Source of the DNA: Ulota crispa
Lineage: Eukaryota > Streptophyta > Bryopsida > Orthotrichales > Orthotrichaceae
Direction of reading: 5' to 3'
DNA: 64,000 nucleotides
Assembly: GCA_963920765.1 (NCBI GenBank)
Contig: OY987243.1
Location: 16,368,001 to 16,432,000 of the forward strand
Of this stretch, positions 1 through 64,000 are shown in pieces (positions within the stretch are counted from its first letter, which is position 1; the number at the start of each line of letters is the position of its first letter). Made by a program: the position numbers and the translations under genes. The notes beneath the pieces are model-generated. The model made no database searches. It was not told the DNA's origin and was given only the letters and a program-made list of their open reading frames with translations.

Positions 1-145
1 ATTAAAGCTGCTGTTTGCCCAAAAAATGTTATTGACATTTAAAGTTGACAACTATTTGGCTATTGTGGCCAAATATTTGCTGGTTTATGGTATCTTGCAC
101 TATATATTTGGGATTTTGGAATTTTGAGATTTTGCAATATTTGTT

Positions 146-1097
146 TTAACCCCTAAAAGACCAAGCACTTTTTTTGTGAAAATCATTCAAAACTGCCACT
201 TTTGGGGAAATGAGTAAAAGGTAGCAAAAAAAAATTAAAAAAAAATCCAACCCTAAGATCTTGCCCTAGACTATGGGAGGTGCTTGTGGGAAAAAAATCA
301 GCTCATTCTAGTTGTAGGGGAGTGAGATATTCACATCTAAAGTGAAAAAAAAAGTTTTTTCCCTACTGCCCAAAAATTTCAAAAGCTTTGACAGCTCCTA
401 TATCAAAAAAATTGCTCTACGCAAAGTTGAGGTTTATTTTTCCCATGTAGAAGACCATGTAAGGTATGCATGGGAGAATTCTCAAATGAATTGGAGGTGT
501 GGATCATACTTTGTAAAATCCTGCAATACTGTAAGGCCGTGAAATTTGCATATACGCTAGGCAAAATCAGAGAATTTGTGTAATACTCAAAAATCTGAAT
601 TACTTTGATCCATATGGTGAAAACCAAGGTATCTTAGTCTACTACAACTTGGAAAAAAGAAGTCAAAAATAAAATAAAAAAGGAGCTCAAAAAAGGAAAG
701 CAACAAATTTTACAAGAGGCAAAAAGAATGGAGGTTTGGGAGTCCCATACCTACTCGCAAACTAAAACTTCTCATAACTTTCACATCAATCAAAATGAAT
801 GATTTAAAGATTCCAAAATTTGTATAAATCTAAAGAATCAATTTTAGATTGCTTTTTTAAGAAAGTGCAATTTTGATTATTTTTTCCTGGGTTGCCCGCC
901 CTCATCCTTTTTCAGAAATTCATGCATAACTTCTTCAACAAACGTGGGAATGAAGAAAAATTTAGATGCCCATGTAGATCTTTTAATTTCCCATCTTCAA
1001 TAAAAGTTTCAAAAAATCACAAAAAATAGATTAGCTCTAGGTACATGCCCAAAATCCATTTGTCCCCCAAGGGGACAGTAGGTCCTTTAGGGGTTAA
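146..1097 (-). mobile_element. TTAA-flanked MITE, family 1 (copy A)
   Basis: The element opens TTAACCCCTAAAAGACC and closes GGTCCTTTAGGGGTTAA, so both ends share a terminal inverted repeat that includes TTAA. The interior is the reverse complement of the elements at 10893-11826 and 26376-27309, but clearly more diverged. Close to its right end lies a small hairpin of the form TGTCCCC-loop-GGGGACA. There is no coding capacity. Non-autonomous, probably piggyBac-like by its TTAA target and CCC termini (inference). Confidence 0.85.
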
Positions 1098-1115
1098 ACT
1101 AAGGGCTTCTTTATA

Positions 1116-2058
1116 TTAACCCTTTAGTACGCGGTTGACCACTTTTGGGTTGATTTTGGTACTCTGTGGTTCTTGTCATCTAAGTTCTATTTGATTTGCA
1201 AAAACACAAAACGTAACAGAGCTGGGGGTTTAGCTTGTGCTCCTACTGGAAAAAATTTCAAAGCAAGGCATAAAGATACACGGTAGCTATGTGTGTTTTA
1301 CATATGAAGCTAGGAATCTCATAAAAGTATAACAAATGAAATACTAATTCATTGCAACTGTGACGTGGCACCAAAGCCCACATATTGCACTCAAAGTACC
1401 TAGTGCTAACTCTCTAGTAGTTGTGCAAAAGATGCATAGTTTATTTAGGAGTTCTGACTTGTGGTGTATTTAAGCTACAACATTGTGTATTCCATGAGTT
1501 CTAAGGCTCCAAAGGTTTGCAATGCTAAATGTGGGACCTTGTACCTCAAATGACACCTAATGTAGATGATATTGACCAATCAGATTTTGTGGAAACATGT
1601 TCCATGCATGACGTATTCAACCGTATATGTGTGGCCATGTTTGTATTCTTCCAATGCTCAATTTCACAAATCATGCCATGAAATGCACAGATTGACTCAA
1701 ACTTTGTATTTTTTTAGAAGTGCACTAACCTAAAATGGGGCAATAGTCTTTACAAATTTCACCACTATCAAAAGTTTCAATTGCACAATTGACACTAATT
1801 AGTTAGAATGTCTCACATTTTTGCACAACAAGTTTTTTTGGATCATCAAGCTTCTCACAACCCTCACATGGAATCATTTTGATAAATCAAACCTTTTTTT
1901 TATATTCATGTTGCCAAAGTTTATAACTTTGATATGTCTAATCCGATGTCATTTTAGAAACACATATTTTGTCTTTGAATGTGCACAATGTGTTTTGCAA
2001 ACAATATAGTGAAAATTTGAGGTGCCCCCCAAATGGTTGACGGTCACTAAAGGGTTAA
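1116..2058. mobile_element. TTAA-flanked MITE, single-copy type B
   Basis: Ends are TTAACCCTTTAGTACGCGG on the left and CACTAAAGGGTTAA on the right. A second inner inverted match is GGTTGACCAC near the left end and GGTTGACGGTC near the right. It is 943 bp, starts 18 bp after the previous element, and has no supported reading frame. Its TTAACCCTTTAG ends are the closest in the window to published piggyBac-type ends as I remember them. Confidence 0.8.
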
Positions 2059-2407
2059 GAGCGGAGGTTGATTTGGAATATTTGATGGTAGGAACTCTTG
2101 TGTTTTTTGAAATTGACTCCAAAGTTGTTATACTATGAGTCAAGGTCAAAATTTCAAAACATACTTTGATATTTAGGAAGACAAGATTTAACATGATTTT
2201 AAACTCAAAAATTTGATTTTTCCAAAAAAGAAAGGCTTGTTTGTTGCTTTGGAGGTTTTTTTAAAAGTCAATAATATAAACTGTGTTTACAAAATTATTA
2301 TTTTTTTAGAATAATTGACAGTTTGACACTGTACAATACACTGGAAACTGGATCTCAATAACTCTATTGACGCAATCTAAGTATTCGCAACTTCACACCA
2401 TGGAAAC
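2059..2407. other. AT-rich intergenic, nothing recognised
   Basis: No gene, RNA or element boundary is visible. The stretch separates two transposon insertions. Confidence 0.4.
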
Positions 2408-2410
2408 TAA

Positions 2411-3052
2411 GGACCATTTTACACTATGAGCCAAGGTTGATTTCCAACATTTGACACCCTCAACATTTGGTTTTGATTGGTTAAATTTTTGATAACAGTC
2501 TCAAGGTTTTTATCCTAAGGGTCAAAATTTTAAAACATATTTTGCTATTTAAACAACAATATCTAATACAATCCCAATTTTAGAAATTGGGTTCTCCAAA
2601 ACGAGAAGCCAATTCTTGACCCCAAGGCCATTGTCAAAATTTATTAAAATGTGGTTATTTGGATCAAAACAACTTTATTTTGAGATAGTTGGCTATACAT
2701 GATGGCACATAAATATCAATGCCTCTCCTTGGATTTTTCTATTTTAAATCCCTTTTCTCTTAGAATTTTCAAAGTTTGTTGTAGTGGCCTCAGCCTTTTG
2801 GCCTTAAACAACACTACAAGGGAGGAGTGTCAATTTGGACATATTTTAGTCAATTTGGACATATTTTAGTCAATTTGGACGTGTCATTGCAGACAGTTTT
2901 CCTTGTAGTGTAGTTACACACAAGAGAACTAACCTCTGTTATACTCATATTAATATTGGTACTTGGGACCATTCTTGAGGCCATTTGAGCTGAAAATTTG
3001 GTTAAAATGGCCCCAAATTTTCATGACCTTGACTCTTAGTGTAAAGTGGCCC
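2411..3052. mobile_element. PIF/Harbinger-like MITE, TTTACACTA family
   Basis: The left end GGACCATTTTACACTATGAG mirrors the right end, whose reverse complement is GGGCCACTTTACACTAAGAG. TAA flanks both sides (2408-2410 and 3053-3055), the 3-bp target duplication expected of PIF/Harbinger. Related copies are at 15466-15913 and 27645-28178. Inside are about 2.5 copies of a 20-bp tandem repeat (2829-2881). Confidence 0.7.
2829..2881. repeat. 20-bp tandem repeat, about 2.5 units
   Basis: The unit GTCAATTTGGACATATTTTA occurs twice exactly and then partly. It lies inside the TTTACACTA element. Confidence 0.9.
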
Positions 3053-3452
3053 TAAGGTAGAAGCACCCAAAAGTGACACTAGTCATTTAATGACATCTAT
3101 AAATTAACCTAAATCTAAGCGCTCTTGCACCCTAACAAGACACGCAAGCACCAAACCAAACAGGCAAGTTAACATAATGGAACAAAAATCGTGTAGGTGG
3201 CGGTTTATGATTGGATGTGACATGATCTTTTTGTTATTACGTTTTTGGGAGTCTAGTGTCCACACTAGGTCAATCTAGGGAGTTACCTTCAACAATTTGT
3301 AATTTATTTATACAATCTCAAAAAATTCCAAAAACAATTTTGCTTGCCTGTACCCATGATTTCCTAACAAGCCCATGGCATTAGATTCTCAAAAGACCCT
3401 CCAAATTACCACATCTGAAGTAAGTATCACTTTTGGGTGCTTCTAGAACCTA
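3053..3452. mobile_element. TA-flanked MITE, AGGTAG family
   Basis: The left end TA-AGGTAGAAGCACCCAAAA is mirrored by TTTTGGGTGCTTCTAGAACC-TA on the right. It abuts the preceding element and shares its TAA. The inverted ends and TA flanks match the larger AGGTAGG group elsewhere in the window. Confidence 0.65.
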
Positions 3453-4126
3453 TGCAACCAGAGTAAAGATAAAGCGTTACATTTAAAATTTTAGCACATC
3501 CCACTTGAGCTCATTATGAAAAACTCCATGAAAATTGCGTTTAGGATTTCGGCTCTGCATTCTATATCGATCTCCTCCGAAAGTCTTTGGGGGCGGTTCA
3601 GATTTTGTCTTATGTGCCAACACCAGAAGCCTAGACCCAAGCAAGTTAGTATAGAAAAAACCAAAACAAAGATTAAAAAGATGTTTGAATATTTTCTGTA
3701 AATATTTTATTGAGATTTGGCTCTTAAGTTGGGTTTTCATCTTATAGCATCCATTTCTATTAACTTCGCACTTAATGAAAAATTCTCAAAGATCGTGCAC
3801 GAAATCAAAACCACGATCATAACTCTCCAAAACATTATATAAATTGAATTATTTAACTTACTAGAACTTAAAGTAATCTCTAACTATTTGGAGGGCATCA
3901 CACAATAACAGTAACACCAACAAGAAGGAACTGGGCTAAGGTTAGATAACATGCCGTTTAGTGGCACCAGGGTAGAAAACTTCAGCTTTATCACTGGCTA
4001 AAAAATGTAAGAGTTTAGATATTTACCAGCAGGAGTTTGAATTAGGGAATTTTGAATTCACGTTTAGATTTAGAAATTTGATTTTGTTTAAAATCATAGA
4101 GTAAGATACCGGTAAATGATTGTTGT
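3453..4126. other. AT-rich intergenic, nothing firm
   Basis: Short frames on both strands look random. The part at 4020-4100 shares words with the arms of the fold-back at 33726-34144 and with 21816-21890, so it is probably a fragment of that repeat. Confidence 0.4.
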
Positions 4127-4449
4127 TAGGGAAAATTTTATGGATACCCCTCAAGTTTGTAATTTTGCATAGATACCTTGCTTTTTCAGAAATTGCACAA
4201 ATATACTTGGACTAAAATTTTCATGCGTTTGTTTTGTTGTACACATCACTTCCTTCTTCCTTTGTGTGCAAGATGTTTTTTTTTTTCATTGCACTCCTTT
4301 CTTCAATATTGATCACAAAGGAAGTGACAAACACAACAAATAAACGCCTAAAAATTATGGCCCAAAGGTATTTGTGCAATTTTTGAAAAAGCAGGGGAAT
4401 GTATGCAAAATACTGCAAACTTTAGGAGTATCCATGAAAATTTTCCTTA
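4127..4449. mobile_element. MITE with GGGAAAATTT..ATGGATACCCC ends (copy X1)
   Basis: The left end GGGAAAATTTTATGGATACC is mirrored by GGAGTATCCATGAAAATTTTCC on the right, after allowing a few mismatches. An inner pair also matches (GCTTTTTCAGAAATTGCACA against TGTGCAATTTTTGAAAAAGC). Related copies are at 12612-12932, 22864-23600 and, more distantly, 47702-48310. Such ends are common on Mutator-type MITEs (established knowledge); no clean 9-bp duplication is visible here. Confidence 0.65.
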
Positions 4450-5192
4450 TTACTATTACCATGTTATAAAAAACTCCAAGATTTTGCTACCTTAAGGGCA
4501 TTGCCACCTCGCCAATGTGACTAGGAATGCAAAAAGGATTTTCCATAGTGTGATCGTGAGAACGTTGCCTTTCCATCTCCCTTTCTTCAAGAAGTGCCCC
4601 ACTCCAATCCGCGCTATACTCCTTGGTAAAACCTCGTCCGATCATTTTTACATCATCAATGATGTCATGAAGGAGAATACTTCCTCCATTGTCAAAGGAT
4701 AGAGTTGTTGCGGGAGCTCTTGCGTGGGACAAAAACAAGCTTGAAAGTGGTGTGAACGGGAGCTTGTAGGGTTGCCCGAGAAATTGGGAAAGACTTTGAT
4801 GTGGATGTGGTTGAGCTAAGAAGTTCTCCCTTCCCGCAATAGTCGTGTTTGCGTCTGTTGTTGAGTTTGCGGTGCAATGCTCTAAGAGCATCTCTTGCAG
4901 CACGTTAGAACAACCCCTTGTGTTCAACCTGTAACAGCTTCTGCGATTCAAATCCCCAACATCACTCGACACGTCCTTGTGCAGGTTGCGGGGCTTTTAG
5001 ATTGAGCCGCATACCCGTCAGATTTTAGCTTTCTCCATGCCTCCTTCATGGTCCTTGGCGAGCACTATTCACACATTGCTCACGCATGACCCCACTCCGT
5101 AGCCATGTGTACCGGTATGATTCGTTATAACGTAGGTGCAGATTCAGAAGGTTTGAGGGTTGCAGGAGAACTTCAAGCCCCTAGCCATAAAA
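4450..5192. other. Upstream flank of the ERGIC3 gene; possible MITE remnant
   Basis: A TAA-GGGCATTGCC motif at 4493-4505 looks like one end of a PIF/Harbinger-like element, but no matching right end is seen. A 161-codon open frame on the minus strand (4487-4972) shows no domain or exon logic. Base composition is more even than in the surrounding AT-rich DNA. Confidence 0.35.
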
Positions 5193-5330
5193 ATTCACTT
5201 CATTCTCCTAGTGAAAACTCATTTATCCGTGTGTATAAAAGTTCACTTCATTCTCCCAATGAAAACTCATTTATCCGTGTGTATAAAAGTTCACTTCATT
5301 CTCCCAATGAAAACTCATTTATCCGTGTGT
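5193..5330. repeat. 48-bp tandem repeat, about 3 units
   Basis: Units start at 5193, 5241 and 5289. Each runs TTCACTTCATTCTCC, then GAAAACTCATTTATCCG and GTGTGTATAAAA. Units 2 and 3 are identical over the shared part and unit 1 has a few changes, so the array is young. It lies about 480 bp before the ERGIC3 start codon. Confidence 0.9.
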
Positions 5331-5812
5331 TACAAAGCGTGATGCCTAATCAGCATGTCATCTCACCCCAACCGAATGAATCGCCATCAAGCAGTTTCCA
5401 CGTCAGCCGAAAAAGTTAAATGGATGAATTCTAAAGGCCTGGGACGAGGGGAAAAAACATTCATCCATTTGTCAGCTGAATCATCGTCCCAGTCAACAAG
5501 GGCGACGACGACGGGCTTCGTCTTTCACGAACGCGAAAGCGATTCATCTTTTGCAGGGGTTTGTTTGTTCAATTCTGCCGAAAATTCAAAAATATTTTGA
5601 CCGAATCCTTTGCGTCTCAAGCTTGATCGTCGACTTGTTTTGGAATCTCCCAGTTAGGTTTCAGGATTCTAGGATTTCTAGTTTAACAGATAGTCGTGTT
5701 GTTAAATCGGTAATAGAAAGCGAATGAAATGAGCGATTTGAGCCTGTGACGGTGGATTCTGATTTGAGACCAGTGAAGCCCTTTTTGTGTTTCGTGAGGG
5801 TTTTCGGGTGCA
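5331..5812 (+). promoter_or_regulatory. Putative promoter and 5' UTR of the ERGIC3 gene
   Basis: The composition changes from AT-rich repeat to a more GC-balanced leader. No element ends are seen. The exact transcription start cannot be placed. The last bases before the start codon (GGGTGCAATGG) give G at -3 and G at +4, a good plant initiation context. Confidence 0.45.
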
Positions 5813-8800
5813 ATGGCGGGGTCGCAAGTGCTGCACAAGTTGAAGCAGCTAGACGCGTATCCGAAGATCAATGAGGATTTTTATAGTCGGACGCTGTCGG
5901 GCGGGATTCTTACCATCGTTTCCGCCACGATTATGGTGCTCCTCTTCTTCTCAGAATTGCGTAAGTGTTTTTCTTTCACAGGTGCTTCACTTCTTCGTTG
6001 TTATCCTGCCCGAATCGAGTTAGCAATAGCCTTTTGTTTGAAGAATTCAAAACCTGAATTCTCCACTCTGTTTTTTTTATCGGCGCTCAGTGATTTCTCT
6101 CCTTTAGAAACGATACTCTGTTTTTCATTTAACACTGTAACTTAGAATCTTGTCAGAATCTGAGCCACGAGCTGTGACGAATAATTAGGGTTTACATTTG
6201 ACTTGCTCTTTGATCTAATTGAACTTCCTCAGTATGATGAGCTGACGTGATTTTGGCTTGATCGCAGGGTTGTACATGGGCTCCTCGAAAGTAAATGAAT
6301 TAGTCGTTGATACTGAACGTGGAGGAACTATACAAATCAATGTGAGTGGCGATACTCTGTTTCTTCGAAAGACTCTGTTTTTCTACTTGATGATGATTTT
6401 ATGTCAAACACTCTGTGAAATTGGATACAGTAGCTACGATAATTCGGTGTTTTTTGAGGTGTGCTTATGTTTTAGATATTGAATACAATGGGGATGCAGT
6501 TGGATGTCACGTTTCCGGCTATGGCGTGCTCCGTAGTCAGTTTAGATGCCATGGATATCAGTGGGGAGCAACACCTTGACGTGGTAAGTTAAATTTTTCC
6601 TCCTCCTCCAGAACCTTATACGTTGTTGTTTTTGAGTCCACGTGTTGCTGTCGTAGCATACTAGTTCGACAGTTTCTATACAATTTTGTAATGTGCTAAA
6701 AAAGTATGAGAGTATTGTTTGGCACTACAAGAACCTGAATTGGAAATTGATGAATCAACCACAACTTGAATGTGGATTTCCATTCTAGTTGAAATAAGCT
6801 TGATGTGTATCTTATCAGAAACACAACATCTTCAAGAAGAGGTTAGACGTTGATGGCAAGGTCATCGAGCCCGCAAAGCAAGAGGCTATTAACCAACCCA
6901 AGGTATACATATCTGTGAGCTCACGACAAGTTCATTTCTTGTTTTAATTTTGCTATCTCTTTTTTTATGGAGTAGATAGTTTGTTCATATAGAAGAGCTT
7001 CTACATTTTCTTTTTGGTTGTGACATCCACACGGAGGTTCACATGTATGAAATGTATTCTTACTGAAGGAAGAGTGTCTTTATAGTGATCTTTAGTTTTC
7101 CTCATTGGCTTTGAGTCACTGATTGTGCATTGCTTGTTGATACAGCAGGACCAGCCGTTGCAGAAACATGGAGGCAGGCTTGAGCACAACGAAACGTACT
7201 GTGGATCTTGCTTCGGTGCTGAAACCGTAAGTTGATAATCTAAGCTTAGTTTGTGAGCATAAACTGGTCCAATCTGACGCTGGGAACTGCTACTGTTTTT
7301 CAACTTCCATTGTTATACTGTGATTGCAACGCTGTAGATTCCTTTGTCTATTATTACATGGGGCAATTCATTTTGTTGATTACGTGCAGGAAGAGGAGCA
7401 TTGTTGCAATAATTGCGAAGAGGTTAGAGAAGCCTATCGGAAAAAGGGCTGGGCTTTGAGTAATCCTGATCTCGTTGATCAGGTAGAGATTTGCTGATTC
7501 TTTGAAGTGGTTTTCAAGATGCCTGTGGAGTAATTTCATTTGAATTAAACCAAGATCAAGCTCTTTCGATGTGGTTTCGACAAATATTTATTTTTTCGGC
7601 TGATGAGCCTCCCTTGCTGGTATGCCGGTGCAATGTGACAGTGCAAGAGGGAGGGCTTTCTGCAAAAAATCAAGGACCAAGATGGAGAGGGGTGCAATGT
7701 ATACGGCACATTGGAAGCCAACAAGGTGGCAGGCAATTTCCATTTTGCTCCTGGCAAGTCCTTTCAACAAGCAAATATGCACGTTCACGATCTAATGGCT
7801 TTTGGGAAAGACAGCTTTAACGTCAGTCACAAAATCAATGAAATAAGCTTTGGTGTCCATTTTCCGGGTGTGGTGAATCCTTTGGACAAGTACGGCCCTT
7901 TTTCTCCCATTTTTTTCCTTCCAATGTGCTGGAATATCAGATACTTAGAAACTGCCGCTCTTTTGATCGCCCTGATTGGTCCTGTCAAGAAACCCCCCCA
8001 AGCATGCGAGTTAATTTTTTTATACTACAGGGTGGAGCGAACACAAGAACCTATGCATGGAATGTACCAGTATTTCATCAAGGTGAGCTTTTTGCAGTAT
8101 ACGCTTATTAATTATGGTTTTATTGAATTTAATGCACTGATTTTAATCTTATTGAATTCAAAAGCGATGTGTTGCTCATCCATGAATTGGTTGTGACTGT
8201 GACCAGGTGGTGCCTACAGTTTACACAGACGTGAGAGGCCGTAAGATTGTAACCAATCAGGTACGTTGTGCACCATTATATGTTCTCCTACTTTCATACA
8301 AGGGACTGGAGTAGTATAGAGGGCAGTATGTTAATAATCCGATCTGATTGTGCAGTTTGCTGTTACCGACCACTTCAAGGGAGGTGGGCCTGGCGAGGGC
8401 CACTCATTACCAGGCGTCTTTTTCTTTTATGACCTGTCGCCCATAAAGGTCCGTCCCATTCTTTTATCATCTCAAAATTTTACGTATTGAATTACTCAAA
8501 GGGTGTTTTTTTTTCTTCTTAAATATCCGTATGAAGTACTGTGTTGCTGAACTTGGGAATGTATTTTTGGTTAACTTTGTTTTCTTTGCTCGAGCTTAAG
8601 CACGGGGTGATAGACAGAGTATGAGATGCACAATCAGTGACAGTTTGGGTTTTTGCATGTCATGTTTAACAGGTGAAATTCACAGAGAAATCAACGTCGC
8701 TTTTCCACTTTCTAACTAACGTGTGTGCTATAGTTGGAGGTAAGAATCTATTTTCCATCTTCCGAATTAGTTGAAGCCTTTTTGTTTTCTGCCATGGATA

Positions 8801-9040
8801 GTTAGAGATTTTAAAGCTATGCGGCAAGGAAGGAATATAAGTTGCTCGATATATTCCTTACTTCACATCTAGTATCTTGTAGGAGCTGGAGTCTGGAATC
8901 ACGTCTGAATTTAAATGGATTCAGTGTTGACAGTGTTGACATGTGGCTTTGTTGCAGGAGTTTTTACCGTGGCCGGCATTGTTGATGCGTTTCTATATTA
9001 TGGTAATAAGCAAGTCAAGGCGAAGTTAGGGAAGAATTGA
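5813..9040 (+). CDS. ERGIC3/ERV46-like ER-Golgi cargo receptor, 12 exons
   Basis: This encodes a 385-aa membrane protein of the ERV41/ERV46 (ERGIC) family, which cycles in COPII/COPI vesicles between ER and Golgi as a cargo receptor. Exons: 5813-5960, 6268-6341, 6500-6583, 6819-6902, 7149-7226, 7390-7482, 7642-7889, 8031-8082, 8207-8260, 8356-8448, 8673-8739, 8958-9040. All introns are GT-AG and the frame stays open throughout. Membrane segments lie at about residues 30-47 and 350-373, with the large lumenal domain between. Family marks include LDAMDISGEQHLDV, a cysteine cluster (C148, C151, C161, C162, C165), FPGVVNPLD and GMYQYFIKVVPTVY. Length matches the family (about 380-390 aa), so the gene looks complete. 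Exon 5 has a tandem CAGCAG acceptor that could add one glutamine. The start at 5813 gives the family's usual short cytosolic N-terminus. Confidence 0.95.
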
Positions 9041-9488
9041 GTTGTTTGAATGCCGAAATGGGGTGGAGTTTGAGGTATTGTCTTGCATTCTATTTGATCT
9101 TTTTAGTAGTGAATGCAAATGTGGACACAAATATTGAAATTGTAAATCAAAGCCTGGAGTTTTTAGTTCAGGTATGTCTATATTAGTGCCTTATGCACTT
9201 GATGAATACTATGTTGTTGCTGATTCAAGGAAACTTTAGAATATACAAAAAAAGTGGATCTAAATTTAAATGCACAGTTTCGGAGAAAAATAAAATATTG
9301 ATGGGTAAACAAAACAAATTGAAATTATTTATTGTAAATCATATCCATATGGTTGGACCTATCCTTGTATATTACCAATAGTAGCAAATAATATTGCAGA
9401 GCTTTGTTTGTATAAATCTGTTTAATCAATATCAATTTTTTTCCTCCAAAAATTAGTCATATTATTATAAACTCAAATGTCATATAGT
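9041..9488 (+). other. 3' UTR and downstream flank of the ERGIC3 gene
   Basis: The first 100-150 bases are probably 3' UTR. The rest is AT-rich with no recognisable feature. No clear polyadenylation signal can be singled out. Confidence 0.4.
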
Positions 9489-9722
9489 TTAACCCTTAAA
9501 GGACATAGCGTGCCACTGTGACCAGTACAATATGGGGTATTTTTCATGTATTTGGAATGGATTCACACCTCTATTACATTTGAGACCAACAAAGAAGTTG
9601 GAGAATAGATCAATGCAGTTCCAGTGAGCTACTTGAGATCCCAAATTAAAACTTCTTTTTGGTAGCAAATGCCAATTATACGTCACCATATATACTATGC
9701 CCTATGGTTGTTTAAGGGTTAA
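9489..9722 (-). mobile_element. TTAA-flanked MITE, 234-bp family, left arm of palindrome (P1)
   Basis: Bounded by TTAACCCTTAAAGGACATAG and its inverse ending GTTTAAGGGTTAA. It is the inverted copy of the adjoining element 9719-9952; the two share the central TTAA (9719-9722). Related copies are at 22114-22344 and 34411-34628. Confidence 0.88.
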
Positions 9723-9952
9723 CCCTTAAAGGACCATAGGGCATAGTATATACGGTGACGTATAATTGGCATTTGCTACCAAAAAGAAGTTTTAATTTGG
9801 GATCTCAAGTAGCTCACTGGAACTGCATTGATCTATTCTCCAACTTCTTTGTTGGTCTCAAATGTAATAGAGGTGTGAATCCATTCCAAATACATGAAAA
9901 ATACCCCGTATTGTACTAGTCGCAAAGGGCCTTTCAGTCGTTTAAGGGTTAA
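9719..9952 (+). mobile_element. TTAA-flanked MITE, 234-bp family, right arm of palindrome (P2)
   Basis: It opens TTAACCCTTAAAGGACCATA and closes TTTAAGGGTTAA. The interior is almost the exact reverse complement of 9489-9722. Differences are concentrated in the outer 40 bp, so the arms have begun to diverge. Confidence 0.88.
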
Positions 9953-10892
9953 ATGAGTTGATAATAGTCCAATTAAAGAAAATGACTATTTTTTGAGGGT
10001 TTTGAGTCCTTCAGAAAGAGTTTAAATATGTTGGACTATTCTAGAGTTACACTCGATAGAGCTTGTCAACTTGCTTTTCCATTCAAGGCTTTCTTTTCAC
10101 GTGTGAAATTTATTATTTATGGTCTCCACCAACCTCCACAATCACTTCATGCACCGTTGTAAAACTAAACAAATGTAATGGTCACATGCTTTATGTTATT
10201 GGAGGAATTCACGGTTGTGGTAATGAGATCATCCATATGTTCAAGTGCCACTTTGTTTTTCAATGACTAAATGGCATAAAAGAAGTCCAAGTTTACAAGC
10301 AGTCTCAATGGCTGCTCCATGGAGGCATTGCTACCATAAGATGGATGGAGGTGGTAGAAGAAACACAAGATCCAATGGCATTGACAACCAATGCTTTTGG
10401 TTGGAGTTTGCGCTTACAAAGAACCCTAAAGCAATATTTTACAACTTGTTGCTACGCACGCCAAGTGGCGCAAGAAGTATGCTGAACAACTTCATGACAA
10501 CAAAAGTCCTCTTCTTCCTTATTGTTTGAGTCTTCAAGCCCCCTCCAGATAGCCTCCTCTAGCTACAAGCATTAAGCTTCCATTCCTCCATTTGATTTGC
10601 ATGAATCACCAAGCATACAAGTCAGATAACAAGCTCAAATGCTTAAATGCTTGAAGGTATCTCTAATTCCTAAATAAAATTCCCATCTTCAATTCCAACC
10701 AACAACCTTCCAATTAGAAATGATTAGAATGACATCATCTCAATTCTCTTTAGAGTCCACCTCCACGTTACTTTTGTTGCAACTCTTGTTTGTTTGCTTG
10801 ATAAACTCTTGTTAAACATTGTTAAATGTCAAATTTTTCATCAAACTTTTGATGACTAGATAGTATCTTGAATATGCTATCAATACCATACC
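9953..10892. other. Repeat-like intergenic DNA, unclassified
   Basis: Two adjacent short frames (10063-10266 and 10245-10529) are more evenly composed than the neighbours and may be a decayed coding fragment. I recognise no motif. No element boundaries are visible. Confidence 0.3.
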
Positions 10893-11826
10893 TTAACCCC
10901 TAAAGGACTGTTGTCCCTTTGAGGGACAAGTGGGAGTTTGGGCATGTACTTTTGGATAAGCTACTTTGTGTGATTTTCTGAAACTTTTATTGAAGATGAG
11001 GAATTCAAAGATCTATGTGGGCATCTAATTTTTTCCTCATTTTGACAATTATTGAAGAAGTTATGCATGAAAATCTGAAAAGCAAGGGAGGATTGCCCAC
11101 TCAAGCAACCCAAAAACTTCTTTAAAAATCAATATTTTTTTATATTAAAATTTGAAATTGGTTCTTTAGATTTTTTTACAAGTGAGAAGCTTTGAATCAT
11201 TCATTTTCAATCAATGACAAGTTATGAGGAGTTTTTGTTTGCGGGCAATTATGGAATCTCTACTCTAAAATAAACTTTGAAGTCCTTTATTTTACTCAAT
11301 TTTCATTATTTTGGAAAAAAAAACAAATCCAAAGGATGTAGATTGTTTATCACAACATTATGACCATTGGGATTTGCATTTTTCATTTTAATAATGAAAT
11401 TCTTAACAATTTAGTGATTTGACTCATTCTCTATTTCTTTTTACTTACTGATTTTTCCTATGTGTTGTGTAGTTCCAATTGATTTGAAAATTCTCCCACA
11501 CATAGCTAACTTGATCTCCTACATGGGAAAAATAAAGTGCAAAGTTGCGTAGAGCAATTATTTTCATGTAAGAATGGTCAAAGGCTTCTGAAATTTTGCA
11601 GCAGCATGAAAAAAAAACTTTTGTTTTCACTTTAGATGTAAATATCCCACTCATGTCCATCTGGAATGACCTGATTTTTTTTCCACAAGTACCTAATCCA
11701 GTCTAGGGCAAGACCCTAAGGTTGGATTTTCCAAATTTTCAAAAAAATTACCTTCTTAGTAACCCCCAAAAGTGGCAGTTTTGAGTGACTTTCATTGAAA
11801 AAATGGTTCAGTCCTTTAGGGGTTAA
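10893..11826 (+). mobile_element. TTAA-flanked MITE, family 1 (copy E)
   Basis: Ends TTAACCCCTAAAGGACTG and CAGTCCTTTAGGGGTTAA form a 16-bp-plus inverted repeat including TTAA. It is 934 bp, the same length as 26376-27309, and by eye nearly identical to it, which implies recent mobility. At 10911-10929 is a perfect hairpin, TTGTCCC-TTTGA-GGGACAA, present at only one end. No transposase. Confidence 0.92.
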
Positions 11827-12611
11827 ATCAAGCTGTTTGTTTGGATGTTTGGATGTTTTTTTTGTCACATTGAGATCTCCTAGACCGCGTGTCTACCAGT
11901 TGCGTGCTTGGTACTATCGGAAAGCTCTCAACAAGGAGGTATGCACGGGCTTGGTTTCATGGCATTTGGGCTTACGATGGGAAAGTTATTGAATTTCAAA
12001 TTTTTTGTAAATTAAAAATTAAGAAATTTACTTTTACTTTTATTTTGATGGCATGTTTGGTAATGCTGGAAAGCTCTCACCGAGAAGAGGTGCATGGGTT
12101 AGATTTGTGACATTTGGAATTACTTTCACTTTTTACTTTTCTAATATACAATAAATAACAATTCAAAAAAAAGAAATGAAAAGAAAAACATGATTAAATT
12201 AGGATGAAAACTAAGCCAATAGCACAGGACCACACTAGTTGCCATTGAAAATATCATTTTTTCAATGTACCACTTTTTTGTACACATGCAAAACAAAAGA
12301 GGCTCTTTAAATGCTGTTTCATACATTTATTTTATTTTGTTAGCTAAAATCACTTCTTGTCAATTAAACAACATCAAACACGTCATGAAATATGTGATTG
12401 GATTTTAATGGAAGTACCATCAATAAAAAAAAATATCAGTTATTTATTCTTATTTGTCTTGGCAACAAATGATTTTATTGTTCTCAAGTGGCAATGAATA
12501 TTTATTTCCTTGAATGGCTTGGGTAATGTTGACTTGTGCAACAAGTTTTTTATTGTTATTTGTTGCCTAAATTTAATTTCTTGAATTGTGGAAACACTCT
12601 TATTTTTTTCA
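11827..12611. other. AT-rich intergenic, nothing recognised
   Basis: No supported gene or element boundary. A short duplicated phrase (GGAAAGCTCTCA) occurs at about 11920 and 12069. Confidence 0.35.
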
Positions 12612-12932
12612 GGAGAATTTCATGGATACCCCTGAAGTTTGCAATATTTACATAGATGTTCTTGTTTTTTCAAAAATCACACAAATATTGTAGGACCAAA
12701 TTTTTTTGGTGTTTGTTTTGTTATGCATGTCACATCCTTTCTTCCTTTGTGAGCACATTATTACTTTTTTGTTTCATTACATTTCCTTCTTCAACATTGG
12801 TTATGAAGGAAGTACAAGCACAACAAATTTATGCCTAAAAATTAAGGTCCAAGGATATTTGTGTAATTTCTGAAAAAGCAGGGATATCTATGTAAGTATT
12901 GCAAACTTCAGGGGTATCCATAAATGATTTGG
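12612..12932. mobile_element. MITE with ..TTTCATGGATACCCC ends (copy X2)
   Basis: The left end GAGAATTTCATGGATACCCC is mirrored at the right by GGGGTATCCATAAATGATTT. It is the same family as 4127-4449. It also supplies an uninterrupted version of the place where another element sits in the copy at 22864-23600. Confidence 0.7.
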
Positions 12933-13527
12933 CCCACTGTACCATTGTACATCTATATGGTTGATACTGTGGCCAACAATACTTCAAAGTTTTGAGAAAT
13001 TGATGTTTGAACACCTTTAACTTGTGTTGAAGTTCCAATAACAATAAATGACAATAAATGTTGCTAAATGTGGTTTTTTATCTCCAAATATCATACTATA
13101 TGCTTAGATTGACATTTGATCGTATTATGTGTAAAAGAATCAAATCTGGTATTCATCTTGAGTTGCCATTTGCCGTGGATAAGTCAATGTGGATAGAAGA
13201 AGTATTCTTTTCATAACGTATTCAAAGATTACTTTTTGAAAAAAATGAGATAAGATTTTAATAAACTAGCCATTTGGTTAATATCAAAATTTATATAATA
13301 CAAAAGTATGGATATACACAAATATGATAATTAGGCCTAAAATTGGTTGAACCTCGTGCTTATTGAATTGCACTTTTATGCGGTGTTATCTTTTGAGCTT
13401 AAAACAATACTATTTTTATATGCCTTGTTTATAGAGTTTTTGGGACCATTCATTATCTTCAGAAGTACAATAGAAATTTTAATTTGATAATTTTATGTCA
13501 TTTCTGCAGTTAACGATATAGGTTTCA
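12933..13527. other. AT-rich intergenic, nothing recognised
   Basis: No gene, RNA or repeat boundary found. Confidence 0.35.
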
Positions 13528-14731
13528 TTAACCTTTGAAGGACTACGGAGCCCTTTATGGCCAATATTGAGAGTTTTTGCCGTATTTAAAGTGGTTGTGG
13601 TCCGCGATTTTGGTCAAGAGATTGTGGACGCAGTATTAGCATCATCCTTGACGTTTTGAGATGATTCCGGAAGGTAGGCAAATTCTGTGCACAATGCAAG
13701 AGGGCTTTATACCGGGCAGGGATACAGTTTGGTATTTCTAAGGTGGTTTTGGTCACCTAGAGTAGAAACGAGTCTGGGCTTGCCAATGTGTCCGCCTTCT
13801 TGCTAGGTGGTACAAGCAGCTCGGATGTCGATGTCTCTGCAGAACTTTCACGAGTTGGCATGAGCAACTCAAATTGAGGCAGGAGACGTTTCTTTTTTGT
13901 CTATTGTGTTCCACGTCTGTTTGGCGAGAGGTAGTGGGCTGTGCTTCTTCTTGAACATTATTTCAAGAGTGTCGTGCGGATGTGTGCTAGACCACTCCCT
14001 GCGTTGTTCAAGATCAATTAGGAGACGCTTAGGGTTTCAGCGGCCTAGAGGATAGTTGGGATTATGATGCAAAGTAGTGGGTGCAAATTCTAGGCGGAAT
14101 GCTGCAAAAATGGGCTTCTCGGCGTCAACAAGATCACAGGCAGTCTAGACACGCCTAACCAGGAAGTGTGAGGACCCGGCGCTAAAAAAGCATGTATCTG
14201 CGCTTTACTCGGAGGATTCCTGCAACCTTGAAGGGGCAAAGCAACCGAACAAATCTTTGATGAAGTGAACCCCCTAACGAACCCGCCCCTAGTCCACTAC
14301 GGTTGACGTGGTGAGACACGCAAACCTCAAGGTAACCGTTGAATTGCCACGCGCGACAACTTCATGCCATCCCCCAACACGTAGAAGCGCGTAGTTGCAG
14401 TTAGCTCCTCCCGTACTTAGGAGATGAATCCTACCAAGCGTGTTCCTGCGACAAGTTGGCAGCCAACTATTCCTGTATTTGACAAAGAATCCAACCAAAC
14501 TCTAGGTGACCCACCGCGGTGTATACGGAATGAAGCATCTGCTAGTTCCAAACCCATTGACCCAATCAACGCAAAAAAGACACAAGACATTGCGCAAACG
14601 AAAGCGAGGTCATTGCACGTAGTTTTGATTCACCAATGTTGCATTGCCAAACAAACCATCTCGTCCCAAAGAATCGTATCCATACTATATGGTGGGCCAC
14701 CTACGGAGCCCACTGGTCCTTCAAGGGTTAA
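13528..14731. mobile_element. TTAA-flanked element, 1.2 kb, with GC-richer interior (type C)
   Basis: Ends TTAACCTTTGAAGGACTACG and ACTGGTCCTTCAAGGGTTAA mark it as a member of the TTAA superfamily. The sequence ACGGAGCCC appears just inside both ends. The interior (about 13560-14650) is clearly more GC-rich than other members and than its flanks, and contains GTGAGGACCCGGCGCT, a phrase reminiscent of LTR starts. It may have captured foreign DNA. The 107- and 69-codon frames inside show no domain. Confidence 0.75.
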
Positions 14732-15465
14732 TATTGGATTTTCTTAGGCCAATAAATAAAAAAGGTGACATTTTTATTTGCATTACTATGATAAAATTTA
14801 ATGCTATCTTTAAGAGAGGGTTCACCAATGTGATTTTGCAAAATGGATTATTAATGATCTTTTTCAAAAACACAATAATGCTACAAACATCATTAATTAC
14901 ATGGGAATTAAGCAATTATCACAAAATCAATCTATACAATAGAAAAGCCAACAAATCACAAGAAATCACACAATTCCTAAGGATTTTCTACAACCTACAT
15001 CATTTTCTAAATTCTCAATAACTACACTAGTATGTCATGATGCAAAACAAGTACATTGGTGCCTTGATAAGATGAAGGTATCTAGATAACATATTCATTT
15101 TGTGTAAGGAAAGCATTCATTGTAACCAAACACATCTTTTGTAACTCTCCAACCGCTAGGGACAGTCATCTCCTTCATCTTAGCTAAGCGTTTTTTATAT
15201 AGAGGTTCATCTTAAAAAGGCACTATTGTAGTGATGATTCTTACATTTCAATCATTTTTAGTCATGTCACCCCTCTCTTCTAAGTGAAAGTTTATGTTCC
15301 AATATAGAAATACAAATTTTTGAGTTAGTAATTTTCACCTAATTTTTATAAAAAACACTTCTTATACAAAATTTGGATGTATGTACTAATACTAACTACA
15401 CAAACAAAGATGTTCATTTAGCTTGTTGACTTTTTTCCCAAAATCCAAAAAGTTGATATCCCTTA
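14732..15465. other. AT-rich intergenic, nothing recognised
   Basis: No supported feature between two transposon insertions. Confidence 0.35.
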
Positions 15466-15913
15466 GGCCCTCTTTACACTAGAGGTGAGGAGCAATGAAG
15501 AAAATCCTATATGGGCCATGGTTTGCTTTTGCAAGGCTAGCCTTTTGAGGTAGTGGCTTCTTGTTCTGGTGTAAAGTGAGAAGGGACTAAAAAATTATAG
15601 CAATAATTTAAATAATTAGTTAATTAGTTTTTTTTTCAATTTTTTTTTGATTGGATGCGAGGCTTTTGGTCCCCAAAATTTTATTCAAACCCAGCTCTTT
15701 AGGTGGGCTTGATTATAATTCCAGGGACCCAAAACTTGTGCTTCTTCATTGCCATAGAGGACAAAAGTATTGTCCACCTCATTTTTTTTATTTTCTTGTC
15801 TCTTAGAAAAAATTCCAATGTAAAAGTGACATTTCTTGGTCTTCTCAATTCCTAAAATTTTCATTGACTGAAATTTTGCTCTTCATGGCTTCTCGGCTCT
15901 AGTGTAAAGGACC
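15466..15913. mobile_element. PIF/Harbinger-like MITE, TTTACACTA family
   Basis: The left end is GGCCCTCTTTACACTAGAGG. The right end read inward is GGTCCTTTACACTAGAGCC. TTA flanks both sides (15463-15465, 15914-15916). Same family as 2411-3052 and 27645-28178. Confidence 0.75.
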
Positions 15914-15961
15914 TTAAAAATCACACCAAGCCCCTTGTTTGAGGGTGTGTTTTGAAAACTT

Positions 15962-16209
15962 TTAACCCCTGAGCGCCCAAGGGACCAGAATATGGCCACT
16001 CTGTTTTTAAAAATGTTCATGTTTGACTCTTATCCTGTTCTTAATGGTAGAGTCAAAGGACTTGTACTTTTGCATGCACCTCCAGGAATGTGTCTACTAC
16101 CACTTAAACAAATTCAAGCTCTTTAATTCTACTTAGGTAATACTTTTTTTGAATTAAGTACACGACGGTATGGATTTGAGTGAATTTGGCCTGGGCGCTC
16201 AGGGGTTAA
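15962..16209 (+). mobile_element. TTAA-flanked MITE, 248-bp family (copy D1)
   Basis: Ends TTAACCCCTGAGCGCCCAAG and CTGGGCGCTCAGGGGTTAA. Copies in the opposite orientation are at 28687-28933 and 29008-29255. It lies about 315 bp before the THO5 start codon and may border its promoter. Confidence 0.88.
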
Positions 16210-16524
16210 CTTATCGTTTGAGGGATAATCGTGAAAGTGTTGAAGTAATTGCCATTGATACCCAGACGTAATACCCGGATTGAGAACACGCTACGTATAA
16301 CCGGAGATATAGCCGGTCTCCGCGATCGGAGGTTTTGCGAGAGTTTGTAATAATCTAGGGTTTTGGACTGAAATGCTGTGTCTCTGGCGAGGACGACGGA
16401 CGACGAAGAAAACGATGCATGTGGCAATGGGATTGAAGATGTTCACGAAGAGAGTAATGGAGTTGAGGCGAACTAATTAGAGTCCAGCTCGATCGATCGA
16501 TCGACCTCTTTCATTGTGCACAAG
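16210..16524 (+). promoter_or_regulatory. Putative promoter and 5' UTR of THO5
   Basis: The composition turns GC-balanced right after the MITE. It contains four GATC-type repeats (16490-16505) and a 21-codon upstream reading frame (16415-16480) that ends 44 bp before the main start. The main ATG context (CAAGATGG) has A at -3 and G at +4. Confidence 0.45.
16415..16480 (+). promoter_or_regulatory. Upstream ORF (21 codons) in the THO5 leader
   Basis: ATG at 16415 opens a frame that stops with TAG at 16478-16480, without overlapping the main start at 16525. Whether it is transcribed depends on the unmapped transcription start. If it is, it could lower translation of THO5 (inference). Confidence 0.35.
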
Positions 16525-19500
16525 ATGGAGAAGGCGTCGTATGAGGGCGTGGTGAAGATTCGGAGATCTTTGGAGGACTTGATGGCGCGCATGTTGGCCT
16601 TGAAGCGCGATAACCAGGCCAACGTCAAGGGTTCGCTGTCCATGCGGGAAATCGTCACTGAAGCGTCAGTTTTATTTATTGATCTTCGCCGGGTAAGTTT
16701 TTCCTTTAAATAACACATTTTCGTTGCCATGTAGCTCAATTGTGCTGCTGCTTCTGTTTGAATTCTAATGTTTGAAGCGTTTTTTGAGTGGATATTTGGT
16801 CTGATTAGCTTATACTGATGGAGAGAGGCGTTACGCTGTGCTTTGGATGCAGGAAAATCGAGAGATACTTCAAGAGGAAGATAAAATCAAATTAGAGACA
16901 GAGGCTGCGAAAGCGCCGATTGATCACATCACTTTGCAGCTCCATAATTTACTATACGAGAAAAATCACTACGTGAAGGCTATTAAGACTTGCAAGGATT
17001 TTAGGTCTAAATTTTCCGACATCGACTTAGTTTCTGAAGAGGCGTTTTCTCAAGATGCACCTCTGGAGCTTCAGCCTGATGCTGCATTGCGTGATGATCC
17101 TCACAAATTCATGATTCAGCGTCTTAAATTCGAGCTCCATCAGGTGCCTGTCGCTCGAATACGTTTGGTTTTGGTTTATGACATTTGGAGTGTGGAGTGA
17201 GAATCATCTCTTTAAGACCGTTTTCCTCTTTCATGAGTACTCATTTTTTGATAGTTTATGATTGCAGAGAAAGGAATTGCTGAAGCAGCGGGACATTGTA
17301 GAAGCACGCAAGAAGTTGTTGTTAGAAAACATCGCCAACCGGCGAAAGTTTCTTGGAGGTCTTGCTGCGCATCTCAAAACCTTGAAGAAATCCACGTTGC
17401 CTGTTCAGCAGCAGTTGAACATTTTACATACGAAGCGGAGCAAACAGGACTCTCTTGCAGAGCTTCTGCCTGCTCCGCTGTATATTTTTTATACGGAGTT
17501 GTTGTCTCACAAGGAAGTCTTTGGCGAAGCTGTGGAGCTGGAAATTGTCGGGAGTGGAAAGGATGCTCTTGCAATGGCGAAACAGCTTGCAACGAAAGAT
17601 GCAGGTAATGAGGCGTACCACCTTGTTGGCCGTGTCTCAATTTTGTCTTATTTCATGTGGATTGTCTGGTGCTCTACTCTCTTTGATGCCTTAAGATGCC
17701 AACGAATGTTTAGAAGTTTTGTTAATTCTCGTCTTTTAGATGCCTGTAGTGAAGCATATTCTTTCGATGACATGAGCCGGGGACAGAGGTTCTCAACTAG
17801 TGTATCTACAGAGTTTGCTTTCACTGATGAGAGTTTTCTATTTATTTGATATTCGCTTTCTCTTTCGAGTTTCCAATGTATGTAGACATTCTGAGGAGTC
17901 GTAAGATAAACAACTGCAAAACTTGTCTCATGTGCCCAGGATGACGAATTGGATTTTCAACATGTCCTTTTTATTTTGTGTTGAAACAAGAGAAGATGTG
18001 TATAGATGTATTTGCACATCATTCGGTTGATTATTACACTATCTTAAACTTGGTGACCTTGATTCCTCTTGTCAGGTAGAAGGTCGGCTGGTACTAACGG
18101 AGGAAGACGTGATCTGGAAGACGATGATGACACGCAAAGGCAGCGAAAGCGAGCTAAGAAGTCTCATGATAAGGATGCTCTAGAGAAGGATAACCTGTAC
18201 CAGTCCCATGCACTGACTGTTACAGTTCAAGTATATGATGAAAAACAAAAGGGGTCCAAGCTTTGTACCCTTAAGGTTGAGTACCTCATGACGCTGGACC
18301 TGTTGTGTGCTGGGGAGGAAGGCACACCTCCAGCAGGTGTTTCTCCTATCTTTTCGTTGGCCAACTTGTTCCCTAACGACCCGGGCCTAGAGTTGCCAAG
18401 TAAGGTAAAGAAACTACTGGTTTTGGTCATGTCCACGCTCAATTGTCATCAGAGATATAGAGCTAGAGATAGAGAGACATGTCTTTCAGTAAGGTAAATT
18501 CTCGTTCTCTGACTCTTTGTTGTTCTGATTCCAGGCATCAAGGCTACGAGCAGGTCCTGGGTTTGTATTTGATACAAAGAGAATTTTGCGGCCTTATAAG
18601 TGGATTCAGCATCTTGGTGGAAAAGACAGTCTCCCAATCTCTCCCCCAATTTTACATGGAAAAGAATCACAGACTTATCGACAACAGCACCGTCTTCAGA
18701 ATGTTCTACAGCATCTTCGAGCTCGAAGAAAAGCACAACTCGCACTGAAGTGAGTAGTCTTGGACCTTGCAAAGGGTAACAAATTTAAGTTAAAACAGAT
18801 GTGGACTTTAGTAGAACTGTTGCTTATATTTCTTAAATTGAAGCGTTTGTAGCGATATGACATCCACGTGCAAGATTTTCTTGTGGGATGAATGCCAGTT
18901 TATTGATTCTGCTTAGTTTCCTGACTAAATACTTTTACCAAATCATGATGCAGTGTATTTTGACACATAAGTATAGCACCGCATAGGATCTTGATTTGTT
19001 GCATATTAACCGAAAATATCTTCTGACGGGTAACTTTTGCTGGTGACAGAGACCAACTGGATTCTCTTGGGAAGTTAAGACGTCCTTCCGTGAAGTCGGA
19101 TTCCTCCCTACCTTGGACTTCTAATGTTCTTAAGTCCACTTTGCAAGCTTGGGCTCCGCTAGACAGCAAAAACGGAAAGCTCTCGTCTTCTGTACTTTCA
19201 CCCACTACTGGAAGACCATCAAGTGCAAATACGCTGCAGATCGAGAACGACACTGGAAAAGAGGATGGAGAACTTCCGTCTACAAGTGCCACTGAGATGG
19301 ATGCTACGATGACCAGCTCTAAACCTGAATTTGACACCTCTGAAATTAGAAGGGACGTTGCTGAAGGTGCGGAGAGTATAGCTGCGGCAGATGGCGACGG
19401 AACAGGACAAAGCAATGTTTTGTCACGTGAAGGCTCTTCGAAGATCTTATTACCAGGGGATGAGACACGAAGTGCAGCTGACGAGGGAGAGATTAGACAA

Positions 19501-20237
19501 CAAGACGCTGAGATGGGAGAAGCTGCTGGAGAGGATCAGGTAGTATATCCTTTACTGGGAGATGCTCCAGGGTCTCGCACGTTCAGGGCTGTGCTACGCA
19601 GAGAGAATGGGACCTCTAGCAAGCGTGTCGAGTTGGAAGCTCAGGTACATAAATTTTGCCTGTGACTGCTGCATGAACGGTAAAGCCTGTCAATTGCTAG
19701 TAATGGTATGCATTCATTCTAATATCTTTCATATTCGTCTCTGGCTGTGCTTGATGGTTGCTGAGATGTCGCTACTTTTGGCAGGTTGTAATTGGTGCGG
19801 ACTATCCTACCCGCGCACCTGAGTTTCAGATTAGATTTCTATCAGGAATTCCAGAGAAGAAACCACAACCGGTTTTAGAAGGCGAGGGCAACGGAGCACT
19901 AGTACAGAGCGATGTTCGCCTTGTGGAGACGGAGGTGAGCTTTATTCCTCCCTCTTGTGAAGAATACTCACATTTATTGGCAAATATGAAATTTAACTGG
20001 GTGACTGTCATGCGTTCTTCTTTGGCTCTATTGTTGCTCCATCTCTTTGCTATTCTTCAGTACTTTGCTATTATTTGCCGTTCTTGAGTATGTTTTACAT
20101 TGCTGCTCTCTCCTTATAATCTTTCTTGGTGGTTTCAGGTTAATAATGTCGTGCCCAAGAAACTACCAGCAAGGGAACGCAACTACGTGTTGGCTCACCA
20201 AATTTTGGCCTTGATGGTGCAATTCGACAATTTTTGA
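16525..20237 (+). CDS. THO5: THO complex subunit 5 (THOC5 family), 8 exons
   Basis: A 727-aa homologue of THO5/THOC5, a subunit of the nuclear THO/TREX complex that couples transcription and processing to mRNA export and, in plants, supports small-RNA precursor handling. Exons: 16525-16692, 16853-17143, 17268-17604, 18076-18404, 18535-18749, 19050-19644, 19785-19934, 20139-20237; all GT-AG with matching phases. The conserved N-terminal half carries APIDHITLQLHNLLYEKNHY, FELHQRKELLKQR and LKTLKKSTLPVQQQL, then LAELLPAPLYIFY, largely helical and coiled-coil in the family. An acidic stretch (DLEDDDD, about residues 278-284) is followed by a basic NLS-like patch (RQRKRAKK, 287-294). The long exon 6 encodes a low-complexity acidic linker. 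Length is close to plant homologues. A shorter methionine choice would remove conserved sequence, and GTG at 16516 is not needed. Confidence 0.93.
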
Positions 20238-20356
20238 AATGAAGGTGACATGGAATACATGCGCTTTAAGTCTGCATGTGGCAATCTAGTACTTAGAATG
20301 CTTATCACTAGTTGCGGCTCCAAGTGTACTCAAGTTGAGAGTGGCGCCAAATGGAT

Positions 20357-20673
20357 TAAGGTAGGAGGCTCATAAATGGAGCATCTAAGGGCTGAAACTG
20401 AATTTTGGGTAGGTGAAACTCCTTGAAATGATTTCCAGTAAACTTTCCTTGAAAGACAAGAAGAATCCGCATCTAACCCAAGTTGTTTCATATTTTTTGG
20501 AGCTTTGTGGAATTAGTTATGAATATTTGAAGTGGAAAGGCCATAGGGCTCTATAATGGAGCACCTCCTCAAATGTACATGAGCTGTACATTGTTGAAGG
20601 GCTATGAAGAAAGAGTACATTTGAGGAGGTGCTCCGAATTTGAGCCTGCTCCGAATTTGAGCCTCCTACCTTA
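20357..20673. mobile_element. TA-flanked MITE, AGGTAGGAGGCTC family, in the THO5 3' region
   Basis: Left end TA-AGGTAGGAGGCTCA, right end TGAGCCTCCTACCT-TA. It begins 120 bp after the THO5 stop, so it may lie in the 3' UTR. A sister copy with the same internal phrases (GGGCTGAAACTGAATTYTRG) is at 39766-40095. It carries an inner inverted repeat around CTCAAATGTAC. Confidence 0.8.
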
Positions 20674-22113
20674 TTTAGGGCGATTTGCAATATTGCCAGA
20701 TTGGAGAGCACCAGGCATTTAATTGGCGTAGTGCAGGAGCTGCTGAAGGATTTGGAAATTATTATTCGAAGCCTTTGTGGTTGCAACCCATGCCTATGTG
20801 CAACGACTCCCCAACTTTCAGTGAAAAGCTGTGTGAATGCACTGCCATCTGTCATGCAAATGATTGTTTCATGAGATATTATAGTACACAGCTCTGTGCT
20901 TCATTTTTGGCACCGGCAAGATCCCAATCCTATTCCTTCGTCTCATTGGTTGAATTACGTTTCTGAATCAGTCCCAAGGTCCAACCAGGAGTAAAGGTGA
21001 CGTGGTCATGCCTCCAATAATTAGGTCCATGGAGAATACAAGGTCAATTTGTCTTTCAGGTCGCAGTCATGTTTCATTCAAATATAATTATCCTAATAGA
21101 AAACTGTATTATTTTGGGGTAACGAAGTCCATTAGGCCTGCCTAAAATCTCAATAATTCTTCTTGGTCTTCTTCGTTCTTTTTCATCTGAAGTCTAGGTA
21201 AACATTGGATATGGCAAGAAGAGGTAAGAAAATGTATACTTATTCTCTTATTCCAATCTGTGAGAAGAATGTGTTAGCACAATGTTTTGCTTTAATTTTT
21301 GAGCATTTTAAGTTGTTGTTACAGCTTGCTTTGCCCCTCAAATTACTTTATTACCTACTTTAAAAGGGTTTTAAGCTATACAATACTTTTAACATTCAAG
21401 AGCTAAAGCAAAGCTTTGTACCTATACATTTGTTTCAAAAGTTGGTCAAAATTTTGAAGTAAGTAAATGAAGAAACATAGGAAGCAAACATTGTAAGTGA
21501 CGCCAAAATGAGCTCAGAGAGTGTTAACTCGTGACCATGCTCAGAATCCCGACCTGTCCCCAATCCTGACCCTTAATGTACACAGCCTGTACATTTCAAT
21601 TTTGAAATGTACTCTCTATGAACATAAGGTTGGAATTGCGGACGGGTTGTTAAAGGGTCGGAATGGCTGCGGTTACCTTACCTTATTGAAAATTATTTGT
21701 AGTTATTGATTCAATTGTAACAAGATTACAATAGTGGGCTCGGTATCTCCAAAATTATTTGTGGGGTAATGTAGAAAACATCATGATTTCACCTAGCAAA
21801 ACACATTTGATTTTAGGGATTTACCACCAAAATTTTGAAATTGAGAAGTTTGTATTCACGTTTGATTCATAAAATCCAAATTTAGCCTAAAATCATGTTA
21901 GGGACAAAATTGACCAACTCCAAAATAGGGGCAAACCCTCAGTTTTTTCACCACAACCTTACAAATATGTTTTGGTCAATATCAAGTCACAATTTTGTAC
22001 AAATATGAGCCCCATATATTGACAATCAGGAAGTTTCACAAGCTTTCAGAAGTCAAAAAAGCCATGAACAACTTTTACAAATCCTGGCTTGTATAGCCTC
22101 AACTATGTATCCT
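20674..22113. other. Intergenic; fragments of dispersed repeats
   Basis: A weak inverted pair around GTACATTTCAA/TTGAAATGTAC sits at 21591-21612. The part at 21816-21890 resembles the arms of the fold-back at 33726-34144. No gene is supported; the frames at 20685-20966 and 21521-21709 look random. Confidence 0.35.
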
Positions 22114-22344
22114 TTAATCCTTAGACGTCCCATGGAAATTGTAAATACATTGCTATATAATTGGCATTTCCTATCAACAAGTTTTAATTTGGGATTTCAA
22201 ATAGCTCATGAGAACCGCATTGATTTTTATTTCAACTTCTTTGTTAATCTCAAACAAAATGAAGATGTGAACTTACTCCAAATACAAGAAAAATACCTTG
22301 TATTGTATCGGCCACAAAGGATTGTTTAGACGTTTAAGGATTAA
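22114..22344 (+). mobile_element. TTAA-flanked MITE, 234-bp family (copy Q)
   Basis: Opens TTAATCCTTAGACGTCCC and closes GACGTTTAAGGATTAA. The interior (for example ATAATTGGCATTTCC and GTTTTAATTTGGGA) matches 9719-9952 with many substitutions, so it is an older copy. Confidence 0.8.
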
Positions 22345-22433
22345 TGCTTTAGACATGAGGGAGGCATTCCTCATTATGCTCTTATTATAATGATTGTTTG
22401 AGGTTGTTTTTTAGGCTATAAGGAACTTTAAGG

Positions 22434-22764
22434 GCTCCAATGCAACCATGGTAATGCATAACCAAGAGATGGCCCTGTCAAAATGACCTCCTCAAACAGC
22501 AAATTTGCTTGTTTCCCTATTCCTTGGGAGTTCCACGGCATTTGTTGCTAGAATGACATGTTGCTTGCAATAGCTTGCAACTTCTTGGCAACAACTTACA
22601 AGTACTCGCAAGTATCTTCTTCACTGCCTAAATCTGCAATAGAAGTTGTGTCAAGGTTGGGATGATTTGTCCAGTGAAAGGGGCGGCAAATTTACTTGGA
22701 CAGGGAGAAATGCAGGATTGGCCAATTCCCCATCCCAATCCTGGAGTATGCGTTGGTAATGCCC
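22434..22764. mobile_element. PIF/Harbinger-like MITE, GGGCTCCAATGC ends
   Basis: Left end GGGCTCCAATGCAACC; the right end read inward is GGGCATTACCAACGC. TAA flanks both sides (22431-22433, 22765-22767). A fragment of a similar right end is at about 41885-41910. Confidence 0.65.
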
Positions 22765-22863
22765 TAACATTTTACAAGTATCTCTAGATTTTTTGCAAAT
22801 ACCTTTTAATATTTTGCAAACAAATGCGTTTTCAAAGGATTTGAGATACTCCATAAATAGGTA

Positions 22864-23600
22864 AGGGAAAATTTCATGGATACCCTAGAAGTTTGCAATA
22901 TTTACAAAGATACCCTTGCTTTTTCAAAATTACACAAATACCCTTAGACCAATAAAATCTATAATTTTTTTTTGTTGTACTTATACTTCCTTCATGCATG
23001 ACCAATGTTGAAGAAAGGAATGGAATGAAACAAAAAAGAAGCAAAGGACAAAGTTAGGGAAGTGGCATGCACAACAAAGCAAAACGCCTGAAAATTTGGG
23101 TCCAAGAGTGTTTCTATAATTTATGAAAAAGCAGGGGTAAGGTAGTTGGTTCCAAAACCGTTCGGTCATTTGAACCGCCCATGTAGACTCTATTGAAATG
23201 GAAATGAGGTGGTTCTTAAAGCGTCCTCTTACATTCATTGAATGCATGAAAGAAAAGGTTTTTTTAATTGCAAGAGTCAATCATACTCCTTGCTTTCCCA
23301 AATCTCTTCACAACTTACAAGTGAATGGTTCTTGGAAGGTCTAGGGTCATAAGTAGAGAGATCCATGACACATGCATTTTGAAAATTCATAAGTAATTAA
23401 AAAATGCTTCAAAAAATATGAAACGACTTATGTTACATTCAACATCTCTTTATCTTTGTCTAAAAAATGGACTAAAAGTACTCCCAAGCACGGAAAACCA
23501 TGAAAAAGGGAAATGAGCCCTTAGATAGTCGGTTTCAGAACTGACTACCTTATCTATGTAAATATTGCAAACTTCAGGGGTATCCATGAAATTTTTTCAA
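22864..23600. mobile_element. MITE with GGGAAAATTTCATGG ends (copy X3), interrupted
   Basis: Left end GGGAAAATTTCATGGATACC; right end GGGGTATCCATGAAATTTTTTC. The body matches 12612-12932 but is split by a TA-flanked element at 23138-23552. Confidence 0.75.
23138..23552. mobile_element. TA-flanked MITE (Y) nested in X3
   Basis: Ends TA-AGGTAGTTGGTTCC and, read inward from the right, TA-AGGTAGTCAGTTCTGAAACC. Host copies without the insert read GCAGGG-(g)-(t)a-TCTATG, so TA was duplicated on insertion. This supports a Tc1/mariner-type TA target for the AGGTAG group. Confidence 0.8.
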
Positions 23601-23621
23601 TAATTAAATGTGGCATATGTA

Positions 23622-24361
23622 TAAGGTAAGTACACCCATAAGCACCACTGTCCCCATAACCATCACCTCTGAAATCTTGAAAAATATGTAGAAGTGAATA
23701 GTTGTAATGACAAGGATATACAACATGTGAACATGAAATCTTAATAGTGGTTATGAGTGCAATGGCAATTTGCTTTTTAAAAATTCACAATTTATTCTCA
23801 CAGTATCTAAATAATACATTCAAAGGTACAAACTCATTATTTTTTTGTTCCTAATAGGATCCTATAATTTACTAGCTGTTTATTGATACTCATCATGTTC
23901 AAAACCCTTAGGGCATCCCCAATCCAACCGAGATATCAACTCCCCAAACTCTGTCAGACCATGTGTCATTTTGAGTCAAATGCAGAACATGGGCATTTCC
24001 CCAGTGCAGTAGCCCCAATGCACACAAGCTCTGACACCCACTAAACATGAGTTTTTAATAGTTAATATATTTTTAAGTGCTTATGTGTGACTGATTCATG
24101 TTAGAAGTATTTGAAATTCCCTGAAATTGCGTCAGTGTCAGAGCTGGAGTGGTATGTTGGACTCTCCAAATAGTGAAAATTTGAAGGGGAGGGGCTCTTA
24201 TGTGGGGAGCCCTGAAAAATGCAGTATAGTTTACCTACTGCATTGGAGCCCATGTTTTTGCTCAAGGTCCGGTTTAAACCACTGCACAAGCTTTTGCCTG
24301 CTTCTATTACGGCTGCATTGGGGATGCCCTTAGTTTGACGCTTACGAGTGTACATACCTTA
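23622..24361. mobile_element. TA-flanked MITE, AGGTAGG family, interrupted
   Basis: Left end TA-AGGTAAGTACACCCATAAG; right end near CTTACGAGTGTACATACCT-TA. The body matches 54203-54508 in reverse, and a PIF/Harbinger-like element at 23911-24329 sits inside it. Confidence 0.75.
23911..24329. mobile_element. PIF/Harbinger (Tourist)-like MITE nested in a TA-element
   Basis: Ends GGGCATCCCCAATCC and CATTGGGGATGCCC. TTA flanks both sides (23908-23910, 24330-24332). The uninterrupted relative at 54203-54508 has a single TTA at the same place, so the duplication is TTA, as PIF/Harbinger makes. Confidence 0.85.
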
Positions 24362-24880
24362 CATACAGGGCTACACAGAAGTGGAGGAGCGTGGCTGTGG
24401 AGCGGGGAGAGTTGATTGCGCACCACCCTCACATCAACGCTTCCGTAATGATCTGCTGCCGACGCATTCACTGCAGCCCCATCATCAAATCCCCTCCGGA
24501 AGAAATATTAACTAGTAACTAGAGAGCTGGCGACGGCGAGTGAGTGCGTTCCTACTCAAACGCCGCGAGCGTCCTTGCGATGGCAGCAGCAGCAGCCAGG
24601 CTGCCCATGCCCATGACATTGCTTGCGCACTAATTGCGCTCTCTGCCTGCACTCCTGCACCAGCGCTTCCCTGTTTGCAAGGAAATTGAAGGTCTTATGG
24701 AGCCAGGGCTGTCGCCGTATTCATCAATTTCGATCGCCTTTGCATTTAGAGTTCGTGACGCCACGCTTCTGCCCAGTGATGTTTTTATTGGCAAATTTTG
24801 CCAGAATCTTTACTCATTCTAGCGCTGGCTCCCGAACATTAAACAAAAAAAGACTTGGTGGAGCATTGGATGAAATCGCC
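24362..24880 (+). other. GC-rich island, possible gene fragment
   Basis: From 24370 to 24840 base composition jumps to GC-rich, with an (AGC)n run near 24580. A 47-residue open stretch around 24690-24822 contains EIEGLMEPGLSPYSSIS and looks more protein-like than background, but I recognise no family. It ends at 24822 and a transposon begins at 24881. It could be an orphan first exon or a captured fragment. Confidence 0.3.
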
Positions 24881-26132
24881 TAATGTAGGAGGCTCGAATT
24901 CAGAGGGGGCATTTTGAACATGGTTTCTAGAACTAAAACTATGCACAGAGATTCTAAAACGGGTCACATTTTCTATGTTCAGAAATTGTACTTGTGCATG
25001 CACCATTTTAGGAATTTTAGAGAGTGACATGAGCCAGTGCTGAGTGTGCATACTGGTCATAATTGTGTTCAAATTTGTCTTTCAGTAAAATATAGATACA
25101 TGTCATACTAAAATAAATAAAAACTTTAATTGAATCATAATTTGAGTATTAGAATATGGAATGGGTGCTTGCACACTTTAACCCCAAAACGACCTTGGAA
25201 ATTCCTGAGCTTTTAGGAATTTGCTCTTATTTGAACAAAAAGCCAACATTTTGATAAGTTGTATAAATAAATTTTGAAATGTAACCATATAAAATCAAAC
25301 TAGACATGTTAAAGATCACATTAGAAAAGAAAACACAACAATATCTCTTATGGATTGAAAGATTATAATGTTTGATCATGAGGGTGTTAAAATTGTGAAA
25401 GTGGTTTGAAGTCTTTCAACTTCTTTTCACATGTCGAACTTAAAAAGTTGGTCACCAAAAAAATACAAGGCTAAAGGGTCTAACATGCATAACCCAATCA
25501 ACTCATGACTTCTCAAAATGTATTCTACATTTTTTTAAACAAATTTTCAATGTGATTTTTTCTCAAAGATCTAGTGTATTTGAGGCTCATTCCCAAGAGC
25601 CCTCAACACTACATAAAGTCAAGATTGCAATGGACACCCGTGCACAAAATCTTGAATAAAAAAATCACAATCAATCATTTGCAAAATCAAATTGTTGAAG
25701 CTAAACTAAACTTCAAAAAGAACTTTTCAAAAAAATGAAATAATCAAAATAGTAAATTGGTAAGGTTTTATTTAACGTCAAAATTTATTTGAGGACACAT
25801 TCTGTCTTCAATGTTGTTTTGGGGTTAAGAGCTATATTGGAACATTCTTGACTTTGTAGTGGTTGGTTTTAGGACTCATGTGCTCCATTTACAAGTCATT
25901 TTTGCATCATGAATGCTATCACCTATGATCAAGAATAGCTACCTATGCACCTTTTGCTTTAATAAATTGTAGTTGATTCATACTAACTCAAAAAAAATTC
26001 AAATTAGACAACCACATAATTGTCTCTTTTTTGACTTTCTACCAAAAATATTTCCTTTCTACAGTGCTACCCTGATTTTTCCACAGAAGCGCACTTTCTG
26101 TTGGATGGTCCATTCACGAGCCTCCTACCTTA
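24881..26132. mobile_element. TA-flanked MITE, AGGTAGGAGGCTC family, interrupted
   Basis: Left end TA-ATGTAGGAGGCTCGAA; right end CGAGCCTCCTACCT-TA. The termini match 20357-20673 and 39766-40095. A 651-bp TTAA element (25178-25828) sits within it. Confidence 0.65.
25178..25828 (-). mobile_element. TTAA-flanked MITE, 650-bp family (copy I)
   Basis: Ends TTAACCCCAAAACGACC and TTGTTTTGGGGTTAA. The interior is the reverse complement of 34625-35274 and 58829-59479 (shared phrases such as GAAAACACAACAATATC). Lengths are 651, 650 and 651 bp. Confidence 0.85.
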
Positions 26133-26375
26133 GGGTAACAGCCTTTTCCTTGTGAATCTCACAAATGTTTTGCAATCCTAATAAAAACAAACTTGAAGTT
26201 TGATTGAACGTCATAACCAACTACTGTATTGTGACAACCACAATGAATACAGTCTCCATGTTTGATTCAAACTCCTTCATTGATATATGGCCTTCAATCC
26301 TATTACCTGCTTCCATTATACAAAAGGCTATGTTGTTATCTAGGGATATTTATAACACGGGCGCTTTCCATAGTG

Positions 26376-27309
26376 TTAGCCCCTAAAGGACTATTGTCCC
26401 TTTGAGGGACAGGTGGGAGTTTGGGCATGTACCTTTGGATAAGTTATTTTGTGTGAATTTTTGAAACTTTTATTGAACGTGAGGAATTCAAAAATCTATG
26501 CGGGCATTTAATTTTTTCCTCATTTTGACAATTATTGAAGAAGTTATGCATGAAAATCTGAAAAGCAAGGGAGGACTGCCCACTCAAGCAACCCAAAAAC
26601 TTCTTTAAAAATCAATATTTTTTTATATTAAAATTTGAAATTGGTTCTTTAGATTTTTTTACAGGTGAGAAGCTTTGAATCATTCATTTTCAATCAATGA
26701 CATGAAAGTTATGAAGATTTTTTGTTTGGGGGCAATTATGGAATCTCTACTCTAAAATAAACTTTGAAGTCCTTTATTTTACTCAATTTTCATTATTTTG
26801 GAAAAAAAACAAAACCAAAGGATGTAGATTGTTTATCACAACATTATGACCGTTGGGATTTGCATTTTTCATTTTAATAATGAAATTCTTAACAATTTAG
26901 TGATTTGACTCATTCTCTATTTCTTTTTACTTACTGATTTTTCCTATGTGTTGTGTAGTTCCAATTGATTTGAAAATTCTCCCACACATAGCTAACTTGA
27001 TCTCCTACATGGGAAAAATAAAGCGCAAAGTTGCGTAGAGCAATTATTTTCATGTAAGAATGGTCAAAGCTTCTGAAATTTTGCAACAGCATGAAAAAAA
27101 ACTTTTGTTTTCACTTTAGATGTAAATATCCCACTCATGTCCATCTGGAATGACCTGATTTTTTTCCACAAGTACCTAATCCAGTCTAGGGCAAGACCCT
27201 AAGATTGGATTTTCCAAATTTTCAAAAAAATTACCTTCTTAGTAACCCCCAAAAGTGGCAATTTTGAGTGACTTTCATTGAAAAAATGGTTCAGTCCTTT
27301 AGGGGTTAA
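26376..27309 (+). mobile_element. TTAA-flanked MITE, family 1 (copy E2)
   Basis: The left end is TTAG rather than TTAA (one mutation) followed by CCCCTAAAGGACTATTGTCCC. The right end is CAGTCCTTTAGGGGTTAA. It is the same length (934 bp) as 10893-11826 and nearly identical to it. Confidence 0.9.
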
Positions 27310-27644
27310 ATCTAACCAACCCTATATGTTGTAATTATGCAGAGTGGAGGGTCGCAATTCACAAGGTTCCCCAGCTCTTGACCTACTCATACTGCAGCAT
27401 GGGAATAACTTAGGCCGGCTCAGGGTCAAGGAAATATTTGAGCTTTTTTGGTAGATTTCCTTCAATTCTTGTATTGAACCGGTTTATCAAAGAGCTCTTT
27501 CAGTTATTTTCTCTATTTCATTCTATAAATTAAAAAAATAAAGATTTTTGACCGGTTTTTAGCCAAAGTTTATAAATTGCAAACGGTTGTTTCTCATTTC
27601 AATCGGCTAGCATTGAACTAGCGGTCGGTTCTTCCCGAACCTTG
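27310..27644. other. Dispersed repeat fragment
   Basis: The part at 27421-27640 is similar to 48715-48910 (AATATTTGAGYTTTTTYGGT and GTTTATAAATTRCAAACG). The element type and boundaries are not clear. Confidence 0.45.
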
Positions 27645-28178
27645 GGCCGGCTTTACACTACGGGGCCATTTTCCAAGGTTTGACACACACGATATTGGAA
27701 TCTGATTGGTTCGTATTCAGAAAAAAACCTCAAGGCCTTTACTATGAGTCAAGGTCCATTTTTCATAACATATTTTAATATTAAAAGAAAATATTTGACA
27801 CGGCCCCAACTCCAAAAATTGGGTATCGTAAAAATGTAAAACCAATTCTTGACCTTGGGACCATTGTAAGATTTTATTAAAATATGATTTTCTTTATATA
27901 AAACATTCTTTTGAGATACTCAACACCTTAGGGTGGAGTAAAAATATGAACAATTATTTTTAGTTTCTTTTTTTATCTCTTTTCTTGTGAAATTTTCAAA
28001 ATTTACTCTGGTGGCCTCAACCTTTTAACCTCAAAGCCTTTACACACAAGAGAGTTGACTCCTACTATATTCATATTATAATGGGCACTTGGGGCTAGCC
28101 GTAGGACCATTTGGACTAAAATTTGAGCCAAAACGGCCCCAAATTTTCATGGCCTCGACTCCTAGTCTAAAGCCGCCC
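27645..28178. mobile_element. PIF/Harbinger-like MITE, TTTACACTA family
   Basis: Left end GGCCGGCTTTACACTACGG; the right end read inward is GGGCGGCTTTAGACTAGGAG. TTA follows at 28179-28181 (left flank TTG). It shares internal phrases with 2411-3052. Confidence 0.65.
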
Positions 28179-28181
28179 TTA

Positions 28182-28686
28182 GTCCTCCTTTTACCTACTA
28201 CAGTAGGTTGCTCTGTTGCTCCATCAGCTTCTACCGGAATCTGCCCTCCCCTTTATTTTTCCAACCGCTGGAACTCCCTGAAGGGGGACCCAAGCAGGCT
28301 ATTCAAAACTTGTACCACCAAATGTCAGGATGTAATTTAGAAAAACGTACAATTTTGGCACTGCGAGGTTGACTAAAATTCACAACAAGTGCCCCCATGG
28401 CAGAAACACCTAGGAATATTGCACACGCCAATCACAATACTTACATTCATTCTCACAAAAATTGTAGACGAAAGGCTCTTAAATTAGGGAGGGAATAAAT
28501 CCATAAGAATCCACAATCAAGGGGAAAAACAAGGCATCCTCGTCATGCTCGTGACAACCAGCAGCAAGCACCTGGGGATCTGCATCCAACGGCACTGAAC
28601 AACTGATTGCACGCAAAGGCGAGCGAGGCTCGTCCGTGATTCCGTGGACGCGTGAGCCCCCAATAAACCAGTGCTCTCAAATGTGG
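28182..28686. other. Mixed-composition intergenic DNA, possible decayed exon
   Basis: 28510-28680 is GC-rich. A minus-strand frame there reads DADPQVLAAGCHEHDED before its stop. No family is recognised and no splice logic is visible. The TTAA element 28687-28933 cuts it off. Confidence 0.25.
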
Positions 28687-28933
28687 TTAACCCCTGAGCG
28701 CCTAGCGTAAGTTCACGCAAATCCAGACCCTTTGGAATCCATTCCAATCAAACTATCACTTCAAAGAGATCCACAAAAATTAACCGTACCGATTGGTAGT
28801 GAACATAGGTCCAGAGCTCTAAGAAAAAGAACACGTCCTTTCACCGTACCATTGAAAAGATTATAACGGTCAAACAAGGAAATTTTTCAAAACCAAGAGG
28901 CCATATTTTGGCCCTGGGGCGCTCAGGGGTTAA
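28687..28933 (-). mobile_element. TTAA-flanked MITE, 248-bp family (copy D2)
   Basis: Ends TTAACCCCTGAGCGCCTAG and GGGCGCTCAGGGGTTAA. It is inverted relative to 15962-16209. It shares its right TTAA (28930-28933) with the next element. Confidence 0.88.
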
Positions 28934-30130
28934 CCCGTAAAGGCCCAAGGGGTGTTTTCACTAGAAACTGCCAAAATTTGTGTTTTTTCAATATGTTGAT
29001 GTGAATCTTAACCCTTGAGCACCCATGCCATATTCACACAAATTCATACCCTTGTGTACTTAGTTCAATAAAAGTATTACCTAAGTAAAGTCAAATAGGT
29101 TGATTTTTTTTGAGTGGTAGTAGACACATGCTTAAAGGTACATGAAAAAATACAAGTCCTTTGACTTTACCATTAAGAAGAGTATAAGAGTCAAACGTGG
29201 ACATTTTTCAAAACCAAGAGGTCGGTTTTGGGGACCCTAGGCACTCAAGGATTAATGTACAAATAATTTTTGAAACTTCAACCGTACAAAATTGTAGTAA
29301 AATATTTCAATATTGAGTACAAATTTTTTTAGCCCATTTGACCACACGGATTGAAAGATTATAGCATTTGAAATTTATAGAAAAGTTTTTTTGTCCCTGC
29401 CTAAATGGGTCAGCAGACTTTGAGCCTCTTTGGAGTCAAATTTTTGGTTGGCATGAATTAAAGTTTTTTTTCCACATGTATCTAAATCTTGTCAAGTGCA
29501 CTCCTGAATAGTTTCAAGAGCAAATTATGAATCTAGCTTACTCTAAATTGTCTTGCAGGATAAGGAGGTTAAGTGAATTGTCGATACATTAGTCATTCTT
29601 TCATAATTTTTTGTGCACTAAGGACATTGTTTATTTCAAATCCAAATGGTGAAAAGTTAGAGACAAACATTTGGAATGTTTGAAAAAAAATTCAAGAGCT
29701 TTGGGTTTATAGATTGAAAGATAATAGGTCCTAAAGTTAGAGGAAAACATTTTTTCTTGAAATTGCCTGAACGTAGTTAACAAAGTTTGACTCCCGTTAG
29801 AATGTGATGTGAGACCTCAATTGATTTTTTTTTGACAAATGTACACCATGTCTTTTTAGTTACATACTTGCCAAATTTCAAAAGTCAACGACAATTTTAG
29901 CATAAGGTTCTCCAAAGATGCCCAAACTACTTGAGCTGCCCAAATTCTTTTGGGTAGAGTAACTTTTGAACTAAGCATCCAATTGGGGAAAATTTATATT
30001 TCCATTTGGGGGATACATATTTTACACCTTGTGTAAAAATTTGAGAACATCCAATAAAAAACGACTCTATATGACCCTATCCAAGTTCTTAAGTGGCTGT
30101 TGAACGGACACTTGGGCCTTCAAGGTTTAA
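28930..30130. mobile_element. TTAA-flanked element H, about 957 bp plus a nested copy
   Basis: Ends TTAACCCGTAAAGGCCCAAG and CTTGGGCCTTCAAGGTTTAA. Removing the nested element (29008-29255) leaves about 957 bp. No coding frame. It abuts D2 with one shared TTAA. Confidence 0.8.
29008..29255 (-). mobile_element. TTAA-flanked MITE, 248-bp family (copy D3), nested in H
   Basis: Ends TTAACCCTTGAGCACCCATG and TAGGCACTCAAGGATTAA. It is exactly 248 bp like D1, more diverged, and sits 78 bp inside H. Confidence 0.85.
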
Positions 30131-31102
30131 AATTACCAATACTTCAACAAACCAAGAGTATGAAACTCCAATAGATCAAATATTTAACGTTGTTTATAAA
30201 AATTGTTATTACGATCACTACATTGAACATTGCATTTAGGTTTCCTCACACTAATTTCTTAACATTCTGCACTATTTCAATACATATCAATATTACAGTA
30301 ATTTTCAATAATAATCACTGCAATATACAGCTTTAAATGGCTTGACAACAAGGCTAAGCTGTAGAAAATTAAATTAGTAAAATCTGTGTTGTAAATCATG
30401 TGAAATCCTACACCAAATAGTGCATTTAGGTTGCCCCACACTAAATTCTTGACATTTTACACTATTTAAATACTTAATGTTGCTTGAGTAATTTTCAGCA
30501 ATAACTATTGCAATAAGCAACTTTTAAAGACCTTAGCAATAACAACATATATGTAGAAAGTCAAATTAGTGGTGTCCATGTTGTAAATCATGAGAAATCC
30601 TAATATTTAAAAAGTTATATGCACTTCCAATTGGCCAAGTGCTGAGTCATGAGGGAACTTTCTATGGTAAGGCAACCTAATTGCTAAGGCAACCTAAATG
30701 CACTATTTGGTGTAGTAACTAAGAACAGTTCCACTGGTGACTCCAACACGCTCAAAGTGGATCAAATGTGCTACGGGCCCTCTCAAAACTCTCTCTTGAC
30801 AATGTGTCTTGCCGTGTCTAGCAAGGGCCCTTCAAGCCACTATTCATTCTTTATTCACCCTAAGTTTACGGGGCTTTATCCTTTACTTTCCTTGATAAGT
30901 AGTCAACTGCTTGTTTATGGGGCGTGTTGGAGTGCAAGGCCACCTTCTTGAAGAGCATGGGTGGAGATCCAAGGGCTTGAAGGCCGGCCAAAATAGATGG
31001 AAAACTTGGAATGAGTCCGGACCGGTGGAGACACTCTAAAGACATGCATCTCCAAGTGGCCAAGCATTGAGTCACAAGGTAACCTTCCATGGTAAGGCAA
31101 CC
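30131..31102. other. Intergenic with a tandem duplication
   Basis: A unit of about 189 bp is present twice in tandem (about 30230-30417 and 30418-30605), recognisable by GCATTTAGGTTKCCYCACACTAA and GTTGTAAATCATG. Phrases at 30630-30690 recur at 31050-31105 (GGTAAGGCAACCTAA). No gene is supported. Confidence 0.5.
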
Positions 31103-32410
31103 TAAAGTAAGCGCATCCATCCCCGTCATGTCCCCACGGGCGTTACTAGACATTGTTAGGGACTAACAAATATAAATTAAATGGTTATGGGTAATTAAGT
31201 GATAGTTATGGGTGACAAAGTGATGGTTGTGGGTGACTTGCATGACGGTTTTGAGTACCCATCTCACTATTTAACCCCTAAAATTCTTTTGTGTTTAGAG
31301 GCCCAAAACTCCTTCAAAATACTAGTCCCCAAACCAGGGTCAAAATCTTCATTGAAACTTATTTTTTAACAAATCCAACCGTAGGATCCTTTGGTTGACT
31401 TGCACAAGTACATTATCCTGAAATTTCAGAATGAGTATCCCCACCAATTGCAAGATTAATGTGCCTAAACTTCAAAATGTGGGTTTTTCTATTCCTTCCA
31501 AAAGGTGAAGTTTTGATTTTCAAACTTTTTAGAAAAAAACGCATATGTTGTACTTCTTGTGCAATGTTTGCAATATGTTGAAAAATGCGTTGAAAGCATA
31601 TATAAAAAAATTAACCAAAAAATAGTTTGGATTCACTTTTACAAAAATTGTAAAGTGAAAGGTATTGATGAATGAAAGATTTAACTAATATGCTAATTAA
31701 GTTTTGGAAGAATTTGAAAATTGTTAATCCCAATGGTGAGAATGTTGTAACAAACAATTAGTAACTTTATTTTTTGTTTTCATTTGTTATTTTTCAAAAT
31801 GGAGAGTAAAAGATAACTTTATATGTTTTGTCTACCCTCTTCCTACCTTCATTGCCCGCAAAATAAAACTCCTTTTAACTCTTACCTCATTATTTGGAAT
31901 TGAGTGATTTAGTTCTTTTGAATAGGTATCAATCTATACAATTCTATAAAAAAAAAATTATAAAAAATTTAGAATATATTTTTTGCTGCCCGGAATTGAA
32001 GAACCTTCTAACTTTTACAATACTTATCCAAATGACATGAAATAAAGCTTCACATGTAGATTATGATGAGTAGCATCCATCCTAAAAATTTCATGAAAAA
32101 TTTCCAAATTACGAAGTCAATAGAGCCTGCCCGAGTTCTCATACAGCCCAAAGTGGGTTCCTTGGGTCTTTAGGGGTTAAGAACCAACAAGACTTGTTTT
32201 TAACATCTCTTACACATGATTCCTACAATTTCAATAATTTTGGACTTTGAAAAAATTTTGTGTACAAATGCTTACAATTGGAACCTTGAAACTGATGCCA
32301 ATATTTTTGGTTTCCACTTCCTAACTTACAGTATTTTTTTCAAAGTTAGTCAATTATTTTACCTACTCCAAAACCCTTATTTCCACGCTTATGGGCGCGC
32401 CTACCTTTTA
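31103..32410. mobile_element. TA-flanked MITE N1 (AGGTAGG family), interrupted by a TTAA element
   Basis: Left end TA-AAGTAAGCGCATCC; right end GGGCGCGCCTACCTT-TTA. Without the insert (31271-32180) it is about 400 bp and matches the uninterrupted copy at 41248-41634 along its length. Confidence 0.75.
31271..32180 (+). mobile_element. TTAA-flanked MITE, family 2 (copy F), nested in N1
   Basis: Ends TTAACCCCTAAAATTC and GGGTCTTTAGGGGTTAA; 910 bp. It lies in a TTAA that is present once in the sister host (41383-41386). Its own internal TTAA at 31366-31369 is the empty counterpart of the site occupied at 45360-46274 in copy G. Confidence 0.9.
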
Positions 32411-33060
32411 AGTGTAATGTGTAGTATTTAGTGTAGTAGAAACGAAGCAGCTGCATCTGGAATCGGGAAAATCAATACTGTCAAACGGCGGTAGCAATGA
32501 AGGAAGGAAGGGCGTCGAAACTGGGAACACATGTCTGACCTGAAATGGAATGGCATGATCTAACTCACAGAAGGCCACTTGCTGACAAAGCAGGGTGGAC
32601 GGGGTGGTGTGATCCGGCAAGACGACGACGGAACAGAGCACTCCAATCATCATCACCACCATCATCATCTTGCCATCCTGCCTCACTCACGGACGGGACG
32701 GTCCTAAATTAAAAGCCGCGCGTGCCTACAAAAACGATTGGTGCAGAGGACGCCAATGCCGCGAATCTGGACTCTCCCCAATATCAGAACTCGGAACAGT
32801 CGGAAGCTCATCGCACTTCAGGAATAGGCGCATTGCTCCGCTTTGGACGCTTTTGCGGACAAATTTAGTGCTCCTCGTCGTGTCTAACTCTATCCATTGC
32901 ATTTTCGCTCATGCTCTGGTAATCTGGTTGAACACGTTACGTTTTAGATTTTAGGGTTTCAGCTCACGGTTTTACAACCTCCGGTGTACGACGCACGGTT
33001 TTAGGATTTCCTTTTCAGGGTTTATGGCCCACGGGTTTAGGGATTCGGGTTTTTCATTTT
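32408..33060 (-). pseudogene. Possible truncated gene start (orphan first exon and promoter)
   Basis: A GC-rich island. On the minus strand a frame starts near 32686 (or at inner ATGs) with a hydrophobic, signal-peptide-like run (MMMVVMMIGVLCSVVVL). It could splice at CCATTTCAG-GTCAGA near 32542, and runs into the right end of transposon N1. The upstream side (32940-33050) carries several TTTAGGGTTT/TTTAGGATTT telobox-like motifs, as plant promoters do. No family is recognised and no further exons are seen. Confidence 0.3.
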
Positions 33061-33716
33061 ATCATGCAGTGGACTAGACCATCTTTGTGTTCTTTTGACC
33101 CATCAGCCTACTTGAATATTACTATTGGAATTCAAATGAAAGAATGCCCTGATATAAGAAACAACACGTTTGAGTCATGGGTCTACTGTAGTTACAACAT
33201 GTTATGTTCATAATGATTGATTTTATACAACTGGACAATTCCCTATTGGTTGAGTCTTGTGCAAGGATTTCAATTGAGGACCGTAAATGGAGGATCTAAC
33301 AATACCAAAATAGCCCCCATGTTATGATAAACACTGACATGCATCCCACTAGAGTATATGGCGGACTACCATTTCAACACCCAAAAAAGGACTAGGTTTT
33401 GTGTTCTTTTACGAAGTTTTTCAAAATTATCGTTCCTCAAGTTACTGCACCAAAATAACCATATAATGTGAGTTACAATATTTTAACAAGTACTGTTGAT
33501 TCCTATCCTTTGCAAGACTAAATTATTCAAAATAACATTGTATCTAAGTAGTTCAAAATCAGGTTCAAGCTTATTGGCTCAACAAATCGTAAGCTTTGTG
33601 GTCTTGCTTGCCAAAGCGATTTTGTGACGGTACACAAAATTGATATGGTCCTCAGTAGTTATCCGTCCACAATGTATGATTGCTGTGATGTCCTGCAATT
33701 TAAATAACGCGCTCAA
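33061..33716. other. AT-rich intergenic, nothing recognised
   Basis: No supported feature up to the 9-bp duplication that opens the next element. Confidence 0.35.
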
Positions 33717-33725
33717 TATTCTTAT

Positions 33726-34144
33726 GGGGATTGATATGTCTACCACGGTCACCCTTTCAGCTATTCTGTCACACCCCCAAGGTAAATTTTAGATTTCTAC
33801 TATCAAATAGTTGAATTTGAGAATTTGGAATTCAGATTTGGACTTAGAGATCTTGGTTTTGTCTAGAACCATAAAAAAAAAGGTTGTAATTGAACAACAT
33901 TAAATGAAAAAGCTTAACTCGGGGGAAGAGTATTATTTTTACTTTTGTTTATAAAAGAAGATAAGCTTTTTCATTGGGTGTTGTTCAATTAGAACCTTTC
34001 TATGATTCTAAACAAAATCACGGTCTCTAAGTCCAAATCTGAATTCCAAATTCTCAAATTCAGCTTTTTGATAGTAGAAATCTAAAATTTACCCAGGGGA
34101 GGTGGTAGAATAGCTGAAAGGGTGTGGTAGACATATCAATCCCC
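33726..34144. mobile_element. Mutator-like fold-back element with a 9-bp target duplication
   Basis: Two arms of about 185-190 bp (33726-33917 and 33962-34144), nearly perfect reverse complements, are separated by a 44-bp loop. Ends read GGGGATTGATATGTCTACC. Direct copies of TATTCTTAT flank it at 33717-33725 and 34145-34153, a perfect 9-bp duplication typical of Mutator insertions. A transcript would fold into a long hairpin. Confidence 0.88.
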
Positions 34145-34204
34145 TATTCTTATTATGCAGTTCATTTGACAAAGACTAAACCTATGATGGACAAAAATTA
34201 CATA

Positions 34205-34413
34205 TAAGGTAGGTATACCCAATACCAATCATATACCTAATGGTGTCTCTATGTACACATGGTGGTCAATTTAGGACTCAAATCTAGATAAGTCATAAAT
34301 AGCTTATCTTTTGTGTCTCAAAAGATAAGCTATCTATGGCTTACCTAAATTTGAGTTCTAAAATGACTTTGATGCCATTAAGTACGTGATTGATATTGGG
34401 TATACTTACCTTA
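34205..34413. mobile_element. TA-flanked fold-back MITE (AGGTAGGTATACCC ends)
   Basis: Left end TA-AGGTAGGTATACCCAATA; right end TATTGGGTATACTTACCT-TA. Almost the whole 209 bp is a palindrome with a short loop near 34317. Confidence 0.8.
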
Positions 34414-34628
34414 ATCCTTGAACATCTAAGCACATGCCACTACAACCAGTTCAATGTAGAGTGTTCCTCTTAAATTTGACTATATTTGAGATCAACAAAG
34501 AAGTTGAAGAATACATCAAAACGGTTATAATGAGCTACTTGAGATCCCAAATTAAAACTTCATATTGATAGCAAATGCCAATTATTTGGCAAAGTGTACA
34601 CTATGCCCTATGGCCTATGGTCATTTAA
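34411..34628 (-). mobile_element. TTAA-flanked MITE, 234-bp family (copy R)
   Basis: Opens TTAATCCTTGAACATC. The interior matches 9489-9722 (GAGCTACTTGAGATCCCAA, ACTATGCCCTATGG). It ends in the TTAA shared with the next element. The right terminal repeat is short and partly lost. Confidence 0.8.
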
Positions 34629-35274
34629 CCCCTAAATGCCCAAGCGACCAGATTTGGGTCTTTACAAAACTTTGAAGATGAATAAAATCTTATCAAATCA
34701 TTCTTTTCAGTAATTTTTTTCAATATAAGTTTGTTTTGAAGTCTATTTTCAACATCAAAAATCTGATTTTGAAATGAAAGTTGATGATTTTTCTACTTAA
34801 GATTTTGTACAAGGGTGTCCACTGCAATCTTGAGTTTTCTAGTGTTGGAAGATCTTGAAAATGAGCCTCAAATACACTAGAGCGTGGAGAAAAATCCACA
34901 ATTGAAACCCATTTAAAAAAAATGTAGGAGTAAATTTTTAAAGCCGCAAATTGATCAGTGTTAGGCATGTAATGACCTTAAACCTCATATTTTTTTGGTG
35001 ACCAACTTTTTAGATTTGACATGTGAAATAGGGATTAGAAGACATTAAGTCACTATTGCAATTTTAACACCCTCATGTTCAAATGTTATAATCTTTCAAA
35101 CTATAAGTGATATTGTTGTGTTTTCTTTTTTCATGTAATCTCTAACATGTTTAGTTTAAATTTGTTTGGTTACAATTGAAAAAAACTTGATGGAATTTAT
35201 GAAAGGTTGAATGATTATTCAGTTTCATGGAAAGTCCAAGAAGTTCAGATAGGGCTTGGGCATTTAGAGGTTAA
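34625..35274 (+). mobile_element. TTAA-flanked MITE, 650-bp family (copy J)
   Basis: Ends TTAACCCCTAAATGCCCAAG and CTTGGGCATTTAGAGGTTAA. Sister copies are at 25178-25828 (inverted) and 58829-59479. Confidence 0.88.
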
Positions 35275-35463
35275 GGATTACATAACATTGTTAACCTTCA
35301 CTCGGGGGTCCCTTTTGCTCTCCAAAAATGAGGATCCCCTAGCCAATGTCATTCGTCAACTCTGTCCCAGGACCAATGAGCTTTGAGAAGTTATAATTAA
35401 AACCTCCCCCAGGTATATGGGGAGGCATATTCTTCCAGAGTTAGGGGGAAGAATCAAACTGGA

Positions 35464-35701
35464 TTAATCCCTGAGCGCCCGGTCGACATTATACTGTCAA
35501 TGGAGCCCATAATTTTATCTCACTTTTTTTCTTAATTTGTACGGTGAAAACAGCCATGACTGATCCCCTCCAGCAAAGAAGGTAGTCCTTTTTCAAATCC
35601 TGCAATTACTTTTTTTGAATGTAATTTGCCAAGCTATGATGGCCATTAAAGCTCCCATCTTTTCTTAAATCTTAAAATAACTCTGGGTTCTTAAGGGTTA
35701 A
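35464..35701. mobile_element. Probable TTAA-flanked MITE, 238 bp (copy S)
   Basis: The left end TTAATCCCTGAGCGCCCGG resembles the 248-bp family. The right end is weaker (CTGGGTTCTTAAGGGTTAA). Internal similarity to the D copies is not obvious. Confidence 0.5.
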
Positions 35702-37375
35702 CAATGTTATATTAACATCACCTTTAATTGGAAGAAAAATAAGAACAAAGGAGGACAACAGACCAATGTCTGTGAAGTACCAACATTTAGCTACATATTG
35801 CAAAAAAATTTAGAAGATTTCCAAATGAAATAAAATTGATTAAGACAAGGTTCTGAATGAAAAATTATGATTTTCGGAAATGGACCGGTTAGAAAAATTA
35901 AATGTTGGCTTTAGGGCCGGTTGCTTTTAGAGTATCTAGGATAATAATCGATTGAAATGCCACTTTTTAGGTACGCTATCGGATTGAGAGGCGCGCATTG
36001 GGAACACGTAAGGTGTCTTGTTGCGATTGTGCGTTGCTGACTAATTGTCTTTGGTTTTGATCTTCACTCTTCAAATCTTTAGTCTTCATGTGTTCAAATC
36101 TTCATATTTTAATAAAAACAATAAGGAAAATTATAAATAACAAGTCCTAGAAAGGCTGCGACCTATTTTCTAGTGCCACAGATGGGTTAAAGATCCAAAT
36201 GCTAAGTGTAATAGCAATTTGAAAAGCTCTTCTAACTTTCTAAAATCTCTCCAAATTTCAACTCAATCTAAGCTACTGTCCAAAAGTTATGCGGGTTCAA
36301 AATAGAGACACTTCTTCCTCCTTGCAAACTAAACACAACCTCTATAAACCTTTATAACTTTTGTTTCACACATCATCCATAAAAACGTGATATCAATTTG
36401 AAAAAATAATACTACTGGCTACAACTTCTAAAATTTTCAGTTCAAAATAAAATTTTGTCCAAAAGTTCTAATTAATCAAAGTGTGGGTCTCAATTTTTTA
36501 GAGAGCACCCAAACCTTCAACTCCTACACACTATAACTTCTTCAATAAAACTTTAAATGGAATGATTGAAGACAACACAAAAAGCTATGATAACAAACTA
36601 TCACTTCTAAAATTTTGAGAAGAAAATTTCATATTGTCCAAAGTTGTAGCTCTTTAAAGTTTTGGCCCTCTCATAAAAAACGAGCAGCCACCTCTAACCC
36701 TTCACACTTCCATATCTCCTCTAAGCTTCAAATCTTGAATTTAAGGACTTTTTAAAGAGCTAAGATTAAGATAAACATTTCCTTCAAATCTTGTTGCAAA
36801 ATGATATATAGATCATAAGCTATGGCTTGTCAAAGTTTCAACCTTTCTTTATAGTTTGGCTTTTTGACTCCAAAATTTAAACACTCATAACTTTTGCATT
36901 ACAACTCCAAATCAAACTTGCAAACTCATTTTGGAAAGGTAATCACACAAAGAACAATCTCCTCAAATTTTAATTCAAAATCATGTATACACAGGAAAAA
37001 TCTCACATCAAAATTTCGGGATTTCTCCCTTCTTCCCACCAATACTCATTTATTAACTTCCAATAACTAAGAAATCTCTTCTCCATAATTTTGACTCTAT
37101 CCAAAGTAGGGAAGTGGGGCATATCAGCTCATGCCCCTCTTTATTCTAACCCCAATATAGATGCCAAACTCTTTTTTCTTTCACACTTTTCTCATTTACT
37201 TTTAAATCCTTAGTATTTTTTTATATTCAAACAAAGGCAAAATATATGAGCCTTCCAAAATATCTAGATAAACATATAAAAATGATTGAATTACAAAATA
37301 AACACCAGCGTAAAGTAGCCACGTGCCCTTGCTGGCATATAATAGCGTCAAACGCTTGTTTTCAGTCGCCAAGTC
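35702..37375. other. AT-rich intergenic with degenerate repeats of about 180-190 bp
   Basis: A motif of the type CTTCTAAAATTTT..TTTTGTCCAAAAGTT recurs near 36234, 36424 and 36602, suggesting three old tandem units. No gene is supported. Confidence 0.4.
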
Positions 37376-37620
37376 GTAAACTTGATTGGCTGGAGAAGCG
37401 GTTGTCTCTGGCCGCCTACCGGTCCGGATTCGAACCCCATCGAACTCTTCAAGCAGTGATGGCGGCCCACGGCTTGACATTTAGGAAGGCAAGAAATTGG
37501 TACAATCAGCCCGCTATCTACCTCCCTGAGCTGTGCATGTGACAAGACGGCGCAGTGCACTGGAATCTATGGCCGCTGTGCTGTCACCAAACCGTGGTCC
37601 TCACCACGACCACCCATCTT
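37376..37620 (+). mobile_element. Possible tRNA-derived SINE
   Basis: TTGGCTGGAGAAGCGG (about 37387-37402) resembles a pol III A box. GGATTCGAACCCC (about 37430-37442) resembles a B box at roughly tRNA spacing. The T-arm pairing is poor and no complete tRNA folds, so a tRNA gene is unlikely. The GC-rich tail to about 37620 would be the SINE body. No target duplication or poly-A tail is seen. Confidence 0.3.
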
Positions 37621-38247
37621 GCCACAATTGTTGATTTATTAAAATCAATACAAATATAAATAAATAACAAGTATCTACATGATGGAGAGATCTCTATTAG
37701 GACAACGCAACCAACCAAAAATATACTTCTTAAGAAATTTTTCTTGTCATATACATAGTATTATAGTGTAAAAACTAAGAATCTTTCTTCCTTTATTGTG
37801 ACCCATAGGCACAGCTGGCTTGTAATGATGACCTTATTGACACTTATTTTGCACTTACTAAGTAGTTAAAATTTCCTCGCCAGTGAGTAGAGGCAATTCA
37901 TCGCGGTCAGATCATCTGAGCCACATATTGTTAGGATTGATGGACACGGTGAGAGACGCTATATTTCTGCTCTCAACCCTAGAGTCTTGGCACAGTCACT
38001 AATCTTCTTTCTATCGCTCCTCTTCTTGTTGTTGTATTTTTTTGCTCGCTCCCTTCTTATATGTGTCTAAGGCTAAATTGTTGAACATGTCTTGCAAGCT
38101 ATGCTGCACAATACTCCACTTGTACGTGTCCTCGTTTGATGCAACTTGATTGGAAATGTGTGGATCTTTGTATTTTCTAAAAGGTACATCTTTGGTTCTA
38201 GTTTGGTAGGGGCTTTGCTAGGTTCAACTCTTGCCATAGATACCAAA
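37621..38247. other. Intergenic, nothing recognised
   Basis: No supported gene or element boundary. Confidence 0.35.
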
Positions 38248-38832
38248 TACTCCCTTTGTCCCAATATAAAGCTCCAAATTAGGCATAGTTCTTATTCCAC
38301 TAAACAGCTCCATTTTGTTAATTTCAATTGTTGAAAAAGTGTTTGTCAATTCTAATGATCTCATGTGGGCAATTAAGTAATTCAACAGCATTACTCTCTT
38401 AACAAGCTCGGCCTTGCCCATATGAAGTATCATTGTTGCTACTAATCCTTAAATCATCAATAATGAGGAGCTAGCAACATGTACAAATATGGTACTTTTT
38501 GCATGGAATTTGGGTGCCCAAACAGCAATATCAAAGCTAGAGATTTTGCACACACTTGGTAGATGGTATATTGATTCTAGAATGTGTGTGTCATTAATAC
38601 AAAGACTAAAATAATGAGGAGGCGGCAGCCTTCACAAACTATGCACAAATATGGTACTTTTTGCATGGAATATGAGTGTCTAAATAGCAACATAAAAACT
38701 TGAGATTTTACAAATATTTGGTAGGTGGTATATTGATTCTAGAATGCATTTGTCACTAGCATAATGACTAAAAAGACGGTTAACCCCTCATGGAGAAGTT
38801 TTTTGGAGCTTTATAATGGGACAGAGGGAGTA
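38248..38832. mobile_element. Stowaway-type MITE (CTCCCTTTGTCCCAATATAAAG ends)
   Basis: The left end TA-CTCCCTTTGTCCCAATA is mirrored by TGGGACAGAGGGAG-TA. This is the classic plant Stowaway terminus (CTCCCTCCGT type), with TA target duplication. Inside are two tandem copies of a 162-bp unit. Confidence 0.85.
38481..38774. repeat. 162-bp tandem duplication inside the Stowaway element
   Basis: The phrase ACAAATATGGTACTTTTTGC at about 38482 recurs at about 38644. GGTATATTGATTCTAGAATG recurs with the same offset. Confidence 0.85.
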
Positions 38833-39765
38833 AAAAACTAGGGATTGAATCCTCACAAAAAAACAAAAAACCGGCCCAATTTCCAATTTTTAAGAAACTA
38901 GCCGAATAAAAATAGGAAAATGCGGCAAACTACCTGCTGAAATTTACAAATGCTGTATTTAACCAAAATTTATTTCACACTTTGGGCCAGCTGCCGGATA
39001 AAGGATAAAAGTGAGAAAAACTGAACCATCTTATGCAATCACGGAAATTGTCCGTTTAGAAAAAAAAGTTTCCCGGACTGTGCAACGGACCCCATCGGCG
39101 AGGCGCACAAGGCGGGAAGGAGAGGGAGACGACGAAGACTGTCGGGATTGAGGACCGGAAGTGGGAAGGTGTGGGAACGGGAGGTTCTCATCCAGGGTGT
39201 CAGCACCGACCACAGGGACGTTCGTCGAAGGGGTAGTGGCTGGGCGGTTGACTTTGGAGATGTCTAAGTTAAGGGTGGGGTGGCAAACTGGGCTGGAATT
39301 GATGGGAGCGGCGTGGCATGCAGCTCGTGTTGGAGAGGCTGGCGTGTGGCTTTTGCGATCGAATTGAAGATTCTTAATTTCAATGCCGAATGGGTCCTTT
39401 TTTCCAAGAGAGCGGGTGTCAGAGTCCAGCACTCCTGGTAAGTTACGCCTCCTTCATCACTTCATGCCCCAGGTCCAGCTCTGGCCAGTGTGCGAGGAGA
39501 TTTTGAGCTTTTTCTGCTAAAAGCATACATTTCTCATTTTCATCCGATTTTCTCAATGGATGCATTGGCTATTCTCCATATACCTACACTATAATTGGAA
39601 ATTTTCCAAAAACTTAGTCAGTTTTTAACCGATTTATTTAAATTTTAATTGGATTTTTGCACATTTCATTTGGCTGACTTTCTATTGTTCTTCGGCTCTC
39701 CCCGTTCATTGGCTCTGGCGCAGCGTTTTTTTATTTTATTTGTGGAGGTAGAGCGACTTGCACCC
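38833..39765. other. Intergenic with a GC-rich island
   Basis: 39060-39440 is strongly GC-rich, with a 133-codon minus-strand frame (39031-39432) rich in Ser, Pro and Arg. That composition is what a GC-rich stretch gives by chance, and no domain is seen. It could be a decayed first exon. Confidence 0.3.
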
Positions 39766-40095
39766 TAAGGTATGAGGCTCATGAATGGACCATTTAAGGG
39801 CTGAAACTGAATTCTAGGGAGGTGAAAACTTCTTGAACTATTTTTCAGTAAATTTTCCTTGAAAGACAAGAAGAATTGACATCTAACCCAAGTTGTTTCA
39901 TATTTTTTGGAACTTTGTGGAATTAGTTATAAAATTTTGAAGTGAAAAGGCCATAGGGCTCTATAACGGTTCACCTTCTCAATGTACACTGCTTGTACAT
40001 TTTTGAAACCTATAAAAAACAGCATGTACACATGAGATACATTTGAGAAGGTGGACCGATTATGAGCCTAAGCAGAATATGAGCCTCCTACCTTA
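39766..40095. mobile_element. TA-flanked MITE, AGGTAGGAGGCTC family
   Basis: Left end TA-AGGTATGAGGCTCATGAA; right end ATGAGCCTCCTACCT-TA. It matches 20357-20673 along its length. Confidence 0.8.
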
Positions 40096-40386
40096 GAATG
40101 CGTGGAGGTAAGGAAAAATTTGCTAAAATTGGAATGTACTAATGATATGTGCACATTCATCCAATTCTTTTACTATTATAAGCTACTTTCATCCAAAATC
40201 TGGCAAATCACGTGTGTGTGGAAGTAGGGATCTGGCGATTTCATCCACTTTTTCACCTTAATTCTTTAGAGTATCAGTCGCCACAAGAATTTTGAGGTAA
40301 GATTTTGGTGAAAATTTGCCAAGAAAAAAAACACTACTCTGGCGCTCCAAGTGTAACTTAGGCAATTCTGCAACGTCGCAACACTC

Positions 40387-41148
40387 TTAACCCCTAAGCA
40401 TCTTGCTAAGAAAATTTAGCATACCTCCTATATGGAACCCTCAATTTTTAGAAAGTTGAACAAGTATTCACACAATCCAAACCGGTCATTCTATACCCAA
40501 CTATAAATTAAATGTTTTAAGCCAATTTGATTTCAAATCCAACTAGATCTACAAAATCCCCACCGCTGGAAATCTCATGTTTGTTAATTTGGGTAGCAGC
40601 TCACAATATGGATTTTGGAGTGTGATGTGATTTTTTCCCAAAAAAAAATTGCCTAATGGTTGATCCCATGAGACTGTGTCTAGCTATACTTGATGGAAAA
40701 AAAACTCCTCAAATGGGAAAAAACTCCAAAACTTATGGTCATTCAAAGTAAGTGGACTTAGCTTGCTCATTAATTTAGAGCTACAAAAACCTTGCCCAAT
40801 CGAGAGAGAAAAAAGTGACACATCACCAACCTTCTCCCCTATACATGGGAGTGTGGGTTTTCAACCCATCCCATCCAAAATTCCTCCATCCACAATGCAA
40901 TGAACAATGCCTATATACACTCCCATTAATAGGTTTAATATTGAAAATAGTAAAGACAAATGTTTGGGTGCAAAACCTAGAGGCTTTAAGGAACAACAAG
41001 CCAATCCAAAAGTTTTGTTGAACTTTTAGCTCCATTTGGACTTGAGTGGCAGACCAAAACTTGAGCATGCAATGCTTTTTTTGTCTACTTTTACACCTCC
41101 AAGAACCCCATTTGGCCATATTGAGCTCTTTGGTCCTTTAGGGGTTAA
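40387..41148. mobile_element. TTAA-flanked MITE, 762 bp (copy K)
   Basis: Ends TTAACCCCTAAGCATC and TGGTCCTTTAGGGGTTAA. No close relative in the window; no coding frame. Confidence 0.78.
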
Positions 41149-41247
41149 CATGTGCAATATGGAGGTCTTTAATTGTATGCAAGGCCGGAGTCAAATTTTA
41201 GGGCATCATCAACCCGGAGATGGGTTCCAAACTAGGAACTGGCCGTC

Positions 41248-41634
41248 TAAAGTAGGAGCACTCCTCACCGTTAGTGTCCCCATCCCCGATACCTACTTGT
41301 GTAAGTCACGTCAATGATTGACAACTAAACAAATTTGGTTGTGCGTGACAAAGTGATGGTTTTGAGTGTCTCATCTCACTATTTAAGAATTCTTGAAGTT
41401 AGTATTATGAGCGTATGAGCACACTAAAAACATCTCATACACACAACTATATATCTTCAATGATTTAGGACTTTGAAAAATCTTTATGAACAAATGCTTG
41501 CAATTGGAACTTTCAGATTGATGCCAATCTTTTTTATTTCCTCTTCCTAACTTAACAATATTTTTTTCAAACTTCATTCATTGATTTTTCTACCCCAATC
41601 CCTTAGTTTCATGCTTGTAGGTACTCCTACCTTA
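41248..41634. mobile_element. TA-flanked MITE N2 (uninterrupted sister of N1)
   Basis: Left end TA-AAGTAGGAGCACTCC; right end GGTACTCCTACCT-TA. At 41383-41386 it has a single TTAA in CTCACTATTTAAG, exactly where N1 carries the 910-bp element F. Confidence 0.78.
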
Positions 41635-43192
41635 TACGCCGCTCCATGTCCAAAAAAAATCCAATTCCATTCACTGGCCAAATCCTTCGACTCCGGTCAC
41701 AAATTCAGGCATAAGAAAAAGTCACATGTGACCTCTTACAAGTTGTTTGCAAAGAAGCTGCAAGTTACTGCAAGCAACGTGACATTCAAGCACACGTTAC
41801 AAGTAAAAATCAAAGGCATTGAAAAATAAAGAAATTTGTAATGAGAGAACGTTGTTTTGAAAGGGCCCTTGTCTCAATTATACGTTATCATGGTTGCATT
41901 GGAGCCCTAAAAATACCTTATACTCCCACTGAATTAACCCACCAACAAATCAAAATGAAGTTACACTTCCATCTTGGGTTGATGATGCTCTTATAGCATC
42001 TCCAATAAGACCTGCTACATGCCTCGTGATAGTAGAGGTTTATCCCACTTCCTTTCCAAAGGACCCAATCACCAGTGCCCGAAGGGGAGGGGGGAAGTTT
42101 GAACTTCCTCAGTGGAAATCCTACATATTTCATTTTCAGTTGCTTTTTTTACACCATTCAACTAGCTTGATGTGACATTATGCTACAATCAAAGATATTA
42201 TGACAAGTGTGCAAGATGTTGTAGTATGCTATTGTAAACATTGCCAAATTAAAATAATCTGAAATCATTTTTGAATGTAGTACACTCATGACTCACATGA
42301 CTACGATTTGTTTTTCAATCTTCACTTCAAGGTTCTTTTGCACTAACCAATGAGGGAGTCAAGCAAGGCCATTTTGGCTATAAAAAAACAATCATTCATC
42401 TACAAGTTTAACACGAACTTGCTGAGGTCATAGACCAATGATTGAAGTGCAGTTGCCCCTATGTCCTCCATTTAATCTCACAAATTCCACTTCAACTTCA
42501 TATCCCAACCTTGTTGAATTGTAAAGGGACAAGCACAAATATAAAAAGTGCTTAAATACCCAATGCAACGAGATTTGTTGATGCTTGACTTCCAGGTTGG
42601 GATTCCATTTTGCTAAACCCAACTCTTGAAGCAAGTTCTCACTTTCACGGCGCCCAAATTTTCAATAAATGTTGCCATGAAAACACCTCTAAGTGATCCA
42701 AGACTTGGGTCATAGTGGGAAGCTAGAAACCCTCGTTTTCATGTGAAGCTATAAGTCCCAATTTTTAATTTTGCAATCAATCACATCATGAGAATTCAGT
42801 GGGCCCGGGACCAAGTACAACTTCCCTGAAGTGCAAAGGGCAACAAAGCAGCAAACCTATGTGACTAGGGCATGTGATGCTGCTGAACCCAAGTTTTCTC
42901 AATTATTTTGGAACCGTGTGACTGGAGCTTTCTGCATATTTATTTGGTGCAGAGGCCCATATTCATGACATTTCAGGGCTTGGGCCTTGGGATAAGTTAC
43001 TGCCCCCACGTGTTTGTGCCTTGTGGGGCTAGGGTGGAAACTGGAAACGCTCAGCATTTCTCATTTCACAGAAAATGTAAAAATAAAAAACTCATCAACA
43101 CGAGATTGACTTTGAAATCTTGGAATTTGTTTTTGGATTGTAAGAACCCCTCTCTAAGTTTAGTCCAGAAACTCTAAGGAAGACAAATCTAA
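41635..43192. other. Intergenic with repeat fragments
   Basis: 41855-41910 resembles the right end of the GGGCTCCAATGC family at 22434-22764 (GGTTGCATTGGAGCCC). AGCATCTCCAATAAGACC near 41996 is another such end. No gene is supported. Confidence 0.4.
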
Positions 43193-44123
43193 TTAACCCC
43201 TAAATGCCCAACGCACCAGATTCTGGTGTGCAAAAAATTTCAGGAAACTTTGAAACCCTGTTGAAGTTATAGATTTTATTGTTTTGAGGTTTTTTTTGTG
43301 GAGAAGTTGCGCGTTGAAGTTAGTTTTACCGTTCAAATTCAACTTCCTTCATATCTTATTTCATTTGTTTTTGGTGGAAGGTTATCTACAAGTATACATT
43401 TTCAATTGTGAATAGTGTCGTGAATAGTGTCATGAATAGTGTTGTGAATAGTGTAACAGAGCCTATGAGAAGTTGCCACATTGAAAAAACAAGCATCAAG
43501 TTGAGCAAAAGGTGAAGATTTCTCTTGGGCACTCCCTCGGGCTATAAGGGCCTTTTTATTGAAATTTTGACATCTAACAAAGTTTATAAGTGCTTTTGGA
43601 CTAATTTCACTTGGAATGTCTTTGTTATAGAAATTAGGATCCTTTCACCGTTGAATTTTCATTCATTCATAATGATTTTTGGTCAATAATTGAAGTTGAA
43701 AATTTCTTTGTATGAGACAGTTGTGTTTTGACAGTTGCATTGCAGGCTCATTTGTGAAATTGTGGTCATGGATTTGGAAGAGGGGCCATTGGTTTTGAGG
43801 TAACAACAATAAACACTAAAGCATCCTAAGTGGTTGTCTCCCAATTTTGTGTTTAAGAGTTGCCAATTTGCATTAGAAGTTTTGGGCAGCTAAAAAAAAA
43901 GCAAAAAATTCCATACTCATCATCATTCAATCACAAATATCTTAAAGTCCGCGCGGCCATTTGGGATTCTTTTTGGGTAGTGCCATTTAGAAACCTCAAA
44001 GTTCAAGATTCAACGGTTACAATTTCTTTTTTATGTTTAATGATGATCTTATAAGGACAATTCAAAAACTTCAAAACTGCCTACTGAAAACGAGAAAAAC
44101 ACCCTTGGGCATTTAGGGGTTAA
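43193..44123. mobile_element. TTAA-flanked MITE, 931 bp (copy L)
   Basis: Ends TTAACCCCTAAATGCCCAAC and TTGGGCATTTAGGGGTTAA share at least 18 bp. It contains a 12-bp tandem repeat. The interior is unlike the other 930-bp family. Confidence 0.85.
43408..43455. repeat. 12-bp tandem repeat, 4 units
   Basis: The unit GTGAATAGTGTC is repeated four times with single-base changes, inside element L. Confidence 0.9.
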
Positions 44124-44125
44124 GG

Positions 44126-44274
44126 ACATTCTTCCATGTGAGGGGTGGCTGGTGAAGCTCACCGATAATCAGTTGGATGGGATTTTAGAAAAACCTCGAC
44201 ATGCATTTGACCAATTATTGTTGGTCTATAGTGAGCTTCAATGGTCACCCCTCTCACATGGAAGGATATCCTAA
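44126..44274. repeat. Inverted repeat / small hairpin
   Basis: CTTCCATGTGAGGGGTG on the left faces CACCCCTCTCACATGGAAG on the right, with TGAAGCTCAC/GTGAGCTTCA inside. It is probably a fold-back element. The remainder to 44547 is featureless. Confidence 0.7.
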
Positions 44275-44547
44275 GGGGCAATTCATACCATGTCACGCAG
44301 CTCATTGACATCTCCAATGATTTTATTGGTGCAAAGCTAAAAGTTGAGACTTGGCACTGCACAATAACATACTAGTTTATTTTATTTTGCTTACATGCCA
44401 ATATTTTTTGGAAATTTTGACACCAAGTAAGGTAGGAGTTCACTCAAAGTTGGAATCAACCATTTGCTAAACCCAACTTTCAGCCCAAGTTCCACGGATG
44501 TTTTTGCGTAGAATGTTCATGGGTTTTTTTAATACTCCTTTTCACCC

Positions 44548-46368
44548 TTAACCTCTAAAGGACCAAAGAGCCCACTTTGGACTTTATGAGAACTTGAGTA
44601 GGCTCTATTGACTTCATAATTTGGAAATTTTTCATAAAAATTTTAGGATGGATGCTAGTCATCATAATCTACATGTGAAGCTTTATTTCATGTCATTCCA
44701 ATCAGCAATGCAAAAGTTATAAGGTTTTTTCAATTTCAATGTCAAACCGGGCAGCAAAAAAAATCTAATTTTTTAAATGTTTTATTTATAGAATTGTATA
44801 GATTGATACCTACTCAAAAAAACTTGAATCACTCAATTCCAAATAATGAGGTGAGAGTTAAAAGGAGTTTTATTTTGTGGACAATGAAGGTAAGAAGAGG
44901 GTAGAAAAAACATATAAAGTTATCTTTTACTCTCAATTTTCAAAATTTTCAAATGAAAATTAAAGTTACTAATTGTATGTTAGAGCATTCTCACCATTGG
45001 GATTAACAATTTTCAAATTCTCCCAAAACTTATTAGCATATTAGTTATATCTTTCATTCAACAAAACCTTTCATTTTACAATTTTTGTAAAAATGAATCC
45101 AAACTTTTTTTGGTTAATTTTTTATATATATGCTTTCAATGCATTTTCCAACACATTGCAAAAATTGCACAAGATATACAACATATATGTTTTTCTCTAA
45201 AAAGTTTGAAAAATAAAACTTCACCTTCTAAAAGGACTAGAAAAGCCTACATTTTGAAGTTCAGGCACATTGATCTTGCAAATGGTGGGGATGCTCATTC
45301 TGAAATTTTGGGACAATGTACTTGTGCAAGTCAACCAAAGGATCCTACTGTTGGATTTGTTAACCCCTAAAGGACCATTGTCCCTACGAGGGACAAATGG
45401 GATTTTGGGCAGGTACCTATGGCCTCAATTTTTGTCTTAAATTTTTGAAACTCTTTTTGAAGATAGAAAAACACATTAGCTTTTGGGGAATATAATTTTT
45501 ATTCCAATTCATGCCAGGGAGCAAATGTTATGCCCAAATAAGCACAAATTTGGGGACTAGGGGCAGCAAAAACATTCTTATAAAAACTTGAATTTTTTTT
45601 TCTTATAGATTATATCTTTGTCTACATTTGAAGCTTTGATTCATTCCATTTGGACTAGTTATGAGAAAGTTATGGACAATCTTGTTTGTCGGGCAACTCA
45701 AGCATCTTCTTGAAAAAATAACTTATAAACTTCATTTTTGAATGTAGGTTTAACATTTTTTCAAAAAAAATCGCTAGAGAGGGTGAAGTTTGCTTTCTAG
45801 AACAATCTCACCATTGAGACTATTGCGTTTCAATTCCAATGCAGGGTTATTAGCAATTTAAGTTTTTGTTCAATCTCATATCTCTTCTACCTAATGTTTT
45901 TTTAAAGAATGAAAATGAATAATTTTTTGTTTTAAATTTTTTCCCAAGATTCTCAACTCAAATTTTCACCATGCAAAAATAGAATTCCAAACTCTGTGGT
46001 GCAAAAATTTTAAGGTAAAAATGTTCAAAGTTAAAAAATCTAGTCAAGCAAGGTGCAAAAAAAGTCCTTTTTATACTTTAAATGCATATATCTTCCAATC
46101 TATGTAGTCAAAGTTCTTGAGTTTTGTATGACACATTTGTATAGTAGTCTAGCACAAGATCCTATGGTCAGATATGCAAAATGCCCAATTTCAAACTTTT
46201 TTACTCTTTGCCATAGAAGTGGTAGTTTTGAGTGTCTTTTGACAAAATAAAGGCCATGGTCCTTTAGGGGTTAAAAAGTAAGTTTCAATGAAGATTTGAC
46301 CTTGCTTTGGGGACTAGTATTTTGAAGGGGTTTTGGGCCTCTAAACACAAAAGAAATTTAGGGGTTAA
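44548..46368 (-). mobile_element. TTAA-flanked MITE, family 2 (copy G), interrupted
   Basis: Ends TTAACCTCTAAAGGACC and GAAATTTAGGGGTTAA. With the insert 45360-46270 removed the host is 910 bp, exactly the length of copy F (31271-32180), of which it is the reverse complement. Confidence 0.9.
45360..46274 (+). mobile_element. TTAA-flanked MITE, family 1 (copy E4), nested in G
   Basis: Ends TTAACCCCTAAAGGACC and GGTCCTTTAGGGGTTAA; 915 bp. It sits in GGATTTG-TTAA-AAAGTAAG, for which copy F has a single TTAA. It retains the one-sided hairpin TTGTCCC-TACGA-GGGACAA near the left end. Confidence 0.92.
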
Positions 46369-47701
46369 TAACTTAACTTACCAAAGTTGGGACTTCACAT
46401 TAAGATGAGAATTACAAAGATGAGACATGGCACATAATGCAAATTGCCCCTAAATATACAACATGGGCGGATTCTTATTATTTGTTTTTTTTTCTAATTT
46501 GCAAAAAGAAAAGGACAAGCTTTTCCACCTTGACCCCATAAACATGTATGTGCGGCTTGGTTTACTGCATAGTGGAGCCAGGGTGGAAAAGTTCATCCTT
46601 TTTTTACATACAAGGATAAAAATAATAATTTGCCCCATACATTGACGTTGTTCAGTTGTATCCTCTTCTATAAATCTAGATTAAATTGAAATCTTTAATC
46701 CATTTGTGAATCCAAAATTCCCTGATTCAATTTCCCGATGATAAATATCTAAACTCTTACATTTCTTTTGAGGGTGAGAGAAGTCAGAGCTTTTCCACCC
46801 GGCTGGCCCCACAAACACGTAAGCTTATGTGCAGTATATCCAGCCACATTTCTGCAGTATGGGAGGTAAGCTTACAGTTCAAGTGTTCAACATTCCAGAA
46901 CCCCCAATGTCAGCCAAACAGGCCCGACCGCCCCAGCCCTGATGGGCCATGCATTGGGCTTCAAACCCAAAAACCCCCTCGAGAAGGGCCCCAATCAACC
47001 CACACATGCCCATCAATGAGCAAAACGTGTAGGCTTTTGCCCCCACCACCCCCCCTCCCATGCAAAACGTGTTGTCGTCACCAAATTTTGTTCAACTCTA
47101 AGAGCTTCTCCGGCCTTTCGCGTCACACGGTGCACGTCAAGCAAGACTTGGAGAGCGCTTTTTGTTTTGAAGAGAGCAGCTCCGGTCTGGAGAGCTAGCC
47201 TTCCTCCCCAAACACGCACGCCAAGTCTCAAAAGCAGGATAAAAATAAGCACTGACAATGACCTTCCTGCTCTTTCGGAACTGCAAACGAATTGTATTGA
47301 GCCACAGCTTGCAAAGCTGCGAAAATCAAGCATGCTAAGAATTATAGAACGCACTAAAACTGGCGAGACAGAAGAGAAATTTAACGAGCCCGGCCTTCAT
47401 TTCGCGTGTGGCGAGCTTGCGTTGGACTGGGATTTTAAGTCCTCGCAAGCTCGGGCCTGTTGCTTTGCCGTCTGGTGAGCAAGGCTGAAGGTGCTCTAAC
47501 AAATTGTACAACTTTAGAGGAACTATTGGCAATAGTTATTCAATTAAAAATACAATTTAAAATGCTGTAAATTTATAATTTCTAGAGCTAAGGAGAGACA
47601 TATGATATAAATAAAGAGTGTTACGAGTTTTCCAATGTTTTCAGAAAAAATGTATCAAAAAAATATAAATAATTTCTAACACTCATATAACCTATTAAAA
47701 T
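46369..47701. other. Intergenic with a GC-rich island
   Basis: 46880-47480 is GC-richer, with overlapping frames on both strands (for example 46827-47198), none with a recognisable domain or splice pattern. 46680-46770 resembles the fold-back arms at 33726-34144. Confidence 0.3.
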
Positions 47702-48310
47702 AAGGAAAAATTTGAAAAATACCCCAATATTTTGTCGTATTTTGAAGAGTATCCTTGTAATTTTTGAAACTGCAAAGTATCCTTGTAAGGGTTTCAAAAA
47801 GCACTAACTTCCTTTGTAGTGATACATTAAGTCACACGCATACTCATTGCAATGCTTTCATGTCCACTTTTGCAAATATTTTGTTCATCAAAACTAAATC
47901 TTGCAGATGTGAAAATGAATATGCAAGTATACAGTAGTGCTTGGCTAAGACGAACCCTGTTAGAAAAATGCTTGGTTAAGATGATTGTCCTATTCCATTC
48001 AGGCTTGAGACTTGTCTCGAAGTAGTTGCGCTTGGCTACAATGAATGCTCTTCTAAAACAATTTTTTTTTGTCTTGACTTGTTTATCATAGTTAGGCACC
48101 ACTGTATTAAGTTGATAACTATACCATTTAGTGCTATATTGCTTGTGTGGTGGTGAATTGAAGGGAGATACTTTGGTGCCACTGTATAGTTGCACCATTG
48201 ACGGTACTGTGGAACCTTCTACAATGGATATTTTTTTGTAATTTTAAAAATCACAATGATATTTTTTAGAATACAACAAAACTTAGGGGTGTTTTTCAAA
48301 GTTTCCCTTA
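47702..48310. mobile_element. Probable Mutator-type MITE (GGAAAAATTTG ends, copy X4)
   Basis: The left end GGAAAAATTTGAAAAATACCCC is mirrored by GGGGTGTTTTTCAAAGTTTCC. Flanks TTAAAATAA and TTAAGATAT agree at 7 of 9 positions, a possible aged 9-bp duplication. Confidence 0.55.
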
Positions 48311-48908
48311 AGATATACCTATGTTGCAATCCTTTGTTTGTTAGGAACATTCATGCCATTGTCAAGAAACCTTCAAAAATCACATTTAGTTACTAGGGTT
48401 TCTTTTTGAGAGAAATTTTGCCCAAATCTTACCTCAATTTGACACTGGCTATCATTACACTAGAAATTGAGTGAAAAAATGCATCAAGTTGCCAAATCCC
48501 TTCTGAAACAAACACTAGATTCACCAAAATTTGAATGAAAGTAACTAATATTAGTAAATTATAAGGATGACCATGTGCACATCGTTGATTCTATCCAATT
48601 TCATCCTAGTTTTCCTTACATGCTTGCACTCTTAGGTGCAAGTTGCTCTACGCCTCTACCCTACCCAAAAAGAAAAGAAAAACCGGATGGACACCATTGT
48701 TCACAGGAGCATGGTCTGAGAAATATTTGAGTTTTTTCGGTTGGTTCTGTCAATTCCCGTGTTGAACCAATTTATCAAGGAATTATTTCAATTATTTTGT
48801 CTATTTCATACTTTAATTTTTAAAAAAAAAAACAGATCTTTAACCGAAGTTTATAAATTACAAACGATTTTTTCTTATTTCTCTCATTTCAACCATCTAG
48901 CTTTGAAC
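48311..48908. other. Dispersed repeat fragment
   Basis: 48715-48908 matches 27421-27640. The rest is featureless. Confidence 0.4.
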
Positions 48909-49340
48909 TAAGGTAGAAATACCATGAATGATTACTCCCCTGATAATGGCAAAATAAACTGTTCTAAAATCAACAAGAGCTAGATTTGAAAAAGATTTAA
49001 AAAAGATGCTCTTTCCTTGCATTTGATTGGTTCAAATTTGTTTTGGAACAAGGTTCTAGAGGTAGCCGTTAACCCCTAAATATCCACGGTATCAACTTTG
49101 AGTATTGAAAACACCCAAATTGGGTGCCTTGAACATTTAGGGGTTAAGGTGCACCTATGAAACAAAAATTGGTCGAAACCCTAAATCCACATTTATATTG
49201 CATAAAATATTCATTTTTGATTTTTTTTTTGTTTTTTTTGTTTATTTTTCACTCTTCCTTGAGCTTAATTTCTCAAGAAATTCCCCATATCTTACAGGCT
49301 AAAATGGCTTATTTGAACCGTTTATGGTATTTCTACCTTA
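48909..49340. mobile_element. TA-flanked MITE (AGGTAGAAATACC ends), with nested insert
   Basis: Left end TA-AGGTAGAAATACCATGAA; right end TTTATGGTATTTCTACCT-TA. A 79-bp TTAA element lies inside. The same left terminus recurs at 58804-58828 just before another TTAA element. Confidence 0.75.
49069..49147. mobile_element. Minimal 79-bp TTAA-flanked MITE (copy T)
   Basis: Ends TTAACCCCTAAATATCC and ACATTTAGGGGTTAA flank only about 45 bp of interior, which itself has a CACCCAA/TTGGGTG hairpin. It is the shortest member seen. Confidence 0.85.
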
Positions 49341-49420
49341 GCTGCCGGTCCTAGCACAGGAGCAACTGAGAGCAAGAAGAAAGACAAAGGATGGTTGATC
49401 GAGCATCTCAGAAAGGAGAA

Positions 49421-49505
49421 ATGCCAAAAACAAAAAAATGCCAAAAACAAAAAAATGCCAAAAACAAAAAAATGCCAAAAACAAAAAAATGCCAAAAATA
49501 AAAAA
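49421..49505. repeat. 17-bp tandem repeat, 5 units
   Basis: The unit ATGCCAAAAACAAAAAA occurs at 49421, 49438, 49455, 49472 and 49489, with one base change in the last. There are no spacers, so it is a simple minisatellite. Confidence 0.95.
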
Positions 49506-50258
49506 ATCCCAGAAGTACCGACCTACTCACATTCCCGCCTACCCAGCTCTCGCCAAACTCACCCACCCAGTCACACACCAACAAGTCAGACGCCAAATAA
49601 AGGCAAACACAAGAGCCGTGGATGATAGACGATGAAAAACTGGAACAACGGATGTGTTTCATTAAGGGGAGCAAAGGAGCGCGTATTCGCCGCGTCGTCC
49701 GGCCGGAGAGGGCGGGCTCTCACAGCCGCGGAGCCATCATGCCTCCTTCAACGCTCAGGCCCACGCAACCTTGCGCCATATGACGAGCATCCACTGCTCT
49801 CACAGCGCCCAGATCGTCCTCACTCCCGCACTTACTCTCACTCTCACATCCCCTCACTCTCCCCGCATCACCAGACGTAACGATCTCTGCATCGCACTCC
49901 TCGCAGCAGCAGATTCATTGCAGCTTTTGAATCTCGGCCCTCGCCATTCCGCTTTACCATATCCTCGGACTCGCTCTTCTCTCATTACCATCCCTTCAGT
50001 CTACTCCCTGGAAAGCTTTCCAAATCTCCCTGTCGAGTAGTTTCGAGCTCTGAATTGCTTGAGAATGTGACAAACGCGAGAGAGAGGGACATTGGGTGGT
50101 AGGGTTTTGGTGCGAGTTTGAGTGTTGGGCATTCATTTGGAGTGACGAGGATCGCGGCATTGCAATGGCAGTAGTGGTGGTGGTGGTGGGGGTAGCTCGT
50201 CTCCGACATTAGTTAGTTCTCTAGGGTATAGTTTCTTCGGACGTGGCGTTTGCTTGCC
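49506..50258 (+). promoter_or_regulatory. Putative promoter and 5' UTR of ARA6
   Basis: GC-rich, with C/T-rich runs (CTCACTCTCACATCCCCTCA region, about 49820-49860) and a (GGT)n run near 50175. Several upstream ATGs occur. The start of transcription is not resolvable. The start-codon context TTGCCATGG has G at -3 and G at +4. Confidence 0.45.
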
Positions 50259-52392
50259 ATGGGCTGTACATCCTCTTCCCCTGGTATGTATATATGCACC
50301 ATTGTTGTTATCTGTTTTCTTATCTTTTATATCCGGAGTACTCACCTTGATTGATTGATTGTTAGCTTTTGGTTTTAGATCTAAGGCGGTAGCCATTTCA
50401 AGTTGGTTCAAAAGTCGTAATGCCGGGTGCTGCATTGTATTGTACTCACGTGTGTGTATCTAACGGGCATTGTTTTTTTTGTGTGTGTTGTGATAGCTGC
50501 TGTGCAAGGTTCTGGACGCATCCAGACCAACTCTCACACCGAGGTTTTGGATTCTAAGAATCTGCGTATTAAGGTTTGTTGCAATTTCATTTCTACGGGA
50601 TGCTTCACTAGAATGGCGGGTCTGAGGGGAAGCTTTATAATCGGTTTGCTGATTCCTGTGGTCCTATTTTATGTTATTTTTACTGATTACCTTGGCCGCT
50701 GTTTGATGTTTGTGGCAATTCAAGGACTTCTACGAGGTGGCTGTTGTCTTACATCGTGGCTTTCATTTTGCAGTTAGTTCTCTTGGGCGATTCTGGAGTC
50801 GGCAAGAGTTGCATAGTGTTACGTTTTGTGCGCGGACAATTCGATGCGTCGTCTAAGGTTCGCTTTGCTTTTATTTGAACTGGACACTTGACCTGGTTAA
50901 GTTTTAGTTCATCAGTTAAAACATCTGTCAAGTACTAGGGAGTGATTAAATTCACTGTTCGTGTATTATCACTTGATGTGCTTGGTTTGATTGTATTTGT
51001 GCCATTTTTGTGCAGGTGACAGTGGGTGCGTCGTTTCTTTCTCAAACTATAGCCTTGCAAGACTCCACCAATGTAAAATTCGAAATATGGGACACGGCAG
51101 GCCAGGAACGGTACGCCATGTTTTCTGATACAATATCCACATGACTTGTTTTGCTAATCAGCTGGGTGATAATTGGTTTGGGCTTCAATTTTTATGTTCG
51201 ATTATAGAGTACTAATAATTTTCACCATTTTTGACCTATGTTTATTGAATTGTGACAGATATGCTTCTCTAGCGCCCTTGTACTACAGGGGTGCATCAGC
51301 GGCTGTTGTCGTTTACGACATCACCAACCCAGAGACTTTCCTGAAAGCTCAGTTTTGGGTGAAGGTAAGTTTTTTCCACCGTAACCTTCTTTTTTCGTAG
51401 AATTCTTGCAAGAATGTTTTCGTTTCCTCTCATAGAGCACACTCAAATCTCTGCAGCATTCTATTACGAAATATAGCGCTGATTGATTTCTCTCTTGCAT
51501 GATAACAACAGGAGTTGCAGAAGCATGGTAACCCTGTCATCGTAATGGCTTTGGTCGGAAACAAGGCCGACCTTGAAAGCCAACGTCAAGTTTCTCGCGA
51601 AGTAAACCCCTTGCATTATTGCCTACAAACTGGTTTACTAAATAATCTGTTGTCTTTCTGCATTGAGGTCTCGTTTCTCTAGTGATGCAATACCGATCGA
51701 GTTAGGTTGTGAAATGTTTTTTTGATGTAGATAGTGTATGTTGTGGAATCTGCAGGAAGCACAGGAGTATGCTGAAAGCAATGGCATGTTTTTCATTGAA
51801 ACTTCAGCGAAGACTTCTGACAACGTGAACCAATTATTTGAGGTAATATTTTCGTCCATTCTACAACAACGCCGTCCGTGAGTGTCATTGACTCACTAGT
51901 GAGTCCGTTTTCGGGTGGAGTGCTGCTCCGGGGTATATCAAATAAAGGTTTAATAGAGAGAATGTTCTAGCAGTGTACATTTCAGGGGGTTGTCACTTGG
52001 TCACTCGTGTCACTCTTGATAGTTGTATTACTGTTCTGTGCTGCTGGGGATGGAGTCTCGGTCCTTAGGGGACACCATTTTGCTGAGCTTGAGAAGATAT
52101 CTAGTAGATTGAGAGAGAGCTAGAAAAATCAGTGATCTTGAATGTGAGCCGCTATTCTGACACTGCTGCTCCCTGGCAGCAATGCACTGAGGGCGATATT
52201 GCCAGGAAGCCCAAGCATCCAAGTCTGTACAGCGGGTCGAGAAATACATCTGTGTCCAAGGTTCATCAATCTCGCAGAATACACCCCACATGCCGGGCCT
52301 GAAATGGTTTTGTGTTTGTGTGTGATCTTTTATTTTGACAGGAGATTGCCAAGAGGTTACCTCGGAGACAATCCAGCTTGTCGAAGAATTGA
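50259..52392 (+). CDS. ARA6: ARA6/RABF1, plant-specific N-myristoylated Rab5 GTPase, 8 exons
   Basis: A 204-aa Rab5-group GTPase of the RABF1 class, which in plants acts on endosomes and in endosome-to-plasma-membrane traffic. Exons: 50259-50283, 50497-50573, 50774-50857, 51016-51110, 51259-51364, 51512-51601, 51756-51842, 52342-52392; all GT-AG. The N-terminus MGCTSSSP offers Gly2 for myristoylation and Cys3 for palmitoylation. The C-terminus ([12 protein letters not shown]) has no prenylation cysteines, the defining difference from ordinary Rabs. GTPase motifs: GDSGVGKS (39-46), switch I threonine in VTVGASF, WDTAGQE (87-93), NKAD (146-149), ETSAK (174-178). All key residues are present and length equals the family norm (about 200 aa). 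The first intron splits the lipid-anchor exon from the rest. Confidence 0.97.
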
Positions 52393-54202
52393 ACCCTTCC
52401 TCTTCTCTAGAGCATTTTTTCCCCCCTTTCTCCCCCCAGAATGCCAGAGTTCGGTGATTGTAGGTATTACTCATTTGTCAGTTGTCATTAGTGCTGCCGG
52501 TTACTTGGCTGCTATTTTTTTGTTCTTGTATATACATATAATAAAATTTCTGCTCCCTTGGTTGTAATCTCTTGCTCCCATGCTGCAGAGACCAGTACCA
52601 GGGTTTTTCTTACAGATGGTCTTCACTTTTCTTGATTAATGTCTCTCTTTCACGTTTTCATTGTGTGACTTGTTTGTGGAAATCACTTTGAATTTTTTAA
52701 AATTTTGGAGTGTAGACGTGTTGACCAGTTGAAGTCAAAGTAAAAGAATTGATTTTACTGAGATGAAAGGCTTCTTCCCCTTCAAACTAAGAGCTAACAA
52801 ATCCATTTTGCAAAATGTGCGCTTGCACTTAACTTAGGCCCTCACTAAGTTTTGATAGAATAATCGTCACTTTGGACTGGATCCACTTTGCTTATATCAC
52901 TAACATCGAGTTTAATCACTCTAAAGTACCATTTCTCAATGTCTTGTGAAGTTCTTTTTTCAAATTCAAGAACCGTTGGTTACAGTAATGGAACCCTGAT
53001 CATGAAATTGAATCTCAATATCTCGCACTCTGCATGCTTGATTTTGCCGTTGCACACTATGATTGTTTTTACTTCAAACTTCTACATATAAGATCATGCG
53101 TTTTCGGTATCTGTGTTAAGTTTTTTAAGAATTTGAAATTTTTGTGAATATTTAAGGAGAAAGTTCAGAACTCCATAGTATACCAAAAAATGAAGATCTG
53201 TAGAAGATTTCTATCTAGTTTTCCATGACATCAATGTCATGAAACTTTGGCTTCGGTTCTTACTAGGAACAAGGGAAAAACAACTAATGTATCTTGAACC
53301 TAATTTAAGGATGTGCCTACTCCATGACCAAAAGCTTTACTAAAACACTTTGAAGAAATTCATGCATCATTTAGAAAGAATCAAATTTGTTTGACTGATC
53401 ATAACCTACTATAGGCCCCTGGTGACATGACATGGATAGAACCCAATTTAAAACAAAAGTTGAACAATAGTAAGCAACAAAAAGGTTTGAAACAATGAGA
53501 AACAAGTAACGAAGAAACATACTACTGGTACTACATGATTAACCAAAAAGTAAACATGGTCCAAATAGATTTGATAGAATTTGTGCAATTGTACATTTGC
53601 AAATTTGATAATATAGAAAATCCTTTTATACAAAGGAATTTCTAGTTTCAGTTAAAAATATACATGTACACCATGTAAGTAGCATCTCAACCTCCAAAAG
53701 CCTTTCATGAATAACAAAGCACTCTATTCACAATTGCTTGACCCTTATATCCAAATATACCCTTTGATTGAAAGAAAATCTTTCCACTTATAGGTGGAAC
53801 ACATAAGTAGACTCTTCTAAAGGCCTGTTTCCATTGGCTTGTAATAAAAAGTCATGTTTTTTTTGTTAAGAATAACAAAGTAGGTGCAAAAAGGGTACTT
53901 ATATCTTGTAGATGCGAGCTCTATTTAGTAAGGATGAAAAGTACTTTTGATACTTGTTCACACTACTAGCAAAGTTAAAGCCATTAATACTAGCTAATCC
54001 ACCATCTTCACCAACTTTTAGTAAAGAACTATTTGTGTGGTCATGTTACTACTTCTACATATTAAAACCAATGCTATCTACTACCACCAACCCTAACAAC
54101 TAGATTTGATTCTTAATTACTAACTCAGGTGGAAATGCCAATTAAAATTAACCATCTAATACTTATCTAACATCGCTTATAAGAGCAAGTGGAAACAAGC
54201 CT
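52393..54202. other. 3' flank of ARA6 and intergenic DNA
   Basis: 52393 to about 52600 is probably 3' UTR. Beyond that the DNA is AT-rich with no supported gene, RNA or clear element end. Confidence 0.4.
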
Positions 54203-54508
54203 TAAGGTAGGAGCACCCATAAGGGTCAAACTAAGGGTTTTGAACATGATGACTATTAATAAACACTTAGCAAATTATTGAATCCTATTAGGAACAGAAA
54301 AAAAACAAGTTTGCACTTTCAAATGAATATTGTGAGAATATTTTGTGAATTTTTAAAGAGCAAACTGCCATTGCACCCATAACCAACACTAAGATTTCAT
54401 GTTCATATGTTGTACCTTGTAATTACATCTATTTACTTCCACAAATTTTCCAAGATTTTAGAGGTGATGGTTATGAGGACACTAACGCTTATGGGTGTTC
54501 CTACCTTA
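54203..54508. mobile_element. TA-flanked MITE, AGGTAGGAGCACCC family (uninterrupted)
   Basis: Left end TA-AGGTAGGAGCACCCATAAG; right end CTTATGGGTGTTCCTACCT-TA. It is the uninterrupted sister of 23622-24361 and provides the empty TTA site there. Confidence 0.85.
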
Positions 54509-55136
54509 ACCCCTAAACGTCAAGGAAGATGAAAAACATCCTCCGGCTTTGAAAAAAGATTTTGTGATTCAAAAAAAGTTGTTTTTCATTTGATTTTTTT
54601 CGGAAGTGACCATAAACACATGGTCCATCATGCAAGACAAAAAACTACCTCTTGAGAGGGGAATGCTATTTCATGAGTAGGGGTCCATGAGCCGTGAGCC
54701 GTGAGTAGGGATTTTTTGTCAAAATAATAAAATTTACCTATAAATGTGTATATGAGACCCTATTATTGTGCATTTTAAACTACTATCTCTTGAAAAACTT
54801 GTTGTGTTCTTAATTTTTCCATTGATTTTGAGTTGAAACTCCATTCCCGCTCACAAAATCTTGAATCCCCGCTCACGGCTCACCATTTTATGCTCACCAA
54901 ATAGCGTTGTCCCCTCTTGAGATGCATTCATTTTTTTTTGTAATCCAAAATGTGATAAGATTCCAAAACATAGTGTTAGCTCCCAAGCTACCCTTCTTGC
55001 AATTTTCGTGAGGGCACCATGCACTATTGACTTTTCCAACTTTTTGAAGCAATACTACTGGTGCCCATGTGCAAAACACTGTATAATGCTACAAGCAAGC
55101 CAAGCCACGGTGATCCATTTGTCCTTTAAGGGTTAA
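54506..55136. mobile_element. TTAA-flanked MITE, 631 bp (copy M)
   Basis: Ends TTAACCCCTAAACGTC and TGTCCTTTAAGGGTTAA. It inserted at the TTAA formed by the end of the preceding TA-element. A short run GAGCCGTGAGCCGTGAG occurs inside. Confidence 0.8.
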
Positions 55137-56315
55137 GATTCATTTGCTATTATCTTATTTCTATAATATAATACAATCTCTATTAGTTTGTTAGTTGGGT
55201 AGTCGCAAGCAAAGTATGATTTAAAAATTGTGATTGGCCAAGGGCTAAGAGGCAAAGTGAAAAATTTGTGGTTGGCCGAGGGCCAAGGGGCAAAGAGATG
55301 AACATGGGCATTGTGTGTGAAAGGACATTTTTGGTGGAACCATTGAATCTTTTTCCAACTTGAATTTGGAATTCACATATAAAAAGGTGGGGAGGGAGAT
55401 GAAGAGGCAAATTGATTTGAATTTAAAATTGAATTTGAGTTTATATAATCCCATAGAATATTTTTTGTGAATAGGGGTGGCATAGTGATAGCATGGGCAC
55501 AATAACCTTCCGCCAGAACGGCGAGTGCACAAGTCCACTACTATGTTCCATACTAGAATCCAAAACTTTAACATAAGAACATAAGACATATACATTAGAA
55601 AAGAAATGAAGCTTTCTATACATGTGTACCTAAATCCAATGTGAACACAAAATCCGTATGTCAGAAAATTATTAATTCAAAGAATTGAACAAACGCATTA
55701 CTTTTAAGGAAGAGCACAGTTATTCCTATCATAGTCTAGGATGCAATACTTATAGAAGCAATAGCTAATTACTTAATGGTTTCAAGAGTGGTCTAGGCCT
55801 ATGATTGGAACCTTCGCACCAAAAAATGACTGAAATTTGTACCTTATTCATTAGGTAGTGAAGATGAAATAGGACAATTATGATTATCGTAAATGATGCA
55901 ACGTGCATGACTTTGCAATTACCTGGAAACACCACTCCGAATCATGATGAAGTAGAACATTTTTTTCTTGTCGAAAACCGTATTGTATACTTTTGGGAAA
56001 GAGATTTTTGACTTACAACGGTAGCAAAATTAGTACAAATGGGCTCCATCTGTCAATTTGTTGCTATAGAATTCGGTATCAAATTGAATTTGATATTCAA
56101 TACATGGCGCATGCCAATGAGCACCACACTAACACCTGGAAATGTGCAATCCTAATCTACATTAAAAAAATTCGTGTATAAGTAGCTATGCCTAATCTTT
56201 CTGTGCATGTACTGAATCTTTAGAGGGCTTGCAAAATCTTGACACCTTCTTCAAGAACAACTCATTTCAGAGTTTACCTCGTAGCACGTGATAATCTCCA
56301 CTTCTACGTATACAT
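55137..56315. other. Intergenic and 3' flank of the minus-strand gene
   Basis: A 20-bp near-duplicate phrase (TTGGCCRAGGGCYAAGRGGC) occurs at 55236 and 55272. No gene is supported. The last 150 bp or so are probably the 3' UTR of the 132-aa gene. Confidence 0.4.
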
Positions 56316-57808
56316 CTAACGCTCGCTGAAGGGTGCTTGCATTAAGTCAAAAGCCTTGTCCAGAAGCTGTTTTTAGCAAGCAAACACAACGATTAGTTCA
56401 GGTGAAAAGTGTGGGTTATGCAAAGTGAGTCGCATACACAGTAACTTCATATCCAAAGATTAAACTATGAACGTTTATCGATCACACACGTACTCAATAT
56501 ATGACCAAATACTACTTACAAAAATAATCAATCAGAAGGGACAGGAATATACTTGAACTTGGGTCCTTTGCAACCAGAATTACTGTGAACACAAAGAGAT
56601 AGAAACATTACCTTCCCCACAGTTTTTAACTCACGAGTGATTGGCTCTAGAGCTTTCAAGTTGACCTGAAATTTAAAGGGGACTGGCCAGATCTGCAGAA
56701 AACCTCACAAAGTTTAGTATCATTTGTGGTGTGATAATAAGCATTTTCAATGACTGCTTATGCAAATGCCCCTTGGGGTGAAACAAAGGAGCACGATTCC
56801 TTAACAATGACTGCTTACGGCTTGGTTCATCTAGTATTATTTCACATCAAGGGCTTGGAAACAAGTAATTCTCATTTCAGAAGTAGCAGGCAAGGAGGAA
56901 GATCTCACCTGAAGGCCAAGAACCCTGAAGGGCTTTTGTAAACCAGGAATAATGCAATCAGGTCCAGCTGGCTCCACATAAGCCTCACGAGCAAGACCAT
57001 AACCAATTGGATCTGGATGCTGTATTCATCCAACGTAAGCCCATTACTCAGTGGTTTGTGCTTTCAAAGCTCCAATCGGAACACGAGCTTTTGTTACTAA
57101 ATTTCAAAAATCTTGACTAATCCAGAAGCATCTGACATATCTCAGAAATTCAAAACACATCGTACATCGCATCCAAAAGCAATATTGTGAAAAATTCAAT
57201 CAGCAACCTATGCTGCCAAACCAGATCACAGCAATCTATGCATGCAGGAACATGCAGCAGCTACAGCTCAGAAACCGTTCGAGCTCACCTTTCTTGAGCT
57301 CACAAATATGCGCACTTCAGGTCATCAGTGGTATAGTGCATGACACTTATAACCAACAACTATTGGCCAAACAAGAAATACTAAAGCATAACACATATAC
57401 TCATTAGCTCAAAAGTAATTCCACCACCAAGCGGGACAAACCCTAAGTTCATCTTGGTGGACTCGAATTTTGATAACTTTTTTTTTGACAAAGCCTTAGG
57501 GCTAACCACTTGAATTGGGAGTTGTTGGTTATAAGTGTCATGCACCATAGCTCCAAGATATTTTGCTGCAATCGTCTTATAGAATCCTTCTGGTAAAGAG
57601 GGCCCTTTGATTACAAACAAAAGTGGGATTAAATAGAAATGCCAGGCCATACCTTCATAATGCTAAGGGCATACTGGAAATTAGGTCCTTGCCGAACAGC
57701 GACAATGCCGCCCTTGCTGATTCGTGGCACCGGTTTCTCTCCCTTATGTGCCCTCCACGGTGCATCGTCAGCAAACTTCGACCCTTTCCCGGTCTTCCTC
57801 GGAGCCAT
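56316..57808 (-). CDS. Small conserved-looking plant protein of unknown function, 4 exons
   Basis: A 132-aa protein. Exons in transcript order: 57808-57653, 57019-56909, 56692-56612, 56366-56316; all introns are GT-AG and phase 0. The N-terminus is basic (MAPRKTGKGSKFADD), followed by APWRAHKGEKPVPRIS. The centre reads HPDPIGYGLAREAYVEPAGP and ends the exon with FRVLGLQ. The tail is VNLKALEPITRELKTVGK and a short amphipathic segment ending in SER. No transmembrane segment, signal peptide or catalytic motif is visible. The clean splice structure and low-redundancy sequence argue for a real gene. I have the impression of similar short uncharacterised plant proteins with an HPDPIG motif, but cannot name the family. 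The ATG context (GTTATGG) has G at -3 and G at +4. Confidence 0.82.
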
Positions 57809-58804
57809 AACTCTGCACTTGCTTAACTAAAACAATTTGAATGCCAATTCAAGTCTCCTTAGAAACTCTTCCAATTCCTGACGCTTGAATTCACCTCATG
57901 CTTTTCCGTCGTTCTCCGATCCTCTCATCAACCAGAACCGCATATAGTTTCTTTCAAATTCCTGCAAGTTGCGATAAACCCTCAATTAGGGTTTTGACTC
58001 ATTCCCCGAACAAAAACAAAGATTTTGAATATTCGACGACTTGAGTAAATGCACATCCTCGACATATCAATTCCTGACACGATAAGAGAATAGTTTCTAT
58101 CAAATTCCTGCATAAATTGCGATAAACCCTCAATTAGGGTTTTGACTCATTCCCCCAACAAATACAATTATTTTGCATATTCGACGACTTGAGTCAATGC
58201 ACATCCTTGATATATCAATTCCTGACACAATAAGGAATTCTCTCAGCGACCTAACCAATTCTCACAATTCTTCACTCTGAAATCCATGTCCATTGTTTTG
58301 TTGAAGAAATCATCATACACGTCAAAATTTCGACACATCGACAATTCGAACGTTACAGAAATTAACAACCAAAACGACTTCCTGATTCCGACCACGCAAA
58401 AGGTGAATCGAATTCAATTCTAACAAGAGAATTCCGTCAAAACAGAGCATTTCATAAGTTGAACGCCACGAAAACTGAACGCCAGAACGGATTACGACGG
58501 AGAAATGCATGATGGAGAGCTTTGCATTCCGGGAATTTCAAACGCGCGCGATGTGCGAGGGTTTTACCGATTCAACAGCACGTTAGTGACTAACTGTCGC
58601 AGAGCGAAATACTTCCGGGCTTGCAAACAGACCGCGAGCTGTGAATGAGTTCTTGTGGCTGGAGGTTTGGGGTCCTGTTACCGTGGGGATAACGTGGTCC
58701 AAACTCTGCTTCTGCACTGCCGTGTGGATAGAAGTGGATGACTTTCATCCACTTCGACATTCCCAACGACAGTGGATTTCAAATTTTTATGAACTTCAAA
58801 TCAG
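57809..58804 (-). promoter_or_regulatory. Upstream region of the 132-aa gene with paired telobox palindromes
   Basis: Contains AAACCCTCAATTAGGGTTT at 57976-57994 and again at 58124-58142, each an inverted pair of the plant telobox AAACCCT. They lie about 170 and 315 bp upstream of the start codon. Teloboxes are known in plant promoters of growth- and translation-related genes. The GC-rich part at 58380-58740 may be the promoter of a divergent transcript, but none is seen. Confidence 0.5.
57943..58238. repeat. 148-bp tandem duplication containing the telobox palindrome
   Basis: Two direct copies offset by 148 bp (about 57943-58090 and 58091-58238) share ATAGTTTCT, GCGATAAACCCTCAATTAG, ATTCGACGACTTGAG and ATATCAATTCCTGACAC, with about one change per ten bases. 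Confidence 0.88.
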
Positions 58805-58828
58805 CTAAGGTAGAAATACCATAAACGG

Positions 58829-59479
58829 TTAACCCCTAAATGCCTGCGGCACCAAAGTTTGGTGTTTGGAATACTCTAAAGTTCAATAAACCTAGCTAAC
58901 TAGGTTACTACTTTTAGTAGTTTAGTTTACATTTTGGAATTATTTTTTGTGAAGTCTAATTTTAGGATTAATAATTCGATTTTGAAAATGATCAATTAAG
59001 GGTTTTTTATTCAAGTTTTTGTGCAAGGGCCTTGACTTTCTCTAGTGTTGTGAGTTCTTGGAAATGAGCCTCAAATACACTAGATCTTGGAGAAAAATTT
59101 ATATAAAAATTTCATTTGAAAAAACTGTAGAAAAGATTTTGAAAAGCTATAAAGTGATTGGGGTTATGTATGTTATTTCCTTTAACCTTATATTTGTTTG
59201 ATGATCATTTTTAAAAATCCAACATGTGAAAAGAGGATTCAAAGGCTTGAAGTCATATTTGTAGTGTTAACACCGTCATGATCAAACATTATAATCTTTC
59301 AATCCATTAGTGATATTGTTGTGTTTTCTTTTCTTCTATAACCTTTAACATATCTAGTTTGAATTTGTACACTTATAATTCAAAAGAATTTGATACAACT
59401 TATTAAAATGTTGCCTTTTTGTTAAATTTGAAGCAAATTCCTAAAAACCTAAAAAAGGCCTCAGGCATTTAGGGGTTAA
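58829..59479 (+). mobile_element. TTAA-flanked MITE, 650-bp family (copy J2)
   Basis: Ends TTAACCCCTAAATGCCTGCG and CAGGCATTTAGGGGTTAA. It sits just inside what looks like the left end of a TA-element (TA-AGGTAGAAATACCATAAA at 58804-58828) whose other end is missing. Confidence 0.88.
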
Positions 59480-60782
59480 AATAAGCCACTTTACTTATTT
59501 TTGTTTTATATCTAACTTACATTATTCCGTAAATTTTCTTAAATAGAAAAGCATTACAGCTACAATGAGATACTAGAGCTAATGTTGGACAAAGTCCAAT
59601 TTGTGGCAACATGCAATACTTCAACACACTATAAAATCACACTTCTTAAGTGGTTGAATTTTATCAGAACCATCTTGTGACTCATTTTTTTTTTTTATCA
59701 AAGCTTGGAGTGGAGGACAATCTAATGTTATGTAAACAAATGTGTGTGATATGCTACGGTGAGTTTTTTTCAAATTTTTTAATCTTCATTATTACCATTT
59801 TACAAAATTTAATTTCTGTTTGTTTGTGTTTGTTCCCTTGTGTCATTGTATTTTTTTTTTAATCTAAATTTAACACCATTTCATTGTGCAGATTGAAGAA
59901 TTTGCTATAGAGTACTTTGAGTTTGTTATCCAAAAGGATAACATTATTGTTAACATACATGTGTCTTTGGAACCCTAGATAATACTCAAGTGCATTGAGG
60001 GTCGGAAGAGGATATTTTAGGATCAGCACTTGCATCACAAGCTAATGAGAGAGATCAAAAATAGCCATTTTTAATTTATTTTTTAGAGTTTTTTTACTAT
60101 TTTTTAAAAAGCAAAAAGGAAATTGTCTTTTTCCTTGATAATTTCTGTCTCTCTATTTTTGTGCATAACTTTTAGATTTGTTTTTTCTATGATGCATGTC
60201 ACCATAAACAAACAAACTATGGAAAGTGGCCAAATTCATGTGTAGTTTGTTTTATTTATTTTTAGGTGTGACTTGCTCCACTACTGAGATGACACCTCAT
60301 GGACTTGTCACAATGGACATAAATGTGTTGACTAAGTAGCATGATCCACTTTGGATTTTTATCAATTTAGTTAGTCAACTTGTCAATTTCATGCAAATCA
60401 ATTATTAATATTGAGGCAATGAATGCTTGGGTGGCCAATTCTTTGCCCTCTTAATGTAAAATGTCCAATAGTTACCATTTTTGAATGATGAAAACTTTTT
60501 TTGGCAAACAATAATTCCAATTTCTCTTTGAAACTTTTTTCCTAACATCTCATTGTTTGTAATTACGAAGAGATATAATTTATTTAGAATTGCTATAAAT
60601 AATTAATATGATTGTTGCATCTTTGTTGGTTTATGGTGGCACGCACTATAGGTCTAAATTTTCACAAGTATGCTACTTTAAATGCTTTACAAATTGTCCA
60701 TATTGTATTTTATTTCAAAAAAAATTGTTTCAAAAACTCACAATACTACCAATACTGTGGTTGTTTGAGACAAAATTGGCAG
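59480..60782. other. AT-rich intergenic, nothing recognised
   Basis: No gene, RNA or element boundary is supported. Confidence 0.35.
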
Positions 60783-61789
60783 GTTGTTACGAACTAGTTT
60801 GTAATGACGGTTACGTTGGTTAGAAGTTGGTTACCCTTCCTCTTTCGTTCTTAAACCAAGTGAGGATGTTTGTTCCTCATTTGACATTTTGCTTAATACA
60901 ATGGAATACTTTCAATGTCACCTTTGCGTCTTTTAGTGTTTGTTTCTACATTAGGTTATGATCTCAAAATAGGAAAGGAATGTTGACTCTTGATTTTGTA
61001 TTGTAACATAATGTCAAGTCTTTGAGAGTTCACATTTGGATGAGGAGGCAACCGGGTAGGGATGTATTTGGTTTTGACAAATGTGGGATGTTGCCTTTTA
61101 GGAAATTATTGTGAAGTAAATAGGCTCGAGAGTTTTTGCAAATTTTCTATGGTGGTAGGAGTAGCAAACAATTTATGCGGTTTTTTTTTTCCAAAATTTT
61201 GGCATGTTCTATTCAACATTTCAATGCGTTCTTGGGGTTGTTTGTTGGTTCTATCGAGGAGGTGATTTTAGGTTTTGATCCATTCACCGTGGTTGGTAGG
61301 TAGGATAACGGCCAATTAATTGGTAGTGATTAGGAAGGAAAGAAGAGTAGAGGCATAAATGAAATAAGGTTAGGGTTAGGAAATACTTGCATCAAGTAAA
61401 TCATGTTGCAAGTTTCAACAATGCTTGTCTACAATGGCAAGATTGTGGTGGGTGAAGAAGGTTGGAGAAGTCATGTTGTGAAGTTAGGTTGAGCTACTAT
61501 GGATTGTGAGCATATAGCCGGAGATCCGCAAGGGCTTACAATGCCGGAAGGGGTGGGGTCGGAGTTGGCATCATTCATACAACAACAAATTCAAAATGTG
61601 TTTTAAGTGGCGATCCCCCACTTAGTGCAAGAACTTTCAGAGCGTGCAACGTTGGGGCCAAGACTGGTAGCATCATTCACATCCGGGGAAGAAAGGCGAG
61701 CCCCAAGAAGAATGGAAGAGCCTTGAGGTAATGGATTTCATATCAAAGAATAAAAAATAGCGGAATCGGATAAATTTTCCGAAAAGAAG

Positions 61790-62631
61790 GGTAACGAGGT
61801 GTACCGATGGCTTGCACAATTGCGTTTGGTATGCTGAAGTAAGCCACGCACTTATAATTCTGATGCCAATAAAGTTGCTTGTGCTCTTTCATATATGACA
61901 AGGGCTGCACAAAATTGGGCGATGCCACTTTTGCAAGCCTTTAATGAAGGACTTGATCATGAGCTGTTGACAGACTATGATGCTTTCCGGATGAAGGACG
62001 TGATCATGAGCTGTTGACGGACTATGATGCTTTCCGGAAATCCATTATTGAGGTTTACGGTGACTTGGATAGACAAGGTAACGCAGAAGATCGTTTAGGT
62101 CGGCTTAGGCAAACCGGTTCGGCGGCATCATATATATCTACGTTTAATAAATATGCCGCTCAAGTCGAATGGAATGAAGCTAGCTTGGTGGCTTGGTTTT
62201 GAGAAGGACTCAAAGATGAAATCTTGGATTCCATAACCACCGCAGAGACCCAACTACAAAGACTTCAAAATTTGATGACAATGGTATTCCAGATTGATGA
62301 GAGGCTATAAGGCCGACGGCAAAATTGGCAGGTACAATCCGATTCCCAAAATGTTAGAGTTCCAACCGCTCCTTTCCGTGATTCAAGTGCGAGGTCTCAA
62401 GCAAATTTGGGCCCAGTGCCTATGGAGCTTGGCGCGACTCGAGCCATGCAAGCTTTGGCAAAAACGGCATTAGAACGGCTAGAGTATCAATACCATGGAC
62501 GATATTAGGGTTGCGGCAAACTAGGACATATCAGAGCTAAGTGCCCTACAAATCCCTCTATACCACTTTCAATTTTGGCTACCATGAAGATGGAAGAAAC
62601 AGCCTCGGAAAAAGAGGAAGCCCGAGACTGA
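61790..62631 (+). pseudogene. Gypsy gag with several in-frame stops
   Basis: The frame reads VYRWLAQLRLV, ACALSYMTRAAQNWA, then SYISTFNKYAAQVEW and GLKDEILDSI, matching the gypsy gag (retrotrans_gag) domain that assembles the particle. It is broken by a 47-bp tandem duplication (61945-62038) that shifts frame, and by stops at 62200-62202, 62308-62310, 62506-62508 and 62629-62631. The stops are TGA, TAA, TAG and TGA, compatible with C-to-T or G-to-A decay. The zinc knuckle (GCGKLGHIRAKC) has lost its first cysteine. It cannot make full-length Gag as it stands. Confidence 0.85.
61945..62038. repeat. 47-bp tandem duplication inside gag
   Basis: The stretch containing GATCATGAGCTGTTGAC and GACTATGATGCTTTCCGG appears twice with an offset of 47, not a multiple of three. 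The copies differ at two or three bases. Confidence 0.92.
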
Positions 62632-62738
62632 GTGAGAGGATTTAATACCCGGGCATTGTCCAGACGAAGGCGGCTACAATCCCAAAGCGAAGCACGAGCA
62701 CAAAACGGGGGAATGATGAGCTTGATTATGAGCAAAGT

Positions 62739-63488
62739 TTGCAATGGAAGAAACCTCTAGTGATCCACGAGGATCCGGGAAATGTATTGACTCCATTGTC
62801 TCTACGGGCAACCTTGGATCCGGAGGCTCATGTAACGTTGGATGTCACAATCAACTTCATGGCAGCTTTCATCTTAGTGGACTCAGGAGCCACAGAAACC
62901 TTCATGCATCCTAGGTTTGCAGAGGAGTGGAATGCAATCCTAAAACTTAAGAGAGCACCAAGAGAAGTCCGGGTGATTGATGGCCAAATGATTAATTCCG
63001 GGCTTATTACACACAAAGCAGTGGTTGAACTTGTAATTGGGAGTCATCGTGAGAAGTTAGTAGCGGATATCACCAACACAAGAAGATACCCATTTATTTT
63101 GGGCATCCCTTGGTTGATTCGTCACGACCCAACTATTTGTTGGTCACAAATGAGTGTAATATTCAACTCAGCGTATTGTGGAGCAAATTGTACAATGCCT
63201 AAAATAATGAGCCTCCATTCCGGAATTGAGAATGATGCTTGGCGACGGTCAACAGATGGTGGGATTACCGCAAGTGTATTGTATTCACAAAGCAAAATTC
63301 ACGAAGGAAGAATCGAAAAAGAAATTAGCAAAGGAGGAGGCGCCGCGAGCCTTGTAGGCGCTGCGGGCTTGTCGGGGCCTGCAGACAGCCTGCGCGTTGG
63401 CGCTGCGGGCTTGTCGGGGCCTGTAGGCAGCCCGGGCGCTGGCGCTGCGGTCTTGCCGAGACTGTCGGGACCTGCCGGGCGGATCTAG
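62739..63488 (+). CDS. Retrotransposon aspartic protease frame
   Basis: A 249-codon open frame. The catalytic motif is LVDSGATETF (Asp at 62880-62882, about residue 48), followed by the flap region (EVRVIDGQMI) and the typical YPFILGIPWLIRHDP, the second hallmark of the retropepsin fold in gypsy elements. It processes the Gag-Pol polyprotein in live elements. The frame ends in a GC-rich 14-residue repeat (GAAGLSGP-type) and stops at 63486-63488. The reverse-transcriptase frame continues in the -1 register. The first codon is simply where the open frame begins, since this is normally part of a polyprotein. Confidence 0.85.
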   Translation: MQWKKPLVIHEDPGNVLTPLSLRATLDPEAHVTLDVTINFMAAFILVDSGATETFMHPRFAEEWNAILKLKRAPREVRVIDGQMINSGLITHKAVVELVIGSHREKLVADITNTRRYPFILGIPWLIRHDPTICWSQMSVIFNSAYCGANCTMPKIMSLHSGIENDAWRRSTDGGITASVLYSQSKIHEGRIEKEISKGGGAASLVGAAGLSGPADSLRVGAAGLSGPVGSPGAGAAVLPRLSGPAGRI

Positions 63489-64000
63489 GCAGTGAGTCTT
63501 GCCCCGCCACCCGGCAATCCGATGCCGGTTCCGGCTGCGGGTTTGTGGCTGAGGGCACTTTCGCCTCGGTACCCTCCCCGGCACCCGACATAGAGATACC
63601 GGGTGCAGGGACCGGTAAGGGACTTAGGAATACAGGGCCCGGTAAGCCAATGAAAGGTACCGGGCCCGTTACAAAAAACCTAATTGCCCCAACGCATTCT
63701 TTTGTATCAGCGGCCGCTTTTCGTTTTTCGGCGAAGGATGCGGAGATTTATGCAGTTAATATTTCCGAGGTGAATCTTTCTAATAAAAAAAATTCTTCAA
63801 TTTCAGAGGAATACCGCGACTTGAGTGGAGCTTTTAGTGAGCAGGCATCAAATGAGTTGTCAAAACACGGCGTGGCGGACATGAGGATTGAATTCAAGCA
63901 GGGCCAAGAGCCACAAAATACTGGTCTCCGACCTATGTCACCGACGGAATTAGAAGAGCTTTGTAAATATTTAGAAGAAAATTTGAGGAAAAGATGGATT
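63329..64000 (+). CDS. Start of gypsy reverse transcriptase frame (cut by window end)
   Basis: Open from 63329 to the window end, in the -1 register relative to the protease. After a variable linker it reads EEYRDLSGAFSEQASNELSKHG, then a typical pre-RT segment with RPMSPTELEELCKYLEENL, the conserved entry to the gypsy RT domain. The polymerase motifs lie outside the window. The overlap with the protease frame (63329-63488) would permit a frameshift, but ordinary decay is the simpler reading given the state of gag. Confidence 0.8.
63357..63482. repeat. 42-bp GC-rich coding repeat, 3 units
   Basis: Units start at 63357, 63399 and 63441, each beginning GGCGCTGCGG(G/T)CTTG. The first two are very similar and the third is diverged. 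The period is a multiple of three, so both overlapping frames stay open through it. Confidence 0.88.

Follow-up and report, generated by a model that had tools for sequence, protein, structure and literature searches.

The 64,000-nucleotide stretch of Ulota crispa DNA analysed here (the window) carries about 24 TTAA-flanked elements of a common terminal type, and we put at about 95% the probability that these are, for the most part, non-autonomous and MITE-like and belong to a large and old moss piggyBac lineage, moved by the transposases of related elements of 5.0 to 5.7 kb. The piggyBac identity proposed in the sequence-only reading is supported by the linkage of these ends to transposases with the PF13843 domain, by the Asp motifs of those transposases and by TTAA at the ends. 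The plastid matK is that of a moss: its best named match has 84% identity and another protein reaches 94%, which places the source in the class Bryopsida and no more finely.

Each of the 24 claimed elements was re-measured, with the agreement between its two ends scored over the 16 bases inside TTAA. The elements proved real: TTAA stands at both start and end in 23 of them, the exception being 26376, which starts with TTAG, and the two ends agree at 10 or more of 16 positions in 19. Agreement was lower for 31271-32180 (9), 34411-34628 (3), 35464-35701 (9), 40387-41148 (8), and 44548-46368 (8); the right terminus of 34411-34628 is not recognisable, and this is probably a cut element. Two entries are nested (45360-46274 within 44548-46368 and 29008-29255 within 28930-30130), and in three adjacent pairs a single TTAA is common to both neighbours. 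The combined span is 14,892 bp, or 23.3% of the window, so the earlier "a quarter" was fair, and the interiors sort into about 12 groups (BLAST pairs among the 24, grouped by hand), so the claim of at least five unrelated interiors was correct. The elements are as follows, with L numbers denoting transposase loci read out from the genome.

146..1097: group A element, 952 bp, CCCCTAAA(A/G)GACC ends (end measurement); resembles the 3' end (509 bp, 78%) and the 5' end (149 bp, 80%) of L038
1116..2058: element, 943 bp, CCCTTTAGT ends; CCCTTTA-type ends also around the L013 transposase
9489..9722: short element, ~230-bp group; TTAA 9719-9722 common with the next element
9719..9952: short element, 94% inverted copy of 9489..9722
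10893..11826: group A element, 934 bp, 97% identity to 26376-27309; ends match L038
13528..14731: element, 1204 bp, CC(C/T)TTGAAGGAC ends; similar ends around the L031 transposase
15962..16209: short element, 248 bp, CCCCTGAGCGCC ends (end measurement)
22114..22344: short element, ~230-bp group (end measurement)
25178..25828: element, 651 bp, CCCCAAAAC ends like those of transposase element L030
26376..27309: group A element, 934 bp, TTAG in place of the left TTAA
28687..28933: short element, CCCCTGAGCGCC ends (end measurement)
28930..30130: element, about 950 bp after subtraction of the inserted 29008-29255
29008..29255: short element nested in 28930-30130
31271..32180: element, 910 bp, the copy with the empty TTAA site of 45360-46274
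34411..34628: short element, ~230-bp group, probably truncated (end measurement)
34625..35274: element, 650 bp, CCCCTAAATGCC ends (end measurement); first 35 bp identical to the left end upstream of the L022 transposase
35464..35701: short element, weak end agreement of 9/16 (end measurement)
40387..41148: element, 762 bp, exact CCCCTAAAGGACC as its right end, the two ends agreeing weakly (8/16)
43193..44123, + strand: element, 931 bp, CCCCTAAATGCC ends, both matching L012
44548..46368: 31271-group element split by 45360-46274 (BLAST and empty-site comparison)
45360..46274: element, 915 bp, both ends exact CCCCTAAAGGACC; its insertion duplicated TTAA
49069..49147: minimal element, 79 bp, absent from the related stretch in L015
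54506..55136: element, 631 bp (end measurement)
58829..59479: element, 651 bp, CCCCTAAATGCC ends (end measurement)

The window holds 28 matches to the 17-mer end TTAACCCCTAAAGGACC at up to 3 mismatches, against 0.22 expected. Exact TTAACCCCTAAAGGACC occurs in 8,154 copies in the 274.8-Mb genome and its reversed control in 0, and TTAA directly precedes 8,154 of the 9,597 genome copies (85%) of the 13-mer left when TTAA is removed from this end. The total for TTAACCCYTRARNGNCC is 25,829 in the 274.8 Mb, which averages 6.0 per 64 kb; the window has 13 matches. The window is therefore richer in ends than the genome mean and its quarter is not transferable to the whole genome, where the element load is below that of the window.

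Duplication of the target is seen at the nested insertion 45360-46274, for which the related copy 31271-32180 retains an empty site with a single TTAA. The second empty site, the L015 counterpart of 49069-49147, is not clean and reads TTTAG. The sequence-only reading had named absence of TTAA duplication genome-wide as evidence against its claim; what we observed is 85% of ends preceded by TTAA and one clean empty site.

A profile of PF13843, the piggyBac transposase domain, gave 120 matches at no fewer than 116 genome sites (best, 254.5 bits) and matched 0 of 14 control genomes; the frame at L019 scored 213.3 bits for PF13843/DDE_Tnp_1_7 against a cut-off of 22.4. Among PDB entries, the moss transposase matched piggyBat (9c0f, E 2.5e-20) and T. 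ni piggyBac (6x67, E 7.2e-19). Thirty loci were read out from the at least 116 sites. The Asp residues of the VD(E/K), DNFF, and VDxxDQ motifs form invariant columns in a 10-sequence alignment and align with those of the solved piggyBac and piggyBat transposases, the positions of the catalytic DDD triad being those that we take from T. ni piggyBac. A motif Asp is altered or a motif is missing in several broken loci, such as L017, L020, L021, L024, and L030, and 29 of 30 loci have a stop inside the transposase domain, with a bias in stop codons that fits cytosine methylation. By a simple pattern search, 21 of 30 loci have a C-terminal Cys-rich motif 177 to 208 bp beyond the domain match, complete in 15 and partial in 6; it was found in none of L011, L020, L024, L025, L028, L033, L034, L035, and L038. 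A strongly supported branch splits the 30 moss transposases from five animal sequences. One branch (88/78), inside a ten-row branch (100/99), unites the seven loci that carry a CCCCTAAA-type end in the expected place: L011, L012, L022, L025, L026, L034, and L038. The window itself gave no transposase match to the 30 domain translations at an E value of 0.01 or below.

In 12 of 30 loci the transposase lies between paired ends of the TTAACCC type, that is, short terminal inverted repeats beginning CCC, ends with at least 10 of 14 equal letters being left out of the test. L038 has exact TTAACCCCTAAAGGACC, the end seen in the window, on both sides and L012 has TTAACCCCTAAATGCC, the CCCCTAAATGCC variant, on both sides. 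These are the only two of the seven CCCCTAAA loci in which both ends are present, and each is matched at its two ends by some of the window elements. With the threshold raised to at least 11 of 14, the number of loci with TTAA pairs was 11 of 30, including L011, which is not of the CCC type; for five control tetramers made up of the letters of TTAA it was 0, 0, 2, 1, and 1. No CCC-type pair passed the test at the other 18 loci, and among the 30 some have one end only and some none. The pairs L011 50-6221 and L022 324-5462, which lack CCC, were not accepted as ends, and L028, flanked by eye, fell below 10 of 14 and was left uncounted. A CCCCTAAAGACCC end also lies near L031, a locus on another branch, outside its own pair, so end and branch need not always coincide. 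The paired elements measure 5,025 to 5,746 bp (n = 11), with L038 at 8,255 bp; L012 and L038 hold other repeats inside.

Similarity to both ends of these transposase elements shows that some of the small elements descend from them in sequence. The element 43193..44123 matches one end of L012 over its first 114 bp (76%) and the other over its last 553 bp (84%), with 264 bp unmatched between, and is best read as an internal-deletion derivative of a transposase element. In group A, 294 to 442 bp of the interiors have no counterpart in L038, so simple internal deletion is not the whole explanation. For the 9489/9719/22114/34411 and 40387 groups and most of the 31271 group, no transposase element with a matching interior was present among the 30 read.

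TTAA targets with short C-rich ends are by themselves insufficient proof of piggyBac, and Sola3 is another superfamily that targets TTAA. The elements could belong to such a superfamily, with the piggyBac transposases as mere neighbours, and our transposase search of the genome covered PF13843 only. However, PF13843 transposases are flanked on both sides by the exact ends and subterminal sequence of the window elements; we therefore dropped Sola3 and other TTAA users as highly improbable. The non-piggyBac transposase within these ends that would have spoken against the earlier claim is not what they were found to flank. That the small elements are repeats whose common end is due to chance or to gene conversion, rather than to transposition, agrees with the fact that some of them adjoin and share a TTAA, but this seems scarcely credible given 8,154 exact ends genome-wide, TTAA before 85% of the 13-mers, about 12 unrelated interiors and a clean nested insertion with its empty site.

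In the piggyBac reading, the transposases of the related 5.0- to 5.7-kb elements would recognise the common terminal sequence and move the small elements in trans. Cut-and-paste chemistry is established for insect piggyBac and by analogy would hold for the moss elements, with the transposase excising an element and reinserting it at a TTAA that becomes duplicated. Some of the small elements would have arisen when transposase elements lost internal sequence; others carry unrelated interiors between similar ends. There would be several subfamilies of transposase, distinguished by their variants of the CCC-type end, and each would have driven a set of small elements of its own.

Upstream of many of the transposases lies a conserved coding region, which against Pfam and PDB gave nothing above the cut-off (best, DUF938, E 0.25) and in the window no match better than E 0.4. 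We found 96 distinct sites of this region; 48 of them are within 8 kb of a listed transposase, and in all 48 the region lies upstream on the same strand. This constant arrangement would suit a region that is the opening exon of a single long transposase gene and does not encode an accessory protein of its own. In contrast, P0163, a 931-aa relative, has no match to the region at an E value of 1 or below, and in L031 P0163 maps from 1814 onward while the region lies at 1096-1362; four other proteins match it weakly (E 0.029 to 1). We regard the exon and the separate protein as evenly balanced. A 689-aa open frame that covers the upstream region at C5:9280663 was rejected as a transposase fusion since it crosses a GA-rich repeat. 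The chances are about even that mosses harbour an undescribed, deep clade of large piggyBac elements that code for a long transposase and for another conserved protein, of unknown fold, and that this lineage gave rise to small elements by the tens of thousands in the genome of one moss.

The moss elements resemble animal piggyBac (T. ni piggyBac and piggyBat) in PF13843, the aligned Asp motifs, the C-terminal Cys-rich motif, TTAA and CCC-type ends; unlike these, they have the conserved upstream coding region and transposases on a branch of their own. Beetle piggyBac elements are given as 2,074 to 3,465 bp long and as having one ORF, of ~500 to 725 aa (PMC12732532), compared to 5.0 to 5.7 kb for the moss pairs, which do not share the typical, non-defining beetle trait of a single ORF in about 2 to 3.5 kb. 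Pokey of Daphnia, a member of the superfamily whose paper also treats MITEs (PMC3849761), is described as rDNA specific and crustacean, whereas the moss elements are dispersed and in a plant. The surmise that piggyBac is scarcely reported in land plants was right as to rarity, but the superfamily has been recorded there before: a survey from 2015 places PiggyBac in all of its groups, land plants included (PMC4438587), insect papers mention in passing that plants have it (PMC10813416, PMC10140906), and a review names it as an angiosperm MITE superfamily (PMC10004981). A fern repeat table gives PiggyBac 0.00% (PMC6890710) and a grass has 1 copy of 75 bp (PMC8319324). The mentions in the survey, the review, the fern table and the grass are table or list entries, none of which is for a moss or links a transposase to small elements.

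PiggyBac is a main gene-transfer tool, yet accounts of its life in nature come mostly from animals. The superfamily would span a wider range with a lineage in land plants that has many subfamilies of transposase, sets of small elements whose ends match, and an extra conserved coding region. The moss lineage would offer a natural test of which ends pair with which transposase, and the added conserved region raises the question of its role in the plant nucleus.

The sequence-only reading had claimed 24 TTAA-flanked elements in the window, and on re-measurement these proved real, with TTAA at both ends in 23 of the 24. The two ends of an element agree at 10 or more of the 16 bases inside the TTAA in 19 elements and more weakly in the other five. 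Together, the elements cover 14,892 bp (23.3%) of the window, and the 17-mer end, allowing up to three mismatches, is found 28 times compared with 0.22 in shuffles. At 9488-9953, a 233-nt inverted repeat (94%) with no spacer is made up of a pair of short elements in opposite orientations and is a possible hairpin source.

The same ends are abundant throughout the genome (274.8 Mb in 157 contigs), in which the window lies at G000:C2:16368001-16432000. Exact matches to TTAACCCCTAAAGGACC, which includes the TTAA, number 8,154 (4,072 + 4,082; reversed control, 0), and those to CCCCTAAAGGACC, the 13-mer without it, 9,597 (4,753 + 4,844; control, 3), so that 85% of the CCCCTAAAGGACC ends adjoin TTAA. 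TTAACCCCTAAATGCC occurs 4,241 times (control, 0) and the looser end TTAACCCYTRARNGNCC 25,829 times (control, 2), the latter at a genome mean of 6.0 per 64 kb versus 13 in the window. If the window ratio of 48 claimed ends to 13 TTAACCCYTRARNGNCC matches held everywhere, the genome would contain roughly 48,000 elements, an extrapolation from one rich window.

Insertion into TTAA could be followed at a nested element, 45360-46274, which sits in a copy of the 31271-32180 group. When its flanks are joined by one TTAA, they align to 31271-32180 through the TTAA with a gap-free junction, and this comparison shows TTAA target duplication directly. In a less clean case, a stretch at L015, one of the transposase loci, is related to 48909-49219 and lacks the 79-bp element 49069-49147, the site reading TTTAG. 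For 29008-29255, nested in 28930-30130, no related insert-free copy was found among the window elements.

The piggyBac transposase domain (PF13843) gives at least 120 matches at no fewer than 116 sites in the genome, a lower bound since 116 of 527 candidates were scored, with a best score of 254.5 bits. Searched against transposases of known structure, one of the moss frames has matches to piggyBat (E 2.5e-20) and to Trichoplusia ni piggyBac (E 7.2e-19). In a 10-sequence alignment (L019, L012, L031, L009, and six unnamed relatives), the Asp residues of VD(E/K), DNFF, and VDxxDQ are invariant, and we take them, after T. ni piggyBac, to be the catalytic residues. A profile search of proteins, of limited reach, found 73, of which the six that are named all come from animals, the rest being unnamed. 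One protein, P0163 (931 aa), has ∼450 residues ahead of its PF13843 match at 450-826, and for this reason the transposases themselves seem long too.

The best 30 of the at least 116 sites were read with their flanks. Paired TTAACCC-type ends, equal at 10 or more of 14 bases, surround the transposase in 12 of these 30 loci, which supports the piggyBac reading first given to the small elements.

Transposase loci with paired TTAACCC-type ends
L009
L012, TTAACCCCTAAATGCCTA at both ends
L013
L014
L016, CCC at one end only
L021, CCC at one end only
L027
L030
L031, CCC at one end only
L033
L036
L038, TTAACCCCTAAAGGACC at both ends

The paired elements measure 5,025 to 5,746 bp in 11 of the 12 loci and 8,255 bp at L038; other repeats lie inside L012 and L038. 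With the threshold raised to 11 of 14 bases, TTAA gives 11 of the 30 loci, 10 of them CCC-type, compared to 0, 0, 2, 1, and 1 for five control tetramers. L009 and L018 are copies ∼90% identical, sharing a stretch that runs from the L009 TTAA to its 3' TTAA, and the own left end of L018 has no TTAACC. A repeat with 128-nt inverted arms (89%) at window 33725-34150 also occurs inside or beside L012, L022, L025, L034, and L038.

Several small elements match these transposase elements directly. Element 43193-44123 aligns with L012 over 114 bp at the left of the latter (76%) and 554 bp at its right (84%). Three others (146-1097, 10893-11826, and 26376-27309) match the first 142 to 151 bp of L038 at 79 to 83% and also its 3' end, one over 518 aligned bp (78%), and contain 294 to 442 bp without counterpart in L038. 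The matches of element 45360-46274 to L038 span 106 bp at one of its ends and 58 bp at the opposite one. For the remaining groups, no transposase element with a matching interior was found among the 30 loci read.

In the tree, the 30 moss transposases and five animal sequences lie on opposite sides of a branch with support of 100/99, the tree being unrooted and two of the five animal rows sitting on very long branches. The unnamed proteins P0001, P0002, P0003, P0005, P0008, and P0163 fall on the moss side. L011, L012, L022, L025, L026, L034, and L038 form one branch (88/78) within a ten-row branch (100/99). All seven have a CCCCTAAA-type end where one is expected; for L011, L022, L025, L026, and L034, a single such end was assigned. 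A CCCCTAAAGACCC end found outside the own pair of L031, which belongs to another branch, counts against a strict link between end and branch.

A conserved stretch of ∼75 to 115 residues, with a core like WRxLFYRxxAxxLGW, lies 5' of many transposases. With tblastn (E ≤ 0.05), it turned up in 17 of the 30 loci, six being query sources, and with a profile (E < 0.001) in 15, six being seeds; none of the reverse-strand frames of these loci match the profile at E < 0.001. Two versions of the region gave 67 and 32 matches in the genome, at 96 distinct sites. A listed PF13843 match lies within 8 kb of 48 sites (chance expectation, ∼0.002 per site), and in all 48 cases the region lies upstream of such a match, on its strand; 34 of these sites are at transposases beyond the 30 read. 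The remaining 48 sites may have an unscored transposase nearby or may be remnants. Among the 116 listed transposases, 49 have such a site and 67 have none at this sensitivity. The region gave nothing above the cutoff in Pfam and no match in the PDB; it may be a protein of its own or the first exon of the transposase gene.

Decay is widespread among the domain matches: at least one in-frame stop interrupts 29 of the 30 that were read, and 10 of the 120 PF13843 matches listed have none. The stops in the 30 loci are TAG (64), TGA (37), and TAA (16), although among the extant codons CAA (276) is commoner than CAG (172) or CGA (85). This bias is consistent with CAG and CGA having been lost as cytosines methylated in CHG and CG, the plant methylation contexts, were deaminated. 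The argument is weaker for the presence of TGG codons (337), whose decay to TAG or TGA is a partial alternative. The CpG observed/expected ratio is 0.38 in the window elements versus 0.60 outside.

Other features were observed alongside these elements. Window 38248-38832 has 31-nt inverted ends (TACTCCCTTTGTCCCAATATAAAG, 94%) that resemble Stowaway-type ends. An open frame of 280 aa at 62646-63488, probably an LTR retrotransposon, contains an LVDSGATETF stretch resembling a retroviral-type aspartic protease, and a 195-aa frame at 17262-17849 looks like an exon of plant THO complex subunit 5. Besides matK on contig C157 (341.7 bits), a second, open copy (342.5 bits) lies on a 22-Mb contig (G000:C7:6541578-6542525), either a recent plastid insertion or an assembly error. 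The C157 matK marks the genome as that of a moss: its closest named proteins come from the mosses Orthodontium (84% identity; Bryopsida), Bartramia (83%), and Campylium (81%), and one unnamed protein reaches 94%. Among the 120 of 149 matches listed, named liverworts, a hornwort, ferns, and seed plants stand at 38 to 45% and lycophytes at 44 to 48%.

In the passages available, a 2025 paper calls the piggyBac superfamily occasional in plants, with red algae as the example (PMC12732532), a 2015 survey lists PiggyBac for all its groups, land plants included (PMC4438587), and insect papers mention it from plants (PMC10813416, PMC10140906). In a Niphotrichum moss paper, the available passage reads "expression piggybacking" (PMC10619864). 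We found no description of piggyBac elements native to a moss in the literature searched, subscription papers and preprints lying outside it. The unexpected aspects of the find are its host lineage, its scale, and the extra coding region.

Follow-up and report, generated by a model that had tools for sequence, protein, structure and literature searches.

PiggyBac transposons are best known from animals, where they are a workhorse of animal genetics. Tourist and Stowaway elements are short, non-coding, have inverted ends and are far more numerous than the transposase sources on which they depend, and the target duplication of Stowaway is TA. The T. ni piggyBac element, as described in an extract of PMC10140906, is 2,472 bp long and contains one ORF of 594 residues. 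According to excerpts of PMC10004981, PiggyBac is one of seven superfamilies of angiosperm MITEs, Tourist elements have TAA or TTA duplications and a PIF/Harbinger source, and Stowaway elements have a Tc1/mariner source. Genome reports list 1,230 piggyBac fragments (122 kb) in the C-fern genome table and a single piggyBac copy of 75 bp in Stipa. The initial annotation of the DNA described here had called the superfamily scarcely reported in land plants, which is a fair description of these sparse reports but not an absolute one, as papers do report piggyBac-like elements in plants. In the openly licensed PMC literature, no title on a moss piggyBac radiation was noted among the matches listed. 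A term search of a review of transposable elements in land plants, published in 2022, gave 0 occurrences of piggyBac, and one of two text matches for this word in the Niphotrichum moss genome paper was to "piggybacking" of genes.

Results

The window, a 64,000-nt stretch of the Ulota crispa genome, was initially annotated as containing about 24 TTAA-flanked elements, and all 24 coordinates proved to be real (Table 1). The LEAFY protein of this genome has Asp at the place of Arabidopsis His312, as is characteristic of mosses. The left flank was TTAA in 23 of 24 elements (TTAG at 26376) and the right flank was TTAA in all 24. The union of these elements was 14,892 bp or 23.3% of the window. In a blind scan for TTAA pairs separated by 60–2000 bp and showing inverted identity of 12/16 or more, 19 pairs were noted in the window as opposed to a mean of 1.05 (range 0–4) in 20 dinucleotide shuffles. 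Fourteen of these pairs were listed elements, three joined the ends of neighbours and two were other repeats (9646–9795 and 54202–54509). TTAACCC occurred 40 times on the two strands of the window compared with 10.2 in the control, and mean end-to-end identity of the 24 elements was 11.8/16 compared with 4.4 for random TTAA pairs.

The terminal consensus said to be shared by these elements was evident in the looser form CCCYTRARNGNCC, whereas exact CCCCTAAAGGACC occurred only four times in the window. Among the 48 window ends, C was present at positions 1, 2 and 3 in 41, 47 and 44, respectively (i.e., a CCC or CCY start), and the same base was present at terminal positions 2, 3, 5, 7 and 12 in 44–47 ends. 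Inverted ends were weak (8–9/16) in the elements that begin at 31271, 35464 and 40387. The interiors fell into 12 mutually unrelated blast clusters, and the earlier figure of at least five unrelated interiors was therefore correct. The list itself required amendment: 34411–34628 lacks a matching right end, and 44548–46368 consists of two nested elements, as does 28930–30130. The right TTAA of 34411–34628 belongs to 34625–35274, and the element is probably truncated. The pair of cluster B MITEs at 9488–9953 was 93.6% self-inverted. Transposase remnants were not found within the window with a profile built on 24 transposase copies (best E 0.6), and searches of Rfam at gathering score and for tRNA each gave 0 matches.

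Table 1. TTAA-flanked elements of the window (TIR, inverted identity of the two ends; L012 to L032, transposase loci of the same genome).
Coordinates	Strand	Element	Ends and matches
146..1097	.	MITE, interior cluster A, ends CCCCTAAARGACC	TIR 13/16; one subterminal part matches L025/L026 right ends
1116..2058	.	MITE, own interior, ends CCCTTTAGT	TIR 11/16
9489..9722	.	MITE, cluster B, right TTAA common with 9719..9952	TIR 10/16
9719..9952	.	MITE, cluster B	TIR 12/16
10893..11826	.	MITE, cluster A, 96.6% identity to 26376–27309	TIR 14/16
13528..14731	.	MITE, own interior	TIR 12/16
15962..16209	.	MITE, cluster C, ends CCCCTGAGCGCCC as in L032 right end	TIR 15/16
22114..22344	.	MITE, cluster B	TIR 12/16
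25178..25828	.	MITE, cluster D	TIR 14/16
26376..27309	.	MITE, cluster A, left TTAG	TIR 13/16
28687..28933	.	MITE, cluster C, TTAA common with 28930..30130	TIR 12/16
28930..30130	.	MITE containing nested MITE 29008..29255	TIR 13/16; right 857 bp 75% to L030 right end
29008..29255	.	MITE, cluster C, nested inside 28930..30130	TIR 11/16; 81% to 15962–16209
31271..32180	.	MITE, empty-site copy of 44548–46368 host element	TIR 9/16
34411..34628	.	Cluster B element without matching right end	TIR 3/16; cluster B interior
34625..35274	.	MITE, cluster D, ends CCCCTAAATGCCC	TIR 15/16; first 35 bp identical to L022 left end
35464..35701	.	MITE, own interior	TIR 9/16
40387..41148	.	MITE, own interior	TIR 8/16
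43193..44123	.	MITE similar at both ends to L012 and L022	TIR 15/16
44548..46368	.	910 bp MITE interrupted by 45360–46274	About 90% to 31271–32180 (second copy)
45360..46274	.	Nested 915 bp MITE, duplicated TTAA flanks	TIR 15/16
49069..49147	.	79 bp minimal element consisting of its two ends	TIR 13/16
54506..55136	.	MITE, own interior	TIR 11/16
58829..59479	.	MITE, cluster D, ends CCCCTAAATGCC	TIR 15/16

Insertion at TTAA was indicated by one empty site, that of 45360–46274, for which a single clean TTAA is kept in 31271–32180. Genome-wide end counts (275 Mb) were compared with those of reversed-pattern controls. Thus, TTAACCCCTAAAGGACC with up to three mismatches was noted at 59,908 places as opposed to 702 for the control, and TTAA directly preceded 8,154 of 9,597 copies (85%) of CCCCTAAAGGACC; a genome-wide absence of TTAA duplication, which would have spoken against the initial annotation, was not seen. 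The 3 bp TWA duplication of PIF/Harbinger (Tourist) elements was considered and rejected, as the direct repeat here is TTAA rather than TTA or TAA.

A search of the same genome with PF13843 (piggyBac transposase, DDE_Tnp_1_7) gave 120 matches in at least 116 places (best 1.3e-73), 24 of which, the 20 best-scoring and four picked for stop-free stretches, were read with their surroundings. The profile comparison proposed in the initial annotation, performed against the PDB with 10 transposases (four from this genome and six database relatives), gave matches only to piggyBat (3.3e-53) and piggyBac (1.1e-51) among solved structures. The residues of the catalytic Asp triad were D in 22, 17 and 20 of the 24 copies, and the 13 departures were 11 N, one E and one gap due to truncation of the domain; judged from these sequences, the triad is lost in many copies and kept across lineages. 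A cysteine-rich tail (CxxC..CxxC..C..CxxxxH), judged by eye over 23 loci, was seen C-terminal of the catalytic domain in, for example, L009, L012, L015, L019 and L023. For five lineage pairs, pS of the DDE domain ranged from 0.52 to 0.90 and pN from 0.11 to 0.17, a pattern that would, as expected, fit long-lived mobile lineages. Stops were present in the catalytic stretch of 20 of the 24 copies, and none of the 24 was intact. Among the four copies free of such stops, L019 is missing the beginning of the domain and has a stop ahead of its cysteine-rich tail, L029 carries N at the third triad position, L030 is disrupted past the second triad residue and L032 lacks the end. Since the 24 copies are damaged or incomplete, most of the family has probably fallen silent by now. 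An excess of CG/CHG transitions is likewise suggestive of silencing.

Many elements also carry a conserved coding block upstream of the catalytic domain. This upstream domain lay 1.5–4.5 kb before a transposase at 47 of 77 places, compared with 0 in the flipped control. Pfam and NCBIfam searches with upstream blocks (five proteins, plus two of another three) gave 0 families; the block may be an N-terminal extension or an accessory protein of the plant lineage.

The association of window-type ends with these transposases was evident from a search performed with a weight matrix built from the 48 window ends. Ends in the right orientation were found on both sides of the transposase at 14 of 24 loci compared with 1 of 24 for reversed ends, and at the strictest cut-off the corresponding numbers were 12 and 0. 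The search for a transposase bearing these TTAA-CCC ends thus had a positive outcome, and a non-piggyBac transposase inside such ends was not seen with PF13843, the transposase profile used here. Controls were weaker for one-sided ends (upstream, 17 of 24 loci right versus 13 reversed; downstream, 19 versus 7), and 10 of 24 loci were without a recognised end pair. Transposase-bearing elements for which both ends were found measured 5.0–6.8 kb. Two of these, L009 and L018, lie apart in the genome as copies of 5.03 kb with 90.5% identity; the similarity ends at the terminal TTAA, beyond which the flanks do not match.

Direct similarity between MITEs and transposase-bearing elements varied between interior clusters. 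MITE 43193–44123 matched L012 and L022 at both ends, one such transposase-bearing element being 5.7 kb long; with L012 the match was flush at both ends, at 73% over the left 130 bp and 83% over the right 588 bp. This MITE represents the one cluster of 12 with a match of this kind. Cluster A and 28930–30130 matched at one end, cluster C in terminal sequence only, and the remaining clusters are tied to piggyBac by the shared terminal consensus. In cluster A the matching part is subterminal and is found at the right ends of L025 and L026, two related loci, where it is collinear with their transposases; left ends of these loci were not found in the weight-matrix search. Copies of cluster A are very common and thus also occur as plain MITEs near other transposases.

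Discussion

The listed elements with CCCYTRARNGNCC ends are, with a probability of roughly 0.94, non-autonomous MITEs of the piggyBac superfamily, mobilised at TTAA by DDD transposases such as those that the 5.0–6.8 kb elements encode. The basis of this assignment is the ends, the TTAA flanks, one empty site, coding elements with like ends and the two-end match of MITE 43193–44123, and the piggyBac-like reading of the initial annotation is thereby supported. Since the end pattern of the window repeats is that of the transposase elements, the repeats were likely moved by the piggyBac family. By this mechanism, transposases of piggyBac-like elements in the same genome would excise MITEs and insert them again at TTAA, each MITE family presumably having used the transposase of the lineage with which its ends are shared. 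By analogy with T. ni piggyBac, cut-and-paste would proceed via the DDD triad and TTAA duplication.

The alternative that survives best, although we consider it improbable, is that piggyBac moved some of the MITE families only, while other interiors acquired convergent ends or spread by duplication. The weak ends of three elements and the restriction of the two-end match to one family are in keeping with this alternative, whereas the constancy of five terminal positions across nearly all of the 48 ends argues against convergence, and tens of thousands of end matches compared with a small control, together with a nested insertion with its empty site, argue against plain duplication. Far less probable is an origin from another TTAA-targeting superfamily such as Kolobok, with a superficial likeness of the ends to piggyBac. 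PiggyBac is not the only superfamily to duplicate TTAA, and one window repeat, 54202–54509, is TTAA-bounded with different ends (GGTAGGAGCACCC). However, the MITE ends agree in orientation and position with those of PF13843-bearing elements, both ends of which are matched by one MITE, and the window ends are CCC, whereas Kolobok ends, as generally described, are purine-rich. An equally slight chance attaches to Tc1/mariner (Stowaway-like) MITEs that duplicate TA and strongly prefer TTAA. TA sits inside the palindromic TTAA, so that neither the flank alone nor the single empty site separates the two duplications, but coding elements within such ends encode piggyBac transposases and the full TTAA is kept at nearly all window flanks and before most copies of CCCCTAAAGGACC genome-wide.

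Beyond the assignment of the MITEs to piggyBac, these elements may represent a moss piggyBac lineage of its own design, in which 5–7 kb elements encode a transposase that works together with an additional conserved domain, either N-terminal or accessory, and in which TTAA MITEs have filled the genome in their tens of thousands, a suggestion to which we give somewhat less than even odds. By crude scaling from one window, piggyBac elements would make up about a tenth of this plant genome. The genome provides a TTAA system native to plants, a natural setting for testing how ends and transposases diverge together within a single genome, and a domain that is associated with piggyBac transposases and is as yet uncharacterised. 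The findings also suggest that annotators tuned to TA or TWA MITEs could leave such moss elements unclassified.

PiggyBac in plants has already been reported, if sparsely, and what is new here is scale, host and architecture. The Ulota elements resemble T. ni piggyBac (PDB 6x67) and Myotis piggyBat (9c0f) in the PF13843 DDD domain, the TTAA flank, CCC-type ends and a C-terminal cysteine-rich domain. They differ from T. ni piggyBac in their length, in the upstream coding block that many of them carry and in the tens of thousands of genomic ends; the compact single-ORF layout of 2–3.5 kb, which is common in piggyBac but not strictly defining, is not that of the elements here. The superfamily label is the same as that of angiosperm PiggyBac MITEs and of the fern and grass fragments, from which the present case differs in the 59,908 end matches and the transposase-bearing elements with matching ends. 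In being short, non-coding, inverted at the ends and more abundant than their sources, the MITEs are like Tourist and Stowaway, but the duplication and the source are, in this case, TTAA and piggyBac.

Flanks, ends and interiors of the window elements

The 24 short TTAA-flanked repeats (MITEs) of the initial annotation, named here by window coordinates, held up on re-reading of the window, with TTAA at the left flank of 23 and at the right flank of all 24. Their union covers 14,892 bp, or 23.3% of the window, and their interiors, previously put at five or more unrelated sequences, fell into 12 blast clusters. One entry, 44548-46368, was not a single element but a 910 bp element split by a 915 bp element (45360-46274, correctly listed as an element); 31271-32180 is an uninterrupted copy of the host, with one TTAA where 45360-46274 is inserted. 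The 48 ends share the consensus CCCYTRARNGNCC, with one base in 45–47 of 48 at each of positions 2, 5, 7 and 12. At 34411-34628 the right end does not match the left (3/16 inverted identity).

A blind scan of the window for TTAA pairs spaced 60–2000 bp, with ends matching in inverted orientation at 12 or more of 16 positions, gave 19 pairs; 20 dinucleotide shuffles gave 1.05 on average. These comprised 14 listed elements, 3 pairs joining the ends of neighbours and 2 other repeats with different ends; the 10 listed elements missed fell under the 12/16 cut-off or had no left TTAA. TTAACCC occurred 40 times over the two strands of the window together, compared with 10.2 in dinucleotide shuffles.

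Other repeats were also noted. A second TTAA-bounded type with ends GGTAGGAGCACCC, not of the CCC type, lies at 54202-54509 (15/16 inverted match), is 82% similar over most of its length to 23622-23911 and adjoins the MITE at 54506. A dispersed, partly self-inverted family (4127-4449, 12612-12924 and 22861-23136; 75–79% identical over most of its length) was absent from the TTAA-bounded pairs of the blind scan. Foldback repeats at 33726-34144 (80% self-inverted) and 34205-34413 (73%) lie beside the MITE cluster at 34411. The segment 62739-64000, which contains a GC-rich 42 bp tandem repeat (63357-63455), gave a weak retropepsin match (PF13975, 25.3 bits against a cut-off of 28.2) and is likely the start of a Ty3/gypsy-like polyprotein.

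Abundance of the ends in the genome

In the 274.8 Mb genome, with each pattern read backwards as control, exact TTAACCCCTAAAGGACC occurred 4,072 times forward and 4,082 times reverse (control 0 and 0), and 29,916 and 29,992 times at up to 3 mismatches (control 329 and 373). CCCCTAAAGGACC, a pattern without TTAA, occurred 4,753 and 4,844 times (control 2 and 1), so that TTAA precedes 8,154 of its 9,597 copies (85%). Corresponding counts were 2,118 and 2,123 for TTAACCCCTAAATGCC and 810 and 758 for TTAACCCCTGAGCGCC (controls 0 and 0 for each). The density of such ends in the window is about twice the genome mean; scaled crudely from the coverage of this one window, about 11% of the genome would consist of such elements.

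The LEAFY DNA-binding domain in this genome reads KPKMRDYVHCYALHCLD; Asp at the place of Arabidopsis LEAFY His312 is the moss type.

Transposase loci and their ends

PF13843 gave at least 120 matches at 116 or more places in the same genome (best 1.3e-73), a lower bound since 116 of 528 candidates were scored. Twenty-four loci (designated L) were read: the 20 top-scoring and 4 picked for stop-free stretches. A 436-residue frame of L029 matched piggyBac 6x67 (3.6e-20) and piggyBat 9c0f (1.4e-16) in the PDB; a 10-sequence profile, from 4 sequences of this genome and 6 database relatives, matched these structures (1.1e-51 and 3.3e-53) and no other. The three triad places carry D in 22, 17 and 20 of the 24 loci; N stands in 11 of the 13 exceptions. 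By eye, many copies have a cysteine-rich tail, CxxC..CxxC..C..CxxxxH, after the catalytic domain. Some places of equal or near-equal score lie in inverted orientation about 15–109 kb from each other on a single contig, which may reflect inverted duplication or misassembly.

Coordinates of inverted transposase pairs in the genome and of a host exon in the window
Feature	Position	Orientation	Evidence
Inverted transposase pair	C7:18203169/18223004	inverted	equal or near-equal PF13843 scores
Inverted transposase pair	C2:36765124/36779670	inverted	equal or near-equal PF13843 scores
Inverted transposase pair	C10:676128/785346	inverted	equal or near-equal PF13843 scores
THOC5 exon	window 17262-17849		Pfam PF09766, 5.3e-29

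A transposase with the MITE ends, which the initial annotation had proposed to seek, was found among these piggyBac-type loci. When a weight matrix built from the 48 window ends was run over zones on either side of the transposase, correctly oriented ends appeared on both sides in 14 of 24 loci, whereas the control with reversed orientation gave 1 of 24; under the most stringent threshold the figures were 12 and 0. Contrast was weaker for one-sided ends (upstream 17 vs 13 reversed, downstream 19 vs 7, of 24 loci) because MITEs sit close by. We read the window MITEs as non-autonomous elements of the piggyBac superfamily.

At 5.03 kb each, L009 and L018 are copies sharing 90.5% identity, and their flanks do not match; the left TTAA of L018 is now TTCA. 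L012, of 5,746 bp with ends CCCCTAAATGCC, matches MITE 43193-44123 over the left 130 bp (73%) and right 588 bp (83%), flush with both ends, and L022 matches the same two ends at 67% and 77%; from these shared ends, the MITE is probably a deletion derivative of the L012/L022 lineage. The 6.8 kb L032 carries the end of MITE cluster C, CCCCTGAGCGCCC, on its right side and has a weaker left end. L030 (6.6 kb) has ends CCCTTAAAGGACC, the right one 75% identical to the last 857 bp of 28930-30130. The subterminal part of MITE cluster A lies at the right ends of L025 and L026, collinear with related transposases; beyond it these loci do not match one another, and their left ends were not found. Cluster A copies also occur as plain MITEs in other transposase loci.

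A conserved block upstream of the catalytic domain

The block, about 53 residues long and with a pattern like NCLxExxLLSLP..W.YLCRRQIAKLLGW, precedes the catalytic domain. At E<0.01 a 4-seed profile found it in 14 of 24 loci, including 10 of 20 non-seed loci, but not in L011, L012, L022-L027, L030 or L031, nor within the window; L027, below the cut-off, has a stretch resembling that of L013. Two versions of the profile gave 77 merged places in the genome, of which 47 have a same-strand transposase 1.5–4.5 kb downstream, compared with 0 after strand flipping and 0.15 expected by chance; for the remaining 30, no such transposase is among the 116 listed places. No Pfam or NCBIfam family matched the block, and searching a protein database for it yielded a single relative, P0037 (59%). 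Three database relatives (P0018-P0020, 506–642 residues) begin without it.

Selection on the block was clear in L014/L021 (pS 0.77, pN 0.20) and visible in L015/L028 (0.83, 0.34), whereas the young pair L009/L018 showed none (0.07, 0.07). In L013 a 539-codon open frame, other than that of the block, runs from beside it to the catalytic domain and contains basic and RG-rich motifs; the linker shows weak substitution patterns (pS 0.69–0.81, pN 0.37–0.49). The block may belong to a long transposase, as a 5' exon, or be an accessory protein.

Decay and selection

The 24 catalytic reads contain 81 stops (TAG 40, TGA 27, TAA 14), and the four stop-free reads (L019, L029, L030 and L032) are each otherwise damaged or incomplete. 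Between L009 and L018 there are 417 transitions but 60 transversions. CG sites account for 99 of the 417 and CHG sites for 115, more than their shares of cytosines (12% and 14%), an excess consistent with methylated, silenced DNA as its presumed cause. One of three MITE pairs (10893 vs 26376) also leaned to transitions, 19 to 5, and the other two did not (ts/tv about 1.2). For the catalytic domain, pS was 0.52–0.90 and pN 0.11–0.17 in five pairs between lineages, compared with 0.137 and 0.085 in L009/L018.

Comparison with published elements

According to published sources, piggyBac-like elements occur in plants (PMC8086355, PMC10140906, PMC10813416), PiggyBac is one of seven angiosperm MITE superfamilies (PMC10004981), and it features both in a list of superfamilies and as a plant tool (PMC10794571). 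Thus, membership in the superfamily is itself ordinary. The initial view of piggyBac as scarcely reported in land plants is broadly right, with exceptions in the published plant occurrences and the angiosperm MITE superfamily. Tables in PMC6890710 and PMC8319324 list few fragments, and a term search of PMC9033089, which reviewed land-plant elements in 2022, returned no mention of PiggyBac. PiggyBac at such scale in a moss, with long architecture, was not among the matches listed in the literature searches, and relative to those matches what is new is the scale in moss together with the long element architecture.
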